Both the position numbers and the translations under genes were made by a program. Below the pieces are notes generated by a model. The model ran no database searches. It worked only from the letters and a program-made list of their open reading frames with translations, and was not told the DNA's origin. Of a stretch of DNA of 64,000 nt, positions 1-64,000 are shown piece after piece. Every line of letters starts with the position of its first letter. The stretch's first letter is position 1. Location of the stretch: IMG/VR virus record IMGVR_UViG_3300022700_000208, positions 17,646 through 81,645 of that record; one strand, 5' to 3'. The DNA is from a virus.

Positions 1-41
1 ATGGGATAGTGAAGGGGAAGTACATCTTGAGAGGAAACAAC

Positions 42-1082
42 ATGGAGATAAACAACAGGATTGGCATTTTCACGGACCAGCATTTAAGAAGCACTGGATC
101 ATTTCCACCTTTCAATAAGCTTTCCGAGTCAGGTCTTTCCAAGGAACTCGATAACATCATCAGAGGTTTTTACTTTGTTGCTGACCAAATAAGATCTTAT
201 AAGCCCAGGGCTGTATTCTCTTTGGGGGATGCCTTTCACAACCCTGAGGTGATAGATGTCCCAACTCTTGAGGGAGCTTCAAGGGCCTTTGGGGTTGTTA
301 AGAAGGCTTGTGATGAAGTAGGGGCTGATTTTTACATACTGGTTGGCAACCATGATGTGGTCTCAGAGAATCCAACTCTTATCACTTCTGTTTCAGTTCT
401 TGAGGGGTTTGGGCAAGTAATTAAAGAGCCCTACTTTATCGACATTGATGAGTTTACTGTCTCAATGGTTCCTTATTCATCTAATCCCTCAAAGATGTAT
501 TCTCAGCTCAAGGAAGCTGAGGTTCAGTCAGATCTTATATTAACTCATATTGATGTAGCTGGATGCAGGTATGAAAACAATCATCTTTCTGAATCAGAGA
601 TAGATCCCACTTTTAAGGTGCCTGTTATTTCGGGGGATATTCACTTTAGTCAGCATGTAGGAAGCGTTATATATCCAGGCTCTCTTGTACAAAACAAATT
701 CACTAGATCTGATCTCAGTGGGATTGGTGGGGCTGCTTTCTATGATCTTGAAACAAAGGAATATCAGCTTGAGAGAAATATTTATTCAAAGCATTATGTC
801 AAAGCCCATTCCATAGAGGAAGCCAAGAAGCATGATCCCAATCAAGTTATTATTCAACTTGTTACAGATGTTCCCAAGGAAGAGGCAGAAATTGAGCTTG
901 AAGACTATGAATTTAATTATCTTCCTGCTCCAAAAGTTGATGATAATCTTGAAGTTGAGTATGAGAATGTTGGGATTGAATCTCCCGAAGTAGTCTTGAG
1001 AACTTATATCAATCAAGACCGTCCTAGTGCCCTTAAAAATTTTGATGAGACTTTGAAAAGTAGGAGTGAATCTAATGCATAA
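42..1082 (+). CDS. SbcD/Mre11-like nuclease subunit (T4 gp47-like)
   Basis: A 346-residue calcineurin-type metallophosphoesterase. The metal-binding motifs appear in order: FTDQHL near the N-terminus, GDAFH, GNHD, THID and SGDIHFSQH. These are the signature of the SbcD/Mre11/gp47 nuclease, which works with an SbcC/gp46 ATPase on double-strand breaks and in recombination-dependent replication. The partner ATPase lies at 1524-3287. I chose the ATG at 42 because GAGAGGA lies just upstream; an in-frame GTG at 9 would add 11 residues without a clear ribosome binding site. The C-terminal third is acidic and less recognisable. Family assignment is secure; the role in this phage is inferred from T4. 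Confidence 0.9.
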   Translation: MEINNRIGIFTDQHLRSTGSFPPFNKLSESGLSKELDNIIRGFYFVADQIRSYKPRAVFSLGDAFHNPEVIDVPTLEGASRAFGVVKKACDEVGADFYILVGNHDVVSENPTLITSVSVLEGFGQVIKEPYFIDIDEFTVSMVPYSSNPSKMYSQLKEAEVQSDLILTHIDVAGCRYENNHLSESEIDPTFKVPVISGDIHFSQHVGSVIYPGSLVQNKFTRSDLSGIGGAAFYDLETKEYQLERNIYSKHYVKAHSIEEAKKHDPNQVIIQLVTDVPKEEAEIELEDYEFNYLPAPKVDDNLEVEYENVGIESPEVVLRTYINQDRPSALKNFDETLKSRSESNA

Positions 1083-1524
1083 GAGCTTGTTGATACAGAC
1101 TGTTTATTCTTCCCAGCAAAGGTTGGTTTTCTTTCCTTCAAGCCAGGTAGTGAATAAATTTATAAACCGCATAAAATCTTCAGAAATGGATGAGGACTTT
1201 GCTGACATTTATTTTGAAGATGAAAAATTCACGACAAAGTACAAAAATGTGAAAAGCATTGTTCATCCAGCTAATAAATTAAGGGGGGCTGAAGATTCAC
1301 CTCTTTTTGATATAGAGGTTATTTTTGAGAATGGTTTTTCTATTAATATCCCTGCTTCGGGTAGAAAAAGAGCTGATTATTCATTCAAAAAACTTAAAAA
1401 TCTTCAAAATGTTGATCCAACTGATTCTTATATACAAATCAAGCAGGATCTTAAATTTTTGGCCACTATAAGATGGGAATCCAGAATTGCTGAGATTTAT
1501 TGTACTGAAAAAGAGGAAGTATAA
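1075..1524 (+). CDS. Unknown protein between the gp47- and gp46-like genes
   Basis: A 149-residue protein I do not recognise. Its ATG lies inside the end of the nuclease gene (8-nt overlap), with AGGAG about 8 nt upstream, and its stop overlaps the ATG of the SbcC-like gene (TAATG). It is therefore translationally sandwiched between the two subunits of the recombination nuclease. The body is mixed alpha/beta by eye, rich in Lys, Phe and Asp, with no Cys cluster, signal peptide or membrane segment. An accessory or regulatory subunit of the complex is possible from position alone. Confidence 0.75.
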   Translation: MHKSLLIQTVYSSQQRLVFFPSSQVVNKFINRIKSSEMDEDFADIYFEDEKFTTKYKNVKSIVHPANKLRGAEDSPLFDIEVIFENGFSINIPASGRKRADYSFKKLKNLQNVDPTDSYIQIKQDLKFLATIRWESRIAEIYCTEKEEV

Positions 1525-3287
1525 TGAGTAGTGGTATCAAATACAAAAGTTTTTGGGCTGAAAATTTTAGAAGTTTTGAGAAGCTTAATTTTACTATTGA
1601 GCCTGGTAAGCATCTTGTAGTGGGTGAGAACCAGGATTCGAGTTCAGCCACAAGTAATGGATCTGGAAAAAGCAATACCTTTCTTGCTCCTGTGTTTGCT
1701 CAGTTTAAAAAGTTAAGAAAAATCAAAGATCCATCTTTTAAGCATGGCGGGGGTGTTAAAACAGGAGTTGAGTTTGAAAGAGATGGCGTCAATTATGTGA
1801 TTGAGCGCCACTATAAGCATAAGAGCGGTAAAAATTCTCTAAATCTTTATATTGATGGTGAGGATGTCAGCAAAAGGCTCAAAAAAGGCTCTGAAGAAGA
1901 GATAAAAAATATCATTGGAATGTCTTTTGATCTTTTTACTTCTACCATAATTATTGAGCAAGGTCTTCCCACTAATTTTAGTCAACTTACTGAGGTAGGA
2001 AGGAAATCAGTTGTAGAAGAGCTTCTTGGTTTTTCTGTTTTTACTGAGTATTATAAGCCTTTGTTTGATAACAGCAAGAAAAGGATTCAGCAGGACCAGG
2101 AGAGGGTAAAAGAGAAATATAATGAGTCCAGAGATGAGATGGTTAGGCTTAATTCAAAGATTGAGGCTCAGGAGAGCGCTGAAGAATCCAAAAAAGCTGA
2201 AATAAGATCCCAGGTAAAAGAAGTTAAGAAGAAAATTAAAGATCTTGAAGACAATATTCAGTCCAAGATGGATGAGAAGAAAAGAATTCTTGATGGTCAA
2301 GACAGCCAACATCTTCAGGCTTCCCTCAATAAGATGTCTAACACTCTTACTACTTTAAGAAATAGGAAGTCTGATCTTGACCAGATAGTTCAGCAGCAAC
2401 ATTGCCCTACTTGTGGTCAATCTTTTCCAGAGGAAAAAATTTCTAACGCTCAGGATGAGTTATCTAAAATTCAGAATAAAATTCCAAAAATAGAGTCCAT
2501 GTATCAGGATATTGGAAACAAGCTCAACCAAATAAATAGTATATCCCAGGAAGTTCTCAACTCTGAAGGGCAGAAAAATAGTTTTCAGTATCAGCTTGAT
2601 AGTTTATTTGCTCAATTAAAGTCTGATAGTTCTAATGTGGATTTAGATAATCTCAAAGAGAAATTGGATGAAGTTGCAGATCAAGTTAATGCTTTAAATG
2701 AGGAACTCAATTCTATAAATGAAGATGTGGATAATCTGGAGTACATTTCCAAGCTTTTGTTACCCTCTTCCCCTTTCAGATCTTTTGTTCTTGAGAGATA
2801 TCTTATTCATATAAACAAGATCATTTCTCATATTTCTCCTCTTTTGTTTGAAGAAGTAAAGGTTGAATTGAGTGTTACTGAAAACAATAAGGGCATTCAA
2901 ATTAACATTGAGAAAAATGGTGAGGTTTATGATTATGATGAGCTTTCTGGGGGAGAGAAAAAACGATTAGATATAATTTTTATTTTGGCTTTCCAAAGAT
3001 TTCTTATAGAGTCCAGTGGAATTAGATCTAATCTTCTTGTTTTTGATGAGATTTTTGATTCTTTGGATGATAGGGGTATTGAACTTGTCCTTAGCTGCAT
3101 AGATTCTTTGTTTCCAGAAAGTTCTTCTATCTACATAATAACCCATAATAAGTCTGTTAAATCCATGTTCAATTCGGTCAAGAAAGTTATTAAGAAAAAT
3201 GGAGTTTCTGTTCTTGAAGGATCAAAAGAGCATGAAGAATTGGCTAACTCTGAGGAGGTTGTAGAGCAAGTAGTAGCCATGGATTAA
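1524..3287 (+). CDS. SbcC/Rad50-like ATPase subunit (T4 gp46-like)
   Basis: A 587-residue SMC-type ATPase. It has a Walker A ending NGSGKS at residues 45-50, preceded by an extended loop; long coiled-coil arms; a zinc-hook CPTCGQSF near residue 295; the ABC signature LSGGEKKRLD; Walker B LLVFDEIFDSLDD near residue 505; and a switch histidine in IITHN. The order and length fit phage gp46, shorter than bacterial SbcC. With the upstream SbcD-like protein it should form the recombination exonuclease that processes DNA ends. The start overlaps the previous stop. No key residue appears to be missing. Confidence 0.92.
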   Translation: MSSGIKYKSFWAENFRSFEKLNFTIEPGKHLVVGENQDSSSATSNGSGKSNTFLAPVFAQFKKLRKIKDPSFKHGGGVKTGVEFERDGVNYVIERHYKHKSGKNSLNLYIDGEDVSKRLKKGSEEEIKNIIGMSFDLFTSTIIIEQGLPTNFSQLTEVGRKSVVEELLGFSVFTEYYKPLFDNSKKRIQQDQERVKEKYNESRDEMVRLNSKIEAQESAEESKKAEIRSQVKEVKKKIKDLEDNIQSKMDEKKRILDGQDSQHLQASLNKMSNTLTTLRNRKSDLDQIVQQQHCPTCGQSFPEEKISNAQDELSKIQNKIPKIESMYQDIGNKLNQINSISQEVLNSEGQKNSFQYQLDSLFAQLKSDSSNVDLDNLKEKLDEVADQVNALNEELNSINEDVDNLEYISKLLLPSSPFRSFVLERYLIHINKIISHISPLLFEEVKVELSVTENNKGIQINIEKNGEVYDYDELSGGEKKRLDIIFILAFQRFLIESSGIRSNLLVFDEIFDSLDDRGIELVLSCIDSLFPESSSIYIITHNKSVKSMFNSVKKVIKKNGVSVLEGSKEHEELANSEEVVEQVVAMD

Positions 3288-3311
3288 AGCAACAGGGGAA
3301 AGACATCATAG

Positions 3312-3848
3312 ATGAATATTGCAGAATTGATACTCAAAACAATGGATGAAAGTGGGGCCGAAGACACAGGGATGGTTGGCCAGCAGATGCTTAATAAAGC
3401 TAAAAAGGCCCTACTGCCTGAAGAAGATGAGGACATGGATGATGAGCTTAAGCAAAAGATTCAGGAGCTTAAGCAATATGAAGCCAATGAAGATCTTGGC
3501 TGGATGGATTTTGCTTCCTGGAGATCTCTAAAAACCCCTGTACATACAGTCTTTTCTAAAGAATTGGAGCCTCTTTTTTGGAGTGGTGTTTATTTTAGTT
3601 ATTCTCAGTTTATGGAGAAAAAAGAAATCATCTTAAAGGATATGGATGTTGGGACTACAATCAATATACAAAAGCATGGATCTAATTTTCAGTTTATTTG
3701 TCTTAACTCCCGATCCAGTATTTATGATTATTTTGGTTCTGTTGAACTTGAAAAGTTAAAGAAGTGGTATGTGTCCACAAGATATAAGTCCATAGGAAAG
3801 ACAATCACACAGGGACTAATAGTTAAAGATTTCAAGGAGGACAAATGA
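3312..3848 (+). CDS. Unknown acidic protein
   Basis: A 178-residue protein of unknown function, starting at an ATG after GGGGAAAG and overlapping the next gene by 4 nt (ATGA). Residues 30-60 are strongly acidic (EEDEDMDDE); the C-terminal two thirds look like a folded alpha/beta domain rich in aromatic residues. There are no Cys pairs, transmembrane stretches or nucleotide-binding motifs. It lies directly downstream of the gp46-like gene and is probably co-transcribed with it, so a role in DNA metabolism is possible but not shown by the sequence. Confidence 0.7.
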   Translation: MNIAELILKTMDESGAEDTGMVGQQMLNKAKKALLPEEDEDMDDELKQKIQELKQYEANEDLGWMDFASWRSLKTPVHTVFSKELEPLFWSGVYFSYSQFMEKKEIILKDMDVGTTINIQKHGSNFQFICLNSRSSIYDYFGSVELEKLKKWYVSTRYKSIGKTITQGLIVKDFKEDK

Positions 3849-4111
3849 GTAAAAAGGAAGAAGTGAAAAGAGTTGTTCACCCTCAGGAACTATTTGCCAT
3901 GCTCAATATTAAGGATTTTGATTCAGCAAGAAAAGCCTTAATAACTGGATTTGATTTCTTGATTTATATGAACCCTGGGGATCAATTGGTGATGAATAAT
4001 GCTACATTCCACAAGCTAGATAATGATCTTTTTCAAGTTGAAAGCAATATCAATTCTGAGAATGTAGTTGATTCTCTAGAGAAAAGAAAAATAGTGAGGA
4101 TTCCAGGATAA
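3845..4111 (+). CDS. Unknown small protein
   Basis: An 88-residue protein of unknown function. A strong AAGGAGG lies 7-8 nt before the ATG, and the start overlaps the previous stop. The sequence begins MSKKEEVKRVVHPQELF and shows alternating helix and strand by eye, with no metal-binding or membrane motif. Its N-terminus resembles, but does not match, the MSKAK tag found further downstream because the position-4 Ala is missing. It is part of the tightly packed 3.3-7.5 kb operon. Confidence 0.68.
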   Translation: MSKKEEVKRVVHPQELFAMLNIKDFDSARKALITGFDFLIYMNPGDQLVMNNATFHKLDNDLFQVESNINSENVVDSLEKRKIVRIPG

Positions 4112-4112
4112 T

Positions 4113-5336
4113 ATGGCTAGTAAAAAATCCTTTGATCTCAAAAAATTAGAAACTCAGGCTCTTGATTCCTATGATAGGTGGAAGTCAGAGGATTGCACTG
4201 AAACAAGAACTGATCTTTTTTATAAAGTGAGAGACTTGGCTCATGCAATTCTTAGTGTTGGGGATTGGGAGAAATACAATATAGATATAGAAGAAACTGC
4301 TTATGATTATGCTATCTATCTTTTTGAGAGAATATTAACTGGATTTAGGCTTGAGCCAAAAGAGAATGGAACAAGATTCCCTCTTCAGCATTATATGAAC
4401 CTCAATATTAGGCACGTTATTATAACTCTGGGGGATGATGAGCTTTTCAAAAGTCTGGTTGAGGACATGGAATATTTACTGGATACTACTGAATCGAGTG
4501 AGATTGAAGAGGAAATCCAGCTTGAGAACCAATTTGAACTTAAAGATCTTAAACTCACCCTCTATAAGTCTCTCAGGGTATTTTATTCTGAGGAGGAAAT
4601 AAGAAGGCTTTTGCCCATAAGCTTGGAATTTATATCAGAGGTAAGCAGGAAGAATATACCTAATACAGCTCCTGATGATGTTGCTGATTTCAGTTTAGTT
4701 CTTATTGCTTTAGCTAAAAGAGTTATCAAGGACAATAATGTTACTTATCCCTACAATGGATCAAAAACAGAGCTTAGGCAGATTTTAAATTCTTCTGTTA
4801 GAAGTTCTGTGTTTTTGGCTTCGGTAGTTAATACAGATTTTTTCCCCAAGGAACTTTTATTGTCAGTGGATACAGATTCCCTTAGTCGTATTGTTAGTCT
4901 TATGGGTGGAAAGACAGTAAGAATACCCACACAAAGAGAGCTTGATACTTTGCTTGGGACAGTTATAACTCTTTCCAAAAATATAATTGAGGGAAAAACT
5001 ACTAAAAAGGCTTTGGCTGAATCCAAGTCTGATTTTGATCTTGTTTTTTGTAATCAAATAAACATACAGAACTTTGTGTCTAAGTCCATGGAAAGTTATA
5101 AGTATTTTGGGAAAGATCAGGAGACTAAGCCCTTAATACATGCTTTGCTGAGTTCTATAAAGTCCATTGAGTCTATGATAGATGATTTGGTTAAAGAGAA
5201 TAAGGAAAACATATCTGAAGAGGAAATAGAAACTTATTCAGAACTTAGTAAGAAATTTTCTCATTTTGCTGAGTCTTTGGATTCGATGATTAAACCCAAA
5301 AAGGATTGGAGGAATTATGAAGACCTATACAGTTAA
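4113..5336 (+). CDS. Unknown helical protein, 407 residues
   Basis: A 407-residue, mainly helical and acidic protein that I do not recognise. It starts MASKKSFDLKKLE, one base after the previous stop. The N-terminal half contains several Tyr- and Glu-rich helices; the C-terminal part (residues 340-390) looks amphipathic and may be coiled-coil. I see no Walker, helicase, nuclease or zinc motif. The 3' end overlaps the next gene by 20 nt. Position after recombination genes suggests a replication or recombination accessory, but this is only context. Confidence 0.7.
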   Translation: MASKKSFDLKKLETQALDSYDRWKSEDCTETRTDLFYKVRDLAHAILSVGDWEKYNIDIEETAYDYAIYLFERILTGFRLEPKENGTRFPLQHYMNLNIRHVIITLGDDELFKSLVEDMEYLLDTTESSEIEEEIQLENQFELKDLKLTLYKSLRVFYSEEEIRRLLPISLEFISEVSRKNIPNTAPDDVADFSLVLIALAKRVIKDNNVTYPYNGSKTELRQILNSSVRSSVFLASVVNTDFFPKELLLSVDTDSLSRIVSLMGGKTVRIPTQRELDTLLGTVITLSKNIIEGKTTKKALAESKSDFDLVFCNQINIQNFVSKSMESYKYFGKDQETKPLIHALLSSIKSIESMIDDLVKENKENISEEEIETYSELSKKFSHFAESLDSMIKPKKDWRNYEDLYS

Positions 5337-5523
5337 GGTTTGGCTAACTGAGGGAGGGGAAAAGACCTATTCCAATGTTATGGAGTATAGGAATCAGGAT
5401 AATATTTTGGTTCTTACTCTTAGGGATGGATCAACTGTCAAATATGAACCCCAGGATTATAGTCAGTCTGAAGTATCAGAGAATAAAATGGATGAACAGA
5501 AGTTAGGAGAAATGAATGAGTAG
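5317..5523 (+). CDS. Unknown small beta-rich protein
   Basis: A 68-residue protein starting at an ATG with GGAGG upstream, inside the last 20 nt of the preceding gene. The first 45 residues form likely beta strands (TYTVKVWLTEGG, NILVLTLRDGST) followed by an acidic tail. Function unknown. The tail is rich in Ser, Glu and Lys and looks disordered. Confidence 0.62.
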   Translation: MKTYTVKVWLTEGGEKTYSNVMEYRNQDNILVLTLRDGSTVKYEPQDYSQSEVSENKMDEQKLGEMNE

Positions 5524-5532
5524 GAGTTTGGA

Positions 5533-5739
5533 ATGTTAGTAAAAGATCTTTTTGGGGTGGATGAGGAGGAGATTGAAGAAAAGGCAGAGAATGAAGAAAG
5601 GGGTGATTTTTGGACTAATTCCCTTTCTTTTTACAATCAGGTCAAAGACCGCGATATTCAAACATTAAGTAAAAAACAAACCAATTGGTTGGAAAAAATA
5701 GATGATCTAATACAACAGGAGGAAAACAATGGAGACTGA
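5533..5739 (+). CDS. Unknown small acidic protein
   Basis: A 68-residue acidic protein with TAGGAG about 6 nt before the ATG. It begins MLVKDLFGVDEEEIEEKAE and is largely helical. A central WTNSLSFYNQVKDRDIQTLS segment resembles the small conserved motif of proteins that pair with single-stranded DNA-binding or primase factors, but I cannot assign it. It overlaps the next gene by 11 nt. Confidence 0.6.
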   Translation: MLVKDLFGVDEEEIEEKAENEERGDFWTNSLSFYNQVKDRDIQTLSKKQTNWLEKIDDLIQQEENNGD

Positions 5740-6184
5740 AGTCAACACAGAAAACAACGTAACCAATATGAAAAAAGAGAGTGAAAAGGAAACTCTCACT
5801 CTTACTGCTTGGGAGGCTATAAATATTGAAAGAATTATAGCTTCCCAATCTTCAAAAGGTTCTGGAATTAAAGACCTTAGAATGATTAAGAGGGTTAGAG
5901 ACAAACTCAATTCAAAAATTCCTGAAAGGCCCACTCAGCAAAAACCTGAGTATAAAGATCCTCAAAATCCTACAGAAGAGGAAAAGAAAAGGACTGTAGA
6001 GCTTCAACAGCAATTCCAAAAGGATGTTGAAGAGTATATCAATCAGGAGTTTGAGTTTGATTTTTCTTGGCAAGAAATGGCTCTTATCAAAGAGAGGCTT
6101 AAAAATTTCAATGGGTATCCTGAAGATTCTCAAAATGTGGATAGGTTTGTTCAGCTTTTTGATAAATTAGGGATTGAGGGATAA
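5729..6184 (+). CDS. Unknown helical protein
   Basis: A 151-residue protein with ACAGGAGG 7 nt upstream of its ATG, overlapping the preceding gene. It is helical, with alternating charged stretches; the centre (PTQQKPEYKDPQNPTEEEKK) is likely a flexible linker between two helical parts. No recognised domain. It sits in a run of small co-oriented genes with tight spacing. Confidence 0.66.
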   Translation: METEVNTENNVTNMKKESEKETLTLTAWEAINIERIIASQSSKGSGIKDLRMIKRVRDKLNSKIPERPTQQKPEYKDPQNPTEEEKKRTVELQQQFQKDVEEYINQEFEFDFSWQEMALIKERLKNFNGYPEDSQNVDRFVQLFDKLGIEG

Positions 6185-6186
6185 TT

Positions 6187-6408
6187 ATGGCTGTAAGAGC
6201 AAGCAGAAAGAATTTTCCTGATAGAGTGAAAGCAAGAAGAGAGTCAGCCAAAAAACGTCTTGAGGAGCGGCTGGCTCTCTCAGACTCTGATCTCATATCT
6301 AGCTCTAAGAGATTTAAAGGTAAAAAAGAATTCCCTGCTGAAGAGGTTAATGAGTTCAGGTCTGAGCTGAAGGAACAATTATCAATTCTTGAGGAAAGGA
6401 TTAAGTGA
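6187..6408 (+). CDS. Unknown small basic protein
   Basis: A 73-residue protein with a strongly basic N-terminal half (MAVRASRKNFPDRVKARRES) and an acidic helical end. GAGGG precedes the ATG. The stop TGA overlaps the ATG of the next small gene (TGATG). The basic first half could bind nucleic acid, but there is no recognisable fold. Confidence 0.6.
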   Translation: MAVRASRKNFPDRVKARRESAKKRLEERLALSDSDLISSSKRFKGKKEFPAEEVNEFRSELKEQLSILEERIK

Positions 6409-6575
6409 TGGAATGGGAATGGGGCTTTAAATTTAAGATTGGAAATATAGCTCTTTTGAGAAAGAAAGATAAATATGGTGGGGCCAAATGGGCTATTGGA
6501 CTATATACAGATTCTTTAGGAGATGGTGACAAGTCTTGGAAAGTGACCAGATTTGAATGGGGTTCAATAAAATGA
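6408..6575 (+). CDS. Small unknown protein, 55 residues
   Basis: A 55-codon gene beginning MEWEWGFKFKIGN, coupled at TGATG to the previous stop and ending in an AATGA overlap with the next gene. It is Trp- and Gly-rich (WEWGF, KWAIGLY, SWKVTRFEWG), suggesting a small beta-rich fold such as an SH3-like barrel. Function unknown. It is supported mainly by exact start/stop coupling on both sides and by filling an otherwise empty gap. Confidence 0.6.
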   Translation: MEWEWGFKFKIGNIALLRKKDKYGGAKWAIGLYTDSLGDGDKSWKVTRFEWGSIK

Positions 6576-6730
6576 AAGAAGGAGATCCTCAAGGTCCATT
6601 AGGAGCTTTTTTTGGATTTGTCTTTTTTATGATTCTCCTGGGAGTTTTCATGTGGATAACTCTCTGGTCTCTTCAGACCTCCTGTGATGTCCTCCCTTGG
6701 GTTCCAGAAATATGTGGGGTTTCTCAATGA
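6572..6730 (+). CDS. Small one-helix membrane protein
   Basis: A 52-residue protein beginning MKEGDPQGPLGAFFGF, with one strong hydrophobic segment at about residues 11-34 (AFFGFVFFMILLGVFMWITL) and two Cys in a short C-terminal tail. GAAGGAG overlaps its own first codons. It starts in an ATGA overlap with the preceding gene and ends in an ATGA overlap with the next. A role in the membrane such as lysis control or superinfection exclusion is possible; nothing in the sequence decides. Confidence 0.58.
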   Translation: MKEGDPQGPLGAFFGFVFFMILLGVFMWITLWSLQTSCDVLPWVPEICGVSQ

Positions 6731-6999
6731 GTGAGAAAAGGCTCATAATTTATGGAAATCCCATTTTATTTAGTGAGTGGATGGAATGTAAGAAAAAGGC
6801 TGAATCTTTGGGACATCAAGTACAGAACATGGCTTCTATTATTCAGAATGAGATGAATATTCCAAAGAGCCAACTTACCGAATATAAGAAGCAATTGATG
6901 GATTTTCACTCTGACCTTGATCAGTTGAGAAAAGATGTTGATAATTTGTTTTCAAAGACACTTGAGGAAATAGTTTATTCTAATGAGTTCCCGTTTTGA
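6727..6999 (+). CDS. Unknown helical protein
   Basis: A 90-residue protein. I use the ATG at 6727 (MSEKRLIIYGN), which overlaps the stop of the upstream membrane-protein gene, in preference to the in-frame TTG at 6697. Residues 18-85 form a heptad-like helix (AESLGHQVQNMASII, LDQLRKDVDNLF), so a coiled-coil is likely. Function unknown. It ends four bases into the next gene's TTG start. Confidence 0.63.
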   Translation: MSEKRLIIYGNPILFSEWMECKKKAESLGHQVQNMASIIQNEMNIPKSQLTEYKKQLMDFHSDLDQLRKDVDNLFSKTLEEIVYSNEFPF

Positions 7000-7298
7000 G
7001 CAAGAAGCAAGAGGTATTGTACAGAATTCAGTTTCGTCACGACAAGCTTGGCATTATCCAGTTTTTTGCCAAGAGTCTGGACCTGTATTCAATACCCCTT
7101 ATTCATGCTGAGGAAATTTGCCAAGATCCAACGGTGATCTCTAAATTTTTAAGAAAGGGTGAGTCTGTGAGGTTTAGCAATTTCTCAGGAACAAAAAAAG
7201 TGACTTTCCCTTATTATCAGCTTGTTTTGGCTGAGGAGCTTGAGCCTGTTCCCAATAATAATCTCAAGCCTATCAAGAAAGAAGAGGAGAATGGGTAG
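6996..7298 (+). CDS. Unknown protein with TTG start
   Basis: A 100-residue protein with no internal Met; the only plausible start is TTG at 6996, coupled to the preceding stop (TTGA). The sequence is beta-rich with a KGESVRFSNFSGTKKV stretch and an acidic/basic tail. I do not recognise it. Coding is supported by perfect abutment to both neighbours. Use of TTG with overlap coupling recurs elsewhere in this phage. Confidence 0.62.
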   Translation: MSKKQEVLYRIQFRHDKLGIIQFFAKSLDLYSIPLIHAEEICQDPTVISKFLRKGESVRFSNFSGTKKVTFPYYQLVLAEELEPVPNNNLKPIKKEEENG

Positions 7299-7481
7299 AT
7301 GGATATAAGCCAATACATCTTTATTTTTGTTCTTAGTGTTTCGGGGCTTTATCTTATTTGCCTTCCTATAAAACATCGTTTAGGACTAATACCTAGTCCA
7401 GAATCCTTCCTTACCTTTCTGTTTCTCCTGCTCATCTTTTTTCTGTCAGCTCTTTTGCTTTTTCCGATCCGTAAAATTTAA
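7299..7481 (+). CDS. Small two-helix membrane protein
   Basis: A 60-residue, very hydrophobic protein: one segment at residues 5-23 (QYIFIFVLSVSGLYLICL) and a second at about 38-56 (LTFLFLLLIFFLSALLLF), joined by a short charged loop. It starts directly after the preceding stop. Size and topology would suit a small holin-like or accessory membrane protein, but no lysin gene is seen nearby, so the role remains unknown. Confidence 0.6.
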   Translation: MDISQYIFIFVLSVSGLYLICLPIKHRLGLIPSPESFLTFLFLLLIFFLSALLLFPIRKI

Positions 7482-7483
7482 AA

Positions 7484-7497
7484 TTTCCGTTTTCCTA
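7484..7497 (+). promoter_or_regulatory. Conserved 14-nt intergenic element, copy 1
   Basis: TTTCCGTTTTCCTA just after the 7481 stop, followed by AGTAGAGGGAC. The identical 14-mer occurs at 31832-31845 and 47716-47729, each time in the short gap in front of a new gene block. It is A/T-rich on its left side. A phage-specific promoter, RNA-processing site or other regulatory element is likely; the strand is assigned from gene direction. Confidence 0.55.
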
Positions 7498-7562
7498 GTA
7501 GAGGGACTTTTCATATAAAGTCAGATTTTCTTGATATTATAATGCACTGCATAGGAATTGAT

Positions 7563-7793
7563 ATGAAAGCACCGAGTCTAAAAAACCTTGTTTTGGAGGC
7601 CAAGATCCCTGAGGAGGATTTAGATCAGATCCATACTATGGCTCAGGACGGTGCCGATCCTTCAGGAGCTATATCTCACCTTGGCAAGAAATTTAAAGTA
7701 AACCCACAGGAAGTTGAGAGCGCTTTTAAGAAGCGTTTTGGGAAGTCCCCTGGGGATATGGCCAAGGAAAACCAACCAGACGGTGATGATTGA
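7563..7793 (+). CDS. Small helical protein, possible divergent tag
   Basis: A 76-residue protein. I prefer the ATG at 7563 (TAGGAATTG just upstream) over the in-frame ATG at 7542, which lacks a ribosome binding site. It begins MKAPSLKNLVLEAKI, which loosely resembles the MSKAK tag family; the middle part (GAISHLGKKFKVNPQEVESAFKKRFG) looks like a small helix-turn-helix. It is the first gene after conserved element copy 1. Function unknown. Confidence 0.6.
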   Translation: MKAPSLKNLVLEAKIPEEDLDQIHTMAQDGADPSGAISHLGKKFKVNPQEVESAFKKRFGKSPGDMAKENQPDGDD

Positions 7794-7798
7794 TTTTG

Positions 7799-7860
7799 AA
7801 GGGCTCATCCCTTGCTGAAGGTCAGTTGCTGCTGCCCCATTCTGAGGGCGCTGAGCCCTT
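7799..7860 (+). terminator. Inverted repeat after the 7563 gene
   Basis: AAGGGCTCA (7799-7807) is the exact reverse complement of TGAGCCCTT (7852-7860), separated by 44 nt. The right arm runs into TTTAAATT. It could be an intrinsic terminator with a large loop or a leader structure for the small GTG-start gene at 7893. A second short pair, TTATTAG/CTAATAA, lies just downstream. Confidence 0.4.
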
Positions 7861-7892
7861 TAAATTATGCCTAGCGTTATTAGGAGTTGTTA

Positions 7893-8045
7893 GTGTCAGA
7901 CGCTAATAAGTCAGAACAATCTGTTAATGCCTTGGGGGCCATCCCCAAGGCAGGAATAGCTGTAGTTAAGGCAAAAAATGTCCAAAGGTCTCGAAGAAGG
8001 GCCAAGGAACTCCTTAAAAAGATGAGGAATGTAGGGGTTGAATGA
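7893..8045 (+). CDS. Small basic protein with GTG start, 50 residues
   Basis: A 50-codon gene starting at GTG, with TTAGGAG 6 nt upstream, beginning VSDANKSEQSVNALG and ending at a TGA that overlaps the next gene by 8 nt. The second half is very basic and helical (QRSRRRAKELLKKMRN); RAKELLKK echoes the tag of the downstream protein family. Function unknown. Supported by the ribosome binding site, the open frame and close packing. Confidence 0.58.
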   Translation: MSDANKSEQSVNALGAIPKAGIAVVKAKNVQRSRRRAKELLKKMRNVGVE

Positions 8046-8313
8046 ATGCCAGGTATCAGGCTGCCATGAACATGGAGATTATTTCCCCGTACTTTTACTC
8101 AGAGAACTCGACGATGATCCCAATTCTAAGCATGTTGAAGAAACTGTCCTCTTTCAATTCTATTGCGTTCACCATATTAAAGACCTGACCTGGGAAGACA
8201 TAGTAGATCCCCTGGTTTGGGAGGATATAAACAATGAAAGGCTCAGACACGACCTTGAGGTTTTCGACTCTAGCATTTGTGATTTTCAGTGGCGTAGTTC
8301 TCTTGATGAGTAG
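8038..8313 (+). CDS. Unknown Cys/His-containing protein with TTG start
   Basis: A 91-residue protein with no internal Met; the TTG at 8038 is the only usable start. It contains CQVSGCHEHG near the N-terminus and CVHH in the middle, a spacing that could bind zinc. The rest is acidic. It overlaps the following lipoprotein gene by 80 nt in another frame. Function unknown. Confidence 0.55.
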   Translation: MNECQVSGCHEHGDYFPVLLLRELDDDPNSKHVEETVLFQFYCVHHIKDLTWEDIVDPLVWEDINNERLRHDLEVFDSSICDFQWRSSLDE

Positions 8314-9439
8314 CGGGTGCGCATCAAAAAGGTTTGTGGTGGAGCCTATAGATGCCAAAATTCCTGAACTTAAGTTTGAGTATTGGAAGGATGGTTCCTG
8401 GCATCCAGCTCATGGCCATGCTGGGGCCTATTTCTCGGAATCTGATAAGAAAAAATTCCGAATTAAAACCCACAAAGAGGGTGGGGATTGCCAATTTGTC
8501 TATGTAGATGGGGATACCCATTTCACTAGGGAATGTGATGAAAAGAGTGAAATAACCCTGAATTTGGGCAAGTACAGGCAAAACAGTCCTGAGGTTATTG
8601 GTTTTTCAGTGACTATGGAAAATTCAGGAACTCAGCAGGGATACTTTTATCCTCTGATGAGAAATCAATATGAGCCCTTGCCAGTTAGTTTTAAATGCCC
8701 TTATTCTAAGAAAAATGGATCAATATCGGTATGTAGCAGACCTGCAACATATCGGTTTCTTTTTGATGTTAGTATAAAGTCTCAGGGGGAGGGGGATCTT
8801 CTCTTTACCAGGAAATGCAATGGTGAGGAGAAGATTTCTGAAACCCTTAATGTGAGTGGTCCAGAAACAAAAACCCTTTCCATTTCTTCAGATAAAGCTA
8901 ATTTTTGTGTAGTTGGGCTGGCTTTAAGGCAAGGATCAACCCGAAAATCACAAAGGATCTATGTAAGATTTTATGATCCTGAGTACATTCCTCTTTCATC
9001 TCCAGAGATAACCAAGAAGGATGATGGGTTTAAGATATGCGCACCTGAGGATTATGAGCTTCTTAGTATTAACGGAAAGGATTATTCCAATTCTTTCTTT
9101 TCAGATTCTTGCAAGACAGTAGAGAGCAGCCATGTTGAGGTTCTTGTTTGGGATGATGTAGGGCGGCTCAGTCGGGTTGTGTCTTCCTTGAATGGCCGTA
9201 AAACTTCCTTGTACCTGAGCCGCATAAATAAGAATAGCACAACCAACTATTTCACTAAGTCCAGATATAGTTGGGGTTTTTATGAGGACTTATACAAATG
9301 GGGTTATCCTAAGCTGAGGGATTATTGTCCTAAAGAAAAGACGGAATGCATGAGAGATAAAGCTAAAGCTCTCATGGATAGTCCCACGGTTATTTCAGCC
9401 GTTGAGAGTTGGGATGGCTCCCTTTTAAAGGGGGACTAA
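8234..9439 (+). CDS. Phage-encoded lipoprotein
   Basis: A 401-residue protein with a lipoprotein signal: charged start, hydrophobic core STLAFVIFSGVVLLM and lipobox SSGC, giving a predicted acylated Cys near residue 29. The mature part is beta-rich with several Cys (CQF, CDE, CPY, CSR, CNG, CAP, CKT, CPK, CMR) that could form disulfides outside the cytoplasm. GGGAGG precedes the ATG by 9 nt. It lies in front of a LuxR-type regulator. Phage lipoproteins are known in superinfection exclusion and outer-membrane lysis, but 401 residues is far longer than Rz1-like proteins, and I do not recognise the body. Confidence 0.75.
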   Translation: MKGSDTTLRFSTLAFVIFSGVVLLMSSGCASKRFVVEPIDAKIPELKFEYWKDGSWHPAHGHAGAYFSESDKKKFRIKTHKEGGDCQFVYVDGDTHFTRECDEKSEITLNLGKYRQNSPEVIGFSVTMENSGTQQGYFYPLMRNQYEPLPVSFKCPYSKKNGSISVCSRPATYRFLFDVSIKSQGEGDLLFTRKCNGEEKISETLNVSGPETKTLSISSDKANFCVVGLALRQGSTRKSQRIYVRFYDPEYIPLSSPEITKKDDGFKICAPEDYELLSINGKDYSNSFFSDSCKTVESSHVEVLVWDDVGRLSRVVSSLNGRKTSLYLSRINKNSTTNYFTKSRYSWGFYEDLYKWGYPKLRDYCPKEKTECMRDKAKALMDSPTVISAVESWDGSLLKGD

Positions 9440-9440
9440 A

Positions 9441-9770
9441 ATGGAAATAAGAAATCTTGCAAGTCACTTAGCTTCCTACGGAGTAACTGTACGGGAGGCT
9501 GAAATTATTTTGGAGGTATCCAAGGGATTCACTAACAAGGAAGTTGCAAGCAAGCTTTTTGTCACAGAAAAAACCATCAAATTCCATCTGACAAATATAT
9601 TTAAGAAGCTCTCTGTAAAAAGCAGAAGCCAATTGATTGTGGCTGTGAATCCTTTAATAAATAAGATTCAACAGTCTCAACCCCAGGAAAAAGAGGAAAA
9701 ACCCAAAGAAGATCCAAGTTTTCCTTCAAACGTGCCAACTCTTCCAGGAGGGCATGAGGTTGATGTTTAG
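9441..9770 (+). CDS. LuxR/GerE-type HTH protein
   Basis: A 109-residue protein whose first 70 residues match the LuxR/GerE helix-turn-helix: VTVREAEIILEVSKGFTNKE, then the recognition-helix region EKTIKFHLTNIFKKL and KSRSQLIV. The domain binds DNA in bacterial regulators. No receiver or ligand domain is present; the C-terminus is a short Pro/Glu-rich tail. It starts one base after the lipoprotein gene. A regulator of phage or host transcription is likely. Confidence 0.85.
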   Translation: MEIRNLASHLASYGVTVREAEIILEVSKGFTNKEVASKLFVTEKTIKFHLTNIFKKLSVKSRSQLIVAVNPLINKIQQSQPQEKEEKPKEDPSFPSNVPTLPGGHEVDV

Positions 9771-9779
9771 GGAGCCATT

Positions 9780-10064
9780 ATGGGTGAAGCATTTTCTGAG
9801 ATTATCAAAGAGCATGGGGTGGACATTGTTACATTTGGTGGGAACATACACCCTTATCTGGGGGCAGCTTTGGCTGTTTTACTTAGTATCGCTCTTGCTT
9901 ATCTTGGCATTAGGGCCAAAAATAATAAGTTAAGAAAAGACATGGCCAAGGCAGCTAAGGATGTTCAAAAACAGACCTCAAAGGACCAGGACACGGCCAA
10001 TTCAGTCAATAATGAGGTCGATAATTTCCTAGAAAAAGAGGAGAAAAATAAAAATGGACAGTAG
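9780..10064 (+). CDS. Single-pass membrane protein
   Basis: A 94-residue protein with one transmembrane segment at about residues 26-44 (YLGAALAVLLSIALAYLGI) and a charged, probably coiled-coil C-terminal domain rich in Lys, Asp and Gln. This topology is compatible with an inner-membrane spanin or an anchor protein, but no outer-membrane partner of typical size is nearby except the large lipoprotein at 8234. It overlaps the next gene by 11 nt. Confidence 0.65.
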   Translation: MGEAFSEIIKEHGVDIVTFGGNIHPYLGAALAVLLSIALAYLGIRAKNNKLRKDMAKAAKDVQKQTSKDQDTANSVNNEVDNFLEKEEKNKNGQ

Positions 10065-10302
10065 GAAATGTCCTGTCTGTGGTGTCCTTGAGCGCCATGC
10101 CAGCAATTGCAGGCTTAAAAAAGCAATAGAATCTCATCAAGGAAAGCCACGGGAGCAAAGAAAACAAGCTCATTATCAGAGAGTTTTATCTTCCACGGGA
10201 AAGAACAAAAGAAAGAATACGCTCAAACAATTAAAAATCCAAAAGGAAAAGGAGAAGCGAAATGAACTCAAAGGCGAGCAACCTACTCAGCAAGATCAGT
10301 GA
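10054..10302 (+). CDS. Small zinc-ribbon-like basic protein
   Basis: An 82-residue protein with CPVC at residues 6-9 and a further His-Ala-Ser-Asn-Cys close by, a likely zinc knuckle, followed by a long Lys/Arg/Gln-rich helix. It overlaps both neighbours (11 nt upstream, 41 nt downstream). Nucleic-acid binding is plausible from the basic tail. Function unknown. Confidence 0.6.
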   Translation: MDSRKCPVCGVLERHASNCRLKKAIESHQGKPREQRKQAHYQRVLSSTGKNKRKNTLKQLKIQKEKEKRNELKGEQPTQQDQ

Positions 10303-10522
10303 TTCCAAGAATGAGCAAGATGAGCCCCCAGAGGTCACTCAACTGGCCAAGGATCTGATTGATACTCCCAGCTCGGACAGCAATGATGATCAGGGCCAAT
10401 TTGTCCAGCTCTTAAAGGGCATGGCTTTTTCCAAAGATTCTAATTCTGATGAATTTATGAAGCGTCTCATGGACATGGTAAACCAGAAGAACTTTGGAGA
10501 CCTTACTAAGAAGAGTCAATGA
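10262..10522 (+). CDS. Small protein with MNSKASNLL tag-like N-terminus
   Basis: An 86-residue protein beginning MNSKASNLLSKISDS, one residue longer than but otherwise like the M-[SN]-K-A-x-x-L tag. AAGGAGAAG precedes the ATG. The body is acidic and helical with FVQLLKGMAFS and a Met-rich end. It overlaps the next gene at ATGA. I group it as a probable member of the tagged family; function unknown. Confidence 0.6.
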   Translation: MNSKASNLLSKISDSKNEQDEPPEVTQLAKDLIDTPSSDSNDDQGQFVQLLKGMAFSKDSNSDEFMKRLMDMVNQKNFGDLTKKSQ

Positions 10523-10722
10523 GGTATAGCTGCCCAAATTGCAAGGCTCTCAGGAAAGAGGAGAAGTTCCATAAGGAGATCAAAGTTCGGGATGTGATTT
10601 ACGAGTGTGGGACTTACCTTAGGCTCTTTCTTTGGGAGAACAATCGCTACAAATGGAATATCAATTGCCAACCAATAGGAGAGGAAAATGAAAGCAAAAG
10701 ATCTAAAAAACCTGGTCGATGA
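10519..10722 (+). CDS. Small zinc-ribbon-like protein
   Basis: A 67-residue protein with CPNC at residues 5-8 and single Cys at about residues 30 and 50, which could complete a zinc ribbon. The end is basic (ESKRSKKPGR). It starts in an ATGA overlap with the preceding gene and overlaps the next by 35 nt. Function unknown. Confidence 0.58.
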   Translation: MRYSCPNCKALRKEEKFHKEIKVRDVIYECGTYLRLFLWENNRYKWNINCQPIGEENESKRSKKPGR

Positions 10723-10900
10723 AGTCAAAACAGATGAGCAAGAATCTGGAGATATCATGAAGTTTAAGCAGGGAACTGAGTTTGAAGGCTTGGTTGCTCG
10801 TGTCTTGAAACGCAATGAAGACGGCACTGTGGATGTGTACGTAGGAAGCTCCTACAGGCAGGGTGTGTCTGCTGATGATCTTGAGCCAGCTAATGATTAA
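10688..10900 (+). CDS. Small tagged protein with beta-rich domain
   Basis: A 70-residue protein starting MKAKDLKNLVDEVKT, a shorter variant of the tag, then a compact beta-rich domain (FEGLVARVLKRNEDGTVDVYVG) that resembles an SH3/KOW-like barrel. GGAGAGG precedes the ATG. It is the last gene before a terminator and the homing-endonuclease region. Role unknown; a tag plus small fold is the pattern repeated further downstream. Confidence 0.63.
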   Translation: MKAKDLKNLVDEVKTDEQESGDIMKFKQGTEFEGLVARVLKRNEDGTVDVYVGSSYRQGVSADDLEPAND

Positions 10901-10910
10901 TCTCCTGGAT

Positions 10911-10931
10911 GGCCGAAATCACTCAGGAATT
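10911..10931 (+). repeat. 21-nt direct repeat, copy 1
   Basis: A 21-nt sequence starting GGCCGAAAT and ending ACTCAGGAATT occurs here and at 11012-11032 with one mismatch. The two copies bracket the terminator and a second hairpin just ahead of the HNH gene. Confidence 0.75.
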
Positions 10932-10940
10932 TTAAAAGTT

Positions 10941-10973
10941 AAAGCCCATTTTTGTTAACTTATGGGCTTTTTC
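10941..10973 (+). terminator. Intrinsic terminator
   Basis: AAAGCCCAT (10941-10949) pairs perfectly with ATGGGCTTT (10962-10970) and the right arm continues into TTCT, giving a T-rich tail. It follows the 10900 stop and should end the 7.5-10.9 kb transcript. Confidence 0.75.
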
Positions 10974-10986
10974 TGTGGACTTGAAG

Positions 10987-11010
10987 GCTAGAAATAGGGA
11001 CTTTTCTAGC
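10987..11010 (+). promoter_or_regulatory. 8-bp perfect hairpin upstream of the HNH gene
   Basis: GCTAGAAA and TTTCTAGC form a perfect 8-bp stem around the loop TAGGGACT. There is no T-run after it, so it is less like a terminator than the preceding hairpin. The loop and right arm share GGGACTTTTC with the sequence just after conserved element copy 1 (7503-7513), hinting at a common signal. Confidence 0.4.
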
Positions 11011-11011
11011 A

Positions 11012-11032
11012 GGCCGAAATTACTCAGGAATT
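11012..11032 (+). repeat. 21-nt direct repeat, copy 2
   Basis: Second copy of the repeat at 10911-10931 (20 of 21 identical), immediately before the ribosome binding site of the HNH gene. The spacing between copies is 101 nt. Confidence 0.75.
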
Positions 11033-11046
11033 GAGGAGATCCAGGG

Positions 11047-11418
11047 ATGGGATCAAAATCAAAGAGAATTCTGGAGATTCTGTCAGACAGAATTAAAGGG
11101 AAAGCTCCTAAGGGGGCTAGAAGGCATAAGGATTGGAAAAAGGTTAAAAAGAAGCATCTTAAGGAAAATCCTGAATGCGTTGTATGTGCTTCCAGGAAAA
11201 AGCTAACGGTTCATCACATAGTTCCTTTTCATTTGGCTCCAGACTTAGAATTAGAACCTTCCAATCTTATAACTCTTTGTGAGAAGGGACGTTATGGTTC
11301 TAGAAACTGTCACCTTCTTTGGGGACACAGAGGAGCTTGGCAAAGAACTAATCATACAGTAAGAGAAGATGTTTATCTTTGGAGGAGAAGGTTACAAGGA
11401 TGGGAAGACCAAGATTAG
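11047..11418 (+). CDS. HNH endonuclease
   Basis: A 123-residue HNH nuclease. The motif reads CVVC, then LTVHHIVPFH, PSNLITLCE and a final NCHLLWGH, giving the Cys pairs and the His/Asn core of the bba-Me fold. The N-terminal 50 residues are basic. HNH genes beside terminase genes are common in phages and can assist terminase cleavage, but this one overlaps a second, homing-type nuclease gene, so it may be a mobile element or a packaging factor. GAGGAG precedes the ATG. Confidence 0.88.
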   Translation: MGSKSKRILEILSDRIKGKAPKGARRHKDWKKVKKKHLKENPECVVCASRKKLTVHHIVPFHLAPDLELEPSNLITLCEKGRYGSRNCHLLWGHRGAWQRTNHTVREDVYLWRRRLQGWEDQD

Positions 11419-12065
11419 ATCTTAAAGGTAAAAAATTTAACAAGCTGATTGTTTTGGAATTTTCTCATTATAAGAACCGTTCTGCTTATTGGGATTGTTT
11501 ATGTGATTGTGGAAATAAGAAAAAATTAAGAGGTGACAGAGTTAAAAAAGGGGAGGTCAAATCATGTGGCTGCCTTCCTTATGAATCATTTAAGCATGGA
11601 CATGCAAAAAGGTCTTTAAAGAATAAATCATCCAGAACCTATTTATCCTGGTTACACATGAGAAGACGATGTTTGTCGAAAAATAATCCAGCTTTCGGTC
11701 AGTATGGGGGTCGTGGAATAAAAATCTGTGATCGCTGGAACAGTTTTGAGAATTTTGTGGAAGATATGGGTGAATGTCCTCCAGGAAAAACTCTTGATAG
11801 AATTGACACTAATAGTGATTACAAACCGTTGAATTGTCGATGGGCAACATCTAATCAGCAAGCAAGGAATAGACGTGGAAAAATTAAATCGACTTCTAGA
11901 TTCAAGGGAGTAGTCAGGTGCAATGATAAATGGCGCTCCAGGATTAGAGTTAATAATAAGGAAATTCATCTTGGAGTCTATTCTGATGAGGTTCAGGCAG
12001 CCCGAGTTTATAATGAGAAGGCTTTTGAGGTTTGGGGGGAAGATGCCTATCAAAATCCAGTTTAA
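11400..12065 (+). CDS. HNH homing endonuclease with AP2-type DNA-binding domain
   Basis: A 221-residue protein. The start at ATG 11400 (MGRPRLDLKGKKF) follows GGAGGAG; an in-frame TTG at 11379 is less likely. The first 55 residues contain WDCLCDCGNKKKLRG and CGCL, a Cys cluster seen in phage HNH proteins. The centre has YGGRGIKICDRW, LDRIDTNSDYKPLNCRWAT (HNH-like core). The last 55 residues, SRFKGVVRCNDKWRSRIRV to the end, match an AP2/ERF DNA-binding domain. This architecture is typical of free-standing homing endonucleases. The gene overlaps the HNH gene by 19 nt. Confidence 0.88.
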   Translation: MGRPRLDLKGKKFNKLIVLEFSHYKNRSAYWDCLCDCGNKKKLRGDRVKKGEVKSCGCLPYESFKHGHAKRSLKNKSSRTYLSWLHMRRRCLSKNNPAFGQYGGRGIKICDRWNSFENFVEDMGECPPGKTLDRIDTNSDYKPLNCRWATSNQQARNRRGKIKSTSRFKGVVRCNDKWRSRIRVNNKEIHLGVYSDEVQAARVYNEKAFEVWGEDAYQNPV

Positions 12066-12080
12066 AAGGCTCAAGGATAA

Positions 12081-12269
12081 ATGGAAACACAAGAACAAAG
12101 ACAGTTAAGCAATACTTATAGAAAGTTAAAGACAATTTTCAAACAGGAAGAAAGGGAGTTTTGCCAACCACACTCCCTTCAAACGGATACAAACCACAAC
12201 TGGCATCCCACGGAAACCGCATTCATAGAGGAATGCACTGATTGCAAAAGAAGAAGGTTTATTGACTAA
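12081..12269 (+). CDS. Small Cys/His protein upstream of TerS
   Basis: A 62-residue protein with a His/Cys-rich second half (CQPH, NHNWHP, CTDC), plausibly zinc-binding, ending in a basic RRRF. It overlaps the ATG of the terminase small subunit gene (TAATG), suggesting coupled expression. Function unknown. Confidence 0.58.
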   Translation: METQEQRQLSNTYRKLKTIFKQEEREFCQPHSLQTDTNHNWHPTETAFIEECTDCKRRRFID

Positions 12270-13213
12270 TGGCAAAGAAGAAACAACTCACTCCAGAACA
12301 GATAAGACCTCATCTTCCTGACTGTAGGGAATGCGGGGAGAATGAGTGGAATATCCAGGGTAAGAAAGCCTTTAAAATCACCTGTGAGTGGTGTGAGTAT
12401 AAGCTCACCCAGCATGAAAGAAATAAGATCTATAAGGCCATAGAGGACCATGAGGAGTTCCAAGATCCAAACCCCAAGTCGCCTCAGGAAACCAAGGAAA
12501 AAGAGCAGGAAAGGGGCCTAGAGAACTCACAAGGCCCTGATCAGTCCACAGAAGAGGACACAGATAAAGAAAATCCCCATGATCTTGCTGATGAGGTGGA
12601 AAAGAAAATTAAGGGAAATTTCTTCAATACCCAAGCAACAGGAGAGATACCTGAAGAGGAGGATGAGGAGAAATTCCAGAACCTGTCCGAAAAGCAAAAA
12701 ATGTTCTGCCAGGAGTACATCAAGGATTTCAACGGAACCAGGGCAGCCAAGGAAGCAGGATATTCAGAAGATACAGCGCGTCAGACAGCCTCAGAGAACC
12801 TGACAAAACCTGACATTATTCTCTACCTCCAGCACCTCAAAGAACAAAGAATGAATAGGCTCCAGCTTGAGCAAGATGATGTGATCCGTGATCTCCAAAT
12901 CGTAAAGAACCGATCCATGCAAGCCTATCCTGTAAGAGATAGAGAGGGAGTCCCCACTGGACTGTGGACCTATGATGCCAATGCAGCCATCAAGGCAACA
13001 GAACTACTCGGAAAACACCTTGGGATGTTCATAACAAACAAGGTGGAGCATTCTGGAGAGAATGGTAAGCCCATCAGCATAACCAGTGATATTGAGGTTG
13101 AGGCATTATCCACCCAGCAATTGGAATCCCTCAAGGATATCCTGGAGACCTCGGAAAAATATCGTAAAGAGCAGGAAGAAAAAGAAGAAGATGAGAACAC
13201 ACCACTTCAGTAA
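12269..13213 (+). CDS. terS: Terminase small subunit
   Basis: A 314-residue protein. Residues from about 140 match the Terminase_2 family: LSEKQKMFCQEYI, then a helix-turn-helix NGTRAAKEAGYSEDTARQTA, followed by the conserved helical region and AAIKATELLGKHLGMF. This subunit recognises the packaging site and regulates the large subunit ATPase. An N-terminal extension holds two Cys pairs (CREC, CEWC) that could bind zinc, joined by an acidic Glu/Gln-rich linker; this makes it longer than the usual 150-200 residues. The large subunit lies 3 kb downstream with small tagged genes in between. Confidence 0.88.
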   Translation: MAKKKQLTPEQIRPHLPDCRECGENEWNIQGKKAFKITCEWCEYKLTQHERNKIYKAIEDHEEFQDPNPKSPQETKEKEQERGLENSQGPDQSTEEDTDKENPHDLADEVEKKIKGNFFNTQATGEIPEEEDEEKFQNLSEKQKMFCQEYIKDFNGTRAAKEAGYSEDTARQTASENLTKPDIILYLQHLKEQRMNRLQLEQDDVIRDLQIVKNRSMQAYPVRDREGVPTGLWTYDANAAIKATELLGKHLGMFITNKVEHSGENGKPISITSDIEVEALSTQQLESLKDILETSEKYRKEQEEKEEDENTPLQ

Positions 13214-13225
13214 GGGAGAAGAGCA

Positions 13226-13612
13226 ATGCGTGTAAGGATAGCTAACAAATACAGGCAGGAAGTAAGAGACGTTCTTTCAGGGAACATGGATGATACCATT
13301 ACCCGAGTAAAAAGAGATGGCCAGGGCCGTCCCCTCAAGGAAGAAAGTGGAAAGCCTATTGGGGAAAAAGTATCCCTGAACAATGGTCTAGGTTTTACTG
13401 AGGGCAAGGATTATTCCCTGGTTGAGCCTAAAGAAGAAGATGGCAATCACTTCTATCTCGATCTCCATAATGAGAGCATGTATAACGTCAAAGAGGTTTA
13501 TGATCTCATTCGTCGGGGATCACGTGAGGCTAATGTGAGTGTTCAGTCCAGAAAGGACAGGGCTAAGGAGCAATTGGCTCAGCAACGCAAAGAAATGGGC
13601 ATTGAGGAATAA
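13226..13612 (+). CDS. Unknown protein, paralogue of the next gene
   Basis: A 128-residue protein with GGGAG before the ATG. The C-terminal 55 residues (YLDLHNESMYNVKEVYDLIR and a basic/Gln tail) align with the equivalent part of the 13630-14016 protein (VSLYNMGLLHVHQIGDILQR), so the two are tandem paralogues with different N-termini. The N-terminal half is beta-rich. Function unknown; position between terminase genes suggests a packaging or head role. Confidence 0.65.
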   Translation: MRVRIANKYRQEVRDVLSGNMDDTITRVKRDGQGRPLKEESGKPIGEKVSLNNGLGFTEGKDYSLVEPKEEDGNHFYLDLHNESMYNVKEVYDLIRRGSREANVSVQSRKDRAKEQLAQQRKEMGIEE

Positions 13613-13629
13613 CAACCTAGGAGGAAAGC

Positions 13630-14016
13630 ATGAGTGAGGAAGAATTGGAAGGCGAGCTTCAGGGCCAAGCTGAGGATCAGGATCTGGAAGAGGAGTCCCA
13701 GGATCAGCAAGAGTTAGAACAAGAGCAGGAGTCTCAGGAAGAAAATAAGGCTCCTCATTCTCGTGGTAAGAAGGATCAGTGCCTTGTTTACCTGGTCCCT
13801 AAATCCTACCTCCCCCAGATGAGGCATTGGAATGATCTTGGTGTTACCCATGAGGACATGGAACTCCAAGAAAAGGAAGATCACTATAAGGTGAGCCTGT
13901 ACAACATGGGCCTTCTCCATGTTCATCAGATTGGGGACATCCTTCAGCGTGGTCACTCTCAGCAACTTGAGCAGGAAGCACGTAAGGAGCGTGAGGCAGA
14001 GAGAAAGAAGAAGTAG
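13630..14016 (+). CDS. Unknown protein, paralogue of the preceding gene
   Basis: A 128-residue protein with a strong AGGAGG before the ATG. The first 45 residues are almost entirely Glu, Gln and Asp (low complexity), followed by a domain shared with 13226-13612. The end is a Glu/Arg/Lys helix. It is followed by a palindrome that may terminate transcription. Function unknown. Confidence 0.65.
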   Translation: MSEEELEGELQGQAEDQDLEEESQDQQELEQEQESQEENKAPHSRGKKDQCLVYLVPKSYLPQMRHWNDLGVTHEDMELQEKEDHYKVSLYNMGLLHVHQIGDILQRGHSQQLEQEARKEREAERKKK

Positions 14017-14021
14017 TGTGG

Positions 14022-14043
14022 TAGGGGAGTATATACTCCCCTA
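14022..14043 (+). terminator. 22-nt perfect palindrome
   Basis: The left half TAGGGGAGTAT is the exact reverse complement of the right half, centred between 14032 and 14033, 6 nt after the 14016 stop. The sequence after it is T-rich but lacks a clean T-run. A related 28-nt palindrome with the same GGGGAG/CTCCCC core follows the major capsid gene (34929-34956). It is most likely a terminator or RNA-stabilising hairpin; an operator is possible. Confidence 0.55.
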
Positions 14044-14158
14044 TTCTCATTTTACCTCTTATGTATGAATAATCTATTCTCTTTCTGGACGTAAGTATCT
14101 GAAATCAGGAGGGGAATGGAATATACATACACAACCAGATGTATAGAATAAGATATAC
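14044..14158 (+). promoter_or_regulatory. Probable promoter-containing gap
   Basis: A 115-nt gap between the palindrome and the next gene. It holds AT-rich TATAGAATAAGATATACAT just before the 14159 start, with ATATACAT occurring twice, and an unused CAGGAGGGG further left. A promoter for the tagged-gene block is likely here because the preceding palindrome probably ends transcription, but I cannot define its boxes. Confidence 0.35.
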
Positions 14159-14419
14159 ATGTCTAAGAATACGTGCAGAAAATGTAAGCATTTTAGAAAA
14201 CACCGATTATCCTCTATGGATGGGTTCTGTCTGAACAGTGTGGGCAATAAACCAGTGAATTATTCTTTTTACTGTCCAATGTTCACTCATACTTTAGGTG
14301 CTACCGAAGGGAAGAAACATGGGAAGAGCCAAAAACCTAGTGCAGGAAATAAGTGGCAAGACCTCGATTTCCCAGATAATCCTGGACTTCCGAAAGGCTA
14401 TCAAAGGGAAATTCAATAA
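14159..14419 (+). CDS. Small Cys-rich protein
   Basis: An 86-residue protein with CRKCKHFRKH near the N-terminus and two more Cys (GFCLNS, FYCPMF) in the first 43 residues, the spacing of a small zinc-binding or iron-sulfur-like module found in many phage and bacterial hypothetical proteins. The second half is hydrophilic and overlaps the next gene by 101 nt in another frame. Function unknown. Confidence 0.58.
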   Translation: MSKNTCRKCKHFRKHRLSSMDGFCLNSVGNKPVNYSFYCPMFTHTLGATEGKKHGKSQKPSAGNKWQDLDFPDNPGLPKGYQREIQ

Positions 14420-14528
14420 GAGAACATCCAAGACAAATTTCACTGCTAAGGGTGCTGTTTTTGAATTTGATTATGAGGATGGTGTTCGCTACCGAGTAAC
14501 TGTGGAGTCCCTGGAGAAAAAGAAATGA
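14319..14528 (+). CDS. Small tagged protein
   Basis: A 69-residue protein starting MGRAKNLVQEISGK, a clear variant of the M-[S/N]-[K/R]-A-K-x-L tag, which decides the start (ATG 14319, with AGGGAAG upstream) over an in-frame alternative at 14298. The body is small and beta-rich (VFEFDYEDGVRYRVTVESL). It overlaps the preceding gene by 101 nt and the next by 4 nt. Confidence 0.62.
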   Translation: MGRAKNLVQEISGKTSISQIILDFRKAIKGKFNKRTSKTNFTAKGAVFEFDYEDGVRYRVTVESLEKKK

Positions 14529-14767
14529 GTGATAAGTCAGATAATGTAAGACATCTCCCCTCTCTAGGAGATAATCCTAAAGGACTCATCCATAATGTCC
14601 AGCAGGAAGTGGATGATCTTGATGATGTGTTGGTGATTGGAAGGAAAAAGGATGGTGGGGTTAGTGTCTGGTCTACCCGTTCAGAGGCTTATTATTTTGG
14701 GGCCTGTCAGGCCATAATCCAAGACCTGACCTTGGCATCCTTTAATGGGGATATCGTCGATGAGTAA
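14525..14767 (+). CDS. Unknown small protein
   Basis: An 80-residue protein starting in an ATGA overlap. Residues 30-75 (LDDVLVIGRKKDGGVSVWST, then a helix) look like a small alpha/beta domain seen in some phage proteins of unknown function. It has no tag. It overlaps the following tagged gene by 8 nt. Confidence 0.62.
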   Translation: MSDKSDNVRHLPSLGDNPKGLIHNVQQEVDDLDDVLVIGRKKDGGVSVWSTRSEAYYFGACQAIIQDLTLASFNGDIVDE

Positions 14768-15014
14768 GGCTGACAGGCTTCTACAGCTTTGTGAGGTCCT
14801 AAGCCAGGAGGAGGTTGAGGACCAGGCTCAGGTTCTCATTTCCCTGCTCCGCAAAAGTGAGGACAAACTGGAGACAGCGGCTGAGTGGCTTAACTCCAAG
14901 GATTTCCAGGACAAGGACCGAAAGAAGATTGGCCAGGAGTATAAGAGTCTGGCCAAAAATCTTAGAGATCTGCCCAGTTGGGAAGACATTTTGAAAGAGG
15001 TAGCTAAGAAATGA
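14760..15014 (+). CDS. Small tagged helical protein
   Basis: An 84-residue protein beginning MSKADRLLQLCEVL. The tag sets the start at ATG 14760 rather than the in-frame ATG at 14745. The body is helical, acidic and basic alternating, with no recognised domain. It overlaps both neighbours. First of four consecutive tagged genes leading up to the terminase large subunit (14760-16316). Confidence 0.68.
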   Translation: MSKADRLLQLCEVLSQEEVEDQAQVLISLLRKSEDKLETAAEWLNSKDFQDKDRKKIGQEYKSLAKNLRDLPSWEDILKEVAKK

Positions 15015-15478
15015 AAAAGGCAGAAAAACTTTTAGGTCTGGTCAATGAATTGGCTGACAAGACTCTCCAGGATATAGCTAGCAAGGCTGGGGTATCTGTT
15101 GATCAAGTAAAGGACAAGGCTGATGAAATTGAAAAGGGCCTAAAGAAGAATATTGATCCAGATTCTGAGCCAAGGAAATTCTTTGCCATTCTCACATCTA
15201 CTCTCAAGAAAGCCTTTAATGTGGGGGAATCTTTCTCTGAGGCTTATGGTTCTTATGAAGAGTTCAAAATGATTGAGGTCTCAGAGGGTGTTTTTCTCTC
15301 AGAAAAGGATCTAAGGAAAAAAGTCACTAAGGCAGTCAGGAATCTTAAGCTCAAAGCAGATCTTGGTGTTGTCAGACTCACAGAGATTATAACCAAAGAG
15401 CTTGGAATTAAAAAGCCAGCAGCCGAGAGAGCGGTGAAGATTATAATAGGGCAGCTTATACAACAAGGAGTATTGTAA
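15011..15478 (+). CDS. Tagged helical protein
   Basis: A 155-residue protein beginning MKKAEKLLGLVNELADK, a tag variant, then a helical body with TLQDIASKAGVSVDQVKDKA, which reads like a helix-turn-helix, and a second helical domain. ATGA overlap with the preceding gene. Function unknown. Confidence 0.68.
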   Translation: MKKAEKLLGLVNELADKTLQDIASKAGVSVDQVKDKADEIEKGLKKNIDPDSEPRKFFAILTSTLKKAFNVGESFSEAYGSYEEFKMIEVSEGVFLSEKDLRKKVTKAVRNLKLKADLGVVRLTEIITKELGIKKPAAERAVKIIIGQLIQQGVL

Positions 15479-15802
15479 ATGAATAAGGCGCAGAAACTTA
15501 AGAGTTTGGTTAAAGAAAGATTCAAACATATAAAAGGGAAGTTTCCTGGAATGAGAAAGGAAGTTGAGTGGACCATTACTCCTGTCTCTAATACGGAAGA
15601 TCATATAGTTACAATTCAGTCTGATAAAAGAATTGCTCGAATTGATTTAAAGAGTGGCAAGGCTATGCTTTCTAAAAGCGGAAGAACTACTTTTGTAGAT
15701 TTGAACCCTGCCAGGGGAGCTAAGGAAGTCGATGTTCCCAAAGATATGATCAAAGAACTAGAAAAGATAGGTCCTCAAAAAGGCCCTACGAGACTTGTCT
15801 AA
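15479..15802 (+). CDS. Tagged basic protein
   Basis: A 107-residue protein beginning MNKAQKLKSLVKERF, then a beta-rich basic domain (IVTIQSDKRIARIDLKSGKA). It starts immediately after the previous stop. Net charge is clearly positive, as for DNA-binding or internal head proteins. Function unknown. Confidence 0.68.
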   Translation: MNKAQKLKSLVKERFKHIKGKFPGMRKEVEWTITPVSNTEDHIVTIQSDKRIARIDLKSGKAMLSKSGRTTFVDLNPARGAKEVDVPKDMIKELEKIGPQKGPTRLV

Positions 15803-15814
15803 GGAGGTAATAAA

Positions 15815-16087
15815 ATGAATAAGGCCAGTGTTCTAAAGGAAAAAGTCAATAAATTATCTGAGGCAAAGAAATTTGAGTTCTACGTGAACAAGGATGAGCG
15901 TGGAGAGTTTGAAGCAGATGTTCGCGATCAAAAAGGAAAAACAGTATGGGAAGGTGATACTGAGATGTTCAATGAGCTTATTGAAGATGGATTCATGAAA
16001 AATAAGGAGGATCTTGATGGTCTTGCTGAATATCTTATAGATAATAAGATCCTTCCCAAAGGTGCAGAATTAGTAAAAGCAAATTAA
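15815..16087 (+). CDS. Tagged small protein with candidate cleavage site
   Basis: A 90-residue protein beginning MNKASVLKEKVNKLSEAKK. After the tag lies LSE/A (Glu16), which fits the hydrophobic-x-Glu pattern of T4-type prohead proteases. The body is a small alpha/beta domain (EFYVNKDERGEFEADVRD). AAGGAGG precedes the ATG. Confidence 0.7.
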   Translation: MNKASVLKEKVNKLSEAKKFEFYVNKDERGEFEADVRDQKGKTVWEGDTEMFNELIEDGFMKNKEDLDGLAEYLIDNKILPKGAELVKAN

Positions 16088-16097
16088 GGAGAACATT

Positions 16098-16316
16098 ATG
16101 AGCAAGGCAAAACAATTGACAGAAAAGTTGGATGTGGATGAGAAGGTCAAAGAAGGTGATACTTTTAAAAAAGGGAATATGGAACTGTCTGTCCAGGAAG
16201 TATCAGCCAGTGGAGTGACCTTTGTGATCACGCAAGGCAAGACAACATCAAAGCCTCTTCAAATGGACAGTATTAAAGATTTTCAGGCTTTCCTTAAAGC
16301 CAATGATTTTAAGTAA
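16098..16316 (+). CDS. Tagged small protein
   Basis: A 72-residue protein beginning MSKAKQLTEKLDVDEKVKEGD; the candidate cleavage site VKE/G follows Glu19. The body is a compact beta-rich domain (MELSVQEVSASGVTFVITQG). AAGGAG precedes the ATG. It is the last gene before the terminase large subunit. Confidence 0.7.
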   Translation: MSKAKQLTEKLDVDEKVKEGDTFKKGNMELSVQEVSASGVTFVITQGKTTSKPLQMDSIKDFQAFLKANDFK

Positions 16317-16329
16317 TCATTATTAACTT

Positions 16330-18897
16330 TTGGCATCTAAGAGTAACTGGCAATGGCAAAAAATGGAAAAACGAGATTCGTTCGATATAATAAGGAAGTC
16401 TCTAGCCAAGAGAAGGCTATTAGATTTTACCCAGCACACAAAGCCAAATTACAAAGCAAATTGGCACCATAAACTGATATGTGACAAGCTTGATAAGTTT
16501 ATAGAAGGTAAGATCAAAAGACTGATGATCCTAATGCCTCCTAGGCACGGTAAACAAGTTTCTTTTGATACTCCTGTTTTTACTCCTTCGGGTTGGACAA
16601 TCCATGGAGATCTTCAAGTTGGTGATGAGGTGTTTGGCCCTGATGGGAATCCTACTAAAGTGATAGCTTTAAGTGAGGAGTCTTATCAAGATATTGAGGT
16701 AGAATTATCTAATGGTCAGATTATTGAGTGCCATGAAAATCATGAGTGGTCCTTTTATGATAGGTCTCGTAGGGTTTGGAGAACTAAAGAGACAAATTGG
16801 TTTTTAAATAGGAAAGTTGTAAGTTCAGGAAGATGTATATTTCAACTTCCTAATATCAATCCTCTTTATTTTGCTGAAAAAAATCTTGAGGTTGATCCTT
16901 ATTTTCTTGGAGTGTGGTTAGGAGATGGAACATCAATTAAGCCTACTCTGAATTTGTGCTCTGATGATGAGGGTTATATATTATCTGGAATCCCCTATAA
17001 TTTTAGCTCTAGGGCTGTCCATAAAGATACAAAGGTCCCAAGTATAAATTATTATGGGGAAGTCAAAGATAATATTGAAAAATTAGGTCTTTTCGGGAAT
17101 AAGCATATTCCAAAAGATTATTTATACTCATCTTTAGAACAGAGAGTTCAACTTTTGGCAGGTCTTATTGATTCAGATGGGCATGTTGAAAAAGAAGGAA
17201 GAGTTAGGTTTGTTAATACAAATAAGGATTTGATTGATGGAGTTTATGAGCTTCTCAGAACACTCGGACAAAGACCTTATCTTACTTCTCAGGAAGCTCA
17301 TAGCAGTACAACTCTTCCTATAAATTCTGACAAAAAATGTTATGCAGTAGGTTTTCAGCCTACAATTGATATACCTACTAGGGTTCCAAGAAAAAAGATA
17401 AAGAGGATTGTAACTCAGAGAAGAGTTGGGATTAAAGATGTAAGGAGAGTTGATAAAAAGACTAAAGGAAATTGCATTCAAGTTGATAGGGAGGATGGTC
17501 TTTATTTAGTTGGGGAGAGTCTTATCCCCACACACAATTCAGAATTAGTTAGTAGGAGACTTCCTGCTTACATATTTGGGAAAAATCCAGATGCTCAGGT
17601 GATCTCAGCCACGTATGGAGCTGAGCTATCACAGAGATTGAATAGGGATGTTCAGAGGATTATTGATTCTGATCCTTATAGAGATTTGTTCCCAGAAACA
17701 CAGCTTTCTTCCAAGAATGTAAAGACAACCTCAAAGATGAGTTATTTAAGAAACTCAGATATCTTTGAGATAGTAGGAAGAAAGGGAGTTTATCAGTGCG
17801 CTGGAGTTGGAGGCGCATTGACTGGTATGGGAGCCAATTATGTGTTGATTGATGATCCCTTTAAGAACCAGGAAGAGGCAGACTCCCCGACGATAAGAGA
17901 AAAAGTTTGGGATTTTTATTCCTCTGTTCTTTATACCAGGCTTGAAACCCAGCTCAGTGATGGAAGCGTAGTCAATAGTGATGGGGGAATTCTTCTTACT
18001 ACAACCAGATGGCATGAGGATGATTTAGCTGGAAGGCTAATCACTCAAATGCATGAAGATCCTGAGAATGCTGATCAATGGGAGATCATCAATCTCCCAG
18101 CAATTATTGAAACTCAGGAGGAGGAAGAAAATTCTATTGATCCCAGGGTAATGGGAGAGGCTCTTTGGCCTGATAAATTTGATGAGAAAAAGCTTCACGT
18201 TATTAAGTCCACTCTTGGTTCCAGAAAGTGGGCTGCTCTTTATGAGGGAAGACCTGCTCCTGATAAGGGAGACATTGTAGAAAGAGAGTGGTGGCAATAC
18301 TATACAGATCTTCCTGAAGAGCTTGATTTCAAGCTTATTTCTGTGGACTGTGCTTTTAAGGGAACCAAGAAATCAGACTTTGTAGCTATACAGGTCTGGG
18401 GCAAAAAAGGAGTTCACAAATATCTGATCCATCAGGTTCGAGCCAAGATGGGTTTCAATGCAACTGTGGAGGCTATCAGGCAAGTTAAATACAAATATCC
18501 TGATGCTATGGAAGTTCTTATTGAGGAAAAAGCCAACGGGGCGGCTGTTATAGAAAGTCTTAAGAGTGAGATTGAGGGAGTAACTGCCTTCAATCCTAAA
18601 GATTCTAAAGAGTCCAGGGCCAAGGCTAATGCTGTGGCTCCCCAGATTGAGGCTGGAAATGTTCATATTCCCGATCCCTCAGTTGCTTCTTGGGTTGGTG
18701 ATTATGTTGAAGAGTGGGCTGTGTTCCCGAACAGTCAGAATGATGATCAGGTGGATGCCACATCTCAAGCTCTTATCAAGATGCATCAGACAGCCTATGA
18801 ATGGGTTGATGTGGTTGATCATCTTGAGCAGGGAAAAGGCATTGAAGGTCTTCCTCCAGAAGTGGCTGAGCAACTTTGGCCTAATCATGCTGGATAA
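16330..18897 (+). CDS. terL: Terminase large subunit, interrupted by an intein
   Basis: An 855-residue precursor; removing the 328-residue intein leaves a 527-residue packaging motor. The ATPase has a Walker A split by the intein (MPPRHGK then SELVSRR), Walker B YVLIDDPF and the coupling motif TTTRWHEDDLAGRL. The nuclease domain shows LISVDCAF, VLIEEKANG and the final Asp in NDDQVDATS. This fits the TIGR01630-type large subunit, which translocates DNA into the prohead and cuts it. The start is uncertain: TTG at 16330 or ATG at 16363, neither with a good ribosome binding site. Splicing must occur for ATPase activity because the P-loop is broken. Confidence 0.93.
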   Translation: MASKSNWQWQKMEKRDSFDIIRKSLAKRRLLDFTQHTKPNYKANWHHKLICDKLDKFIEGKIKRLMILMPPRHGKQVSFDTPVFTPSGWTIHGDLQVGDEVFGPDGNPTKVIALSEESYQDIEVELSNGQIIECHENHEWSFYDRSRRVWRTKETNWFLNRKVVSSGRCIFQLPNINPLYFAEKNLEVDPYFLGVWLGDGTSIKPTLNLCSDDEGYILSGIPYNFSSRAVHKDTKVPSINYYGEVKDNIEKLGLFGNKHIPKDYLYSSLEQRVQLLAGLIDSDGHVEKEGRVRFVNTNKDLIDGVYELLRTLGQRPYLTSQEAHSSTTLPINSDKKCYAVGFQPTIDIPTRVPRKKIKRIVTQRRVGIKDVRRVDKKTKGNCIQVDREDGLYLVGESLIPTHNSELVSRRLPAYIFGKNPDAQVISATYGAELSQRLNRDVQRIIDSDPYRDLFPETQLSSKNVKTTSKMSYLRNSDIFEIVGRKGVYQCAGVGGALTGMGANYVLIDDPFKNQEEADSPTIREKVWDFYSSVLYTRLETQLSDGSVVNSDGGILLTTTRWHEDDLAGRLITQMHEDPENADQWEIINLPAIIETQEEEENSIDPRVMGEALWPDKFDEKKLHVIKSTLGSRKWAALYEGRPAPDKGDIVEREWWQYYTDLPEELDFKLISVDCAFKGTKKSDFVAIQVWGKKGVHKYLIHQVRAKMGFNATVEAIRQVKYKYPDAMEVLIEEKANGAAVIESLKSEIEGVTAFNPKDSKESRAKANAVAPQIEAGNVHIPDPSVASWVGDYVEEWAVFPNSQNDDQVDATSQALIKMHQTAYEWVDVVDHLEQGKGIEGLPPEVAEQLWPNHAG
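16555..17538 (+). other. Intein with LAGLIDADG endonuclease in terminase
   Basis: A 328-residue intein within the terminase P-loop. The first block reads QVSFDTPVFTPSGW, so residue 1 is Gln rather than Cys or Ser. The block B region ends HENHEW. The end is LYLVGESLIPTHN followed by Ser, giving the canonical His-Asn and a +1 Ser that restores GKS. Between lie the two LAGLIDADG helices, YFLGVWLGDG and LLAGLIDSDGHV, so a DOD homing endonuclease is present and looks intact. It is related to the intein at 26299-27306. Confidence 0.92.
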
Positions 18898-18899
18898 TC

Positions 18900-19121
18900 A
18901 TGAGCAATACTAGGTTTGAGCCGACAAATAAACTCAGAGTAGCTAAGTGGACAGAGCGGGTGAAAAGCAATGTTGATCCCATGAAACATCCAGTTGGCAA
19001 ACCTATTCCTACAAAAATTGTGGAAAGACAGGCCATTCAGCAACTCTGGTATTGTGTGAAAACAGGCAAAGAAGAGTGGAGATTCCTGGAAGAAGTTAAT
19101 CTAGAGGCATCAGAGGTTTGA
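18900..19121 (+). CDS. Unknown small protein
   Basis: A 73-residue basic protein that starts two bases after the terminase stop (ATCATG). It has a Trp-containing helical C-terminus (QQLWYCVKTGKEEWRF). No recognised domain. It is tightly followed by the next gene. Confidence 0.62.
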   Translation: MSNTRFEPTNKLRVAKWTERVKSNVDPMKHPVGKPIPTKIVERQAIQQLWYCVKTGKEEWRFLEEVNLEASEV

Positions 19122-19307
19122 ATGAAGGTAAGAGTGGGAAACGAGATATATGATTCTGAGTACACGTATATTGCTATTCTCCTAAGTGATAAGGACAAAG
19201 ATAATATATCAAGAATGCCTGAGGAAAATAATGTCTATTCTTCATTTCCAGAGGACATGGACTTGGATGAGGTAAGAAAGAGAAATAAAGAGCTGAAGAA
19301 TGAATAG
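19122..19307 (+). CDS. Unknown small acidic protein
   Basis: A 61-residue protein with a beta-rich start (MKVRVGNEIYDSEYTYIAIL) and a charged helical end. It begins directly after the previous stop and overlaps the next gene by 8 nt. Function unknown. Confidence 0.6.
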   Translation: MKVRVGNEIYDSEYTYIAILLSDKDKDNISRMPEENNVYSSFPEDMDLDEVRKRNKELKNE

Positions 19308-20052
19308 AGATTCCTATGGAATTATAGGCCAGATCAAAGGCCCCAATAATCCAATAGAGGTAGAAGGTGGAGATTCCGTCAATTGGGAAGGTCACTGGAT
19401 CTATCTCAATAATGGCCGAGATCCAGGAGGTAAAATAGTCAAGACTACTTCCAGGTATGTGAGTTTTTTTGAGGTGGGCTTTGGGGCTTATGCAAGGCAT
19501 CCCAAGAAAAGCCAAACCAAGCATGGTTTTGGGGCCTATTATAAAAATCCATGGCAGGGATGTATCTCCAGGGACCAGCTAAGAGGAATTCTGGCTGCCC
19601 TTATCTCAGGTGGGGAGTATTTGGCTATGCTGAGGCTTATTCTTCACCATGCCCTGAGAGGCTTCATATTTGCCTACAACACGATTGAAAATGGGGATGA
19701 TCCCGACACAGCCCCCTGGAAGCTACCAGATCTCACAGGGCCTGACATTTGGGCTATGGAGCTACGGGGGTTTGGCCTGGCCAGTTGGCTCTTCTGGCCG
19801 ATACTGTGTCTGCTCGATATCTACATGCTTTTTAATGCAGTGTTCCATAATCATAAGGAAACCCAGCATGTGATCAGTTTTTCTATCACCCTGCTTGTTT
19901 GTGTTGAGAATGTTCCCACCCCCACGAGCTTATTGGCTAAATATGTGATCGACAGGGATGAGCTATTATCAGAGCTTTATAAGTATTGGTGCAATTGGAG
20001 AGAAAGCTGTGAAATCTATCATGCTTATGAAAAGAGGTTGAATGCCCTATGA
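19300..20052 (+). CDS. Unknown membrane-associated protein
   Basis: A 250-residue protein. The first half is Gly- and aromatic-rich and contains ISRDQLRGILAAL, a motif I associate with an uncharacterised family that also has DPxGKIV and membrane helices. At residues 165-200 there is a hydrophobic stretch (SWLFWPILCLLDIYMLF) and a further one near 190-205. The C-terminus is polar with several Cys and Tyr. Codon use looks slightly more GC-rich than its neighbours, possibly a sign of separate origin. Function unknown. Confidence 0.66.
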   Translation: MNRDSYGIIGQIKGPNNPIEVEGGDSVNWEGHWIYLNNGRDPGGKIVKTTSRYVSFFEVGFGAYARHPKKSQTKHGFGAYYKNPWQGCISRDQLRGILAALISGGEYLAMLRLILHHALRGFIFAYNTIENGDDPDTAPWKLPDLTGPDIWAMELRGFGLASWLFWPILCLLDIYMLFNAVFHNHKETQHVISFSITLLVCVENVPTPTSLLAKYVIDRDELLSELYKYWCNWRESCEIYHAYEKRLNAL

Positions 20053-20342
20053 GCAAAGCTAATGATCTTAAGAACAAGGTAAAAGACATCAAGATGAAAG
20101 AAAAATCCACTGGGACCACTGGGGTTGGTGGATCGGAAGTCTCCCATACCCATGGGTATGTGATTGATGAAAATGGTAATGGGAAGACCACATCTACCTC
20201 AGAGGGAGAGGATCATATTCATCAGATCACTGAGTATGAGGTTCAGCCTGCACCTCCAGGCAATCATGTTCATCCTTTGGAGAAAAAGGATGATAATGGG
20301 GATGCAGGAAAGCCTATAAATCAGAGAGGTAAAAAGAAATGA
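20049..20342 (+). CDS. Tagged His-rich protein
   Basis: A 97-residue protein beginning MSKANDLKNKVKDI. After the tag lies a His-rich region with SHTHGYVIDENGNG, GEDHIHQI and GNHVHPL: three H-x-H pairs separated by about 30 and 25 residues. Such repeated HxH pairs bind metal in trimeric phage fiber tips (for example T4 gp12); here they sit on a tagged small protein. The end is basic. It starts in an ATGA overlap. Confidence 0.7.
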   Translation: MSKANDLKNKVKDIKMKEKSTGTTGVGGSEVSHTHGYVIDENGNGKTTSTSEGEDHIHQITEYEVQPAPPGNHVHPLEKKDDNGDAGKPINQRGKKK

Positions 20343-20548
20343 TCTCCCCGTGGTATCTTAGCATGGGCATTGCCACTCTTATGCTTGTGATGATGGATGC
20401 CTACACAAAGAAAAGTCCTGATGTGACAAATATTAGAGATCCATTTACTTTGATGAGGCTTGTTCCTTTTGCTCTTATCCTTGCCATTCTTGGTTGGCCT
20501 CTTATTTTAATGGAGATGGTAGTCAAGCATGTTGTCAGAAAACATTAA
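20339..20548 (+). CDS. Small two-helix membrane protein
   Basis: A 69-residue protein with two hydrophobic segments, at about residues 5-20 (WYLSMGIATLMLVMMD) and 42-62 (LVPFALILAILGWPLILMEM), and a basic end. It overlaps the preceding gene by 4 nt and the next by 20 nt. Function unknown. Confidence 0.6.
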   Translation: MISPWYLSMGIATLMLVMMDAYTKKSPDVTNIRDPFTLMRLVPFALILAILGWPLILMEMVVKHVVRKH

Positions 20549-20957
20549 GACAGAAGAGGAAGACACATTCTATGATGTGGATGGCAAACTGGCCAAGAAA
20601 TTGGATGGTCCCCCTAAGAATATGAAAAAATCCAAGGAGAAAAAGTTTGCCATGATCATTGGGGGAGATACAGCCGTTGTATTCACCTCCCCTTCGGATA
20701 AGGAAGCCAAGCAGGACACCAAGAATAGAGTTGAAAAGGATGATCTCAAGAATGCTGTCCTGGCTAGAAAGGTGGGAGATCTTCCTGATAGTGGTGAGGA
20801 GATTTTCCAAGCATTTATTTCTTTTGCAGATAAAGACAAAGAGGAAACCAAATCAGCTAAGCTAAAGAACCTAGTTCAAAACACAAGGAATCCTCTTCAG
20901 AATACTCCTTATCCATTTGATAAGAAGAAAAAGAGGAAGCGTTATGAAGAAAGCTAA
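20529..20957 (+). CDS. Unknown protein with internal tag-like segment
   Basis: A 142-residue protein starting MLSENIKTEEEDTF inside the end of the membrane protein gene. Residues 40-90 form a compact domain (KKFAMIIGGDTAVVFTS). Near residue 110 the sequence ETKSAKLKNLVQN closely resembles the N-terminal tag but is internal. The end is very basic (KKKKRKRYEES). Function unknown. Confidence 0.62.
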   Translation: MLSENIKTEEEDTFYDVDGKLAKKLDGPPKNMKKSKEKKFAMIIGGDTAVVFTSPSDKEAKQDTKNRVEKDDLKNAVLARKVGDLPDSGEEIFQAFISFADKDKEETKSAKLKNLVQNTRNPLQNTPYPFDKKKKRKRYEES

Positions 20958-21234
20958 AAAGCTCAAACAATCAGTTGAGAAAGCCTATGGGCCTGATTTT
21001 GATAATCTTAAGAAAAATCGTGTTGATCTCACCAATGCTGAGAGGGAAAAGATTATGAGATCTCATGCTTATTGGCATCACGGTAGAAAAGGAAGGGCAA
21101 CTCCAGCTATATTCAAAGCAATGATTGGTGGGTGTCCCTATTATGTTCCCCATACTCACAGGGCTTACAGATGCCTTAGAACCTTAGATGGGGCTATCAA
21201 CCAATTCCACAAATACATTAAACAGACAGCATAG
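20944..21234 (+). CDS. Tagged basic protein
   Basis: A 96-residue protein beginning MKKAKKLKQSVEKAYG; the tag sets the start at ATG 20944 (an in-frame TTG at 20917 is upstream). The body contains His-, Tyr- and Arg-rich stretches (RSHAYWHHGRKGRA, YYVPHTHRAYRCL). Strongly basic. It overlaps the preceding gene by 14 nt. Function unknown. Confidence 0.67.
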   Translation: MKKAKKLKQSVEKAYGPDFDNLKKNRVDLTNAEREKIMRSHAYWHHGRKGRATPAIFKAMIGGCPYYVPHTHRAYRCLRTLDGAINQFHKYIKQTA

Positions 21235-21242
21235 GGATTGAT

Positions 21243-21512
21243 ATGATCTCTGAATACCATGAATATGCATTCAGTTACATTGAAAAGACAGCTCAATTGT
21301 ACCCTCAAGTGAATTCTATTACTCTTTTGGACAGAGTTAGAAAGGCAGCCAAATGGGCTAATAAAAAGCATGGGGAAAGAAGAACTCCCTGTAGTGAGTG
21401 TGGAAAGAAAAAATACACTATAAGTGATCGGGTGGATCATCATATCTGTTTCGATTGCTATGTGGGACATGATACCCAGGAAATTATGATGCAAAATTGG
21501 GGAAGTCGGTAA
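21243..21512 (+). CDS. Zinc-ribbon-like protein
   Basis: An 89-residue protein with CSECGKKKYTISDRVDHHICFDC: two CxxC pairs separated by 15 residues, a clear zinc-ribbon arrangement, at residues 50-72. The N-terminal half is helical. Starts 9 nt after the previous stop. Role unknown; nucleic-acid or protein binding is plausible. Confidence 0.66.
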   Translation: MISEYHEYAFSYIEKTAQLYPQVNSITLLDRVRKAAKWANKKHGERRTPCSECGKKKYTISDRVDHHICFDCYVGHDTQEIMMQNWGSR

Positions 21513-21542
21513 ATTTAAAATACAAACAAAAGGAGAATTAAA

Positions 21543-22226
21543 ATGAGCCGAGCTGAGAAGCTTTTAAATGAAATGAAAATGGTTGAAAAGAAGTTAAAGG
21601 ACAAGGATTTTCGCAATCCTCGTGATGCAGTTGAGATGGATGATTTCCAGAAGTTTGCCAAAGACAAGCTCAAGGATAAGCCTGAGGATCTTATCAGGAA
21701 AGGATTCTTTGAGAAAACCAAAGATGGTGAAATCATTCCTTCTAAGAAACTTGCTAAGGAAATGGCTAGTACAGGCAATTCTTTTGATGAGAAGGAAATT
21801 GATGGTTTGACTGATCAGTTAGAGTCAATGATCAGGGATGTTGCTAATAGTGTTATTAAGAAAGTTGCCAAGAAAAGAAATGTCAAACCTAAGGGGATAG
21901 AGGCTGAGGTCAAATTAAATGTTGATCCCAATTCCTTCCAGTCTCCTGCCAAAGTTGAGATTTATTATAAAGGGGAGGAAGAAGAGGTAGAAATTGGATT
22001 TGGTGCTCCTCCTTCTATGGATTTTGATGCAAAGGTTGATGAGTTTGAGGATATGGAATGGACTCTTCTTCTTGATTTTGAATCCCCATGGCATGAATCT
22101 GACGTGAGAGACAATTGGGAGCAGGTTGAGTTACTGAGAACATTGAATGAGCTTGGGGTTGATGATGATTCTGAAGAAAAGCTCAAGAAAGCTGTTAATG
22201 AGCTGATTGATTCTGCTGAGGAGTAA
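21543..22226 (+). CDS. Tagged protein, 227 residues
   Basis: A 227-residue protein beginning MSRAEKLLNEMKMVEKKLK; it shares MxMVEKxLxxE-type residues with the tag of the following gene (MSKAKRILSEMDMVEQRLE), so the two are close relatives in this region. The body is acidic with an alpha/beta section around residues 120-165 (VDPNSFQSPAKVEIYYKGEE). AAAGGAG precedes the ATG. Largest simple tagged protein in the block. Function unknown. Confidence 0.68.
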   Translation: MSRAEKLLNEMKMVEKKLKDKDFRNPRDAVEMDDFQKFAKDKLKDKPEDLIRKGFFEKTKDGEIIPSKKLAKEMASTGNSFDEKEIDGLTDQLESMIRDVANSVIKKVAKKRNVKPKGIEAEVKLNVDPNSFQSPAKVEIYYKGEEEEVEIGFGAPPSMDFDAKVDEFEDMEWTLLLDFESPWHESDVRDNWEQVELLRTLNELGVDDDSEEKLKKAVNELIDSAEE

Positions 22227-22228
22227 TC

Positions 22229-22531
22229 ATGAGCAAAGCAAAAAGAATTCTTTCAGAAATGGACATGGTGGAGCAGAGGCTGGAGAAGGAACTTCAGCCT
22301 CTCTTTGATGAGCTTGAGAATCAAAGCTTTGTTAAAGACATTGATAAGACTGATGGGACAGAGCTTGATGTGACTGTTGTCGATAAGCGGGGTAAAGCTG
22401 ATGTTCTTACTCTGGCCTGGGATGATAAGAACAATGAATATGTCTGGTCAGATTTCAGCAAGGATACTCCTATCGGTAAGAAACCTGAAGATGCCATCAA
22501 GTGGCTCAAGAAAAAATTGAAGGTTAGGTAA
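22229..22531 (+). CDS. Tagged protein, 100 residues
   Basis: A 100-residue protein beginning MSKAKRILSEMDMVEQRLEKE. The body is a small alpha/beta domain (LDVTVVDKRGKADVLTLAW). It starts two bases after the previous stop. Function unknown. Confidence 0.68.
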   Translation: MSKAKRILSEMDMVEQRLEKELQPLFDELENQSFVKDIDKTDGTELDVTVVDKRGKADVLTLAWDDKNNEYVWSDFSKDTPIGKKPEDAIKWLKKKLKVR

Positions 22532-22786
22532 ATGTCTAAGGCAAAGAAGCTATTGGACAAAGTGGAAAACAATAATGAGGCTGTGGTCAAGGATGCTCTC
22601 AAAGTTATTAAGAAAGCCACTCCTGAGGAGCTTCTCCAGATCATGAGCCAATTAGAAAGAAGATTTGAGGATGATAAGGAACTTAATGGCCTTTCCAAGG
22701 TTATGAGTCAGATAATCAAAAAAGTTTCTAAGGCCAAGTTTGGATCAGTCAAGAAAGTATCGAATAAGTCCCTCATGGTTAAGTAA
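22532..22786 (+). CDS. Tagged helical protein, 84 residues
   Basis: An 84-residue protein beginning MSKAKKLLDKVENNNEAVVKD; NNE/A at Glu16 resembles the candidate cleavage pattern but lacks the hydrophobic residue. The rest is helical with a basic end. Directly follows the preceding stop; AGGTTAGG lies upstream. Function unknown. Confidence 0.67.
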   Translation: MSKAKKLLDKVENNNEAVVKDALKVIKKATPEELLQIMSQLERRFEDDKELNGLSKVMSQIIKKVSKAKFGSVKKVSNKSLMVK

Positions 22787-22796
22787 GGAGAGTGAA

Positions 22797-23117
22797 ATGA
22801 GCAAAGCGAAAAGATTAATTGAGAAACTGGATATTGGTGAAAAGAAGCTTAAGGATTTTGTCAGTGATCTTGAGAAAAACATCAGAGATGTTAAAGAGTT
22901 TATCCCTCCTACAGAAGGTAAAAGAAAAGATGCCATCAGGTCCTTATCCAAATTGGCTGTAGATTCTGTTTTTGTTTTAGCTGAGGAATCGAATAAGTTG
23001 AGAAGTGATGATTTGGGAGATGATTCAGATAGATTTTTGGATAATCTGGAGGATTCTTTAAAGAGTATGGAATCCCAAATGAAACGAGTCAGAAGTAACT
23101 TGAAAAAGTTAAAGTAA
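22797..23117 (+). CDS. Tagged helical protein, 106 residues
   Basis: A 106-residue protein beginning MSKAKRLIEKLDIGEKKLK. The tag and TAAGGAGAGTGAA upstream set the start at ATG 22797. The same leader, TAAGGAGAGTGAAATG, precedes the 23128 gene and a near copy precedes the AAA+ gene at 25939, pointing to local duplication. The body is a helical bundle candidate with coiled-coil character. Function unknown. Confidence 0.7.
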   Translation: MSKAKRLIEKLDIGEKKLKDFVSDLEKNIRDVKEFIPPTEGKRKDAIRSLSKLAVDSVFVLAEESNKLRSDDLGDDSDRFLDNLEDSLKSMESQMKRVRSNLKKLK

Positions 23118-23127
23118 GGAGAGTGAA

Positions 23128-23487
23128 ATGAATAAAGCTAGACAAGTTTTGGAAAAAGCAAAGAAGTTTTCTGAGGCTGTGGATAAGCAAGCGGTCAAAG
23201 AACTCATTCTGTATGCAGATAATGATGGGGATCTTCATAAAAGACAGTTTGTTCCCATTCTTAAAAATCTCAAGAAGAAATGGGATAAAGGCCAATTTGA
23301 TGAGAAGAAAGCAGTCAAAGCCTTTTTGAATTTTGCGGATGAGGCAGCCAAGAAATATGTCAAGGAACATGGTGCTCCTGGGGACAAGGTAAAAGATATC
23401 TTCCCCAAGAAGGTAAGAGAGGCTGCTGCTGAGGAATGGGCAGAGCGTTTTAAAGAACAAGTTGAAAACGACGATCTTCCTCTTTGA
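23128..23487 (+). CDS. Tagged helical protein, 119 residues
   Basis: A 119-residue protein beginning MNKARQVLEKAKKFSEAVDK; FSE/A at Glu16 is a candidate prohead-protease site at the same distance as in the 15815 gene. The body is basic and helical. Leader TAAGGAGAGTGAA shared with the preceding gene. Function unknown. Confidence 0.7.
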   Translation: MNKARQVLEKAKKFSEAVDKQAVKELILYADNDGDLHKRQFVPILKNLKKKWDKGQFDEKKAVKAFLNFADEAAKKYVKEHGAPGDKVKDIFPKKVREAAAEEWAERFKEQVENDDLPL

Positions 23488-23495
23488 GGTCAGGC

Positions 23496-23759
23496 ATGAA
23501 TTTTAAAAAGATAACTCCAGATTTCATTCTTATTGGGGTAGCCATTCTGGCTCTTGTGATCACTGTATATGATCTCATGGCTCTTAATAATGGAGGGACA
23601 GAGGCTACCATTAGCCATGTGATTATGGTGTGGTCTTACAAATATCCTTTATTCACTTGGTTTGCTGGATTCATTCCAGGTGTATTGGTGGGGCATTTGT
23701 TTTGGAGAATTAGGGATAGTAAGAAAACAGACAAGTTAGGAAGGGAGATTCCGAAATGA
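23496..23759 (+). CDS. Small membrane protein
   Basis: An 87-residue protein, start ATG 23496 with GAGG upstream (an in-frame TTG lies at 23484). Two hydrophobic segments: residues 8-30 (DFILIGVAILALVITVYDL) and about 50-70 (YPLFTWFAGFIPGVLVGHLF). The end is basic. It sits between two tagged genes and overlaps the next one at ATGA. Function unknown. Confidence 0.62.
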   Translation: MNFKKITPDFILIGVAILALVITVYDLMALNNGGTEATISHVIMVWSYKYPLFTWFAGFIPGVLVGHLFWRIRDSKKTDKLGREIPK

Positions 23760-24103
23760 GTAAGGCAAAGAAATTCCTTGAGAAAGTCAGTACAAACAAA
23801 TCTGTCAATGAGGGTTCAATCCTTGAGTTCCCAGACATGGCTAAGGAAAATAAAGAGTTTAAGAAGCTCTTTAAAAAAGAAGAGGAAATTCAGAAAAAGA
23901 GAGAAGAGATATCTGACTCTCTTTTAAAAATGGAAGATCTTCTCAATGATGCCCAGAAGCAAGCAAATAAAATGAAAGAATCTGATTTTCCAGAAGGGCC
24001 TAAATCCGCTGAAGGTAAAGAGGGTTATATAGACAGAATTAAGTTTAAACTGAGAGACCTGGACAAAGCTATGGATTATCTCAGAGAGCAAGGATTGATG
24101 TAA
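23756..24103 (+). CDS. Tagged coiled-coil protein, related to the 37039 gene
   Basis: A 115-residue protein beginning MSKAKKFLEKVSTNKSVNEGS, with VNE/G at Glu19 as candidate cleavage site. Residues 35-80 are a coiled-coil. The C-terminal section FPEGPKSAEGKEGYIDRIK with YLRE matches FPAGPKSVEKMQTAKEKLD in the 37039 protein, so these two tagged proteins share their body as well as the tag. It directly precedes the portal gene. Confidence 0.7.
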   Translation: MSKAKKFLEKVSTNKSVNEGSILEFPDMAKENKEFKKLFKKEEEIQKKREEISDSLLKMEDLLNDAQKQANKMKESDFPEGPKSAEGKEGYIDRIKFKLRDLDKAMDYLREQGLM

Positions 24104-24134
24104 GCAAACTCCAAAATAAGTTAAAGGATAAACA

Positions 24135-25928
24135 ATGGCAAACACCGAAGAGCAAACTCAAAATCAATCATCAGGAGAGCAGGGAAATAGGATAGCTCTC
24201 AATGAAGAGCAGTTAAGGGTTCTTGAGCGTGTATTCCCTGGATTCTCTAATGATGATGCTAATGCTGACAGTATCCTGGAGAATCTTATTGTCGGCTTTA
24301 ATGATCCCAACACTCTTTCTAATATGAGTGCTTCCAGTAGGAATTTTGATTCCTATCAGGTAGCGGCTGCCTATGCTGCTATCTACACCAAGTCTACTCG
24401 CTCTCGTTATGAGCTTATAAGGAAGGTGGAAGAGGCTAGAGATTTCTATTTGGTTGAGACCATTACTCAGCAATTCACTGAGGATGCTCTGAACCCAGAG
24501 ACAGGAACTGGCAATATTCTCAATGTCAGTTCTAAAAATAAAAAGATTCAGCAGGAAATTGATCTGTTGGATGAGCGCTTTGATTTTGATCAGATGGCCC
24601 AGACCATCACTCCTGATATGATCCTTTACGGAGAGTACACTCTCAAGACTGAGGTCAACACTTATGATAAGGACAAGGGATCAGTAAAAAATAATCAGGA
24701 TGGTCAGGAAAGAAAGCTCAGTGAAAAAAGCATTCATGAGCAGCAGATAGATAAGCTTAATAAGCAAAAGTCTGTTGATGAAAAAGAAGAGTCTAATGCT
24801 GGCCTGGTTAATATTCTTGATAATGTTGAGCAGGGATCAGTTATTGCTCTTGAAAAGGATGGCGGTATTGATGGTTATCTTGTGATCAATCATAAGGGAA
24901 GGCTTCAAAAAGCTGAGCCTGCTGATTTCATCAAGTTTGCTCTTCCCAGGACCAGAATACGTATTGATCTTCAGAATGAGGTCAGTGGTGTTGTTAGACA
25001 TTTTGGGGGAAATCCTCAAAGAGAGTCTGTCAAAAAAGAACTTGCTAATGTCCCAAGATTTATTCGGGTTGGACGTTCTATTATTGCTCCCTTTCTATCT
25101 AAGATTAAAGAGCTTCAACTTCTAGAATCTCTTATCCCAGCAACCAAGATATCCAAGTTATCCAATGGAAATATAGTTGGTGTACAGCTTCCTGAGAATA
25201 CTAAAGTTGAACAGGGGATGAATGTTGCCAATCGCCTTGAGCAGGTGATCAATAAAAAAGTCGGTGTTGATAAGGAAAAGGGTGAGCTTAATATTGAAAA
25301 TATTATGGCAACTTCAGGCAGGACTAAATGTATTCCCATGTTTGGGGAGAAGGGCCGCCTTGAGAAACTCGATTTCAAATCTGAGGAGCCTGATGATCTG
25401 TTGAATGCTGTCAAGGAAATGAGAGAGACCATTCTTGACAGTGCAGGTATTCCTCATGAATTGGTTTTTAAATCTGAGGGGGATACTAAGAGTGAGATCC
25501 TTAAGCGTTATGCCAGATATCTAAGAAGGCTCAAGCAAATCCAAAAAGGTATTTGTGATGGTATCAAGCAAATGATCTATATCCACCTGGCCAATAAGGG
25601 AATTGAATTTGATCCAGAAGAAATCAGTGTTGAGTTTGAGAATAAGATTGTCGAGATCGACAACCTGGACACTCTTGAGTTCATGGATACCACGGTGGGA
25701 ATGCTTGATAATCTCAAGAATTTCCTTGGGGAACTCAATGAGGAAGGATCTCCCTTAGAGGGCCGAGTGAATTCTGAATCCTTGGCTGATTTCCTTGAAG
25801 AGCAGCTTAGAATTGTGGGGCTCAATAAAGTTATTCTTCCCAGACAAAAACAAAAGGAAAATCCTCCTGATTATGAACCAGAATCCAAAAAAGAAAATGA
25901 TCCATTAGGTCCAGAACCTGAAATATAA
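24135..25928 (+). CDS. Portal protein (T4 gp20-like)
   Basis: A 597-residue portal. Recognised by a helical N-terminal part with EEARDFYLVETITQQFTEDA, a central section with ADFIKFALPR and RSIIAPFLSKIKELQLLE, and a C-terminal part with RETILDSAGIPHELVFKSEG and YLRRLKQIQKGICDGIKQM. The family forms the dodecameric ring at the unique vertex through which DNA enters, and nucleates prohead assembly. Length is slightly above T4 gp20 (524). It is preceded and followed by tagged genes. Its own N-terminus (MANTEEQTQNQSSGEQG) is not tagged. Confidence 0.88.
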   Translation: MANTEEQTQNQSSGEQGNRIALNEEQLRVLERVFPGFSNDDANADSILENLIVGFNDPNTLSNMSASSRNFDSYQVAAAYAAIYTKSTRSRYELIRKVEEARDFYLVETITQQFTEDALNPETGTGNILNVSSKNKKIQQEIDLLDERFDFDQMAQTITPDMILYGEYTLKTEVNTYDKDKGSVKNNQDGQERKLSEKSIHEQQIDKLNKQKSVDEKEESNAGLVNILDNVEQGSVIALEKDGGIDGYLVINHKGRLQKAEPADFIKFALPRTRIRIDLQNEVSGVVRHFGGNPQRESVKKELANVPRFIRVGRSIIAPFLSKIKELQLLESLIPATKISKLSNGNIVGVQLPENTKVEQGMNVANRLEQVINKKVGVDKEKGELNIENIMATSGRTKCIPMFGEKGRLEKLDFKSEEPDDLLNAVKEMRETILDSAGIPHELVFKSEGDTKSEILKRYARYLRRLKQIQKGICDGIKQMIYIHLANKGIEFDPEEISVEFENKIVEIDNLDTLEFMDTTVGMLDNLKNFLGELNEEGSPLEGRVNSESLADFLEEQLRIVGLNKVILPRQKQKENPPDYEPESKKENDPLGPEPEI

Positions 25929-25938
25929 GGAGAGTAAA

Positions 25939-28785
25939 ATGAGTCGAGCAAAGTCACTCCTGAATACATTCAATGAAGCCAGAATTGGTGACGATAAAAC
26001 TCAGCATAATGATCGGTTTGCTGTCCTTGGGGGAGGTAATGCCTATCTTCCAACAGGAAAAAGGCAGACAGCCGAGAAGTTAACTGCTGGGGCTTACGTT
26101 CCTAAAATGAGCCCTCAAGGTGTTGTGTTTGAAAAGGCTCAGATCAACACTGATGAGATCCTTCGCTTTGAGGATGAAAGACAAAAGAAGGTTGTCAAAA
26201 GAGTAGAGAAGTTTTGGGAGCAGGGCCAACGCTATAATCAGTTTGGCTTTACTCATTCCTTCGGTCTTCTCATGGAAGGTCCCCCAGGCAGTGGAAAATG
26301 TCTGGGTAGAGGGACTCCTGTTCTCATGTACGATGGATCTACCAAGAAAGTAGAGGATGTAGTTGTAGGGGATAAATTGATGGGAGATGATTCTACTCCT
26401 AGAACTGTTAAATCAACTACTAGTGGATATGAGCAGATGTACAGGGTTGTTCCTGTAAAAGGTGATCCTTATGTAGTTAATGAATCTCATATCCTTAGCC
26501 TTAAGATGTCCTGCGCAGCAGGAGGAAAAGAAAAAGGTGAGAAGGTAGATATCTCTGTAAGAGAGTATATGGAAAGAAGTAATCATTTTAAGCATTATGC
26601 TAAAGGATATCGAGTAGGAGTCGACTTTGAAGAAAAAGAGGTTCCTCTAGATCCTTATTATCTTGGGATATGGCTAGGAGATGGAAACAATAAGGATCAG
26701 AGTATTTCCAACCCAGAGGAAGAAATTCTTGAGTATCTTTATTCTTTGGGTGAAGAAAGAGGGCTTCATGTATATGCTGATACTCAAGAAGGAAAATGTC
26801 CTTTAATAAAGCTAGTGAAAAAAGAAGGATTATATAATAACCTTCTTGATTCTTTGAGAGAACTTGAGCTTATTAACAATAAGCATATCCCCCATATTTA
26901 TAAAGCCAATTCAAAAGAGAATAGACTTCAGCTTTTGGCTGGTTTATTGGACACAGATGGTTATTATTGTAATGGTTATTATGAAATAATGAGCAATAAC
27001 TCAGTCTTGAAGGATGATATTCTTTATCTTGCAAAATCTCTTGGTTTTGCTGCCTACTATAAAGAAAAAGAGGCTAAGTTAGAAAATTGGGATGAGCCAA
27101 GGACCTATTATAGGATATCTATTTCAGGGCATGTTGATGAGATTCCATGTAAAGTGGAAAGGAAGCAAGCAGAGCCAAGAAAACAAAAGAAAGATGTTCT
27201 TTCTACGGGAATCACTTTAGAGAAGTTGGAAGTTGATGAGTATTTTGGTTTTGAGATTGATGGTAATAGGAGATTTCTCCTGGGGGATTTTACTGTTACT
27301 CACAATACCGTGATAGTAAAACAAGTTCTTGAGGATGCTATCAATCAAGATCATATTGCTCTCATTTGCAGGAATGTGGATGATTTGGCTGAAGGTCTTA
27401 ATGCTCTAAGAGAGGTTGAGCCTGATCGCAAGATCCTTTGTGTGATGGAAGATATTGAAAACCTCATCAAGTTTGGGGATCAATCTCTCATTCAGCTCAT
27501 GGATGGGGACAATAAGCAAGAGGGTGTGTTCTACCTGGGAACTACAAACCATCCTGAGAAGATCCATCCCCGTGTTAAAAGAAAAGGCAGGTTCTCAGAG
27601 ACCATTCATGTTCCGTTTCCTCCCAAAGAGGGAAGACAAGCCTATCTCAAGAAAAAGCTTGGCCAGCATGAGGATGCCAAGGAAATCAATCGCATTGTGA
27701 AAGCCACAGAGGGCCTTAGTTTTGCCCACCTCAGGGACTACATCATTGGGACCTATTGTGAGGAGAGAAACTCGGATGAGGTTCTCAGCGAAATTAAGGA
27801 CGTGTCAGTGGAGGAGCTTAAATCCCAGGGCCTTACCTATGATGAGTTTAAAGAAAAGCTTGAGGAGGCTCTTGGAGTCCAGAGCACCGCTTCATATAAC
27901 CAGTCCTTGAATGAGGATACAGTCCGTACTCCTAGCGATAAAGCCAAGAGCAAATCTCAGCGCCGCCGAATGGAGAGAATGAAGAGCAAATATAAGAAGC
28001 AAAAGAGCGAGTCCAGGGCTTCTAAGCTCTTAGAGGAGATGGATGATTCTGGGTTCAGTCTGATTGATCCTGAAGAGATCAAAAAGGAATTCAGGCAGAA
28101 GATCAAGAACTTTGGCATTGAGGGAGTCAATGTTGAGGATGTCACTGTAGACATGGAAAATGATATCATTGTCAATTTCTCTGATGATGAGGGAGATGAA
28201 CTCCTGGCCATTTTCCAACACAATGAAGAGGAAGCCTGGGTTCTTATTGTCGATGATGAGGAGGAAGCTGAAAATGAAGAGGGAGAAGCCATTATTGTGG
28301 ATCTTAGTCCTCTTCCATTTGCCCTTAGGGATACCCCAATCGGTAAATATTTAGAGCTTGCCACTCTTGAATGGATGAATAAGTCCACTCTTGTTTCCAT
28401 CCTAAGAGCTGGGGAGATCGGATATGATAAGCAGATCAAAGACTATAGCAATAGCTATGATGCTTATGGGAACCGAGTTGTAGCTCCAGCCGAAGCCAAA
28501 GTCAGTGAGGAAGATCTTAAGAAACATCTTCAGGAAAGTGGTGTTGATGAGCTTAAGAGAACAGTTGTCAGAGGAGGAAAGAGAGTCAAACTCCCTGTGG
28601 TGATAAAGAAGAAAAAGAAAAAGCTCACTGGTAAACAAAAGGCAGGCATCAGAAAAGGTGCAAGGAAAAGAAAAGCCAAGAAGGCTCAGATCCAGAGGAA
28701 GAGAAAGAAATCCCTGAAGAAAAGAAAGCAAATGGGCCTTAAAAAGGGAGGTCTTGGGACTCGAAGAAAGCTCAAAGGAAGATAA
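25939..28785 (+). CDS. Tagged AAA+ ATPase interrupted by an intein
   Basis: A 948-residue precursor; 612 residues remain after removal of the 336-residue intein. It begins MSRAKSLLNTFNEARIG, the tag, with FNE/A at Glu13 as a candidate cleavage site. The AAA+ core has GPPGSGK split from T by the intein, Walker B CVMEDIENL, and sensor-1 GTTNHPEKIHPRVKRKGRFSE. The C-terminal part contains a second tag-like SRASKLLEEMDDSGFSL, an acidic domain, then a very basic tail (RKGARKRKAKKAQIQRKRKK). The leader TAAGGAGAGTAAAATG is shared with tagged genes. A tag, AAA+ and basic tail together are unusual; role unknown, probably in the head. Confidence 0.88.
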   Translation: MSRAKSLLNTFNEARIGDDKTQHNDRFAVLGGGNAYLPTGKRQTAEKLTAGAYVPKMSPQGVVFEKAQINTDEILRFEDERQKKVVKRVEKFWEQGQRYNQFGFTHSFGLLMEGPPGSGKCLGRGTPVLMYDGSTKKVEDVVVGDKLMGDDSTPRTVKSTTSGYEQMYRVVPVKGDPYVVNESHILSLKMSCAAGGKEKGEKVDISVREYMERSNHFKHYAKGYRVGVDFEEKEVPLDPYYLGIWLGDGNNKDQSISNPEEEILEYLYSLGEERGLHVYADTQEGKCPLIKLVKKEGLYNNLLDSLRELELINNKHIPHIYKANSKENRLQLLAGLLDTDGYYCNGYYEIMSNNSVLKDDILYLAKSLGFAAYYKEKEAKLENWDEPRTYYRISISGHVDEIPCKVERKQAEPRKQKKDVLSTGITLEKLEVDEYFGFEIDGNRRFLLGDFTVTHNTVIVKQVLEDAINQDHIALICRNVDDLAEGLNALREVEPDRKILCVMEDIENLIKFGDQSLIQLMDGDNKQEGVFYLGTTNHPEKIHPRVKRKGRFSETIHVPFPPKEGRQAYLKKKLGQHEDAKEINRIVKATEGLSFAHLRDYIIGTYCEERNSDEVLSEIKDVSVEELKSQGLTYDEFKEKLEEALGVQSTASYNQSLNEDTVRTPSDKAKSKSQRRRMERMKSKYKKQKSESRASKLLEEMDDSGFSLIDPEEIKKEFRQKIKNFGIEGVNVEDVTVDMENDIIVNFSDDEGDELLAIFQHNEEEAWVLIVDDEEEAENEEGEAIIVDLSPLPFALRDTPIGKYLELATLEWMNKSTLVSILRAGEIGYDKQIKDYSNSYDAYGNRVVAPAEAKVSEEDLKKHLQESGVDELKRTVVRGGKRVKLPVVIKKKKKKLTGKQKAGIRKGARKRKAKKAQIQRKRKKSLKKRKQMGLKKGGLGTRRKLKGR
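26299..27306 (+). other. Intein with LAGLIDADG endonuclease in the AAA+ ATPase
   Basis: A 336-residue intein starting CLGRGTPVLMYDGS (Cys1) and ending FLLGDFTVTHN followed by Thr. It separates GPPGSGK from T, so the insertion is inside Walker A. The block B region is NESHILSL. LAGLIDADG motifs are YYLGIWLGDGNN and LLAGLLDTDGYY. It shares DPYxLGxWLGDG and NKHIPxxY with QLLAGLxDxDG with the terminase intein, so the two are related. Splicing and homing-endonuclease residues look intact. Confidence 0.93.
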
Positions 28786-28786
28786 T

Positions 28787-29221
28787 ATGAATTATGGCAA
28801 GTGGTATGCCCAGGAAATGGACCGATTGGGTGATGAAATTGAGGATCAAGAAAACCATCGTAAGGATAGAGAGGAGACAGACATGAGTAAAGCCAAGGAA
28901 CTGACAGAGAAATTCAATAAGGTAGATGAGAAGGACTTAAAGTCTGAGGATCTCAAGGAATTTGCTGATGCTATCAGTGAAACTATAGGCAAAGTTCAGA
29001 ATTTTGTCGATGGGTATCAAAGAGTCAGAAAGAGACTCAATAAGGATATGCAGAAGGCAAAAGACAATGTTGATAATCTTGGCTCTGGAGAGTCTGATGA
29101 GAGTGTTCAGGAAGAGCTTCATGTTCTTGCCGATATGATGCAAGATTTCCTTGAAAGTATGGAGGAGCTTGCGAATGATAACAAAAAAGAAATGGAAAAC
29201 GCTGTAAAGAAACTTAAATAG
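28787..29221 (+). CDS. Tagged protein, two possible starts
   Basis: A 144-residue reading frame from ATG 28787 (MNYGKWYAQEMDRLG), which follows the AAA+ stop at once. A second in-frame ATG at 28883 starts MSKAKELTEKFNKV, the tag, and has GAGGAG 6 nt upstream; it would give a 112-residue tagged protein. Both starts may be used, or the first 32 codons may be a separate leader. The body is helical with coiled-coil character. I list the longer frame because the gap would otherwise be unusually long for this phage. Confidence 0.62.
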   Translation: MNYGKWYAQEMDRLGDEIEDQENHRKDREETDMSKAKELTEKFNKVDEKDLKSEDLKEFADAISETIGKVQNFVDGYQRVRKRLNKDMQKAKDNVDNLGSGESDESVQEELHVLADMMQDFLESMEELANDNKKEMENAVKKLK

Positions 29222-29236
29222 ATAGGAGTTTGTACT

Positions 29237-29569
29237 ATGTCAAAAGCAAAAGAATTGAAAGAGAAATTCGATAAAACCAAACAAGGTCAGTCTGTATCTG
29301 AGCAAGGGACCAGCCCTAATAATGTTGCTAAGACAAGAGATCAAGTTGCAAAGAGATTAGGTGCAGCTCAGAAAATTATGTCTAAGCCTGATCCTGAAAA
29401 TTTAAAACAGATTGTACAGGGACATCTAGATGCTTTGGATGCTGTTAGGTCAGGTCTTGTTTCCATGTTTAAAAAAGAAGGAAATAAAGACATGCAAAAG
29501 GTAATAGATAAAGTTTCTGACTCAGAAAAAGAACTAAGAGACTTGGTTAAAAAAGAGGATTTTTTCTAA
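29237..29569 (+). CDS. Tagged helical protein, 110 residues
   Basis: A 110-residue protein beginning MSKAKELKEKFDKTKQGQ, with VSE/Q at Glu22. Helical and basic throughout, with a helical pattern (HLDALDAVRSGLVSMFKKEG) resembling the end of the preceding protein. TAGGAG lies upstream. Function unknown. Confidence 0.69.
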   Translation: MSKAKELKEKFDKTKQGQSVSEQGTSPNNVAKTRDQVAKRLGAAQKIMSKPDPENLKQIVQGHLDALDAVRSGLVSMFKKEGNKDMQKVIDKVSDSEKELRDLVKKEDFF

Positions 29570-29570
29570 T

Positions 29571-29801
29571 ATGTCCAAGGCAAAAAACTTGCTTACTTTG
29601 GTCTCAGAGGCCAGTAAGCCAAAAATTGAAAAGCTCAAGTCCATTTGGGAGGGCTTAAGCTCTAGACAGAAAAAAGAGTTAATGGCCCTTTATGCTTTCT
29701 CCGAGTTCAATGAAGAGTTTGATCACCTATCTTCTTATCAGAAGGAAGTGATGATCAATAACCTAGAAGTAGCAGAATCATTTTCATCGAAGGAACACTA
29801 A
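29571..29801 (+). CDS. Tagged small protein, 76 residues
   Basis: A 76-residue protein beginning MSKAKNLLTLVSEASKPK; VSE/A follows at Glu13, the same distance as in the AAA+ ATPase. The body is helical. It starts after the previous stop and overlaps the next gene at one base. Function unknown. Confidence 0.69.
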   Translation: MSKAKNLLTLVSEASKPKIEKLKSIWEGLSSRQKKELMALYAFSEFNEEFDHLSSYQKEVMINNLEVAESFSSKEH

Positions 29802-30367
29802 TGCTTATCACTGAAGACTCAGACCGTTGTTTTGTGATCAAAGATGGAAAGGCCATAGCCATATCCGAGACTCCAGAAGGTCTTGATAATGGGGGCCGTG
29901 ATGATGTCTATGCCTATGTGGTGGATGATGAGGAAGAAACCTATGCTCGGATGTTTGAGGCAGATTCAGATGATCATGCCATAACAAAAGCCAAGCTCAG
30001 CATGTATGAGAATGGCAATCATCGAGCGTATGTTGGAAAATTCCTAGGTAAGACAGAAGCAGGACCTATATTCAGGGATATGAACCTGATATATGCTGAC
30101 ATGGATGAGGGAGTGAATGAAGAGCTTAAAGAGTCCACTTCCAGAAGGCTAGTTAGGCAGTCTGTCAGATATGGAACTCAGTTCATCACAGCCAATGAGC
30201 AAGAAAGACAAAATCTTATGGGGGCCATCACTCTCCTCAACCAAGCTCAGTCAGCTAATGAGGATTCTCAAGCCAAAAAGCTTCTCACTCTTTCCCGCCG
30301 CGTGGCCAAGGGATCAATTGATGAAAAATCTCTTAGGAAAATCACTGGGGAAAGTAAGGAGGAGTAG
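29801..30367 (+). CDS. Unknown acidic protein, 188 residues
   Basis: A 188-residue protein with an acidic alpha/beta N-terminal domain (VDDEEETYARMFEADSDDH) and a helical C-terminal domain (LLNQAQSANEDSQAKKLLT). The N-terminus lacks the tag. TAATG overlap with the previous gene. Position between tagged genes and the protease suggests a head component, but I do not recognise it. Confidence 0.65.
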   Translation: MLITEDSDRCFVIKDGKAIAISETPEGLDNGGRDDVYAYVVDDEEETYARMFEADSDDHAITKAKLSMYENGNHRAYVGKFLGKTEAGPIFRDMNLIYADMDEGVNEELKESTSRRLVRQSVRYGTQFITANEQERQNLMGAITLLNQAQSANEDSQAKKLLTLSRRVAKGSIDEKSLRKITGESKEE

Positions 30368-30913
30368 TTGGATTTATCCCTTGAGATGCTTTTCACAGTT
30401 TTGGCCCTATTTGTAGGGTTAGCTGGTCTTATTTGGAAGATGGTTGACTCCCTTATCCAGAGACAGGAGTCTGCTAAAAAGCGGATTATTGAATCTGAAA
30501 AGCAATCTAAAAAGGAAGCCTTGGATAGGGAACTTGATGCCAATAAGAGACTTGAGGAAGAAAAGGCCCAGATCCAAAAGGAACTTGAAAAGCAAAAGCA
30601 GCGCCATGTTGATCAGCTCATTCAGGGAATAAGGGAAGAAATATCCAAGCTGGACAAGAAACTAAGTCGTGTTCATGAGTCCTATATAGAGCTTAACACT
30701 AAGTTTGAGAGCAATGAGGACAAATATAATCAGGTCCTTACAGAGGTTCATGAGTTTTTTAAAACCACTAAAGCCAGATTCGACATGCTGGAAAAACAAG
30801 CCAGTAATCATGAGGCATCTATTGAAGACATAAAAACCAGGCTTATGGATATTGGAAATGATTTAGTGATTGTGAAAGATGCAGCCGATAAAGTGAGGTC
30901 AAGCAAAGGATGA
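30368..30913 (+). CDS. Membrane-anchored coiled-coil protein
   Basis: A 181-residue protein. TTG at 30368 with AAGGAGGAG upstream is the likely start (an ATG at 30386 is in frame). One transmembrane helix at about residues 8-26 (LFTVLALFVGLAGLIWKMV) is followed by 150 residues of charged coiled-coil. This could be a spanin-like or scaffolding protein; similar architecture is found in inner-membrane spanins, but no partner is visible nearby. Confidence 0.66.
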   Translation: MDLSLEMLFTVLALFVGLAGLIWKMVDSLIQRQESAKKRIIESEKQSKKEALDRELDANKRLEEEKAQIQKELEKQKQRHVDQLIQGIREEISKLDKKLSRVHESYIELNTKFESNEDKYNQVLTEVHEFFKTTKARFDMLEKQASNHEASIEDIKTRLMDIGNDLVIVKDAADKVRSSKG

Positions 30914-31782
30914 AGTTTCACACCCTAGAAGATAAAAAAATGTTTCTCATTGAATGTGGGAGGTCCGACCTCCTGGATAAGATTAATGAGTCCTACGAGC
31001 CCTCCCAGGAACTTCAGGAACTATTCCTTAAGAAAAGAAGAAAGAAGATCCCCACTCTTAAGAACTTCAAAAAGTCTCAAGCCACATCCCAGCAGTGGAG
31101 GAAGAAACGCTTTAAGATGATGCGTGGCATTAAAGACTTTCATAAATCCACGTCGGGAAAGAGGTTTCACCGCGCCTTAGGTAGGTTCATTGCAACCAGG
31201 GATTTCAGAAGCAAGAGGTTTACCAGGGAGAACTATAATCTAGGAGAGGTGTGTGAGGTCCTCAAAGCCCTCTCAAGCGCTAAAACTCAATCCTACATAA
31301 CCCTGGAGTATTATAAGCCAGCGGACAAACAAGCCGATTTTGAGCTTTTCATAGAGGAGATTGTTCCGATTATCGAACAGATTGAGAAAAGTCTAGTGGT
31401 CGGAAAGGAAATCAGTGAGGAGGAGCTTGATCTGCTGGTCAGGATAACTGATGAGAAGGTGATCCTAGACTACCTGGACAATAGTCAAGGAAGGTTCAAT
31501 GCTCTTCATAGTTTCTGGGCTCACATGAATGAGATTGGTGATCCCAGTGAAATTGGTTTTTATCTTGATACTCTCAATTGCACCAAGCATTTGAATGAAG
31601 AGGGCAGGATTATATCCACGATTGCAGAAAGGACAGGCCACTCTTATCAGGAAGTGGAACGCTCTCATAACAGACATAAGGCCAATTTGGTTAAAGAGGG
31701 GATCAAAAAATACGAAAGTACGAATAATTCGTATTTTCCCCGATTATTTGACGGGATCAAAAAGGACCTTAAACTAGACTAA
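30910..31782 (+). CDS. Unknown basic protein, 290 residues
   Basis: A 290-residue protein that starts in an ATGA overlap. Residues 40-110 are strongly basic (KKRRKKIPTLKNFKKS, WRKKRFKMMRG), then a helical acidic middle and a basic end. It shows no signature domain. The last gene of the block before conserved element copy 2 and the prohead protease; a structural or DNA-binding head role is plausible. Confidence 0.65.
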   Translation: MKFHTLEDKKMFLIECGRSDLLDKINESYEPSQELQELFLKKRRKKIPTLKNFKKSQATSQQWRKKRFKMMRGIKDFHKSTSGKRFHRALGRFIATRDFRSKRFTRENYNLGEVCEVLKALSSAKTQSYITLEYYKPADKQADFELFIEEIVPIIEQIEKSLVVGKEISEEELDLLVRITDEKVILDYLDNSQGRFNALHSFWAHMNEIGDPSEIGFYLDTLNCTKHLNEEGRIISTIAERTGHSYQEVERSHNRHKANLVKEGIKKYESTNNSYFPRLFDGIKKDLKLD

Positions 31783-31831
31783 ATTCCCGTTTAACTGTCT
31801 CAAAAATAGATTCAACTCGTAAAAATTTTTA

Positions 31832-31845
31832 TTTCCGTTTTCCTA
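31832..31845 (+). promoter_or_regulatory. Conserved 14-nt intergenic element, copy 2
   Basis: TTTCCGTTTTCCTA, identical to the 7484 and 47716 copies, preceded by TTTTTA and followed by ATAGAGGCATCTGTC. It lies 51 nt before the prohead protease ATG, at the start of the protease-scaffold-capsid block, so a promoter or transcript-start signal for head genes is likely. Confidence 0.58.
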
Positions 31846-31895
31846 ATAGAGGCATCTGTCTTTTTTATTCGAGCAAGGTCTAAGGAGAAAAGCGC

Positions 31896-33380
31896 ATGGG
31901 TGATCCAGCTCAAGATTTAGGTCCTAATTCCAATGAGGTTTTGGGAGTATTTGAACCTGATGCTGGCTTCAGACTTGAAGAAGCAAATGGTGAAGTTGGG
32001 GGAAAGCATGTCTTAGGTCGAGTTAAGGGAACTTTCTTTGTTCCAGAAGGGGTTTCCCGCAATAACCGATACTACCCCAAGGAGTTATGGGAGAGGGTTG
32101 TCCAAGATCCCATGATCAAAAAGCGTCTTGAGGAAAGGCGCATGTTTGGGACCATCAGCCATGAGCAACCCTTGGATGATAAAGCTCTCCTTGATGGAAA
32201 GATCAGCCATATTATCACTGATCTTCAGATCAAGGAAGGAAAGCAGGGATACGGGGAAGCCTTAATACTCGACACCCCTGCTGGGAATATTCTCTATCGA
32301 GTTCTCCAGGCAGGAGCCAAGTTATTTGTCTCCTCTAGGGCCAATGGCCAATTCAAGGGAGAAGAAAGGGGAATACCTAAAGTTGATCCAGAAACATTTC
32401 AACTGAATACTTTTGATTTCGTTATGGACCCTGGTTTTGTTCAGGCTAATCCACAGATGGAAAGTCTTCAGGAAGCGTTGAATAAACTAAAGAAACTTGA
32501 GGAGACTATGGGACAGCAAAATAATAATCAACCAAATCAAGAAAACAATAAATCACAAGGAGATGAGCAAATGGGCCAACAGAATAATCAGGATCTTTTA
32601 GAAAAGCTCTCCAAGCAAAACAGTGACCTGGAGCAGCAACTCGACACTGCCACAAAAGAGGTTGAGCGTCTTAAGGAAGAGAACACCACTCTTACGGATG
32701 AGAACAATAACCTCAAAGAGGAAATGAAAAACCACAAGCAACTTACAGAGGAAGTTGAAAAATATCGAAAGCTTGGAACTCCTGAAGAGATTGAAGAGGC
32801 TTTTGAGTCCGCTGAAAAACTCCATGAGGATAATAAAAAGATCACTGAGGAACTTGGCTCTGCTGAGGAAATTGAGGAATCAATTGATGCAGCTACAAGC
32901 CTCATCGAAGAATACAAAGAGCTTGGCTCTCCCAGTGAGGTCAGTGAAGCTCTTGATGCAGCAGAAAAGACAATTGATGAGTATGCTGAATATGGAACTC
33001 CTGATGAAATCGGTCAGGTCTTTGAACGTGCTGAAAGCATGGTTGAAGAGAAAAAGCAAGAGAAGGAATCCAAAGAGGTTGCTCAGCTTGCTTCTGAAAT
33101 TGGAGTTTCGGAAGAAAAAGTCCGAACTCTTTATGGAAAAGTCTCCAATGAAGAAATCAAGAAAGTTCTTGGGGAAGGCAAGAAAGACTCAGAGAAACCA
33201 GGAAAATCTGAGTCTCTTACTGAGCGCTTCAAGAAAAAAGGAACAAGTGAAAACAAAGATTCCAGTGAAGGTGAAGATGAAGGTGAAAAGAAAACTCCCT
33301 TCAATGAATCTGGAGTCAATCGCTTGTTAAAACGAACAGGTCCTGTCCGCAAGGAAGATCCTGTTGAGAGTCCTCGATAA
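31896..33380 (+). CDS. Prohead protease fused to scaffold-like region
   Basis: A 494-residue protein. Residues 35-195 match the T4 gp21-type prohead protease (S78): FFVPEGVSRNNRYYPKELW, the catalytic His in GTISHEQPL and the catalytic Ser in KLFVSSRANG. T4 gp21 is about 212 residues, so the remaining C-terminal 290 residues are an extension: Gln/Asn linker, coiled-coil, then four tandem 23-residue repeats of the type LGTPEEIEEAFESAEKL (about residues 290-390), resembling a gp22-like scaffold. An in-frame ATG at 32571 could give a separate scaffold. TAAGGAG precedes the ATG. The protease should mature the capsid and cleave tagged cargo. Confidence 0.88.
   Translation: MGDPAQDLGPNSNEVLGVFEPDAGFRLEEANGEVGGKHVLGRVKGTFFVPEGVSRNNRYYPKELWERVVQDPMIKKRLEERRMFGTISHEQPLDDKALLDGKISHIITDLQIKEGKQGYGEALILDTPAGNILYRVLQAGAKLFVSSRANGQFKGEERGIPKVDPETFQLNTFDFVMDPGFVQANPQMESLQEALNKLKKLEETMGQQNNNQPNQENNKSQGDEQMGQQNNQDLLEKLSKQNSDLEQQLDTATKEVERLKEENTTLTDENNNLKEEMKNHKQLTEEVEKYRKLGTPEEIEEAFESAEKLHEDNKKITEELGSAEEIEESIDAATSLIEEYKELGSPSEVSEALDAAEKTIDEYAEYGTPDEIGQVFERAESMVEEKKQEKESKEVAQLASEIGVSEEKVRTLYGKVSNEEIKKVLGEGKKDSEKPGKSESLTERFKKKGTSENKDSSEGEDEGEKKTPFNESGVNRLLKRTGPVRKEDPVESPR
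32571..33380 (+). CDS. Probable nested scaffold protein
   Basis: In-frame ATG at residue 226 of the protease fusion, with AAGGAG (32557-32562) 8 nt upstream, starts MGQQNNQDLLEKLSKQNSD. Translation from here gives a 269-residue, acidic coiled-coil protein with the four 23-residue repeats and no protease domain. This is the arrangement of phage lambda C/Nu3, in which a scaffold is translated from within the protease gene. A less likely in-frame start at 32508 also begins MGQQNN but its AGGAG is too close. Confidence 0.55.
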   Translation: MGQQNNQDLLEKLSKQNSDLEQQLDTATKEVERLKEENTTLTDENNNLKEEMKNHKQLTEEVEKYRKLGTPEEIEEAFESAEKLHEDNKKITEELGSAEEIEESIDAATSLIEEYKELGSPSEVSEALDAAEKTIDEYAEYGTPDEIGQVFERAESMVEEKKQEKESKEVAQLASEIGVSEEKVRTLYGKVSNEEIKKVLGEGKKDSEKPGKSESLTERFKKKGTSENKDSSEGEDEGEKKTPFNESGVNRLLKRTGPVRKEDPVESPR

Positions 33381-33387
33381 AGGATTT

Positions 33388-33457
33388 CTTAGTTAGTTTG
33401 TGGTCTGGACTTCAGGGGCAAACTACGGGGAAACAAAAACAAACCAAACTGACTAAG
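33388..33457 (+). promoter_or_regulatory. RNA hairpin over the major capsid ribosome binding site
   Basis: CTTAGTTAGTTTG (33388-33400) can pair over 13 bp with CAAACTGACTAAG (33445-33457), with one U-G wobble. The 3' arm covers the first three bases of AAGGAG (33455-33460), the ribosome binding site of the capsid ATG at 33470. The 44-nt loop is G- and A-rich. Opening or closing this stem could control capsid translation. Confidence 0.5.
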
Positions 33458-33469
33458 GAGATTGCGAAA

Positions 33470-34903
33470 ATGCAAGGTCAAATGAATGAAGATTCAAAAT
33501 TACAGGCCATTGATAAAATGGCAGAACAATATTATGAGCGCTATCGAAACAACATGGACGCTCTTGAGCAGTCCTTGAACTGCTCCATCAAAAAAGATGG
33601 CCTCGATGCAAATGATGTTTTTGCATTGGGAAGCCAGCTCGAAAAGTTTGAAAACTTTGTCGAGATGTGTGAGGAAGTCGGTAACACAAACCTTCTTGGC
33701 ACCCTTCCCAAAATCGGTATGGACGTGATCACAGCAGTACATGGTTCTTCCATTATTCCTGTTGTGGCTTCTGTTCAGCCTATTGAGGAAGAGTCTGGCT
33801 TGGTTTGGTTCAAGACTGTTCGCAGTGAAAACACTCGTGGTTCTCAGACAGCAGGCGATGTTGTCCGTGATCCTCGAACAGGCACTGTCTATCCTCAAGG
33901 CTATGCTTCGGGCCGAATTCAGAATGAGCAGGAAGCTACATCAGGTGCTCAGTTCACCTATAGTTTCACTCTCAGTTTTCCTCCGATCCGAAGTGAAAGT
34001 CTCCGTCTTGAGCTTTCTCAAAACTCAGATGTTTTTGCTCGTGATGTTGGCCCTCAGGGTGCTGACAAAAACATCGGGACATTGCTTGGAGCAGGTGTCA
34101 GCGGTACAGTGAATTACACAACTGGCCAAGTTGATGTTGAGTTCACTAGCGATCCTGGCGCTGGCAATATGGTTATGGAATATCAACAGAACTTTGAGCG
34201 TTCTTCTGATATTCCTCAGATCCAGAACTTCTTTGACTCAAAGCAAGTTCGCGCTCATCCGTACACATTGAAAGCCACATTCGGCATGATCCAAGACTTC
34301 ACTATGAGAAAGCGTTTTGGCTTTTCTGCCCAAGACAGCTTGTCAGAAGATCTTGTCACTGAAATCAATAAGGAAGTTGGTGGAGATCTTATCCGCTTGA
34401 TCGACGCGGTTAAGCTTGGCTCTGAGAACTTTGATGCCAGCGCACCTTCTGGTGTTTCCTTTTTCGAGCATAAGCAAACGTACAAAGACGTTCTTGCTCG
34501 GGCCACTACAAACCTCATTAACAATGCAGGTCGTGGTCAGATTTCAGTGCTCATTGCAGGCTTGGATCACACAGCCATTATCCAGACACTTCCTGGCTTC
34601 CAGCGTGTGTCTGATGGTTCTGCTCTTGGAACTCAAGTGATCGGAACCTTGGATGGTATGACAGTGGTTCAGGTGAAGGATACTAACCTTCTTGCAACCA
34701 ATCGCGCATTGGCCATTTGGAAAGGTCCGACACCTTTTGAAGCACCTGCTGTCTGGTCTCCGTTTATGCCTCTTGCCACTACAGGAACTCTTCCTGAGTC
34801 TCCTAACCCGTTAGTTAGCATGAAAGCTGGAGCTGTTGTGGGTGCCGTTGAATCACTGGTTCCTCAGTTTGCCACTGAGATCACTATCAGTAACGCACCT
34901 TAA
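33470..34903 (+). CDS. Major capsid protein (T4 gp23-like)
   Basis: A 477-residue capsid protein of the HK97/gp23 fold. I take the ATG at 33470 (MQGQMNEDSKLQ), with AAGGAG 9 nt upstream; an in-frame TTG at 33398 lies within the leader hairpin. Residues 85-110 (LLGTLPKIGMDVITAVHGSS and the following VQPIEE) match the conserved gp23 segment, as do the later DHTAIIQTLPGF and the C-terminal region. It forms the capsid shell. A maturation cleavage site near the N-terminus is expected but not obvious. Position after protease and scaffold is the T4 order. Confidence 0.9.
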   Translation: MQGQMNEDSKLQAIDKMAEQYYERYRNNMDALEQSLNCSIKKDGLDANDVFALGSQLEKFENFVEMCEEVGNTNLLGTLPKIGMDVITAVHGSSIIPVVASVQPIEEESGLVWFKTVRSENTRGSQTAGDVVRDPRTGTVYPQGYASGRIQNEQEATSGAQFTYSFTLSFPPIRSESLRLELSQNSDVFARDVGPQGADKNIGTLLGAGVSGTVNYTTGQVDVEFTSDPGAGNMVMEYQQNFERSSDIPQIQNFFDSKQVRAHPYTLKATFGMIQDFTMRKRFGFSAQDSLSEDLVTEINKEVGGDLIRLIDAVKLGSENFDASAPSGVSFFEHKQTYKDVLARATTNLINNAGRGQISVLIAGLDHTAIIQTLPGFQRVSDGSALGTQVIGTLDGMTVVQVKDTNLLATNRALAIWKGPTPFEAPAVWSPFMPLATTGTLPESPNPLVSMKAGAVVGAVESLVPQFATEITISNAP

Positions 34904-34928
34904 GGCATTCTTAGTATAAACCAATAAT

Positions 34929-34956
34929 AATGGAGGGGAGATATCTCCCCTCCATT
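34929..34956 (+). terminator. 28-nt perfect palindrome after the capsid gene
   Basis: The left half AATGGAGGGGAGAT is the exact reverse complement of the right half; it lies 26 nt after the capsid stop and is followed by TCTTTGA. It shares GGGGAG and CTCCCC with the palindrome at 14022-14043. A strong terminator or RNA-stabilising stem after the most highly expressed gene is likely. Confidence 0.65.
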
Positions 34957-34994
34957 TCTTTGACTGAGCATCTAATAAACCTGGAGATTTTATT

Positions 34995-35780
34995 ATGGCT
35001 TTTGAAATTATCAATAATTTTAAAGGAAGAAAGACAATCAAGGTAAGAAACCAAGAACCTCTTGTTTTCCCAAATCCTGGGGATTCCCTCAAATTCAACT
35101 CTTTTAGTGAATATTTACCCTATCGTGACATGATCATTGCCGAGATTCAGAGGAATCATCTGAAGTGGAAAGGTGAGCCTTTTGAAGAGGATACTCTTCC
35201 ACCCAAGCAAGGCAAAATTAACAGCAAGGATGAAATATCCCCTAAAGGGGTTGAGTACAATTGGACATCTGTCCAAGAGACTCAAAAAGGAGAGGCTACA
35301 GTTCAAGAGCTTAATGGAGAGCAAAGAACTCTTATGGAGGAAGATTCTCCTCAATCTCAGGAGCAGCAGCCACAACCTTCTGAGGCCATTCAGAAATTGG
35401 CTAATGCTCAGCCTAGTGAGGATGATGAGGTGGATACAACTCCTGTTCATGAAAAAGTGAAAGAGCTTACTGAAGAAGAGAAATCTTCTCAGCCTTCTGG
35501 AGAGGAAAAGGAAGCTAGTCAACCCCAGACAAAGAAGAAAAAGAAAAAGAAAGCAAAGGCATCCAAAAAGGCTTCTAAAAAGAAAACAGCTAAGAAAAAA
35601 GCCTCCACTAAACAATCATCGGATGAGGCTTCCTCTGGAGATTTAGGGGCTAAAAAAGAACAGTTGGCTCAATTGACTGAAAAGCTCAAGACCACTCCCA
35701 GAGATCAGATGGAAAGAAGGACAAAGCTTAAGAGCCAAATGAAAGAGATCAAAAAGGAAATTGCTCAGTTAGAAGGCTAA
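34995..35780 (+). CDS. Unknown protein with Lys-rich low-complexity region
   Basis: A 261-residue protein. The first 80 residues look folded (FEIINNFKGRKTIKV, YLPYRDMIIAEIQRNHLKWK). Residues 100-180 are Glu/Gln/Pro-rich, and 180-215 are almost all Lys, Ala, Ser and Thr (KKKKKKAKASKKASKKKTAK). The end is a helix. The gene follows the capsid palindrome, with GGAGATTTT upstream. An internal, DNA-binding or capsid-decoration protein is possible from the charge pattern; the neck position makes a head role likely. Confidence 0.66.
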   Translation: MAFEIINNFKGRKTIKVRNQEPLVFPNPGDSLKFNSFSEYLPYRDMIIAEIQRNHLKWKGEPFEEDTLPPKQGKINSKDEISPKGVEYNWTSVQETQKGEATVQELNGEQRTLMEEDSPQSQEQQPQPSEAIQKLANAQPSEDDEVDTTPVHEKVKELTEEEKSSQPSGEEKEASQPQTKKKKKKKAKASKKASKKKTAKKKASTKQSSDEASSGDLGAKKEQLAQLTEKLKTTPRDQMERRTKLKSQMKEIKKEIAQLEG

Positions 35781-35783
35781 TTC

Positions 35784-36476
35784 ATGGACATTAGGGAAAT
35801 GTTTCAAAAGGTTCTGATCCAGTCAGGTCAGTTCCTTTTTACGACTGAAAACATTGAAATGAAGCCAGAGCAATTTGCTCATCTTGTAAGGCAGTGTGTT
35901 GCTACATACAATCGGTACAGTCCAGAAGTAAGAAAGCTATGGATTCCTCAGTTGGAATTGTCCAGGCAATACACCTTTCAGGATGCTCCAAGAAATGCTG
36001 ATGGAACTCTTCAAAGTCTGGATGATCTTGGGGTTCCTGATTGGATCTCAGATGCAACACCTGTCAAATTCAGTGGGACGCTTCCTTTTCTTTTGAGGGA
36101 AGAATATCAAGTTAATCCTGAGCTTCAGATTAAGGAAACTCTTCCCTTTCAATACAGGAAGCCCACACTCACTGTGTCTGTGTCGGCCAAGTATGAGGTC
36201 ACTGCTGTTTATTATCATAAGGTTCTTAAGATCTCATCCACACAGACAACCCATGAGAAGTATGTGGTGGAGACTATTGATGATTCTGACGAGTTCTTTT
36301 TTGATCTCCTCACTGCCAGGTTTATGAAATCTACTGGAAGGTCCAGAAGAGCCTTCACGATTGAGGATCTTCCCATATCTGTTGAGGGTGATCTTTTTAT
36401 TCAAGAGGGCAAAGACATGGAGGAGCAGGCTCTCATTGGAATGCAGGAGAACGCATCCATAGAACTTGCAATGTAG
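35784..36476 (+). CDS. Candidate neck or connector protein
   Basis: A 230-residue protein starting three bases after the preceding stop. It is alpha/beta, with aromatic-rich segments and an acidic end. I cannot match it to a named family by eye. Position between capsid and sheath genes suggests a head-completion or neck role such as T4 gp13/gp14, but this is inference only. Confidence 0.6.
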   Translation: MDIREMFQKVLIQSGQFLFTTENIEMKPEQFAHLVRQCVATYNRYSPEVRKLWIPQLELSRQYTFQDAPRNADGTLQSLDDLGVPDWISDATPVKFSGTLPFLLREEYQVNPELQIKETLPFQYRKPTLTVSVSAKYEVTAVYYHKVLKISSTQTTHEKYVVETIDDSDEFFFDLLTARFMKSTGRSRRAFTIEDLPISVEGDLFIQEGKDMEEQALIGMQENASIELAM

Positions 36477-36483
36477 GTGATAA

Positions 36484-37026
36484 ATGCCAGTAAAACAGGG
36501 CTTAGTTTTAAGAGAACTCAAAAGATTCAGAAAGGGTGCCCCTGGCAAGTATCCCTCCAAGCTCAAACTTTCCAAATTTGAGGAGAGTAATGCCAGAGGT
36601 ATTAACTCTGTCACCTTCAGAGGAGTTGTAACAGGAGAGGAAGCCAGAGAAGCAGGAGGCGGGGGAAAGAGAAAGCAAAAATACCGCGTTGCTGTTCAAT
36701 TTTTTGAGGTCAAGTTTAGTGAATCCAAGTCTAAGTTCTTTTCTGTTCCAGCTAGGATTCAGGGAAATCTTTTTTACAGACAGGTTCCTGACCTCAAAGA
36801 AAATTCTGTGAAAATGAAGTGCAGTTGTCCAGATTTTAGGTTCCGCTTTGAAAAAGAACTATTTGATAATAAAGGATTAATTGGAAGATTCAGGAAATAC
36901 ACAAGAAAAACACCGCCTCCTCCAGAGGGTTTTCCTTATGCTAACCCAGAGGAACTTATGGGTTATTGTAAACACATTCACTCTTTTTTAACTAGGCTTA
37001 AGAACACAAAACGAATTAAGGGATAG
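36484..37026 (+). CDS. SWIM-type zinc-finger-like protein
   Basis: A 180-residue protein. The C-terminal half contains CSCPDFRFRFEKELF, a linker with KTPPPPEGFPYANP, and CKHIHSFL, giving the C-x-C ... C-x-H arrangement of a SWIM-like zinc finger spread over a longer loop. A similar combination is found in uncharacterised proteins of large phages. The N-terminal half is basic. Function unknown; placed in the neck region. Confidence 0.68.
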   Translation: MPVKQGLVLRELKRFRKGAPGKYPSKLKLSKFEESNARGINSVTFRGVVTGEEAREAGGGGKRKQKYRVAVQFFEVKFSESKSKFFSVPARIQGNLFYRQVPDLKENSVKMKCSCPDFRFRFEKELFDNKGLIGRFRKYTRKTPPPPEGFPYANPEELMGYCKHIHSFLTRLKNTKRIKG

Positions 37027-37038
37027 GGAGGAAACAAA

Positions 37039-37329
37039 ATGAGCCGAGCCAAACAATTATGCGAAAAGCTTTCTGGAAAAGATGAAAGTCAGAATACTCT
37101 TGATGAGGGAATGCGCGAGACTATTAAGACCATGAATTCCAAGCAAATGGCTGAAGCTTCAAGAGTAATGCAAGAGCGCATTGATGAAATTCTTGATCCT
37201 AAGGGACAACCTCCTTTTCCTGCTGGTCCCAAGTCAGTAGAGAAGATGCAAACAGCTAAAGAAAAGCTGGACTATGCTGACAAAATGCTTCGCAAAGTCC
37301 GTGAAAGATACGACGGTAAGAAGAAATAA
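37039..37329 (+). CDS. Tagged protein, related to the 23756 gene
   Basis: A 96-residue protein beginning MSRAKQLCEKLSGKDES; a candidate cleavage site LDE/G follows at Glu23. The C-terminal part shares FPAGPKS and a helical tail with the 23756 protein. AGGGAGG precedes the ATG. It shows that the tagged family continues into the neck region. Confidence 0.69.
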   Translation: MSRAKQLCEKLSGKDESQNTLDEGMRETIKTMNSKQMAEASRVMQERIDEILDPKGQPPFPAGPKSVEKMQTAKEKLDYADKMLRKVRERYDGKKK

Positions 37330-37331
37330 TT

Positions 37332-37757
37332 ATGTCTCGATCAATCCTGGAAGTATTTGAAAAACAAGAACAAGATAATAATCGTCGTTATCTTGAATAT
37401 TTGATGGCCTACTATTCTTCCAGGATTATGGTCTTCCAGAGGATTCAAAACCGAAACAGCAAGGTTTATGGTGATGCTTCTGGATCAGTTTCTAGGGAGC
37501 CTCTTGAGGAGATAGAGGGTATTGTTCTTTCAGATGATATGGTCCCTGTTTCCACATTTTCGGCTGGTACATTTGAGGGAGGAGTAATCCTTACCAGGAA
37601 TGAGCAGCCAAACTTAGTTGGGAATGATATTCAGATCATAAGGGATGATTCCAAAGAACGCTTTTTCCATGTTCATTCTAGAGAGGCTCATGGATTTACC
37701 ACTGAAACTTTTGTGAAATACAGGATTGCTTCAACGGAACCACATGAAGGCTCGTAA
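37332..37757 (+). CDS. Unknown neck-region protein
   Basis: A 141-residue protein with a helical N-terminal part and a beta-rich C-terminal part (ILTRNEQPNLVGNDIQIIRD). It starts three bases after the previous stop. The next gene's ATG lies 14 nt inside its end. Function unknown; position suggests head-tail joining. Confidence 0.62.
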   Translation: MSRSILEVFEKQEQDNNRRYLEYLMAYYSSRIMVFQRIQNRNSKVYGDASGSVSREPLEEIEGIVLSDDMVPVSTFSAGTFEGGVILTRNEQPNLVGNDIQIIRDDSKERFFHVHSREAHGFTTETFVKYRIASTEPHEGS

Positions 37758-38016
37758 ACTAAAAGAAACAGTGAAACAGGCAAGAAAAGCTCTTGATGAA
37801 ATGAATCTTCAAGATGCAGCCGAAGTTATTAGTAGACAGATTAATAATTCTGGTAAATATGAGTCTATTGCCAGGAAGTCGAGAGTTTATCTTTCTATGC
37901 CTGTGGATACTAAAATGAGAGCCTTCATTAAGGAAATAGCTATGGATGTTGGTGTTGAGGTTGAATACCTGGACAAGGGGAAGATCATCGAAGTGAAACC
38001 TCCAGAGATCGCTTAA
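37744..38016 (+). CDS. Short protein with divergent tag
   Basis: A 90-residue protein from ATG 37744 (an in-frame TTG at 37726 is less likely). It begins MKARKLKETVKQARKALDEM, a shortened tag, followed by an alpha/beta body with EVKPPEIA at the end. ALDE/M resembles a candidate cleavage site. Overlaps the preceding gene by 14 nt. Function unknown. Confidence 0.6.
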   Translation: MKARKLKETVKQARKALDEMNLQDAAEVISRQINNSGKYESIARKSRVYLSMPVDTKMRAFIKEIAMDVGVEVEYLDKGKIIEVKPPEIA

Positions 38017-38017
38017 T

Positions 38018-38689
38018 ATGCCTGAGAATATTGCAGGGAGTCTCAAACAAGTTAAATCCTCCGCTGTTTTTCCTCTGGAAATTCTTATGGAGGAATTTAA
38101 GAATGAGATTCCCTATGTACGTGTTGTCTATGATGAACAGCTTGAATATGAGTCTGTGATCACAAAACTGAGAAATGATGAGGCATTCACTACTCAAGGT
38201 CTCAGTCAGATTCCTGTAGTGGCATACAATCGGAGTGTTCTCAGACATGCCCAAGATGCAGGGCCAGGAAGAAGGGCAGGAAGAATTCTGTCTAAAGGTC
38301 CAAAGCAGGGAGATCCCAATTCTCAGCTTATATATAGGTGGGTTCATGGGGAGTTTGATCTTAATTTTCGGTTTTTTACAACCAACATGGATCAATTGGA
38401 AAACTTTGAGATCTCTTATTTGGGTGAGGAAGGAATATCGGGGATTAGAAATTTAGACGTTAATATCCCAGATATTGGAGATTTTACTTGGTTTGTTCAT
38501 CCCAGGGAATTGACAGAGAAAGTTATCCAAATTGAACAGGCTTACCATAAGGTAGTTGAGGGTAGCCTGGTTGTTAGAGGCAACTACTTTATTCTTAGGA
38601 ATGAGGCTAAAAAGATTCTCACTGTTAATGCCAAGATTAACAATGAAGGTGGGACAGTTACTCATTCTGATTTACAAGTAAATGCATAA
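38018..38689 (+). CDS. Candidate tail-completion protein
   Basis: A 223-residue protein of mixed alpha/beta type with several aromatic clusters (FFTTNMDQLENFEISYLG). It is one base after the previous stop. I do not recognise the family; position just ahead of the sheath is that of tail-completion or sheath-terminator genes in T4-like phages (gp15/gp3). Function inferred from context only. Confidence 0.6.
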   Translation: MPENIAGSLKQVKSSAVFPLEILMEEFKNEIPYVRVVYDEQLEYESVITKLRNDEAFTTQGLSQIPVVAYNRSVLRHAQDAGPGRRAGRILSKGPKQGDPNSQLIYRWVHGEFDLNFRFFTTNMDQLENFEISYLGEEGISGIRNLDVNIPDIGDFTWFVHPRELTEKVIQIEQAYHKVVEGSLVVRGNYFILRNEAKKILTVNAKINNEGGTVTHSDLQVNA

Positions 38690-38708
38690 TATCCAAGGAG
38701 GCATTGAC

Positions 38709-38987
38709 ATGGCTAAAAACAAACGAATCAAAACCTATGAGCCAAAAGGTGAAAGAGTTGAGGTAAAAGACAGCAGACATCAATATGTTCAGTACAGTGG
38801 TGAGATGCCTAAGGTGGAAGAAAAGAGAAACCCAGCCACTGTTATTAACAGATTTCCACATCCAATGACTCTTAGTTATGAGGGAAATGCAATGATCTTG
38901 CCTCCTAGAAGCCGAAATAAAATTGCCGATTCAGAGAAATTAGGACACATCCCCAAGGGAATTATGCTTGTAAGGGACAAAAAGTAA
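38709..38987 (+). CDS. Unknown small protein before the sheath gene
   Basis: A 92-residue basic protein. ATG 38709 follows AAGGAGG by 8 nt; an in-frame ATG at 38682 lacks a ribosome binding site. Beta-rich body (RFPHPMTLSYEGNAMILPPR). Function unknown. Confidence 0.62.
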   Translation: MAKNKRIKTYEPKGERVEVKDSRHQYVQYSGEMPKVEEKRNPATVINRFPHPMTLSYEGNAMILPPRSRNKIADSEKLGHIPKGIMLVRDKK

Positions 38988-39019
38988 TCAAACTTCAAAC
39001 TTAATTTAAGGAGATCATT

Positions 39020-41017
39020 ATGCCATCAGCAAACGCTAGTATTTCTGAAATTGATCTGTCCACAAGAGTTCCCTCATTTCCTGGGGCTTTTGGTGGAATC
39101 GTTATCCCAGCGGTTAAAGGACCAGTCAATCAACCTGTACTCGTGACAAGTCAATCTCAGCTATTATCCATTTTCACTCCTGATGAAAAAGTGGAAGTTG
39201 GATTTGATTTGGCCTATTTCTCAGCTATGGCTTATTTGGAAAAGTCAGATAAGCTTTGGGCTGTACGAGCAGCCAAGGATGCCATCTTTGGTGGAGCCCT
39301 CATAAGGGAAGAAGGATCATCCAATGATAATAGCCCTCTTCCCTCAAGTGCAGATCTCACTGATCCTGAAGGGTTTACCTTTGACAGCTTACCTGATCAG
39401 CCAGGAGTTGCAGAGGTCACTGAGTATGATTGGACTGGTCTTTCTGGATCAGATTTCGATGTTTCTGGGAGCGGCCTATCATTCCAGTTTTGGGATGGTG
39501 GAGATAATCCGCATTATATCTGGGTGAATGTTACAGATGGTGCCAATTCACAGAGTGATCCAGGTCTCTCAGGTACAGCTCATCAGCTAGATGTACTGGC
39601 TGCTGATGCCGCTACGGATCTTGCATCCAAGCATCAGGCATTGGTTGATGGTCTTACTGAGTTCAGTGCATCAGTATCTTCTACAGTGGTTACAGTCACT
39701 AATGCCACTGAAGGTGATGCCACAGATGCTACTGATGTGGACTCTGGAGTTTCTATCACCATCACCACTCAGGGACAGGATGAGATTGATAACCAAGACG
39801 AACTCATCCTTATCCATGGAAGCTCTCCTGGGGCTTTTGCCAATGATATCAGAATCACTATCACTAATTTCACCGATGATGAAACCAGGGTTGCTATTGA
39901 GGGATCATTCATCATTGATGTGTATAAGGCAAGCAACACCAATGATCCAATTGAGTCCCACAGGGTGAGCCGTATTCCTGGCCTACAGGATGGCCGTGGA
40001 AGAAATCTTTACATTGAGGATGTTCTCCAGGCATCTAATTACATCAGGGCTCAGGATAATCAGGCTGTTGATGAGAATGTTCTTCCTCAATCACAGCAAA
40101 CTCCTCTGGCTTTGGCTGACGGGGACAATGGAACGGCTGTTACAGATGCTGAATTCATCACAGCAGCTCAGGCTCTCAGCAATCCTGATGATATCTTTAC
40201 CACTCTTCTTATGGATGGTGGACATGCTACATCAGCCTACGCATTGGAGTTGACCTCCATTGCAGAGAACAGGAAAGATTCTGTAGCTCTTCTTTCCACT
40301 CCATTTGCTGCTGAGGCATCATCTTCATACATCACTGACCTTTTGGAATACAGAAACACTGATCTTAATATCAATTCATCCTATGCGGCTCTTTATACTC
40401 CGCACGTTAGGATTTTTGACCGCTTCAATAGCAGGAACTTGTTTGTTTCTCCAGAAGGTTATGCAGCAGGGGTTATCTCTGAAACAGCAGCTAATGAGGA
40501 GATCTGGTTTCCTCCCGCAGGATTCAAGAGAGGAATCCTCAATGTCCTGGATCTTAAGCGTAGGTTCACTAAGGGAGAAATGGACACGCTTTATGATAAT
40601 GGCATCAACCCTCTCAGGTTTGCTCCTGGCCGTGGAATTGCCATTTGGGGACAGAAAACGCTTCTTTCTAGGCCCTCAGCATTGGATAGGCTTAATGTTC
40701 GCTTGATGCTTATCACAGTGGAGCCAGCCATTAAGGAAGCTATGGAAGATTTCCTTTTTGAGCTGAATGATTCTGCAACCAGAGGGCTTGCTGTAGCTGT
40801 TATTAGCGGTGCTTTGGATCGAATCCAAGCAAGACGTGGAATCACTGAGTATCGGGTTGTGTCTGATGCTTCTAACAACTCTCCTCAGGATATTGATAAT
40901 CACATTATGAATGTGGATGTATTTGTAAGGCCAACACCTTCACTTGAGTTCATCCCAGTCAGAATGATTATCACTCCTCAAAGTCTTAGCTTTGAGCTTG
41001 CTGCTCAAGCTGTTTAA
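39020..41017 (+). CDS. Tail sheath protein
   Basis: A 665-residue contractile sheath protein (T4 gp18-like). The N-terminal segment FGGIVIPAVKGPVNQPVLVT and the C-terminal core (FAPGRGIAIWGQKTLLSRPS, DFLFELNDSATRG, FVRPTPSLEF) are the conserved sheath regions; the middle (residues 100-300) is variable and domain-inserted. It makes the contractile outer layer of the tail. TAAGGAG lies upstream of the ATG. The presence of this gene shows the phage is a myovirus. Confidence 0.93.
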   Translation: MPSANASISEIDLSTRVPSFPGAFGGIVIPAVKGPVNQPVLVTSQSQLLSIFTPDEKVEVGFDLAYFSAMAYLEKSDKLWAVRAAKDAIFGGALIREEGSSNDNSPLPSSADLTDPEGFTFDSLPDQPGVAEVTEYDWTGLSGSDFDVSGSGLSFQFWDGGDNPHYIWVNVTDGANSQSDPGLSGTAHQLDVLAADAATDLASKHQALVDGLTEFSASVSSTVVTVTNATEGDATDATDVDSGVSITITTQGQDEIDNQDELILIHGSSPGAFANDIRITITNFTDDETRVAIEGSFIIDVYKASNTNDPIESHRVSRIPGLQDGRGRNLYIEDVLQASNYIRAQDNQAVDENVLPQSQQTPLALADGDNGTAVTDAEFITAAQALSNPDDIFTTLLMDGGHATSAYALELTSIAENRKDSVALLSTPFAAEASSSYITDLLEYRNTDLNINSSYAALYTPHVRIFDRFNSRNLFVSPEGYAAGVISETAANEEIWFPPAGFKRGILNVLDLKRRFTKGEMDTLYDNGINPLRFAPGRGIAIWGQKTLLSRPSALDRLNVRLMLITVEPAIKEAMEDFLFELNDSATRGLAVAVISGALDRIQARRGITEYRVVSDASNNSPQDIDNHIMNVDVFVRPTPSLEFIPVRMIITPQSLSFELAAQAV

Positions 41018-41045
41018 TTGAACTGAATTTTAAGGGAGGAAAATA

Positions 41046-41579
41046 ATGCCAAAGCCTACGTTGGATCAGATTAGGGGAGTTGGGGACTTTCAACAGGTAC
41101 ACAGATGGAATTTGAGGTTTGCCTCATTTCCCGTTCTCGGGTTTGGGGCAGCCCCCATTGCTGAGGCCCTGAATGTTAGATGTGAGTCAGCCACTGTCCC
41201 CAAGCAAACAGTCCAGTCAATTGAGATTGATATCAGGGGCCATAAGGTCAAACAGCCAGGAATTTCCAATTATGATAATACCTGGACTTTAACTTTTGTC
41301 GAAACTGTCGATACACTGGTAAGAACCTTCTTTAAGGGATGGAGAGAATCCATCTGGCAGACCAGAACAGGCATATCGGCAAACAAAGAAGACCTGGAAG
41401 CTACAGTAATCCTGGAGCAGCTCAATAATCAAGATGATGCTATTTGGCAGTACACTGTATTTGGTGTCTATCTTGAGGATTCAGACTTTGGGACATTGGA
41501 TGGGGCAACATCAGACGCTCAAAGGCCCTCATTTACCCTAAGTTATGATTTCTTTGATGATGTTCCTTTAGGAGCTTAA
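41046..41579 (+). CDS. Tail tube protein (gp19-like)
   Basis: A 177-residue protein of the gp19 tube family: HRWNLRFASFP at the start, then IRGHKVKQPG, WTLTFVETVD and a C-terminal PSFTLSYDFFDD. It forms the inner tube inside the sheath. AGGGAGG precedes the ATG. The next gene looks like a second member of the same fold. Confidence 0.86.
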   Translation: MPKPTLDQIRGVGDFQQVHRWNLRFASFPVLGFGAAPIAEALNVRCESATVPKQTVQSIEIDIRGHKVKQPGISNYDNTWTLTFVETVDTLVRTFFKGWRESIWQTRTGISANKEDLEATVILEQLNNQDDAIWQYTVFGVYLEDSDFGTLDGATSDAQRPSFTLSYDFFDDVPLGA

Positions 41580-42248
41580 TTGGCTAAGTTTCTCGACCTG
41601 GACAGCACAATAGATAAGGCTCTTGGCCTTGATGAGTTTGGCATTGGCCAGCTCAGATCTATTGAATTTGGTAAAAAGTATCTGTGGGATATTAGGTTCA
41701 ACACTGATGATCTTCCTGAGAGGATCAATCATAATCTGCCTAAAAAATTCCAGGGATTTTTTCCTGCTTCCGATGTTGAGGAAAATAGAGCCAATCTTGA
41801 AAACTTCTCTTTTGAGGTTTTTATGAATTCCTACCAGGTTCCTAGAAAGAGCCAGGCTAAGGAAATAACAATCACTTTCTTTGATGATATTAAAAATGGT
41901 CTCCTTCAGTGGTTTGATGATTGGATTAATGTCCATATATTAAATAATGGGCAGTTCCTTTCCCCACTGGAGGATTGTGTAAGACTGGTAGACATACGCA
42001 AACTTAATAACAGACGCGAAATACAAACAAGAAACTCATACTGGGTTATCCCTCAAGGGCCAGTAACCTATGCAGGAACAAGTAGTTCCGAAGCTCAATC
42101 ATATTCCCTCAGCTTTGTAGTTGTGGGAGAAGTAGATCAGGAAGGTCAGGGTAATAATACCCGTGATCAACTAATAAAATCCTTTGGAAGACAAGCCATA
42201 TCTGGAGGTGTGGGAACAGTCTTTAGGGGAGTTTCTTCAAATATTTGA
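41580..42248 (+). CDS. Second tube-fold protein, baseplate/tube initiator candidate
   Basis: A 222-residue protein. No Met occurs early, so the TTG at 41580, 7 nt after TTAGGAG, is the start. YLWDIRF, SFEVFMNSYQVP and AKEITITFFDD follow the strand order of the tube fold, as does the later SYSLSFVVVGEV. In T4, gp54 and gp48 share this fold and start tube assembly on the baseplate; this gene could play that part. Overlap of stop and start with the tube gene suggests coupled expression. Confidence 0.72.
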   Translation: MAKFLDLDSTIDKALGLDEFGIGQLRSIEFGKKYLWDIRFNTDDLPERINHNLPKKFQGFFPASDVEENRANLENFSFEVFMNSYQVPRKSQAKEITITFFDDIKNGLLQWFDDWINVHILNNGQFLSPLEDCVRLVDIRKLNNRREIQTRNSYWVIPQGPVTYAGTSSSEAQSYSLSFVVVGEVDQEGQGNNTRDQLIKSFGRQAISGGVGTVFRGVSSNI

Positions 42249-42272
42249 TGTGTCTGTTATTAAGGAGAGGCA

Positions 42273-43124
42273 ATGGCATTTTCACCTGAACAAGAGCAGT
42301 TAGAAAAAAACATACCTGATTATACCCCTCAAAAAACTGATCAAGAAAGCAAGACTTCCCAATTCTCAGGATTCCTTCCTGAAATTTCCATGAAAATGGA
42401 AAACTTGCCTTCCCAGGGGAAAGCATATCCTCAGGGAGCTACGGTCAAATACCGTCCTTACCAGTACGGGGAAGTCAAAAAGATCAATCAATCCAACCTT
42501 ACTCCCATTGAACAGTTTAAAGTGATCCTGGAAGGGATAGAGACAAATTTTGATAAGTATCAATTGTCTCTTGAGGACGCAATGTACATTGCCATCCTAC
42601 GCAAGATATCCACTATTAATGATTCCAAAGTTCTTATTAAGTACAGATGCAATCATTGTGATAAGGTTGGAGAATTTGAGATGCCCACAAAGGAGATTGA
42701 ATTCTATGATCTCCAGGTTCCTTCTCTTCCTATGAAAGCTAACTTTAGTTTTGGACAGTTGGATTTCTCACTATTTACTGTACAGGATTTTATAGATCTA
42801 CAGGAAATGGGTGATGATTATGATAAGGACATGGCCTACATGGCAAAATGCTGTGTGAATAAGTCCTTTGATGCAGCCTACAATCTTATATATAAGATGC
42901 AGCAAAGACAGGACATAGCAATTCTTGAAAAAATTGATTCTTATCTTAGGCATGGGATCAAGCCTGTAGAGCATACTTGTCAGAATAAGTACACCGATAA
43001 GAAAGGTGAGGAAAAGACCTGTGGAAGAAAGGTCAGTGTTGGGCTTGATGGAGGGCAAGCCATCATACTTCCCTTTCGTAAAGATCAAGTCGATGTTGAA
43101 AGCAATATCAGCTTTGGCAATTAA
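42273..43124 (+). CDS. gp26-like baseplate/tail assembly protein
   Basis: A 283-residue protein matching the T4_baseplate (gp26/gp51-like) family: LPSQGKAYPQGATVKYRPYQ near residue 50, KINQSNLTPIEQF, a zinc-binding pair in CNHCDKVG and a second Cys group (CQNK, CGRK) near the end. These proteins are assembly factors of the baseplate hub. A small frame in another phase overlaps its 3' end. AAGGAGAGG precedes the ATG. Confidence 0.78.
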   Translation: MAFSPEQEQLEKNIPDYTPQKTDQESKTSQFSGFLPEISMKMENLPSQGKAYPQGATVKYRPYQYGEVKKINQSNLTPIEQFKVILEGIETNFDKYQLSLEDAMYIAILRKISTINDSKVLIKYRCNHCDKVGEFEMPTKEIEFYDLQVPSLPMKANFSFGQLDFSLFTVQDFIDLQEMGDDYDKDMAYMAKCCVNKSFDAAYNLIYKMQQRQDIAILEKIDSYLRHGIKPVEHTCQNKYTDKKGEEKTCGRKVSVGLDGGQAIILPFRKDQVDVESNISFGN

Positions 43125-43254
43125 AGGTGTTGTCGATGCATGGAATGTCAATTTCATGGATTTTGCTGAAGTCAAGATGATTATTGATGAGTATGAAAAT
43201 TATGTTCAAAAAGCTCAGGAACAAGCTCAAAGAAATAGGATGAAAAAGAACTAA
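43093..43254 (+). CDS. Small out-of-frame gene or frameshift extension
   Basis: A 53-codon frame (+1 relative to the upstream gene) overlapping the end of the 42273 gene by 32 nt. It begins MLKAISALAIKGVVDAWN, continues FMDFAEVKMIIDEYENYV and ends at TAATG shared with the tape measure gene. The frame stays open upstream to 43006, so it could be a separate small gene or be joined to the gp26-like protein by frameshift, as tail assembly chaperones often are upstream of the tape measure. No obvious slippery sequence or strong ribosome binding site is seen. Confidence 0.5.
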   Translation: MLKAISALAIKGVVDAWNVNFMDFAEVKMIIDEYENYVQKAQEQAQRNRMKKN

Positions 43255-45401
43255 TGGCCAATGGAAGAGCCCAGCTAAACAATTCACAGTCACTTAGGCA
43301 AAGAGCCTCTGGCTTCATAGGGGCAGGCAATCCCCATGGAGGAATGGATACCAGTGAATTGACTGATCAGCTATCCACTACCAGTACGCAATTGAAATTC
43401 CAGAGGAAGCTCATTAGCCAAAATACTGAGGCTTTGAAGTCTCTAGCTAATAGTAACTCTGAGGTTTCTGAAGCTATTAAGGAAAATCTCAATGAGGAAA
43501 CCTTTTCTCAGCTATCTAATGTAGCTGATAAGATTGTGGCTGGTCAGAGGGTGACTGCTGAGCAGGGAGAATTCTTTGTTAATAACATCAAAGAAGTAAC
43601 CAGCGCTCTTCAAAACAGTGGTGTGGAATTTGAAGCCAATCTCAGTGATGTTGTCGGCTCATTTAAGGAGATGATGAACAATGAGCAGGCAAGTCTTGAG
43701 ACAAGAAATGAGGCCCTTCAGTCTCTAGTGTCAGGCTTAGATCAGCAATTTGCCGATGGAGAGCAGCCAGAGGTTTTACAAGACCTCAAATCCCTTTCTG
43801 AAAAGGAATTGGAGTTCTCAGACAGGCAAACAGACAGACTTAACCAACTTCTTGATGATCTGGCCGACAACACAACAGATGTAAAACTCTTAGGGACTCT
43901 CCAAAGACTGGAGAACCAGTTTGATATGCTGGTTACGACAAATCAGGAAATCGAGAGAGCCCTTGAATCCCAGGCAGGACCAGGCGGGGAAGAATTAGGG
44001 GAAAAGCTTCAAGAGGGCCTTGAGGAAGCTGTAGATCCAGGATTCTTTGAGACTATGCTTGGTGGGGGAACTCTTCTCGGAGGACTCCTTGGAAGAGGAC
44101 GTGGTGCAGGAGCAGCCGCTGGAACTGCTGCTAGAGCTGCTGGGGCTGCCCGTGGTGGAGGACTTCTCGGAGGACTCGGCGGGGCAGCCAGAACCCTTGG
44201 AAGGGGGGCCAAAATTGCAGGAAAGGCCAGTGGTGTTTTAGCCCTTGTTATGGGGGCTATTGATTTTGTCCAGGGATTTTCCAATGCAGCCGAGATTGCA
44301 GGAATTGAAGATCCCGATGATCTCAAGCTCAGTGACAAGATACAGGCTGGCTTTGCTTCAGCTATCTCAGGTCTTACTTTTGGGTTGGTTGATTCTCAGA
44401 CAGTTTTTGAACAGATAGATAGGGGTATCAATTTTCTCTTTGGAGAAGGAGATGGACTTCTTCCTAATAGTGCAGAGGCTCTCCAGAAAATACTCTCAGC
44501 CAATCCTATTGGATTTGTTATATCGAATTTTGACCGTCTTAAGGAGATGTTCTCTAAACTTTTTGGTGGAGAGGGAAGTTTTACTGAAAGACTTGGGACT
44601 TTTGCTGAAGATTTTGGTGTTCTTGTAGGAGAAGCCATTAAAGATTTATTTGAAGGTCTTCAGACACTCACCCAGGACTTATCTGATCTTGCTCCCAAAG
44701 TTGGACAGGCTCTTGGAAAAGGCATTCAAATGCTTGGAAGTCTTCTTATTGAGGGAGTTCAGAATCTTTTCACTGTGGAAAATATCAAGGCAGCTATAAG
44801 TGGGGTTCTCAGTATTGGTGACCTCATAACAGACATAGGATCAATTTTTACCAGATTCCTTAGTGGTGTTTTTGAGGGAATACTGGGAGAAGGAAATATG
44901 GCTTCCATGGTTCTTGATATGCTTGCCAATGCCCAAGACAAAATATTTGAAGGTCTTCAGGCAAGCGTTGAAGATTTCAGTCTTGATAAAGCCAGAAAGG
45001 CCATGATTGGTGGATTGAAAGATGTAGTTCGGGGAGTTGTCCCTTCAATGGGGATAGGTCTTGAAGACAAAGTTGTTAATGCCCTCTTTGGAGAAGAAAC
45101 AGGAAGTGAGGGGGAGACAGTCCCTGGGGAAGAACAGCAAACTCCAACTCCTGTAGCAGGTGGGGCAGCAGGAGAAGCTACAGGAATTGGGGAATTAATA
45201 CCTAATCTTTTTCAGCAGGAGACAACAGCCCAGACTGAGGCCACACAAAATCAAGCTGAGGGTGGAGGTCAGCAGCAACAGCCTGTAGCCATCCCCATGG
45301 CAGGCGGAGGACAGCAAAAACAAAAGACACCTCCAGCATCAAGAGAAACCAATGTGGATGATCTCTCCTTGTCTCTTCTTAACGTAGGAGCATTGGATTA
45401 A
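43254..45401 (+). CDS. Tape measure protein
   Basis: A 715-residue protein. It has a long helical N-terminal part (residues 40-235), a Gly/Ala-rich hydrophobic middle (LLGGLLGRGRGAGAAAGTAA to about 330), a further hydrophobic section with helices and a Pro/Gln-rich end. Composition, size and position between tube/chaperone and baseplate genes fit a tail tape measure (T4 gp29), which sets tail length and is ejected into the host. By the usual 1.5 Å per residue, a tail near 100 nm is suggested. Starts at TAATG overlap. Confidence 0.75.
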   Translation: MANGRAQLNNSQSLRQRASGFIGAGNPHGGMDTSELTDQLSTTSTQLKFQRKLISQNTEALKSLANSNSEVSEAIKENLNEETFSQLSNVADKIVAGQRVTAEQGEFFVNNIKEVTSALQNSGVEFEANLSDVVGSFKEMMNNEQASLETRNEALQSLVSGLDQQFADGEQPEVLQDLKSLSEKELEFSDRQTDRLNQLLDDLADNTTDVKLLGTLQRLENQFDMLVTTNQEIERALESQAGPGGEELGEKLQEGLEEAVDPGFFETMLGGGTLLGGLLGRGRGAGAAAGTAARAAGAARGGGLLGGLGGAARTLGRGAKIAGKASGVLALVMGAIDFVQGFSNAAEIAGIEDPDDLKLSDKIQAGFASAISGLTFGLVDSQTVFEQIDRGINFLFGEGDGLLPNSAEALQKILSANPIGFVISNFDRLKEMFSKLFGGEGSFTERLGTFAEDFGVLVGEAIKDLFEGLQTLTQDLSDLAPKVGQALGKGIQMLGSLLIEGVQNLFTVENIKAAISGVLSIGDLITDIGSIFTRFLSGVFEGILGEGNMASMVLDMLANAQDKIFEGLQASVEDFSLDKARKAMIGGLKDVVRGVVPSMGIGLEDKVVNALFGEETGSEGETVPGEEQQTPTPVAGGAAGEATGIGELIPNLFQQETTAQTEATQNQAEGGGQQQQPVAIPMAGGGQQKQKTPPASRETNVDDLSLSLLNVGALD

Positions 45402-46204
45402 TGGGTAAGATTGATTTTGAGCAACTAATAAATAATCAAAATGCAAGAGTTGTTATTGATATTGGCAGAGGAGGAGGAAGACCTATTGTAGGCTTCATGC
45501 AAAGTGAAATCTCTGTTAATGGAAGCAATGAGTTTAATACCTTATTTGATACTTCCACCCAGGAATCCATAACAACTCTTACAAATAAGGCAAGACAGAT
45601 TGCCCAGTCTGGAAGAGTTCAGCAATTTATTCAGGACAGCCCTGCTCAGGTTGAAGACTTAAGAAACGTATCTCTTATTAACGTGGCTCAGACAATTCAG
45701 GAATGGACAGCCAGCACTAGGCCAACATTTAGCATAAATATTTTATTCATAGCTATAAGAAATGGGGATGATGTAAGGGTTCCTGCTACAAAACTTCTAA
45801 GTACAGTTTATCCAAACAAAACAACAGGTGGGTTTCTCTCGGCTCCCAATAATTTAACTCCCACGGCTCCAAACAGACCTGGAGTAGGAGCCGTTGAGAT
45901 AGGAAAATGGTTCAGAGCCCCTGGGATCATATTTAAAGAAGTCAATAATACCTTCTCTAATCAAGTTATAAGACTAGATTCTGAGGGATCTGATACAGCT
46001 CCTCTTTATTGTATATCAACTATTCAATTTCAGCCGTTCAGGCAACCAACATTCTCTGAGATTTCCAAATACCTTAAACAAACTCCTTCTAATGTATTTG
46101 GGAACAGTCTTTATGAAAAAGACAAGACAGGAGAAACAAGGGCTCAAAGGGCTGTCAATCAGGAAGCTGGTTCTGGTTCAGTTTCAGGAAACTTGACGGG
46201 ATAA
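45401..46204 (+). CDS. Baseplate-region protein
   Basis: A 267-residue protein that starts in a TAATG overlap with the tape measure gene. The N-terminal part is beta-rich (ARVVIDIGRGGGRPIVGF), and the later PLYCISTIQFQPFRQPTFSE suggests a tail/baseplate fold. I cannot name the family; position suggests a tube-baseplate junction protein (such as T4 gp48/gp54-like) or hub component. Confidence 0.66.
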   Translation: MGKIDFEQLINNQNARVVIDIGRGGGRPIVGFMQSEISVNGSNEFNTLFDTSTQESITTLTNKARQIAQSGRVQQFIQDSPAQVEDLRNVSLINVAQTIQEWTASTRPTFSINILFIAIRNGDDVRVPATKLLSTVYPNKTTGGFLSAPNNLTPTAPNRPGVGAVEIGKWFRAPGIIFKEVNNTFSNQVIRLDSEGSDTAPLYCISTIQFQPFRQPTFSEISKYLKQTPSNVFGNSLYEKDKTGETRAQRAVNQEAGSGSVSGNLTG

Positions 46205-46207
46205 ATT

Positions 46208-46564
46208 ATGTCTCAGTTTTTTATCAATACAGACATTGATACAGAAAAAAGATATGATCCAGCCAAGTTCATGAGGTTTGAGTTTAATGCGTATGATCCT
46301 CTTTCCTCAAATTTGTTTTTAGTTATAAAGAGTGTTCAGAAGAATGGAGAAATTGTCGTACAAGGTGAGGAAGGAAGGCCCGATCTTTTAGCTAATAGGG
46401 CCTACAATGATACCCAGTATTGGTGGGTAATTATGATCTATAACGACATATTCAACGTCAATGATATTGTGGAAGGAATGAAATTGGATCTGGTCAATAG
46501 ATCAGAGCTTGAAGATCTTTATTTCTCTCTTAAATCAAAGCAGGTAGCGAGTGAAAACGGATGA
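46208..46564 (+). CDS. Baseplate wedge gp53/LysM-like protein
   Basis: A 118-residue protein. The C-terminal half, RPDLLANRAYNDTQYWWVIM and DIFNVNDIVEGMKLDLV, is the typical gp53/LysM-like pattern found in baseplate proteins (short alpha-beta unit with Trp and a Gly-Met-Lys-Leu turn). It starts three bases after the previous stop and overlaps the next gene at ATGA. The family joins wedges to the hub. Confidence 0.76.
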   Translation: MSQFFINTDIDTEKRYDPAKFMRFEFNAYDPLSSNLFLVIKSVQKNGEIVVQGEEGRPDLLANRAYNDTQYWWVIMIYNDIFNVNDIVEGMKLDLVNRSELEDLYFSLKSKQVASENG

Positions 46565-47706
46565 TAGGAACTGAGAATAAGTATGTCTTCAGGTTCAGCT
46601 TGGGAGAGGATCAAGATTTCATTGATGAGCCTGATCTTGGAAAATTCACAATGATTGAGGAGTCGGGAAATATACTTCCTACTTTTCATCTCACATTCAT
46701 GACTAGGAATGAAAAAATAGTTCCAAGGCTCAATGAGGGATTTCCCCTTGAAGTTTCCTACGGGAAGGATTCACAGAATTTGATTGATGTTTCCCTGGCT
46801 CCTACACGAGTTCAAAGCTTTAGAAAGGGAGAAGGCAGAAGACAGGTTGGTGTGACAGGTCTAATGAGCGCTAATCCTTATGTGATGGAAAGTGATATAT
46901 TTATCAGCCAGGAAAAGTCAGCCCTAGAGGTTATGAGAGATCAGATCCAGGGGATTTTTACTCCAGACTTCAATAGACAAAGGTCTAATGATTCTCAGAT
47001 CTGGATTCGCCATAACCAGACAAAGAAGAAATTTGTTAATCAACTGTGGACTCATGCGGATTTGGGAAATTCTTTTCCAGCCGTAGCTATTTCAGCAGAT
47101 GGTCGGTTTATTATGCGTGATGTTATACAGGCATTGAATGAGGATTTTAAGTGGAGGTTTGTTCCAGATCCTGACAATAACAATCCCCAGGACATTTACT
47201 ATAATGCCAATTACGACACAGACAACATGAGCGGCTTTATAAACGGCTGGTTTGGTTATGGTAGGGAAAAGTCCGTGTTCGACATGGAAGAGGGCTCACA
47301 CAGCTTTCAGGCCAGTGAGGTGGAGCCTATACTAGCTACCACAGGCAAGCTTGCTAAAAGAGCTGATATCGAGAAGAGATTTTCCAATACAGGAGCGGTG
47401 AGTCAAAACACTCACCCCAACTACTGGCAATCTGCACTGCATAATATCTCTAATCTGGTCACAATGGGAGCGGTCAAGCTTGTACTGACCACAGAGAATA
47501 TCTTTTTCAACATACGTCCTCTGGATCTTGTGATGTTCAGGGATACTACAGTGGACCGTGAGAATGTGGGAGAAGGTAACTCTTCGGAATTCAACTCAGG
47601 TCTGTATTTGACAGGCAAAGTCGTAAGAACAGTGGAAAACAGACAATTTTTAACCACAGTTGAGATCATGAGAGAGTCTTTCAATAATGTCCAGACTCAG
47701 GTGTAA
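46561..47706 (+). CDS. Baseplate hub protein (gp27/gpD-like)
   Basis: A 381-residue protein of the hub/late-control-D type. It has the N-terminal tube-like strands (MIGTENKYVFRFSLG), a central WIRHNQTKKKFVNQL and AISADGRFIMRDVIQAL, and the C-terminal DLVMFRD and GLYLTGKVVRTVENRQFLTT that close the ring. The hub sits on the central spike and the end of the tube. The spike follows at 47745. Confidence 0.76.
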   Translation: MIGTENKYVFRFSLGEDQDFIDEPDLGKFTMIEESGNILPTFHLTFMTRNEKIVPRLNEGFPLEVSYGKDSQNLIDVSLAPTRVQSFRKGEGRRQVGVTGLMSANPYVMESDIFISQEKSALEVMRDQIQGIFTPDFNRQRSNDSQIWIRHNQTKKKFVNQLWTHADLGNSFPAVAISADGRFIMRDVIQALNEDFKWRFVPDPDNNNPQDIYYNANYDTDNMSGFINGWFGYGREKSVFDMEEGSHSFQASEVEPILATTGKLAKRADIEKRFSNTGAVSQNTHPNYWQSALHNISNLVTMGAVKLVLTTENIFFNIRPLDLVMFRDTTVDRENVGEGNSSEFNSGLYLTGKVVRTVENRQFLTTVEIMRESFNNVQTQV

Positions 47707-47715
47707 ATCTTAAAT

Positions 47716-47729
47716 TTTCCGTTTTCCTA
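47716..47729 (+). promoter_or_regulatory. Conserved 14-nt intergenic element, copy 3
   Basis: TTTCCGTTTTCCTA, identical to copies at 7484 and 31832, in the 38-nt gap between the hub and spike genes. GGGAGG follows 2 nt later, and the proposed ATT start of the spike gene is 15 nt after the element. The short distance would leave a very short leader if this is a promoter, so a processing role is also possible. Confidence 0.55.
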
Positions 47730-47744
47730 TTGGGAGGTTGAGTT

Positions 47745-48512
47745 ATTTTTGTCAAACCTGCTGAATTCATAGAAAAGTCCAAACACTTCAAGTCAAGTTG
47801 GAAAGGTGAGGTTGTCGATAACCAAGATCCTGAAAAACTTGGCCGAGTGAAGTGCAATATACCTGGACTAATAGAGGGTTCAAAGGAACAACTTCCCTGG
47901 GTATTTAGAAGATCCAATAGTCTTCTTGGAGGAACAGGTAAAGATGGGGGCTTTGCGGTCCCCAAAATGGGAAGTGAGCTTGAAGTTATATTCCCTTTTG
48001 AAGATCCCTACACACCTGTTTATGTAGGTTACTGGGAATCTCGGGCCACTCATCCAACAGCTTTTGATGAGGACTATCCCAATATTCTTGGCTATGCTGA
48101 TGAGGAGGGAAACTCCTTTAGTCTCAACAGAAAGAGTCAAGAGGTAAAAGTCACTCACAGTTCAGGAACTTTTGTTTTGGTTGATAAGGATGGAAATCTC
48201 AATCTTGAGGGAGTGGCTAAGCTTGTATCGACGATTAAAGATGAAATCAATTTGACTGGGGAAAAAGGTCTTACGGCTGTTCTTCAGGCAGCCTTGTCTC
48301 TTGAAGCTGGAGAGGAGGCCACAATAACAGCACCCAAAGTTGAAATGGGAAGTGAGTCTGTTGGGGTTTTGGATAATAGGGTGAAACAGGATCAAGCATT
48401 GGCAAAAATCACTGTTCAAACTCCTGTGGGGCCAGCGGCTCCAGTATCAGCGGCTCCTCAATTTTCCCAGCTTCAGAAAAACACTCAGGATTTGAATGGA
48501 ATTAAGGCTTAA
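47745..48512 (+). CDS. gp5/VgrG-like baseplate spike, probable AUU start
   Basis: A 255-residue protein, assuming initiation at ATT 47745. The frame is open from a TGA at 47739. Residues 19-45 (WKGEVVDNQDPEKLGRVKCN then IPGL, LPWV) form the conserved start of the OB-fold of gp5/VgrG spikes, and this coding lies upstream of the first GTG at 47847, so the gene must start earlier; the only codons there are ATT, ATA and sense codons. GGGAGG lies 7 nt before the ATT. The middle has beta-helix-like repeats (FVLVDKDGNLNLEGVAK) and ends with a short Pro/Ala-rich tail. The spike tips the baseplate. An alternative is a base error in the T-run at 47746-47750. Confidence 0.72.
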   Translation: MFVKPAEFIEKSKHFKSSWKGEVVDNQDPEKLGRVKCNIPGLIEGSKEQLPWVFRRSNSLLGGTGKDGGFAVPKMGSELEVIFPFEDPYTPVYVGYWESRATHPTAFDEDYPNILGYADEEGNSFSLNRKSQEVKVTHSSGTFVLVDKDGNLNLEGVAKLVSTIKDEINLTGEKGLTAVLQAALSLEAGEEATITAPKVEMGSESVGVLDNRVKQDQALAKITVQTPVGPAAPVSAAPQFSQLQKNTQDLNGIKA

Positions 48513-48515
48513 TAG

Positions 48516-49085
48516 ATGCTTGATCCACTTCCTGATTGGGTAGACAGATTAAAACAAATGCCCAGTGTGGGTACATCCCAGGAAGGGGCAGAAAATCTTG
48601 CGAACTTTTACGGGGATCTTGCTGATAAGGTAACGGCTGAGGGATCTCCTCCTCTTTTTACTTTTAATAGGCAAGTATTTGCTTCCACTCTTCTTTCTCA
48701 AGGATTTGGCCCAACAGGAGGAACTGAGTGGGTACAGAAAATAGGGACAGCTTTTGAGGCAGGAGTGGCCCAAGGAACAATCACTCCAGCCCTTAAAGCA
48801 GATCCTAGGTGGACGGCTTCAGGATCGGATGTTCAAACACCTTCTACGGGAGCATCCGTTATTCTGACTTTGAGTATAGCAAGATCCACTCTTGAGTCAG
48901 GATTAATTTCAGCCACTCAAGGATTTTCACAAACTGAGAATTCAGATCAGGCAGATAGTTCTCAGGAAAAGTTTGCTCAGGCATGGAGAGATGCAACTCT
49001 TGAGTTTCAATTCACATTGATTGGACTTATTGTAGTTCCTCCATCAGGGACAGCTCCTCTGCCTCTTACTTTTAATGCTCAATAG
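48516..49085 (+). CDS. Unknown baseplate-region protein
   Basis: A 189-residue protein starting four bases after the spike stop. It is rich in Ser, Thr, Gly and Phe, with alternating strands and helices. The sequence shows no recognised domain. Position between spike and gp25-like genes suggests a baseplate or spike-chaperone role. Confidence 0.62.
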   Translation: MLDPLPDWVDRLKQMPSVGTSQEGAENLANFYGDLADKVTAEGSPPLFTFNRQVFASTLLSQGFGPTGGTEWVQKIGTAFEAGVAQGTITPALKADPRWTASGSDVQTPSTGASVILTLSIARSTLESGLISATQGFSQTENSDQADSSQEKFAQAWRDATLEFQFTLIGLIVVPPSGTAPLPLTFNAQ

Positions 49086-49094
49086 GAGATTAGA

Positions 49095-49331
49095 ATGAAT
49101 AAATCAGAGCAACTTCTCAAACTAATTGAACAAACATCAGACAAAGAAACGAGTAAAAGCAAAAAAGACAAACGAAAAGAGGGTGAGAGGCAAGATCCCA
49201 ATCACCCTCAAACTACTTTCCATCAATATAAAAAAGAAGAACCTGATTCCTATGGATTAGATGGTGAGGGAGAAAAAGAAAACGATAAAGATAGTAAGGA
49301 TAGTTCTCACCACAATAAAAAGGATAAGTAA
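49095..49331 (+). CDS. Small tag-like protein
   Basis: A 78-residue protein beginning MNKSEQLLKLIEQTSDKE; the Ala at position 4 is replaced by Ser, the rest fits the tag. The body is very polar (Lys, Asp, Glu, His) and likely disordered. ATAGGAG precedes the ATG. It is the last family member in the window, isolated among baseplate genes. Stop overlaps the gp25-like gene. Confidence 0.62.
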   Translation: MNKSEQLLKLIEQTSDKETSKSKKDKRKEGERQDPNHPQTTFHQYKKEEPDSYGLDGEGEKENDKDSKDSSHHNKKDK

Positions 49332-49708
49332 TGCCAGTATTTTCTGACCTTAATTCCTTTAATCCAAAAATTAGGCCCCGTATTGAGGATGTAAGCTCTA
49401 TTTTTCAGTCTTTATTTAATATCCTTAATACAAAACCAGGAGAGAGATTATTCAGACCTGATTTTGGAATCGACATTGAAGAGGAATTATTTGGCCTGAT
49501 TGATGATATATCAGCCGTGGCTGTTTTGAGTAGAATTACAAACACCATAGAAGTTTTTGAGGACAGAATAGAAATTGACTTTGAAAACACACAAGTCACT
49601 CCCAATCCAGAAGAAAACAGGTATGATGTTGATCTTGTTTTCACTATCCCAAGCATTGAGGGAGAGACAAAATTTCAATTTTCAGGACAACTAGGTAGAT
49701 CCGCATGA
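49331..49708 (+). CDS. Baseplate wedge gp25-like protein
   Basis: A 125-residue protein of the gp25/W family. PGERLFRPDFGIDIEEELFG is the conserved core (about residues 35-55), followed by the helix and RYDVDLVFTIPSIE strands. gp25 links wedges to the sheath. It starts at a TAATG overlap with the small tag-like gene and overlaps the next by 4 nt. Confidence 0.9.
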   Translation: MPVFSDLNSFNPKIRPRIEDVSSIFQSLFNILNTKPGERLFRPDFGIDIEEELFGLIDDISAVAVLSRITNTIEVFEDRIEIDFENTQVTPNPEENRYDVDLVFTIPSIEGETKFQFSGQLGRSA

Positions 49709-52700
49709 GTTTTGTTATTGATCCAAATTCAGTCTCAAGAGACCAGATAAAGGCAGATCTGGAACAGTTTCTTGCAACCAGACCTGATGCTTCCTCTTGG
49801 AATACTTTCTTTTCAAGTGGCACGGGGCAGACTGTTGTAGAAGCAATGGCAGGCATGAGTTCCTTTCTCAAGTTCACTGCCATATCTTCTAGAAGAGAAG
49901 CTTTTCTCATGTATGCCCAGAGCAGATCCTCTGTTATTGGAAGTGCTGAAGGTAAAGGTTATTCAGCTTTCAGGGGACGGAATGCTCATCTCAACCTTAC
50001 ATTCACTCCAAACACCACAGGGGTTCTTCCCAAATTCTCTGTTATTGGAATGGTTGCTGGAGTGGATCTCATACTGGCTGAGGAAACTGTAGTTAATGCA
50101 GGGACTCAGGTAACAGTTGAGGCTATTGTAGGAAATCTTCAACAGGAGACATTGACTGCTGAAAGTGATGCACCCTCCCTTTTCAGGTTCACTCAGCCTA
50201 ATGTTTCTGAGGATGCTATTCTTTCCCTGGAGGGACAGAATGTTCCTACTTCAGATAAAATCATTGATCTTATAAATGAGAATTTCTCCACTCTTTCCAA
50301 TCCTCTTGGATCAGTTGATGTGTTTTACACAAATGATCCTGCTTTTGCTACAAGATATTCAAGTGGAGACCAGCTAACTCTTCAATGGGTTCAACTTCAA
50401 GATGTTGATTTTGATCTTTCCGATGTCAGTTTGGATGATGGAACTATTAATGATCTTTCAGTTAATACAGCCTTCCAGACTCCAGAGACAATAGAATCCA
50501 TTAGACTTAATGCCCCTCTACAAAATGAGACTCAATTTGTTATTAGGGGTAGAAACGATTATGAAAAGCTTTTTGTTTTAAACAATCCCAACATTATTGA
50601 TGCTAGAGGAAGAGATATAAGTCCTGCTGTTATTGAAGTCACGTATCTTAAGGATGATTTAACCAATTTAAGTCCTCAGGAAAAGGATGATTTAGTTGAC
50701 TCTGTAGCATCCAACAGAATGTTTGGGTTGCTTCCTCCTCTTATTGGAGATCCTATACAGATTCCTCTTAGAATAGATGTGGATGTTATATCCAGTGGTG
50801 TTGTGGGAAGCGTTGTCACCCAGATTGAAAATCTCCTGAGAGGACAAAGCTCAATAAATGTTGATGGGACTGAAGTTACCTTAGAAATTGAAAAAGTCCT
50901 TGGGGCAGATATATCTTTTGAAGACCTTGAGGCAGCCATTGAAGCATTAAATACAGTTAAGATTGCTAGGCTCACTGTTGGAGCTGTTGACTGGTCTCAG
51001 CAAACACAATATCAGCTTGGTGATACAGTATATGATCCTGGAGCTAACCAAGAGTTTGTTTATCAGGTCTCAGACATTCTTTATTTTTCTGGAGGAAGTG
51101 AGCCCTCTTTCCCTGCCACAGAAGGTGCTCAGGTTGTGGATAATGATCTTGTTTGGGAAGCTCAGTTTCTTCCAACATCTCCCCCATTTCCAAATGCCTG
51201 GCAAGCTAATACGGCTTATGAGATCGGAGATTTGGTTCAGCCAACCTCCTCCAATGGATTTCAATATGTGGTTGTGAGCCAGAGAAATACTTCTGCAACT
51301 TCCAATGAGGTACAAGAAATTCTTTTTGATTCCGTTCCTGATAGCGGAACCTGGAGAATTGAATTTGATGGTGAGGAAACAGTCAATCTTACTCCATCAG
51401 CTACAGCAACAGATGTAGAAAATGCCATGAATGCTCTTAATACCCTATCTGATGTGAGAGTTACAGGGGACTTTTCTACAGGATTCACAGTTTTCTTTGA
51501 GGGAGCTGATGGCAACCAGCCTCAGCCTCTCATCACTTTTGATGATCCAGGGAACAATGAAATACAAGACCTTATTTTTGAGCTTGAACCTGATGCTGGA
51601 GATTTCACTCTTGAATTTGATGGGCAGACAACAGGAAGCATTCCTCACACAGCCGACAATTTGGATGTTCAAGCAGCTCTTGAGTCACTTTCTAATATAG
51701 CTGTTGGGGAGGTTCAGGTTACTGGGGATTTTGCCAATGGATTCGCTGTAGAATTCCTTGGAACATACACTAATTTGGATGTTCCCAATCTTATTCCAAC
51801 TTCTAACTTAACGGCTGGAACTGTTGTAACCCCAACATTTAGCACTGTCCAAGAAGGAAGACCATCTGATCCTGGGCAAAACCAAATTCAGCTTATTGAA
51901 TTCAATTTGGTTCCAGATACAGGACAATGGAGTATAACTTTTGATGGAGAGACAACCACTCTTCTCAATTTTGATGCTACAGCCACAGATGTCCAGAATG
52001 CCCTTGAGAATTTAAGCAATATTGGGGCAGGAAATGTTTCTGTGTCTGGGGATTATTCCAGTGACTTTTCTGTTGAATTCATAAATGCTTTGTCCAATAC
52101 AAATTTTGATTTGATGACTCTTAATTTCAACACTCTTGAGTCAGGTGGGCAGAGTGTAGTTGTCACGTTCTCCGAAGCCCAGGAAGCTACATCTTCTGAT
52201 CCTGGAGCTAATGAAATACAAAGACTTGAATTTGACTTTCTCCCTGATTCAGGAACTTTCAATGTGGATTTTGATGGGGAGGTCACAACCAACCTTACTT
52301 TTGGTGTAACATCAGGAGTTTTAGAAAGTGCTCTTGAGTCTTTATCTAATCTTTCAGATGTGGATGTCTCTGGCAGTGTGGCTCAGGGATTCGATATTGA
52401 GTTTATCAATGCTGATGGTTTGACTGATCAGCCACAAATGCAAGTAGTTAATAACTCTCTTGCTGCTTCTTCAGCTCAGATTGGAATAACAGTAAATGAA
52501 GATCCTAAGGGTAAAAAGCCAGCTTCTAATCTCTTTGACAGTGGAAGTCCTGTTGGAATCTCTGTAGGAGTTGTTTCAGATGCTCAAGATCCTGAACCTG
52601 TATGGCCTACAACTATCGGGGAAACGATTAAAGACAATGATATTCTTTGGATCACGCGGGCGCGTGAGGGATCTCCATCTGAATGGTCTCCAGGAACAGT

Positions 52701-52941
52701 CTATGATAAAGGAGATGTCGTAAAACCTCTTAATAATACTTCGGGAAGGGAAAATTTGATGTTTCAGGCAATTGCATTCCTTGGAACTTCAGCCAATGTT
52801 CAGCCCACGTTCCCAACCTCGGAGGACTCCACAGTTATAGACAATAACATTGAGTGGTTGGCCAGACTTCCTGATAGTGATCCTGTAAATATTAATGAAC
52901 AAAGATATTATCTACTAAACATTAACGTGAATCTTCAATAA
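49705..52941 (+). CDS. Baseplate wedge gp6/J-like protein with inserted adhesion-like modules
   Basis: A 1078-residue protein. The first 430 residues fit the gp6/baseplate J fold (FFSSGTGQTVVEAMAGMSSF near the N-terminus, LPPLIGDPIQIPLRIDVDV and the C-terminal core near 400-430). After that come short W-x(5-7)-Y-x-x-GD-x-V-x-P modules (DWSQQTQYQLGDTVYDP near 430; AWQANTAYEIGDLVQP near 500; EWSPGTVYDKGDVVKP near 993), which look like CBM5/12-type carbohydrate-binding units, and four tandem copies of an about 85-residue repeat (NE[IV]Q..., about 533-912). T4 gp6 is 660 residues and lacks these. Wedge proteins surround the hub. Confidence 0.78.
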   Translation: MSFVIDPNSVSRDQIKADLEQFLATRPDASSWNTFFSSGTGQTVVEAMAGMSSFLKFTAISSRREAFLMYAQSRSSVIGSAEGKGYSAFRGRNAHLNLTFTPNTTGVLPKFSVIGMVAGVDLILAEETVVNAGTQVTVEAIVGNLQQETLTAESDAPSLFRFTQPNVSEDAILSLEGQNVPTSDKIIDLINENFSTLSNPLGSVDVFYTNDPAFATRYSSGDQLTLQWVQLQDVDFDLSDVSLDDGTINDLSVNTAFQTPETIESIRLNAPLQNETQFVIRGRNDYEKLFVLNNPNIIDARGRDISPAVIEVTYLKDDLTNLSPQEKDDLVDSVASNRMFGLLPPLIGDPIQIPLRIDVDVISSGVVGSVVTQIENLLRGQSSINVDGTEVTLEIEKVLGADISFEDLEAAIEALNTVKIARLTVGAVDWSQQTQYQLGDTVYDPGANQEFVYQVSDILYFSGGSEPSFPATEGAQVVDNDLVWEAQFLPTSPPFPNAWQANTAYEIGDLVQPTSSNGFQYVVVSQRNTSATSNEVQEILFDSVPDSGTWRIEFDGEETVNLTPSATATDVENAMNALNTLSDVRVTGDFSTGFTVFFEGADGNQPQPLITFDDPGNNEIQDLIFELEPDAGDFTLEFDGQTTGSIPHTADNLDVQAALESLSNIAVGEVQVTGDFANGFAVEFLGTYTNLDVPNLIPTSNLTAGTVVTPTFSTVQEGRPSDPGQNQIQLIEFNLVPDTGQWSITFDGETTTLLNFDATATDVQNALENLSNIGAGNVSVSGDYSSDFSVEFINALSNTNFDLMTLNFNTLESGGQSVVVTFSEAQEATSSDPGANEIQRLEFDFLPDSGTFNVDFDGEVTTNLTFGVTSGVLESALESLSNLSDVDVSGSVAQGFDIEFINADGLTDQPQMQVVNNSLAASSAQIGITVNEDPKGKKPASNLFDSGSPVGISVGVVSDAQDPEPVWPTTIGETIKDNDILWITRAREGSPSEWSPGTVYDKGDVVKPLNNTSGRENLMFQAIAFLGTSANVQPTFPTSEDSTVIDNNIEWLARLPDSDPVNINEQRYYLLNINVNLQ
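51304..52440 (+). repeat. Four tandem 85-100-residue repeat domains in the wedge protein
   Basis: Four protein repeats begin at about 51304, 51552, 51874 and 52204. Each has NE[IV]Q near its start, then PD[AST]G, an FDGE/FDGQ turn, an A[TN]A-x-D-V helix with AL/AM and LSN, and VTGDF/VSGDY followed by an F-x-V-x-F strand. Such repeats with TATAADVQAAL-type helices are widespread in large phage and bacterial secreted proteins. Two further copies lie in the fiber protein at 54889-55365. Confidence 0.8.
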
Positions 52942-53561
52942 TGGCTCAGAGTCAAAGCTTTAATACAAACAATTCGATAACAGCTTTTCCGCCTGATGTC
53001 AGGCAGCAGGATATCTATCCCAAAGTTTCTGAGATGATGGATTTTATAATCAGTAACTTTGAGAGTGAGATAACTGACACTAAATTCAAGTGGACAGGTC
53101 CCAATCAGTTAAGTGAGGATACTATTAAGGAGATCATAACAGAGCTTGGATTTGGATATATTAGGGGAGTGATGGATACCATCACCAATTTTGAGTTCAA
53201 TACCCTGGTTAGCTTTGTCAGTCTTCTTAATCTTTTGAAGGGGCAAAGAGAAGGATTTGAGCTTGTATTAAGGCTTTTGGGGTTTGATTCCATTATCATT
53301 GAGTGGTGGGAAGCAAGTCCTGAACAAGCTCCATGGACATTTGAGCTTGTGGTTATTATGGATACTACTTTAGTTCCTAATGTTTTTGAGACCTTGCAGA
53401 GAATTCAGACTTTTGCAAGGCATTATGTGTTTCCCAAAATAAGCAATGTGGATTTTAGATTTAGCCTGGATAGTTTTGCTGAAAGAGCAGTTATCATGTC
53501 AGGCTTTGTGAAACAGACAAGATCAACATCGTTTCCAATATTTAGAAGAGCTAATATCTAG
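52941..53561 (+). CDS. Tail protein I-like baseplate protein
   Basis: A 206-residue protein. The pattern with helical N-terminus, EIITELGFGYIRGVM, GQREGFELVLRLLGFDSIII, and EWWEASPEQAPWTFELVV is that of the P2 tail protein I / gp7-part family, which joins the wedge J protein to the fiber. Gene order J, I, fiber (gpH-like) is conserved in contractile phages. It starts at a TAATG overlap. Confidence 0.75.
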   Translation: MAQSQSFNTNNSITAFPPDVRQQDIYPKVSEMMDFIISNFESEITDTKFKWTGPNQLSEDTIKEIITELGFGYIRGVMDTITNFEFNTLVSFVSLLNLLKGQREGFELVLRLLGFDSIIIEWWEASPEQAPWTFELVVIMDTTLVPNVFETLQRIQTFARHYVFPKISNVDFRFSLDSFAERAVIMSGFVKQTRSTSFPIFRRANI

Positions 53562-53575
53562 GTAAGGAATAAAAT

Positions 53576-56500
53576 ATGGCGATCCAAGGGGTTATTACAG
53601 ACGTAGGAGTACAAAAGTCAATAGATGCTGCCAATAATGAGGGCTTTAATATAAGGCCCAAATCATTTTCGGTCAGCAATATTGCAGGTGCTCTTAGCGT
53701 ATCAAGAACATCTGACAACAGTGGAGTATTCTTTTCATCTCCCATATCAAGCTTTGTTGTTATTGATGAGAACACCATAAAATTTATTTGTACAGTTACT
53801 CCTGGTCAGATTCCAAGCGGTACAACCAGAAATATTTCAGAAATTGCTTTATTTGCTGAGGATCAAAATAATAATGAATTTCTTTTTGCTCTTGGACAGC
53901 CTCAGCCAGCTATCACGTATGAGCCTTCTGGATCAGTAACCCTTGAATTAGAAGTATCAATTGTTAATATTGATCTTTCTGATCAGTTTGTCTTTGAATT
54001 CACTCAGGCAACTGAACTTGGAGAGCATGAGGACTCTTTCACTCCTCACTTACCTCTCCAGGCAGAGATGGCAAGGGCAGGTCAGTTTGTTCCTGGAGGG
54101 CCTTTCTCTTTTGAATACACAGGTCAGGATTTTGATAAGGACGTTATATTTGATGGAGTCAAGGCATCAGCAACTTATGGTGGAATCACCTTTACAGCTA
54201 AATTCCCAGGACCAGAGGGAAATAACATCACACTTGTCTTTGATGGACAGGACACCGTGGATGAGGTCGTGCTGGCATGGAATAATGCTAATCCTTATAA
54301 TCCTGTCGAGCATAATGGCCTCGGGACCGAAGTTCTAACAGCCAATCCAGGTCTTGTCCTGTCAAGTGGATCACTCAATGTAGACCAGAATGATGTGGTC
54401 TATAAGGACACAGATAGTGTTTATAAGCAAGCTTTGGCCGATGGAACAATAAGAGCCAAGGCAGCAGGTGTTGCTGATATTGATCCCGACAGAACAGGAA
54501 GAAGAGTTATATCCAGTGGCTTTATTGGAATAACTACTGGATTTGATATTGGAAGTGAGCTATTCCTGTCTGACACTAACCCAGGGAAGATCACTGATTC
54601 AGCCACAGCGGTTAAGGTAGGGCTTCAAACAGACACTGATTTCATTTTGTTTTCAGCCTTTGGAGGAGGAACTCCAGGTGGAGCCCAAACTTTTGATGCT
54701 GTTGTAACTGATATTGGTGGGTTTGGTTTTTACCCTACAACCCAACAGGCTATTGATGCTGTATCAGATGGTGCCTTTATCCTGGTTGATAAGCTGGAGC
54801 AGATAAAATCCCAGCTCAGTCTCAATGGAAAGAGCCTACGATTTGTCTTCAATGGCTTCCAGACAGGATGGGAGAAATTTCCTGGAATTGGTGAGCAGCA
54901 GCTCATTGAATTTTCGTCTGTTCCTGATGCAGGAACATGGCGTATTGAATTTGATGGACAAGAGGGACCTGATCTTACTCATAATGCTACAGCAGCAGAT
55001 GTTGAAAACGTATTCCAAAATGATTTTGGAGTTAATGCTTCTGTTTCGGGCAACTTTAGCATGGGATTCACTGTTACGTTTCCCTTGTTTCAAGATTTTC
55101 CTCAACCTACTTTCCAAGATCCTGGTCTCAATGAAATTCAGAGGTTTACTTTTTCCAATGAGCCAGATGATGGAACAGTTACTTTTGAATTCAATGGTGA
55201 GCAGACACTAAACTTTCCTTGGGATGATAATGCCTCAGATCTTGAGATTGCATTTGAGGATCTTTCCAATATTGAAAATGTCACAGTGACAGGTGGGTTT
55301 TCTCAAGGATTTTTCCAGATTGAATTTTCTGGGAATGATGGGCTTGAGCCAAAGAATCTCATACAGGTTGTCCAAAATGATCTTGAACTCAATGGAAGTC
55401 CGACCATCATCAATGAGGATCTGGATACTCAAACTATTGAGTCACTCACTTCAGATGATTTCATTGATGTGGGATCTGGATTTACAGATGTAGGGCAGAC
55501 CTTTACTACTACACCTATTGCCTTTGATCTTGAAAAAATCTATTTTGATATATTTAATCCCTCTGGGGCTACAGGGGAGATTAGATTTGATGTTTTTGAA
55601 ACTTCTGGGGGAGAGCCTACAGGATCATCCATTGCCACGACTGGCAACATTGATGTAACAACCCTTCCAAGCTCTCAAAGCGGTCTTCAAGAATTTGCCC
55701 TTCAAAGTGCTGTAGCTCTTAGTTCAACCACTCAATACGCTGTTGTGGCAACTAATGTTTCCAGCAATGCAGGAATCAGATTTGCCATTGACACAACAGA
55801 TCCCTATGGCGGGGGAGCCTTGGTTGATTCTACGGACAATCAATCCACATGGTCTATCAACAGTGGATCTGATATGGTCTTTAGAGTTACAGGTACAGGT
55901 GGAAATCCAAGCATCCCAATTGATGCCATTGAGGTTCAAAACGGAAAATATCCTGCAAGCAACCTTTCCAGCAGTGGATCTGATGTTACTATATCTGTTT
56001 CCACAACATCAGAAGGTGAGCCTCAGGGACCATCCAATCTCTTAGTTATTGATTCCGACAAAAATGTATTTGAGGGACTTGGTGTTATCCAGAATTTTGA
56101 TGGTTTTGCTATTGATCTTAATGGGCATGTAGACACCAAAATTGAGATGTTCTTTAACAATAATGGAGTCAATCTCATAACAGAGGATCTGACTCCTGGA
56201 GTTGACTACTCTGTGGTTGGCTCAATTGGATATGCCGATGATATCAATGGCCAATTAAGGCTAAAAGAGCACCCCTCCAATAAGAGCCGTGTGGTTGTAA
56301 CAGGAGTTGACAGAGAAACTCTCGATGGCACCACTAAAGCCTTCACTCTCCAAAATCAGCTTCTTGATTTTGAGGGGGCTGAGATTGATTTCTCCACAGG
56401 GGAGGTATTTGCTCCAGATGGTGTCACTCCTCTTGGGCTCAATTTCACTCCCCCATCTATTCAAGAACAGCAATGGAGATGGTTTTCTGTCAGTGTAGTT

Positions 56501-59140
56501 CCTGAACTTGTAACCAGTGACCAGGAAACCAAAGGACAGATCCTTGTTCTTCCAGCCACTTCTGATGGGGCCAGTAAACAAGCGGCCAATAAGCCTCCCC
56601 TTGGATCAGGTATCCAGCTTGGTGCTATAGCTGTACAGCAGCAGCAAAATGCCATCTTGGTTGAAAGAACAATTGATAATAATAGTCTTGAATTCCAAGG
56701 ACCTGGAACCTATCAAGCTATTGGAACAATATTTACGGCTGATTCCAATCCTGTGGCTGAATTGGCTGCTGAGTTGAGAAGAGTTGGAACTCCAGGTGGG
56801 GAGATCTTTTTCAAGATTTATCCCGATGATGGAGGAGGAAATCCAGATACCTCTACAGTTCTTTTTGAAAATGATCCCATTAACAATCCCCTGGATATTA
56901 ACACTCTTATTGGAACCTCAGACACAGAAGTTTTAGTTAAGGTTCCTAACCTCAATCTTACAAATGGCAATGATTATCACTTTGTTATTGAAACGAATCA
57001 GGAATACAAAAATAACCAGGATGGATCAAATTATATTGAGTGGAAGGTTAATGATGCTGCTCCCACAACAGATGTGAGAGTATTTGATGGCTCCTGGTCA
57101 AGCATTAATTTTCACCGTGCTGTTTTCAGAATTGAAACCAAGACAGCCCTTGAGGACATTGTTCAAGGAAATATCAGACAAAATACCCTCGGTGGGGGTT
57201 CTGGAGGTGGAATTGGTGATGTTCTGGACACTACTAACCGCTTCCAGATTTACCTTGATGATTCTGATTTTGAATTAGGTCAGATTAACTCCTTTAAGAA
57301 CTCTGATCCTCTTCTCTTAGTTGATGAGGGAAATTCAACAGGAAGCTTTGGAATTGTATCAGGGACGTATGATCTTGGCATTTCTGAGATTATGCGCTCT
57401 GTTCAGTTAGTTGATTTTGATGAGTTGGAAGATCAGGCTGGAGTTTCCAATATTGCTGTTCATTCTTATTGGCAGATTGGAAACCTGGATGAGTCAGCTA
57501 TTCACCGAGTATCCCGAATGGGCGGTCTGGCTGGCACCTTCCAGCAGGTCAATATGGTAAGAAATGGCCTCACTGATGTTCTTGAGGGAGAGCATGAGTT
57601 CAGTGAGGAAAAATCCTTCTCTGATTTCATCGACCAGCCAAATGGGGCTTCCTCTGTTGACCTGGATGATGGAACAAACAGACAGGTTGTCTCCCAGCCA
57701 ATTGTTCTTTCTCAGACGCGGGATGTCAGTAAAGTCACTCTCTATCTGACTAGGGCAGGCTCCCCCTCAGGGAAATTCAATCTGGCCCTGGTTCAGGATG
57801 ATGGATCAGGAAACCCTGATCTGAGCGCTGTATTGGCCCAGAGGGGCTTTTTCTCGGTGGTTGATATTGGCACCTCGGAAGAGGCCAAAGACATTCCTGT
57901 GGATCTACAGTTGGCTGCAACTACTTACCATGCTGTGGTTATCACGGACTCAGCCTATAAAAGCTCTTATTCCGATGGGGTGGATGAGATTGCTCTCAGC
58001 TATGATTCTGATGCGGGGCTTTCAAATTACCAGACCTATGATGGCTCCACATTCACCACAGCGGGTGGAGATGCCACGCTCAAGCATCAGGTCACAGAAC
58101 AAACACTCATTCTCCAAACCTTAGAGGAAAATGCTTTTGCCAATGCCGATGGTTCTCTGGAGCTAACGGACGGGGCAGGCTCCCAGGATGCTTTGGCCCA
58201 GCCCTTTACGGTATCGGGCAATAGGAACACCTTTAAGAAACTCACTTTTGAGTATGATAAGACAGGAAACCCCCAAGGATTCCTTACTATCAAATTGGTT
58301 AACTTGGATGGAAGTGGCAACCCTGATCCTTCTTCTGTGATTTCTTCAAGATCTGAGGATATAACTCAGCTTTCTTCAGGAGTTAATCAACTAAGCTTTT
58401 TAGTTCCTGAGAACACAGTGACTTCAGGTGATTATGCTATCCTTTTTGAAACGGATCAGGATTATAAAGACAACTTTTCTACAGGAGTTGATGCTCTTGC
58501 TATTAGGGCTGATACTTCAGCTCCTCTTGATCTTGGAATTCTGGAAGCCAAAAGCTTTGATGGAACTTCCTGGTCAGATGTTACAGACACAGCCTTTGTG
58601 TTTCTTATTGAGGGAAGGCAGCTTGAGCTTATCCTAGAGATTGAGTCCACCATCTCTGATGCCCGAATGAAAGGCTTTGGGGTTGCCTATGGACAGAAGA
58701 CAGGAAAAGTTGTAGCAGACTCTCTTCCTATTGCTTACACAACAGTTCAGCCAACTACTCAGGAAGTAAGAGTTAATTTATCTGCCCTTGCTCCCCTGGA
58801 TAATAATTATCTCAAAGCATTCATTCAGGATGGATCGGGACAGGTTTACATGCATCCTGAATTTGAGATTGATGGGGATGAGGTTGTCTTTCCTGCTGGA
58901 GTGTTTGATGTTCCAAATGCTGTTCCTATAAGATTTGAACAGTTCACTCCAGGTCTCAAGGAGGTCAATCCATCACTTATCAATACGATGAAAGAAAACT
59001 TCCTTGGATCATCAATCTCAGGTCTTGATTTTTCCTTCCCTGGAAGAGGGGTAAAACTGAGAGCTGATGATGGAACATTGGTTGAGCTTCAAGTGACAGA
59101 GGGGCCAACTCGAACTATTAGAATCGTGGATCAGGAGTAA
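53576..59140 (+). CDS. Giant modular tail fiber/baseplate adhesin (1854 residues)
   Basis: A very long protein with a gpH-like N-terminus (MAIQGVITDVGVQKSI, then FSVSNIAGALSVSRTSDNS), which attaches to the baseplate, then (a) two NE[IV]Q-type repeats at residues about 440-590, related to those in the wedge protein, (b) four approximately 150-residue modules (about 625-770, 1037-1185, 1360-1505, 1528-1680) with a TYHAV- or DYAIL-type turn, T[DN]-x-x-YK motif and an FDG(T/S) strand, and (c) a C-terminal domain (residues 1690-1854). The modules look like jelly-roll adhesins. Likely a long fiber; trimerisation and binding sites are not visible. Confidence 0.75.
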   Translation: MAIQGVITDVGVQKSIDAANNEGFNIRPKSFSVSNIAGALSVSRTSDNSGVFFSSPISSFVVIDENTIKFICTVTPGQIPSGTTRNISEIALFAEDQNNNEFLFALGQPQPAITYEPSGSVTLELEVSIVNIDLSDQFVFEFTQATELGEHEDSFTPHLPLQAEMARAGQFVPGGPFSFEYTGQDFDKDVIFDGVKASATYGGITFTAKFPGPEGNNITLVFDGQDTVDEVVLAWNNANPYNPVEHNGLGTEVLTANPGLVLSSGSLNVDQNDVVYKDTDSVYKQALADGTIRAKAAGVADIDPDRTGRRVISSGFIGITTGFDIGSELFLSDTNPGKITDSATAVKVGLQTDTDFILFSAFGGGTPGGAQTFDAVVTDIGGFGFYPTTQQAIDAVSDGAFILVDKLEQIKSQLSLNGKSLRFVFNGFQTGWEKFPGIGEQQLIEFSSVPDAGTWRIEFDGQEGPDLTHNATAADVENVFQNDFGVNASVSGNFSMGFTVTFPLFQDFPQPTFQDPGLNEIQRFTFSNEPDDGTVTFEFNGEQTLNFPWDDNASDLEIAFEDLSNIENVTVTGGFSQGFFQIEFSGNDGLEPKNLIQVVQNDLELNGSPTIINEDLDTQTIESLTSDDFIDVGSGFTDVGQTFTTTPIAFDLEKIYFDIFNPSGATGEIRFDVFETSGGEPTGSSIATTGNIDVTTLPSSQSGLQEFALQSAVALSSTTQYAVVATNVSSNAGIRFAIDTTDPYGGGALVDSTDNQSTWSINSGSDMVFRVTGTGGNPSIPIDAIEVQNGKYPASNLSSSGSDVTISVSTTSEGEPQGPSNLLVIDSDKNVFEGLGVIQNFDGFAIDLNGHVDTKIEMFFNNNGVNLITEDLTPGVDYSVVGSIGYADDINGQLRLKEHPSNKSRVVVTGVDRETLDGTTKAFTLQNQLLDFEGAEIDFSTGEVFAPDGVTPLGLNFTPPSIQEQQWRWFSVSVVPELVTSDQETKGQILVLPATSDGASKQAANKPPLGSGIQLGAIAVQQQQNAILVERTIDNNSLEFQGPGTYQAIGTIFTADSNPVAELAAELRRVGTPGGEIFFKIYPDDGGGNPDTSTVLFENDPINNPLDINTLIGTSDTEVLVKVPNLNLTNGNDYHFVIETNQEYKNNQDGSNYIEWKVNDAAPTTDVRVFDGSWSSINFHRAVFRIETKTALEDIVQGNIRQNTLGGGSGGGIGDVLDTTNRFQIYLDDSDFELGQINSFKNSDPLLLVDEGNSTGSFGIVSGTYDLGISEIMRSVQLVDFDELEDQAGVSNIAVHSYWQIGNLDESAIHRVSRMGGLAGTFQQVNMVRNGLTDVLEGEHEFSEEKSFSDFIDQPNGASSVDLDDGTNRQVVSQPIVLSQTRDVSKVTLYLTRAGSPSGKFNLALVQDDGSGNPDLSAVLAQRGFFSVVDIGTSEEAKDIPVDLQLAATTYHAVVITDSAYKSSYSDGVDEIALSYDSDAGLSNYQTYDGSTFTTAGGDATLKHQVTEQTLILQTLEENAFANADGSLELTDGAGSQDALAQPFTVSGNRNTFKKLTFEYDKTGNPQGFLTIKLVNLDGSGNPDPSSVISSRSEDITQLSSGVNQLSFLVPENTVTSGDYAILFETDQDYKDNFSTGVDALAIRADTSAPLDLGILEAKSFDGTSWSDVTDTAFVFLIEGRQLELILEIESTISDARMKGFGVAYGQKTGKVVADSLPIAYTTVQPTTQEVRVNLSALAPLDNNYLKAFIQDGSGQVYMHPEFEIDGDEVVFPAGVFDVPNAVPIRFEQFTPGLKEVNPSLINTMKENFLGSSISGLDFSFPGRGVKLRADDGTLVELQVTEGPTRTIRIVDQE
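54889..55365 (+). repeat. Two further NE[IV]Q-type repeats in the giant fiber
   Basis: Two units beginning near 54889 and 55127 share PDAG/PDDG, FDGQ/FNGE, an A-x-D-[VL]-E helix and a GF-x-[VQ]-x-F strand with the four repeats in the wedge protein at 51304-52440. This marks exchange of modules between neighbouring genes. Confidence 0.72.
55446..58620 (+). repeat. Four repeated approximately 150-residue modules in the giant fiber
   Basis: Modules at about 55446-55890, 56683-57130, 57652-58095 and 58155-58620. Shared signs: an early line of strands with GxPxGxxxxxL, then DDGGGNPD or DGSGNPDxSxVL, a long strand with a TYHAVVITDSAYK-like turn, and FDG[ST]W/FTT near the end. The last three are most alike (SGNPD-x-S and YK-x-x-x-S/D-G-x-D). 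Repeated binding or spacer domains are likely. Confidence 0.68.
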
Positions 59141-59143
59141 AAT

Positions 59144-60184
59144 ATGAAAGGTGATCAATCACTTTTACTGGCAACCAATGAGGTGACAAACCTCTTTTCC
59201 AATTCTGACTTGACTTATTTTCAGTATGGGGAAAGTGCATCTTTGTTAGAAGCTAATCCTGAGTCTTATCATGGTCCTGACAGATTTACTTTAGTAAGGA
59301 CTGGAACTGGAAGAGCTGGGGATGCTTTTATACAATCCACAGATGTACCTGATCCTCAATTTGATTTTTCTGTTGACGCTACAAGAGAACATGGAGCGTC
59401 AGATGAGCATCTGAATATTTATCAGAAGATTGAGTCTATATTTTCAAGCAGACTTACAATAGAAGGGAGAGCATCATTTAGCTTTTTTGTAAAGCCTCTT
59501 CAAGATATTGCATCAATAAATATTGATTTTTTCTATCCAAGTTCAAAAGATAATTGGCCAGGTGGATCAACTCTTTTTCATAGCGTATCTTTAACTGCTG
59601 GAGTTGATTTTAATATAGGCGAGTGGTTCCAGCCAAAAGTTGAAAACGTACCTATGCCAACTCAGGTATCTAATGGACTGATGGTTAGAATAAGAACAAA
59701 TGCTTTAGAGTCTTCCTTCCCTGAGTTTACTCAAATAAAAACAACAGGATGGCAGTGTAATGAAGGAAGAAAAGTCCTTCCCTGGAGATTGATGCTGGAA
59801 AATCGTTTTGAAGAGCTTGGAATACTACAAAGATATGCTGAGATCGGATTTACTACTTATGCGAATATAAATTTTGAAGAATCCTCAACCAATAATAGGT
59901 TAGCTATTCTTGGGGGAAAGTTTTCTACAATAAAAAGATCAGGACCTACTGTAACTTTTTATGGAACAGGGGATATAACAAATTCAAGAGGTCTTCCTGG
60001 TTTAAATGGAATGGGAAATGCAAATTCTGTGAGACTTTACAATGCAGGTAAGTTCTGGGGTGTTGATACAATAGGGGGAATATTAAGCCGTTCTTATATT
60101 GGCTTATATCTTATATTGAATGCAAATACAGATTCAGGAGAGGCTTATTATTTCTCTTTTTGGATGGCCAAAGCTGAACTATAA
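59144..60184 (+). CDS. Tail fiber/receptor-binding protein 1
   Basis: A 346-residue protein. The start, LATNEVTNLFSNSDLTYFQYG, and the later LGILQRYAEIGFTTY follow the pattern NLxxNGDxSIxQR ... QRYxxIxxFxT that also appears in the 62782 protein and in the partial gene at 63842. This is a common phage tail-fiber tip/receptor-binding arrangement. WxxN regions with a long beta-rich body occupy the rest. It starts four bases after the giant fiber stop. Confidence 0.66.
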   Translation: MKGDQSLLLATNEVTNLFSNSDLTYFQYGESASLLEANPESYHGPDRFTLVRTGTGRAGDAFIQSTDVPDPQFDFSVDATREHGASDEHLNIYQKIESIFSSRLTIEGRASFSFFVKPLQDIASINIDFFYPSSKDNWPGGSTLFHSVSLTAGVDFNIGEWFQPKVENVPMPTQVSNGLMVRIRTNALESSFPEFTQIKTTGWQCNEGRKVLPWRLMLENRFEELGILQRYAEIGFTTYANINFEESSTNNRLAILGGKFSTIKRSGPTVTFYGTGDITNSRGLPGLNGMGNANSVRLYNAGKFWGVDTIGGILSRSYIGLYLILNANTDSGEAYYFSFWMAKAEL

Positions 60185-60195
60185 AGGATTGATTT

Positions 60196-60978
60196 ATGAG
60201 AATTTTGAGATCACAAGATAAAATAGGTAATCCTATACTTTCTGGATCGAATATTGAAATCCCAGCAAGCAGAATAACTATAGGAGGAAGACAGTTTAGA
60301 CCTTCTGGGGGGTTATTATCAGTTTCTGTTCCAAGTCTCACGGCGAACAACCTCTATTTCATCTATGCAGTTCAATCAGGCGGCGCTGTCTCTTTGGTGA
60401 TAAATCAAAATGTGAATAGCGTTGGTCCAAGCGGCCATGTTGCTTGGAAATTGGTGGGTGCGTTTTATGCCGATGGACTATCAACTGTTGGATTCGGTAG
60501 CTTTGTCACTATAGAAGGTAGACCTAGCACAGAAAATATTAAGATGGATGGGCCAGTAACCAATATAACATCGAATGTAGACACTGAAGGTGCAAATTGG
60601 TGGCGGCGAGGCTCACACATAATACTTAATGGTGGATTGAAATTAAATGGTGACATAACGCCAAGTTCAGTTGGTGCTAATCTTCCGAGTAACTTATTAG
60701 CTAATGCAAATGCCCTTGACATCGGTTTAACAGGCGGGACAGGTGACCACATGGTGGTTGGATTTTGGCGTTTTGTGGACGCAAATTCATTTAGTGAAAA
60801 TACTGGTGGGGATGTTGCTTACGACATTAGTTCATCATTTCTAGTTTTTAGAGTTAATGGAAGTGGTAATCTTAGACCTGACCTGGATTCCCCTAATATG
60901 AATAGCAATGATGCTTTAAAATGGCAATTTGAAGTTCCCATACAGGGTTGGACAAATACACCTCTAAAAGACTTATAA
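60196..60978 (+). CDS. Tail fiber-like protein
   Basis: A 260-residue protein beginning MRILRSQDKIGNPILSGSN. It has a beta-rich, Gly/Ser/Asn-rich composition with TANNLYFIYAVQSGG, typical of phage fiber proteins, and an insertion of somewhat different base composition. TAAAGGATTG lies before the ATG. Likely an adhesin or fiber part; no family name. Confidence 0.62.
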   Translation: MRILRSQDKIGNPILSGSNIEIPASRITIGGRQFRPSGGLLSVSVPSLTANNLYFIYAVQSGGAVSLVINQNVNSVGPSGHVAWKLVGAFYADGLSTVGFGSFVTIEGRPSTENIKMDGPVTNITSNVDTEGANWWRRGSHIILNGGLKLNGDITPSSVGANLPSNLLANANALDIGLTGGTGDHMVVGFWRFVDANSFSENTGGDVAYDISSSFLVFRVNGSGNLRPDLDSPNMNSNDALKWQFEVPIQGWTNTPLKDL

Positions 60979-60989
60979 GGAAATAGGCT

Positions 60990-61073
60990 ATGAGTAGTAT
61001 TGGAAAAAACGTTAAGTCGAGAAGAAAGAAGGGCTCACCAAGCGACAGACAGCTTGCTGTTGATTTTGAATAA
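60990..61073 (+). CDS. 27-codon ORF, possible remnant of a fiber gene
   Basis: MSSIGKNVKSRRKKGSP... encoded by 27 codons, preceded by AAGGAAATAG. Its first residues SIGKN match the start of the next gene (MSNGSIGKNSTQIRSNK), so it may be a 5' remnant left by gene duplication or a tiny peptide. A reliable call is not possible. Confidence 0.35.
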   Translation: MSSIGKNVKSRRKKGSPSDRQLAVDFE

Positions 61074-61084
61074 AGGAATAAAAT

Positions 61085-62305
61085 ATGAGCAATGGTTCAA
61101 TTGGAAAAAATTCAACACAGATAAGATCAAATAAGGTCAACCCTACTGGCTTTGAGAAAGTCCCTTTTGCTCATCAAGCAAGCCAGGGAGACACAGGCAT
61201 TGATATGCTAAATCTCAATGCCCCTGAGGGGTATGTTAACCGCTCCCCCAATATAATAAATGAAGCTCTTGGGAGACAAACTCAGGGCAATATCCTTCTC
61301 TCCAATGGGGAAGGAAAAGTGATGGGTGAAGGTGTGGATTTTATCCGCACAGGAACCCGTATTGAATTCACAGGTGGATTCACGGCTCAAGATGGTGAGA
61401 TCTTTTATGGACAGATAGACAATTCTCCTCAGAGAGGAAGGGTGGACCTTCTTGATGGCCATCAGATCTCCCCAAGAAATACTCTTGAGGTAGGACAGAC
61501 CTCATTCAACCTTGGAAGGACAGTCAAGATTCCCCAGGGAAATGAAGCTGATCCTATCATGGTGATGAGAAACAGACAGCAGTCCCTTAGGGGGGATGAT
61601 TGGGTATATGTGGATAATGGATCAGGGTATGCCCAGCTCATTGAATTCAATCGTCCAGGAGAGCTTCTATCGGGTGGAAATAAAGAAGAGGTACAGGTCT
61701 TTTCCAATGGATTTGTGGTTGAACAAAACCCAACTAACCAAAGAAGAGAGATTGAAAAGATAAGAGGTCAGGTTGAAAGAATAACTCAAGCTCTTGAGAC
61801 AAACCTTGGACTTGATCAGATCCTCTTTCTTCTTGGATCTCCTACCCAGGATGATCTTAAGGCATTTGGTGATACTGTCCTTGATCTTTTGAATAGAATG
61901 CAGACACAAGAAAATGTAGCTATAAGAAAAAACAGATCTCAAACAAAAACAAGTGTTGTAAATTATTCGTCCCCCCAAAATGTTTCTGAGATAAGCTTTA
62001 ATAATTTAGTGATTGGGCGCAGATATAGAATTGTATGTCGTGTAAACTGGAGAACACGAAATGGAGGAACTCCAATATTTAGATATGAGGATTCTTTGGG
62101 TAATGCTTTAACAAGTAGAGTTGATGCAGAAGACAATGATAGTAGTTTTAGCACGGAAGAGGGATTATCTATTGGGGAATTTACAGCTCAAGATACTCAA
62201 GCAATTGCTGTTATTCTTGATGCTAATGCTGATGGTGTATTCAATGCAGCCACATCTATTTTAACTGAGCTAAACGACACTGAAGAAACATCTGACTTTA
62301 CTTAA
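61085..62305 (+). CDS. Tail fiber-like protein with shared C-terminal domain
   Basis: A 406-residue protein. N-terminal 290 residues hold a long hydrophilic region with likely attachment domains (YGQIDNSPQRGRVDLLDG), and a helix-rich part near residue 220-290. The last 110 residues (ISFNNLVIGRRYRI to EETSDFT) share a domain with the 62319 protein (LTFNNLVPGRMYDV to VETTDFT). GGAATAAAAT precedes the ATG. Probably a fiber or fiber-tip protein. Confidence 0.66.
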   Translation: MSNGSIGKNSTQIRSNKVNPTGFEKVPFAHQASQGDTGIDMLNLNAPEGYVNRSPNIINEALGRQTQGNILLSNGEGKVMGEGVDFIRTGTRIEFTGGFTAQDGEIFYGQIDNSPQRGRVDLLDGHQISPRNTLEVGQTSFNLGRTVKIPQGNEADPIMVMRNRQQSLRGDDWVYVDNGSGYAQLIEFNRPGELLSGGNKEEVQVFSNGFVVEQNPTNQRREIEKIRGQVERITQALETNLGLDQILFLLGSPTQDDLKAFGDTVLDLLNRMQTQENVAIRKNRSQTKTSVVNYSSPQNVSEISFNNLVIGRRYRIVCRVNWRTRNGGTPIFRYEDSLGNALTSRVDAEDNDSSFSTEEGLSIGEFTAQDTQAIAVILDANADGVFNAATSILTELNDTEETSDFT

Positions 62306-62318
62306 TAAGGACTGACTT

Positions 62319-62771
62319 ATGATCAATCTGTTGCAGAAAATAATTAGAAGAATTGATGATCGAACTAATAAAGTACAAACCAAAATTCTTAGCTCTGACA
62401 CAATTTCTACGGGTGTGATATTAACTTTTAATAATTTAGTTCCTGGACGTATGTACGATGTGAAAGGACCAATAAAATGGGACTTAGATGGAAATAATAT
62501 TGATACAGCTAGGGGTGTGGTTCAAATCAAAGATGGGTCAATCATAGTCTCTACTACTCATTGGAGATGGAGAAGAAACGATGATGAGGAAATGGATGAC
62601 TTTTGGGGAACTGACCATTTAAATTTTTCCTTTAAGGCCACGAACTCAACTATGACTGTGGAAATAGCTGGATTGTTGAATATGATAGTATTGGGAAGCA
62701 ATAATAGAAGTAACACATACGTACAGCTAGAAGAAAGAAATGATTTGGTTGAAACAACGGACTTCACTTAA
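62319..62771 (+). CDS. Stand-alone copy of the fiber C-terminal domain
   Basis: A 150-residue protein: a short basic N-terminal helix (MINLLQKIIRRIDDRTNKVQ), then a beta-rich domain homologous to the C-terminus of the preceding protein (NNLVPGRMYDV near residue 40 and the final VETTDFT). It may be a tip exchange module or an independent adhesin. AAGGACTG lies upstream. Confidence 0.64.
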   Translation: MINLLQKIIRRIDDRTNKVQTKILSSDTISTGVILTFNNLVPGRMYDVKGPIKWDLDGNNIDTARGVVQIKDGSIIVSTTHWRWRRNDDEEMDDFWGTDHLNFSFKATNSTMTVEIAGLLNMIVLGSNNRSNTYVQLEERNDLVETTDFT

Positions 62772-62781
62772 GGGTTAACTT

Positions 62782-63828
62782 ATGAGTCAATTTTTATCAT
62801 CTAGGATAAACCAGCTTTTCAGAAATCTTCTCATAAATGGAGATCAATCTATTGCTCAAAGAATAGGAGATCTTGGATCAAGAAATATTTCTGGAACAGC
62901 TCAGTTTGCAGCAGACAGATTCAAGGTAACTCACTTTGGTATGTCTGGTTCTATTGACGTATCCCACATTTCTTCATCTCCAGGAAGAGTTTTGACTGGG
63001 TATGAAGGAAACAGGGCAGTCAGAATAGATGTAAATACGGCTGATTCCTCTCTTGGAACAGGTTCTTCCTGTGGAATAGTTCAGCCTGTTGAAGGGAAAA
63101 CTTTTCAATCTTTCAGTGCCAAAGGAAAAGAGCTATTTGTTCTTTTCTTTGCCAGGGCTAACCAGCAATTCAATTTATCCCATGCTCTAAGAAATAATGA
63201 TACTGGGAGTGGATCTCCAGATTATGCCTATGTAACTCCAGTGACCATCGGAACTGATTGGACTAGAGTGGCAATAAAGGTTCCTCCTCATTTAAGCTCT
63301 CCCACTCACATAGGTACAGGAACTGCCTTAGAGTCTCAACTAACTTTAGCTGCTGGATCTAATCCATCAACTTCCAATCTCAATGTATGGACTCCAGAGA
63401 ATGTGGTTGGATCTGACACCCAGGACAATTTCCTTGCATCAACATCCAATTGGATTGAGTTCACTCAGGCAGGTCTTTATGTGGCTGATTCCTTCAATAC
63501 AGACATGATCAATAATTTCGATTTTCTTCCTCACTCTTTTCTTATTGGAGAGGAAAGAAGAGCTATGCAACGATATTTTCAAATTTTCAATTTTGCAACT
63601 TCGGGTAGTTCAGATGGATCTATCAATAATCATAAATTCCATAAAACTTTGCCTGTTGAAATGAGAACAAGTCCTACACTAATTAGAACAAACATCATTG
63701 AAACAGATAATATACAAAGTGAAGCAGTTGTGGTTGAAACAGGAACATCGGGACTTATGTTTTTTCTAGGTACACTTAGTACAGATTATAGAAGAAGATC
63801 AGAATGGACAGCCGAAGCAGAACTTTAA
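62782..63828 (+). CDS. Tail fiber/receptor-binding protein 2
   Basis: A 348-residue protein beginning MSQFLSSRINQLFRNLLING and then DQSIAQR. It carries AQFAADRFKV, a long beta-rich body, and ERRAMQRYFQIFNFATSG near the end, the pattern of a family of phage receptor-binding tips (NLLINGD...QR, DRW/F, QRY). It ends KHYRRRSEWTAEAEL-like as 59144 ends FSFWMAKAEL (common -AEL end). Related to 59144 and 63842. Confidence 0.68.
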   Translation: MSQFLSSRINQLFRNLLINGDQSIAQRIGDLGSRNISGTAQFAADRFKVTHFGMSGSIDVSHISSSPGRVLTGYEGNRAVRIDVNTADSSLGTGSSCGIVQPVEGKTFQSFSAKGKELFVLFFARANQQFNLSHALRNNDTGSGSPDYAYVTPVTIGTDWTRVAIKVPPHLSSPTHIGTGTALESQLTLAAGSNPSTSNLNVWTPENVVGSDTQDNFLASTSNWIEFTQAGLYVADSFNTDMINNFDFLPHSFLIGEERRAMQRYFQIFNFATSGSSDGSINNHKFHKTLPVEMRTSPTLIRTNIIETDNIQSEAVVVETGTSGLMFFLGTLSTDYRRRSEWTAEAEL

Positions 63829-63841
63829 TTAGGAGAAATAT

Positions 63842-64000
63842 ATGTTTCCTGAATTTGGACCTTTTTCTTTAAACAATTTACTTATCAATTCGGATATGTC
63901 TATAGCCCAAAGGATTGGATTTGGAGGAACCAAGTCTCAATTCTTTCCTGGTTATGCTCTTGATAGGTGGAAAGCCTTAACTATCCGAACAGATATTGCA
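63842..64000 (+). CDS. Partial receptor-binding protein 3
   Basis: The first 53 codons of a gene running off the window, after TTAGGAGAAAT. It begins MFPEFGPFSLNNLLINSDMS, then IAQRIGFGG and YALDRWKAL, the same NLLINxDxSIAQR...DRW pattern as the 62782 protein. It is a third member of this fiber cassette. 3' end not seen. Confidence 0.66.
   Translation, partial: MFPEFGPFSLNNLLINSDMSIAQRIGFGGTKSQFFPGYALDRWKALTIRTDIA

What the first reader, a model, noticed from the sequence alone, without database searches (positions are those of the whole stretch)
14319..29801. A large family of unrelated proteins sharing one N-terminal tag
About 24 proteins in this window begin with M-[S/N]-[K/R]-A-x-x-[L/V/I/F]-x-x-x-[hydrophobic]: for example MSKAKRLIEKLDI, MNKARQVLEKAKK, MSRAKSLLNTFNE. 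Clear members start at 14319, 14760, 15011, 15479, 15815, 16098, 20049, 20944, 21543, 22229, 22532, 22797, 23128, 23756, 25939, 28883, 29237, 29571 and 37039; weaker ones at 10262, 10688, 7563, 37744 and 49095. Ala at position 4 is nearly invariant, and positions 4, 7/8 and 11 make an amphipathic helix. The bodies differ completely: beta domains, coiled-coils, His-rich, AAA+ ATPase. They surround terminase, portal and protease genes. In T4, a short N-terminal sequence targets internal proteins to the prohead; I infer that this is an unrelated but equivalent tag system.
Basis: partly seen in the sequence, partly recalled or inferred. Interest (0 to 1): 0.9.

Follow-up and report, generated by a model that had tools for sequence, protein, structure and literature searches.

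The report
Shared N-terminal capsid-packaging tags in phages
At least twenty unrelated proteins of this uncultured T4-type phage start with the same short helical address label, very probably a signal for loading them into the virus head as it is built, and related phages each have their own version of the label.

Summary
Twenty genes (19 listed clear ones plus 49095) share the N-terminus M-[SNK]-[KR]-A-x-x-L-[LK]-x-x-φ. A leave-one-out profile separates them cleanly from the other 70 genes. 49 similar N-terminal pairs were found against a maximum of 4 in 300 shuffles. Synonymous codons are scrambled, so selection acts on the protein. The phage has a T4-type head: gp23-family capsid protein and gp21-family (S77) prohead protease fused to scaffold.

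The best reading is a T4-type capsid-targeting sequence (CTS). The most conserved positions include 4 and 7, the two that mutational work on T4 assigned to targeting. φ-x-E protease-like sites follow in 18/20 tags, against 10.6 in shuffles.

What is new: (1) far more cargo than T4; (2) related contigs carry families of about 4-11 tags with different, lineage-specific consensus; (3) an orthologous head-core protein carries its own lineage's version, so tags change in concert, implying one shared receptor per phage; (4) in the window that protein is fused behind an AAA+ ATPase and its tag survives internally at residue 692.

In cultured relative YerA41, five of six tagged proteins are annotated structural. 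Packaging and cleavage are untested in this phage, and the receptor is unknown.

The parts
14319..14528 (+). tagged gene, MGRAKNLVQEIS, 69 aa
   Evidence: profile +3.2 leave-one-out; VQE site
14760..15014 (+). tagged gene, MSKADRLLQLCE, 84 aa (alternative ATG at 14745)
   Evidence: profile +12.0
15011..15478 (+). tagged gene, MKKAEKLLGLVNE, 155 aa
   Evidence: profile +15.9
15479..15802 (+). tagged gene, MNKAQKLKSLVKE, 107 aa
   Evidence: profile +16.1
15815..16087 (+). tagged gene, MNKASVLKEKVN, 90 aa
   Evidence: profile +15.8
16098..16316 (+). tagged gene, MSKAKQLTEKLD, 72 aa
   Evidence: profile +23.9
20049..20342 (+). tagged gene, MSKANDLKNKVK, 97 aa
   Evidence: profile +11.1
20944..21234 (+). 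tagged gene, MKKAKKLKQSVE, 96 aa
   Evidence: profile +18.2
21543..22226 (+). tagged gene, MSRAEKLLNEMK, 227 aa
   Evidence: profile +20.9
22229..22531 (+). tagged gene, MSKAKRILSEMD, 100 aa
   Evidence: profile +17.2
22532..22786 (+). tagged gene, MSKAKKLLDKVE, 84 aa
   Evidence: profile +18.7
22797..23117 (+). tagged gene, MSKAKRLIEKLD, 106 aa
   Evidence: profile +16.7
23128..23487 (+). tagged gene, MNKARQVLEKAK, 119 aa
   Evidence: profile +8.0
23756..24103 (+). tagged gene, MSKAKKFLEKVS, 115 aa
   Evidence: profile +18.3
25939..28785 (+). tagged gene, MSRAKSLLNTFNE, 948 aa: AAA+ ATPase interrupted by an intein and fused to a core-protein domain
   Evidence: profile +14.4; Pfam AAA, Hom_end_hint, Hom_end; C-terminal domain homologous to tagged G004 protein
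28012..28044 (+). internal second copy of the tag, SRASKLLEEMD (residues 692-702), at the start of the fused core-protein domain
   Evidence: best internal profile score of 17747 positions, 23.1; aligns with the free N-terminus in G004 and with the internal copy in L018
28883..29221 (+). tagged gene, MSKAKELTEKFN, 112 aa (alternative ATG at 28787)
   Evidence: profile +24.8; AGGAG before the ATG
29237..29569 (+). tagged gene, MSKAKELKEKFD, 110 aa
   Evidence: profile +26.1
29571..29801 (+). tagged gene, MSKAKNLLTLVSE, 76 aa
   Evidence: profile +20.5
37039..37329 (+). tagged gene, MSRAKQLCEKLS, 96 aa
   Evidence: profile +18.4
49095..49331 (+). tagged gene, MNKSEQLLKLIE, 78 aa
   Evidence: profile +3.0, not used in the profile; next best gene is -5.4
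7563..7793 (+). possible member in shifted register, MKAPSLKNLVLEA
   Evidence: pairs with other N-termini only with free offset
10262..10522 (+). possible member in shifted register, MNSKASNLLSKI
   Evidence: pairs with other N-termini only with free offset
10688..10900 (+). possible member in shifted register, MKAKDLKNLVDEV
   Evidence: pairs with other N-termini only with free offset
24135..25928 (+). portal protein (untagged)
   Evidence: about 31% identical to annotated Rhizobium phage portal proteins
31896..33380 (+). gp21-type prohead protease (Peptidase_S77) fused to coiled-coil scaffold; presumed tag-removing enzyme
   Evidence: Pfam PF03420 38.8 bits, cut-off 27; PHROG head maturation protease 3e-32
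33470..34903 (+). gp23-type major capsid protein (untagged), with an N-terminal phi-x-E site
   Evidence: Pfam Gp23 1.6e-12; E7 nearly invariant in relatives

Best explanation
The first ~12 residues are a capsid-targeting sequence of the T4 kind. They form a short amphipathic helix with hydrophobic residues at 4, 7, 8 and 11. Through this helix, many unrelated proteins would be drawn into the scaffold core of the prohead. The gp21-type S77 protease would then cut just behind the helix at a phi-x-E site, leaving the cargo free inside the head, ready for injection. The receptor differs between phage lineages, so all tags of one phage, including that of an orthologous core protein, change together. 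Shown here: the tag, its statistics, the protease, the enriched sites, the recurrence in relatives with lineage-specific consensus, and the concerted variation. Inferred: packaging, cleavage, the receptor and injection.
For: Tag statistics. S77 protease and Gp23 capsid protein above Pfam cut-offs. Hydrophobic positions 4/7/8/11 in 12 lineages, including T4's own CTS; T4 work assigns targeting to residues 4 and 7 and cleavage to 8 and 10 (PMC9026906). phi-x-E in residues 5-24 of 18/20 tagged proteins against 10.6 in shuffles; 11/11 in G004. Tag families recur in related S77/gp23 contigs with other sequences. The orthologous core protein between portal and protease carries its lineage's tag type (permutation p 0.0007). 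In YerA41, five of six tagged genes are annotated structural, one a RimK-like enzyme far from the head cluster whose counterpart the paper marks as particle-associated. One predicted structure shows the tag as a separate N-terminal helix (moderate confidence).
Against: No virion proteomics for this phage or close relatives. The YerA41 head-cluster genes lie where most genes are structural anyway, so only the RimK-like case is independent; its peptide data could not be read. 9 of 20 tags lack a strict L/I-x-E site. Some relatives have no tag family (L196, L198, L208, L211, L212, L216). The co-variation rests mainly on two tag types, and L210 fits poorly.
Confidence: 0.78

Rival explanations
1. 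The tag is an assembly-site or membrane-binding helix: it brings proteins to the place of head assembly (membrane, portal initiation complex) without their being packaged.
For: Amphipathic, basic N-terminal helix. T4 heads start on the inner membrane (PMC9026906).
Against: Membrane helices need no lineage-specific letters, yet tags change in concert. phi-x-E sites are enriched behind the helix. A RimK-like enzyme far from the head genes has the YerA41 tag and is annotated structural.
Confidence: 0.12
2. The proteins are one fast-diverging paralogous family in which only the N-terminus is still recognisable.
For: Many cargo genes are small, adjacent and of unknown family; near-identical tags sit on neighbouring genes in L018.
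Against: Cargo includes clearly different domains: AAA+ ATPase, beta-rich core protein, RimK ATP-grasp (in YerA41) and DUF3175 (in G004). Bodies show no similarity. An orthologue switches tag type with its genome.
Confidence: 0.06
3. The tag imitates the C-terminal tail of the scaffold, so cargo enters as pseudo-scaffold bound to the capsid protein. This is a specific mechanism within the main explanation.
For: Scaffold tails across the clade end in about S-R-G-x-R-L-M-E-x-F, resembling SKA-type tags.
Against: Tags and scaffold tails do not co-vary (p 0.21, representatives 0.43). The window's own tail is unremarkable (p 0.19).
Confidence: 0.1
4. The shared start is a translation or expression signal, or a gene-calling artefact.
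For: MSK-type starts are common in bacteria and phages; single hits to a tag-start DNA pattern occur in many viral contigs.
Against: Codons vary at constant amino acids (Ala: GCA 8, GCT 5, GCC 4, GCG 2). Untagged late genes of the same region lack it. Hydrophobic spacing is kept across lineages with different letters.
Confidence: 0.02

Closest known systems
T4 capsid-targeting sequence (CTS) of internal proteins IPI, IPII, IPIII and Alt, removed by gp21 (Mullaney and Black 1996, as reviewed in PMC9026906 and PMC3012670)
   Same: About 10-20 N-terminal residues shared by otherwise diverse proteins; hydrophobic positions 4 and 7; nearby (L/I)-x-E-like sites; S77 protease and gp23 capsid protein in the same genome; cargo not conserved between relatives
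   Different: Ala at 4 instead of Tyr/Phe; conserved Lys/Arg at 3; at least 20 cargo proteins instead of about four; cargo clustered among head genes; includes an AAA+ ATPase and a fused protein with an internal tag; packaging not yet shown
Phage P1 DarB N-terminal packaging signal (PMC9024508)
   Same: N-terminal signal; the first 30 residues suffice to send a reporter into the head
Propeptides of phiKZ-like phages such as SPN3US (PMC5694885)
   Same: Removed by a prohead protease; SPN3US gp53 and gp54 share 15 identical N-terminal residues
   Different: Mostly propeptides longer than 100 residues; the shared start is on two paralogues, not on many unrelated proteins

Membership tests
T4-type capsid-targeting sequence | Short N-terminal sequence shared by otherwise unrelated proteins of one phage | tested here: met
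   20 genes, unrelated bodies
T4-type capsid-targeting sequence | Hydrophobic residues at 4 and 7, the targeting positions in IPIII | tested here: met
   Position 4 hydrophobic in 0.95 and position 7 in 1.00 of window tags; literature
T4-type capsid-targeting sequence | gp21-type cleavage site, L/I-x-E, close behind the helix | tested here: inconclusive
   Broader phi-x-E enriched, 18/20 against 10.6 in shuffles; strict L/I-x-E in 11 of 20 by reading the list; no cleavage data
T4-type capsid-targeting sequence | Genome encodes an S77 prohead protease and a gp23 capsid protein | tested here: met
   Both above Pfam cut-offs
T4-type capsid-targeting sequence | Tagged proteins present in prohead and virion | not testable with these tools
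   Only indirect: YerA41 annotation and paper
T4-type capsid-targeting sequence | Tag sufficient to package a reporter and removed on maturation | not testable with these tools
   Needs experiment
T4 gp68 core protein (for the domain behind the internal tag) | Sequence homology to gp68 | tested here: inconclusive
   Same gene position between portal and protease. BLASTP of the basic tail gives 3e-5 for the G004 orthologue but no comparable match for the window domain; the profile of the domain gives E=9. No fold match
phiKZ-type long propeptide | N-terminal propeptide of about 100 residues or more | tested here: not met
   Conservation is confined to about the first 12 residues; many whole proteins are under 110 aa

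The most novel reading that the evidence does not exclude
T4-type phages with S77 proteases use private, lineage-specific N-terminal packaging codes, each matched to one co-evolving receptor in the prohead core. Tens of unrelated genes per phage are recruited to the virion simply by gaining the right 12 residues, so the packaged and injected proteome of uncultured phages can be read from sequence.
Probability: 0.6. Interest if true: 0.8.

Novelty: new variant of a known kind. Interest (0 to 1): 0.68.

Why it matters
Which proteins a phage packs into its head and injects is usually known only after proteomics of a cultured phage. If these tags are targeting signals, they give a direct sequence read-out for uncultured phages and flag dozens of small proteins of unknown function as candidates for early counter-defence or takeover. 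The lineage-specific, concerted change of the tag offers a way to find the receptor of the CTS, and would supply distinct packaging signals for protein delivery by phage heads.

Tried and rejected
Scaffold-tail mimicry: co-variation test negative. Homology of the core domain to T4 gp68: not supported by profile; fold searches gave no match. Portal as query in viral contigs: nothing. Translation-start artefact: rejected by codon diversity. PADLOC scan of several cargo proteins: no defence-type matches. PHROGs and Pfam on most cargo: no convincing family. The literature search found no description of such families outside T4-like, P1 and phiKZ-like phages, but only open-licence papers were searchable.
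Full report
WHAT IS THERE. The window is bases 17646-81645 of an 81,645-base viral contig. Its late region codes for a myovirus with a T4-type head and contractile tail: small terminase, large terminase (16330), portal (24135), Peptidase_S77 prohead protease fused to a coiled-coil scaffold (31896), Gp23 capsid protein (33470) and tail sheath (39020). Among them lie twenty genes whose products start alike. A profile built without the gene under test scores the twenty at +3 to +26 and the next best gene at -5.4. Pairwise N-terminal similarity is far above three kinds of control, and an unsupervised version of the test finds T4's known IPI-IPIII but nothing in lambda or P2. Position 4 (Ala) is the most conserved, followed by 3, 7 and 2. 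The helix is amphipathic (+5.6 sd; untagged genes +1.5). Codons for the conserved residues are varied, and identical residues share a codon only 33% of the time, so the constraint is on the protein and the copies are not recent. Bodies do not resemble each other. Core tail, baseplate, capsid, portal and terminase proteins lack the tag.

THE SAME THING ELSEWHERE. An independent 95.7-kb contig (G004, capsid protein 47% identical) shares the morphogenesis genes but, with one exception, none of the tagged cargo. Its own cargo begins about MSKAxxLLxLVE, with tags in the head module and in a second cluster at 67-73 kb. A scan with a close-clade capsid alignment gave 27 viral contigs and two contigs from genome assemblies, many with their own families: L207 and L210 MS[KR]AxxIL, L214 MSKAxxII, L215 MNKAxxIL, L199/L209 MxLIxELxxLLE, L202 MxLVxxLxxxLE, and L217 (in a Deferribacterales genome assembly) MTKQxxFLxxF. 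A few of the counted pairs are ordinary paralogues, L199 and L209 are near-duplicates, and several relatives have no family. More distant cultured relatives carry MSRISxLNKKFE[AS] (Yersinia phage YerA41) and TAxxILxICE[AS] (Vibrio phage 1.031.O). With Met as position 1, positions 4, 7, 8 and 11 are hydrophobic in 0.90, 1.00, 0.75 and 0.96 of cases averaged over 12 lineages, while 5, 6, 9 and 12 are 0.04-0.16. The families were mostly found without this pattern, but members were listed by hand in the Met-anchored register, which flatters the figure somewhat.

CONCERTED CHANGE. Between portal and protease, the position of T4 genes 67 and 68, relatives encode an orthologous protein with a beta-rich body and, in most, a basic tail. 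Its N-terminus is of the lineage's own tag type in most of them: MSKAQKLLEQFN in G004, MSRADELVKKLT in L207, MSKANKIIEMIN in L214, but MKLIKELNQLLE in L199, MKLIQQLNQMLE in L200 and MKLVEKLKRKLE in L202. L210 (MKAIDVTNKIN) is a poor fit. The orthologue's tag is closer to cargo of its own type (17.1 against 0.8 for SKA-type lineages; 20.1 against 4.1 for LI-type; permutation p=0.0007, although effectively two clusters). In the window and in L018 the orthologue is fused behind a tagged AAA+ ATPase, and its tag survives as an internal element (SRASKLLEEMD, residues 692-702; SRAAALIEDMD in L018) that aligns with the free N-terminus in G004. The simplest reading is one receptor per phage, recognised by every tag and drifting between lineages.

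HOW IT PROBABLY WORKS. In T4, internal proteins reach the prohead core through an N-terminal CTS of 10-19 residues. Residues 4 and 7 direct targeting, 8 and 10 processing, and gp21 cuts after L/I-x-E (PMC9026906). Here the same protease family is present, the same positions are constrained, and phi-x-E occurs in residues 5-24 of 18/20 tagged proteins against 10.6 in shuffles (11/11 in G004). The capsid protein's own N-terminal phi-x-E glutamate is nearly invariant in relatives. I infer that the helix docks cargo on the core, the protease removes it, and the cargo stays in the head for injection. Experimental support comes only from YerA41: six genes have its tag. Four in the head cluster are labelled structural, one in that cluster is not, and the sixth, a RimK-like ATP-grasp enzyme about 110 kb away, is labelled structural and corresponds by gene order to a product the paper marks as particle-associated. 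I take the 'structural protein' label to reflect the published LC-MS/MS; the table of peptides could not be read. The head-cluster cases are weak evidence because most neighbours are structural too.

WHAT IS NOT KNOWN. The receptor is unidentified. A conserved C-terminal scaffold peptide (about S-R-G-x-R-L-M-E-x-F) resembles the SKA-type tag, but tags and scaffold tails do not co-vary (p 0.21 and 0.43), so mimicry is only a lead. Cleavage, copy number and injection are untested. Cargo functions are mostly unknown. Genes in uncultured contigs were called with a simple script that weighs ribosome-binding sites, so single start sites may be wrong.

VERDICT. The prohead-targeting reading is probable. 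'Unrelated to T4' is better replaced by 'a diverged, much expanded form of the T4 CTS with lineage-specific sequence'. It is a new variant of a known kind, of considerable interest because it extends a T4 mechanism to a broad uncultured group and would make the packaged proteome readable from sequence.

Noticed in passing
window 16330-18897 and 25939-28785: Large terminase and the tagged AAA+ ATPase each contain an intein with homing-endonuclease domains, and both appear to sit in the Walker A motif (after GK).
   Followed up: partly
L214 8935-9189: A group I intron lies at the capsid-protein gene of this relative (Rfam RF00028, 82.6 bits); the capsid gene is also split in L207 and L210, where no Rfam match was found.
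   Followed up: partly
L068 29211-30632 (Yersinia phage YerA41): A RimK-like ATP-grasp enzyme with a putative zinc-protease domain carries the phage's tag and is annotated structural, suggesting an injected protein-modifying enzyme.
   Followed up: partly
L063 9473-9742 (G004): A tagged protein consists mostly of the domain DUF3175 (PF11373, 4.6e-10), an example of a domain that seems to have gained the tag.
   Followed up: no
C-terminus of scaffold/protease genes, e.g. L207 6554-8173, L203 394-1908: Scaffold C-termini across the clade share about S-R-G-x-R-L-M-E-x-[FL]-[SL]-[KR], probably a capsid-binding tail.
   Followed up: partly
L018 12501 and 12725; L193 405 and 750: Neighbouring genes with nearly identical first 12 or more residues (MSRATELLKKYPI...; MSKVDRINKSLNESFSKD...), possible recent tag or gene duplications.
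   Followed up: no
L217 (Deferribacterales genome assembly) and L216 (Pseudoalteromonas peptidolytica contig): Capsid genes of this phage group occur in two bacterial genome assemblies, hinting at hosts or at contaminating phage contigs.
   Followed up: no

Follow-up and report, generated by a model that had tools for sequence, protein, structure and literature searches.

An intein-containing tagged AAA ATPase fused to a portal-adjacent head gene, a candidate component of a phage prohead core

The DNA analysed here (hereafter, the window) is a stretch of 64,000 nucleotides from the virus record IMGVR_UViG_3300022700_000208. In its head region, one long open reading frame (ORF) lies between the gene of a portal-like protein, for which no Pfam match was obtained, and the genes of a prohead protease and a major capsid protein. 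The features of this region are the following, each given with its strand and the basis of its assignment.

24135..25928, + strand: portal-like protein, directly upstream of the fusion ORF (alignment and portal tree; named by position and kin)
25939..28785, + strand: whole ORF, tagged AAA ATPase with intein and putative tagged C-terminal core protein (ATG start, 948 aa)
25939..25977, + strand: N-terminal tag MSRAKSLLNTFNE, residues 1-13, with a hydrophobic-x-E motif at its end (tag profile)
25978..26298, + strand: N-extein, with the N-terminal beta region and the first half of Walker A, ending GPPGSGK (fold from the L005 homologue)
26299..27306, + strand: intein of 336 aa with a homing-endonuclease domain, between K and T of Walker A (PF05203, PF05204)
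27307..27900, + strand: C-extein, the remaining AAA domain (PF00004; CDC48 and YjoB chains in the PDB)
27901..28008, + strand: variable basic linker, 13 of 36 residues K/R (alignment with L005; low pLDDT in the L005 model)
28012..28047, + strand: internal tag SRASKLLEEMDD, residues 692-703, probable former start of the C-terminal gene (tag profile, stand-alone homologues)
28048..28578, + strand: acidic C-terminal domain (CTD) and disordered loop (AlphaFold model, stand-alone homologues)
28579..28782, + strand: basic tail, conserved with L102 and L105, with a possible T4 gp68-like signature at its end (alignment, hhalign)
28883..29801, + strand: three small tagged genes, with starts at 28883, 29237 and 29571
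30910..31782, + strand: conserved head-region gene, which in kin sits between the CTD gene and the protease gene and does not resemble gp68
31896..33380, + strand: S77 prohead protease (PF03420, 8.9e-10; phrog_207, 3.2e-32)
33398..34903, + strand: Gp23-type major capsid protein (PF07068, 1.6e-12)

A preliminary description of the ORF had reported a tag at the N-terminus of the ATPase, which is present, followed by a proper AAA+ core. An AAA domain with Walker A and B motifs was indeed recognised (PF00004, residues 506-559, E 4.7e-5 in the window ORF; 2.6e-19 in L005), but the core is not contiguous in the ORF, and the intein that interrupts it had been overlooked. This element extends from Cys121 to Asn456 (residues 121-456) and splits the Walker A motif as GPPGSGK/T. 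All the marks of an intein are present, namely an N-terminal Cys, a C-terminal HN, Thr at position +1, and both Hint and endonuclease domains. Upon Pfam analysis, Hom_end_hint was matched at residues 121-190 (4.4e-18) and Hom_end at residues 317-397 (2.7e-7), and in a PDB search with the window ORF the intein matched PI-SceI chains. The homologous site is empty in the L005 homologue, which reads GPPGSGKT without an intein. The Walker A motif of the window ATPase would be complete only after splicing, and the predicted spliced protein has 612 aa. According to PMC5050341, phage terminases are known to harbour P-loop inteins whose insertion point, a 'classic' site, separates the invariant Walker A residues Lys and Thr; unlike in those cases, the protein that hosts the window intein is a head-region AAA ATPase and not TerL.

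In the same PDB search, Cdc48/p97 chains were returned together with YjoB (7w42, residues 489-633, E 4.4e-17). The fold predicted for the L005 protein matched phage and viral BCS1-type AAA models. The BCS1_N domain is the mark of BCS1; it was absent from the Pfam matches up to E 0.01 for the window and up to E 0.1 for L005, L013 and L014, and the window ATPase was therefore not filed as BCS1. In sequence and fold, it shares with Bacillus subtilis YjoB and with the phage BCS1/YjoB-like ATPases an AAA domain and an N-terminal beta region; unlike them, it has a tag, a fusion partner and an intein. The closest named phage relative, annotated as 'putative ATPase YjoB' in Xanthomonas phage phiXF1 (WZX06539.1, 1338 aa, 37-39% identity), is likewise fused to other material, but its AAA domain is at the C-terminal end and it has no CTD. 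No match to the ATPase profile was found in 11 named phages.

The N-terminal peptide of the tagged genes is common to otherwise unrelated proteins, with 20 tags in the window and 49 candidates in six related loci. A tag profile was built from the 20 other N-terminal tags of the window, the ATPase being omitted, and was scored on 19,691 segments of 12 residues. The second tag that had been suspected around residues 690-705 was recovered at residue 692 with a score of 22.5; the true N-terminal tags span 16.3-26.0, and the second-best internal site scored 11.1. None of 60 shuffles of all proteins attained 22.5, and among 2000 shuffles restricted to the ATPase one did, so that a chance origin of the inner tag was rejected. 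Between the window and L005, 8 of its 13 columns are identical, against only 2 of the preceding 40 columns; conservation equal to or above that of the inner tag was seen in 11 of 182 windows of the same length in the C-terminal part and in 36 of 289 in the ATPase part.

Beyond the inner tag, the succession of an acidic domain and a very basic tail was confirmed, as residues 691-880 contain 20 K/R and 47 D/E, and residues 881-948 contain 35 K/R and no D/E. In the AlphaFold model of 27994-28782, the ten-residue mean pLDDT was 78-91 over model residues 22-142, with one exception at 65; outside this core, the model shows a helix of low confidence for the tag (about 51-54), a loop predicted to be disordered, and a basic helix. 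For L005, confidence was high in both the AAA part (78-328) and the CTD (381-494), and the linker between them, which carries the inner tag, had a pLDDT of 44-52. No clear known fold was found for the CTD (best Foldseek E 0.048 among viral models and 0.63 in the PDB; best second-look Z 5.3), and the CTD profile gave no match in the PDB. The preliminary description had likened this second segment to the small tagged proteins. This likeness was not borne out: the idea that the CTD duplicates one of the window's other small proteins was rejected, the hhalign probability being at most 1% in all 27 compared. It corresponds instead to a conserved portal-adjacent head gene.

This gene was followed through related records, L005 being reached via the capsid protein, L013 via the ATPase alignment, and L102, L103/L104, L105 and L108 via the portal alignment. 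The L005 protein (580 aa) has the same layout, with MSRASAALANLNK at the start and ESKSRAAALIEDMD inside, then an acidic domain and a basic end. Since this separate contig shows the full-length layout without the intein, an assembly artefact is an unlikely source of the fusion. In L013, the ATPase (331 aa) does not extend beyond the AAA part; the C-terminal part is the product of another gene, begins with MSKANKIIEMINEFVP, and matches the L005 CTD in BLASTP (4e-14). A separate C-terminal gene is also found in L021 (CTD profile E 4.6e-40), where the ATPase is cut by the contig end. The CTD profile further matched L108 (2e-46), L102 (1.3e-45), L105 (7.8e-25) and L104 (3.4e-14).

Altogether, 9 of 12 records were matched by the CTD profile, two with a fused CTD (G000, G001) and seven with a stand-alone one (G002, G003, G005-G009), G006 and G007 giving an identical match and being probably one phage. 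No CTD match was obtained in the other three, G004 (15.7 kb), G010 (5.8 kb) and G011 (202.5 kb). The ATPase profile matched 7 of these 12 records and was not found in G005, G006, G007, G008 and G010; in G002, G003 and G009 the ATPase and the CTD are two genes lying apart. In all seven stand-alone records the CTD gene is downstream of the portal gene, and most of these copies start with a tag-like peptide. Clear tags open those of L013 (MSKANKIIEMINE), L021 (MSRADELVKKLTE) and L108 (MKAIDVTNKINE); the starts in L104 (MKATEFLHEQED) and L105 (MKLIQQLFEEM) are tag-like by eye and resemble variants of their own loci, and that in L102 is uncertain, being tag-like only with a later choice of start codon. 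Searches of the raw window half against viral contigs and of the portal alignment against genome contigs gave no match, and neither the CTD nor its tail was matched by tblastn among 50,697 phage records, where the low-complexity filter may hide the tail.

The earlier suggestion that a tagged gene was fused to an ATPase gene is supported by these split homologues, as judged from sequence: L013, L021 and L108 encode the two halves separately, with a tagged or tag-like C-terminal protein, and the second segment thus exists in relatives as a separate tagged gene. The ORF probably results from the fusion of an ATPase gene with a portal-adjacent head gene, and the inner tag is probably the former start of the latter. 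Fusion is the simpler direction because stand-alone CTD copies occur in both portal clades. The reverse course, in which an ancestral fused gene was split in kin and the inner tag turned into a new N-terminus, is very improbable; the region of the inner tag would make a plausible start, with an in-frame ATG 33 bases upstream in the window (27979), but the CTD stands alone in both clades and in seven of the nine CTD records, the separate ATPase of L013, L021 and L108 sits upstream of the portal or terminase, away from the CTD, and ATPases without a CTD occur well outside the clade. An internal translation start yielding a separate CTD was also considered and rejected as not conserved: the ATG at 27979 has a close GGAG in the window, but the two in-frame ATGs that precede the inner tag in L005 both lack a strong ribosome-binding site when judged by eye. 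In the CTD tree, the window and L005 group weakly (support 78/81). In the AAA tree they are not joined, and a constraint holding both together was not rejected (p-AU 0.31). The data are compatible with one fusion event, and two fusions are possible.

The C-terminal gene lies between the portal and the prohead protease in the window and in L005, L013, L021, L104, L105 and L108. For G005, the genome of L102, the record coordinates give the portal, the C-terminal gene and the protease in that order, and for G006 the check covered the portal and the C-terminal gene only. The phrog_207 protease profile was found in 13 of 17 records, including every CTD record searched, the four misses being 14-73 kb long; PF03420 was matched in 11 of the 17, nine of them above the curated cut-off.

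In T4, the prohead core protein gp68 (phrog_1049) is encoded between gp67 and gp21. Like the CTD gene, that of gp68 is placed between portal and protease, and the C-terminal signatures show a tentative resemblance (QRKRKKALKRRKALGL versus QRKRKKSLKKRKQMGL). The tail end IQRKRKKSLKKRKQMGL resembles the gp68 end AQRKRKKALKRRKALGL over about 17 columns (hhalign pairwise E 5e-4), with a score that none of 100 shuffles of the gp68 C-terminus reached. With a profile of four tails, gp68 was the top-ranking of 833 T4 ORFs, although only at E 0.12. A short tail pattern picked out gp68 alone in T4; in the scanned ORFs of kin, it hit no genes other than the C-terminal ones of L102 and L105. Unlike gp68, the CTD proteins have an additional folded domain; no homology to gp68 was seen by hhalign outside the tail, and the whole CTD profile misses gp68 in T4 up to E 10. 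We tentatively regard the C-terminal gene as gp68-like by place and tail, and not as a member of that family. Another candidate for the CTD family, phrog_1053, was dropped: it matches the basic tails of the window, L102 and L105 in its last third, yet no function is attached to it. This family was not found in T4, S-PM2, KVP40, Va2, Carin-5 or the megaphage behind L004, and its match in Peetri was weak (0.0036) and outside the tail-matching part.

As described in PMC5694885 and PMC9958956, the internal proteins of T4 carry a capsid targeting sequence (CTS) and the gp21 protease cuts after Glu, with sites at ITE-6 and LTE-619 in Alt; Alt is cut at both ends (PMC5694885). As with IPI-III, Alt and gp21 of T4, this phage has a short N-terminal peptide with hydrophobic-x-E on unrelated proteins, and it encodes an S77 protease, a Gp23-type capsid and a sheath. 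Unlike the T4 CTS, the tag has another sequence, is borne by at least 20 genes, and occurs also on the ATPase and within the fusion, and packaging is here a prediction. The hydrophobic-x-E motif, which helix periodicity in amphipathic helices can itself yield, was counted in 67 tags with a minimum length of 60 aa, comprising 21 from the window and 46 of the 49 candidates from kin (three were too short). With Glu at position 8-20, it was found in 56 of the 67 (shuffle mean 28.4; 0 of 2000 shuffles reached 56), and in control windows of the same proteins the counts were 17 and 13.

These observations bear on the meaning of the tag. It could be some other shared N-terminal helix, involved for instance in membrane or scaffold contact elsewhere or in expression and not in head targeting. 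We consider this improbable, given that hydrophobic-x-E is enriched, that the tagged genes cluster around the terminase, portal and protease genes, that the tag is retained inside the fused protein, a position in which a role in expression is irrelevant, and that other lineages show the same design built on a local sequence of their own.

Were the ATPase itself cargo, a local tag would be expected on the ATPases of other lineages. In 11 phages, the ATPase N-terminus was compared with the start of every ORF in its own locus or record, using 200 shuffled queries each. In L024, the best two matches scored 35 and 34 and no shuffle equalled them; in L029 the score was 32 (0/200), in L108 30 (1/200), in L013 28 (1/200) and in L025 27 (2/200). 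For L023, the second match was reached by 0 of 200 shuffles and the first by 9, and for L014 the signal was weak (18/200). No shared tag was detected on the ATPases of L028, L016, L045 and L003, and the megaphage forms of the ATPase that were compared did not share a local peptide. The start of the megaphage ATPase of L016 (MTKKYKTYRDIFIAE), which we took to resemble the T4 IP tag, was dropped as a T4-like CTS, since no neighbour shares it and 102 of 200 shuffles were as good. In at least three lineages (L024, L025, L029), the ATPase and unrelated neighbours share a local peptide different from that of the window.

The explanation that we favour, with a probability of roughly 0.6, is that the ORF encodes a YjoB-like tagged ATPase fused to a head gene, which is built into the prohead core and whose tags are cut by the protease. 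First, the intein would splice itself out and Walker A would be restored. The N-terminal tag and the core-protein part would place the ATPase close to the portal, within the prohead core, and the prohead protease would next cut after hydrophobic-x-E in both tags. Because the inner tag is located in a flexible linker, the cut at this site would part the core protein from the ATPase ring. The ATPase would thus end up inside the head, and could work there on other tagged cargo or leave with the ejected DNA. By the logic of the tags, delivery of the ATPase into the head is likely; delivery into the host, which the preliminary description also raised, is conjectural.

The main rival makes the ATPase a loader and not cargo: a BCS1/YjoB-like chaperone would move folded tagged proteins into the growing prohead, the fusion docking it at the portal. 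The tag would then be a docking handle, and the ATPase need not stay in the virion. In a review of 224 jumbo phages (PMC7824862), BCS1-like AAA proteins of phages are proposed to act as translocases for folded proteins that are packaged into the head. The matches to YjoB 7w42 and, for the L005 fold, to BCS1-type models agree with such a role, as do the tagged candidate clients, at least 20 in the window, and the same ATPase-CTD fusion would fit it. However, a protease site in the tag is needless for a pure loader, BCS1_N is missing from the Pfam matches, and the CTD occurs without a detectable ATPase in G005-G008, with tag-like genes at L104 and L105, in records that may be incomplete. On this evidence, we consider the loader role rather unlikely.

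Returning to the favoured explanation of an ATPase built into the core, we put forward, as a tentative proposal, that the ORF encodes a prohead polyprotein of ATPase and core protein with two tags, cut at the inner tag so that the ATPase ring is left in the capsid. Tagged AAA ATPases would then be recurrent encapsidated motors in T4-like phages, each with the label of its own phage.

In a limited literature search, we found no account of a fusion between a tagged AAA ATPase and a core protein. A head-region protein that is free and tagged in kin, and fused here with its tag kept, offers a comparative case. If the favoured explanation is true, an ATP-driven motor can be housed inside a phage head, and the signal tolerates an internal position, which bears on the workings of tagged cargo and of protease sites. 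In such phages, the role in head loading that PMC7824862 proposes for BCS1-like ATPases could be put to a direct test.

In the window, a SKAKxL-type tag is common to at least 20 small proteins (10262-38016), the majority of which lie near the terminase, portal and protease genes. No such tag was found in the 17.7 kb of the same record upstream of the window. In three other phages (L024, L025 and L029), several genes of each phage have an N-terminal peptide of their own in common, which is also borne by the AAA ATPase; examples of these local peptides are MAKNEIQKAVDRLV, MKDPIEQAIDMVIGE and MVITSEQIESAIDLMLTE.

Further tags or tag-like peptides were noted in L005, which carries the ATPase fusion without intein, and in L104, which has a stand-alone C-terminal gene:

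L005 3748-5100, enzyme with an apparent C-terminal tag-like peptide
L104 19083-20369, its homologue, with an apparent N-terminal one
L104 2968-3663, protein of 231 residues, N-terminal tag and second tag
L104 18537-19082, protein of 181 residues, tag-like C-terminus

The two homologues, which we take to be ATP-grasp-like enzymes, seem to bear their peptides at opposite ends, the L005 enzyme, for which no match was obtained in Pfam, at its C-terminus (SRAGQILQQMIS) and that of L104 at its N-terminus (MPKVNYLLNEIKSINE). The 231-residue protein, whose inner tag lies at residue 71 and scores 16.1, and the 181-residue protein ending in SKAKKALELLFAAEV add to the candidates for internal and C-terminal tags.

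Two further features were noted in the kin:

L104 12275-13720, stand-alone C-terminal gene, 481 residues
L013 14070-14768, homing-endonuclease-like gene

Judging from weak Pfam matches, the former apparently contains a zinc-ribbon-like insert within its disordered loop. In L013, where ATPase and C-terminal gene are separate, the capsid gene region is broken up by the latter gene, presumably of the GIY-YIG type.

An intein and an intein-like insert were observed in two proteins besides the window ATPase:

L017 9812-11902, megaphage AAA homologue with a similar intein
Window 16330-18897, terminase large subunit, LAGLIDADG endonuclease (PF14528, PF05204)

Since the L017 intein splits Walker A (GPPG/C...HN/SGK) at a different point from that of the window ATPase, the P-loop of the AAA ATPase seems to have been invaded by inteins at two sites. 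In the terminase of the window, the intein-like insert splits the ATPase motif (PPRHGK/Q...HN/S), and the two endonuclease families match at residues 260-330.

The AAA domain of the window ATPase was also found in giant proteins of 1080-1338 residues:

L001 5497-9513
L015 7865-11833
L024 3137-6379
L027 9152-13015

As these contain long uncharacterised parts, located at different ends, fusion to the AAA ATPase is recurrent.
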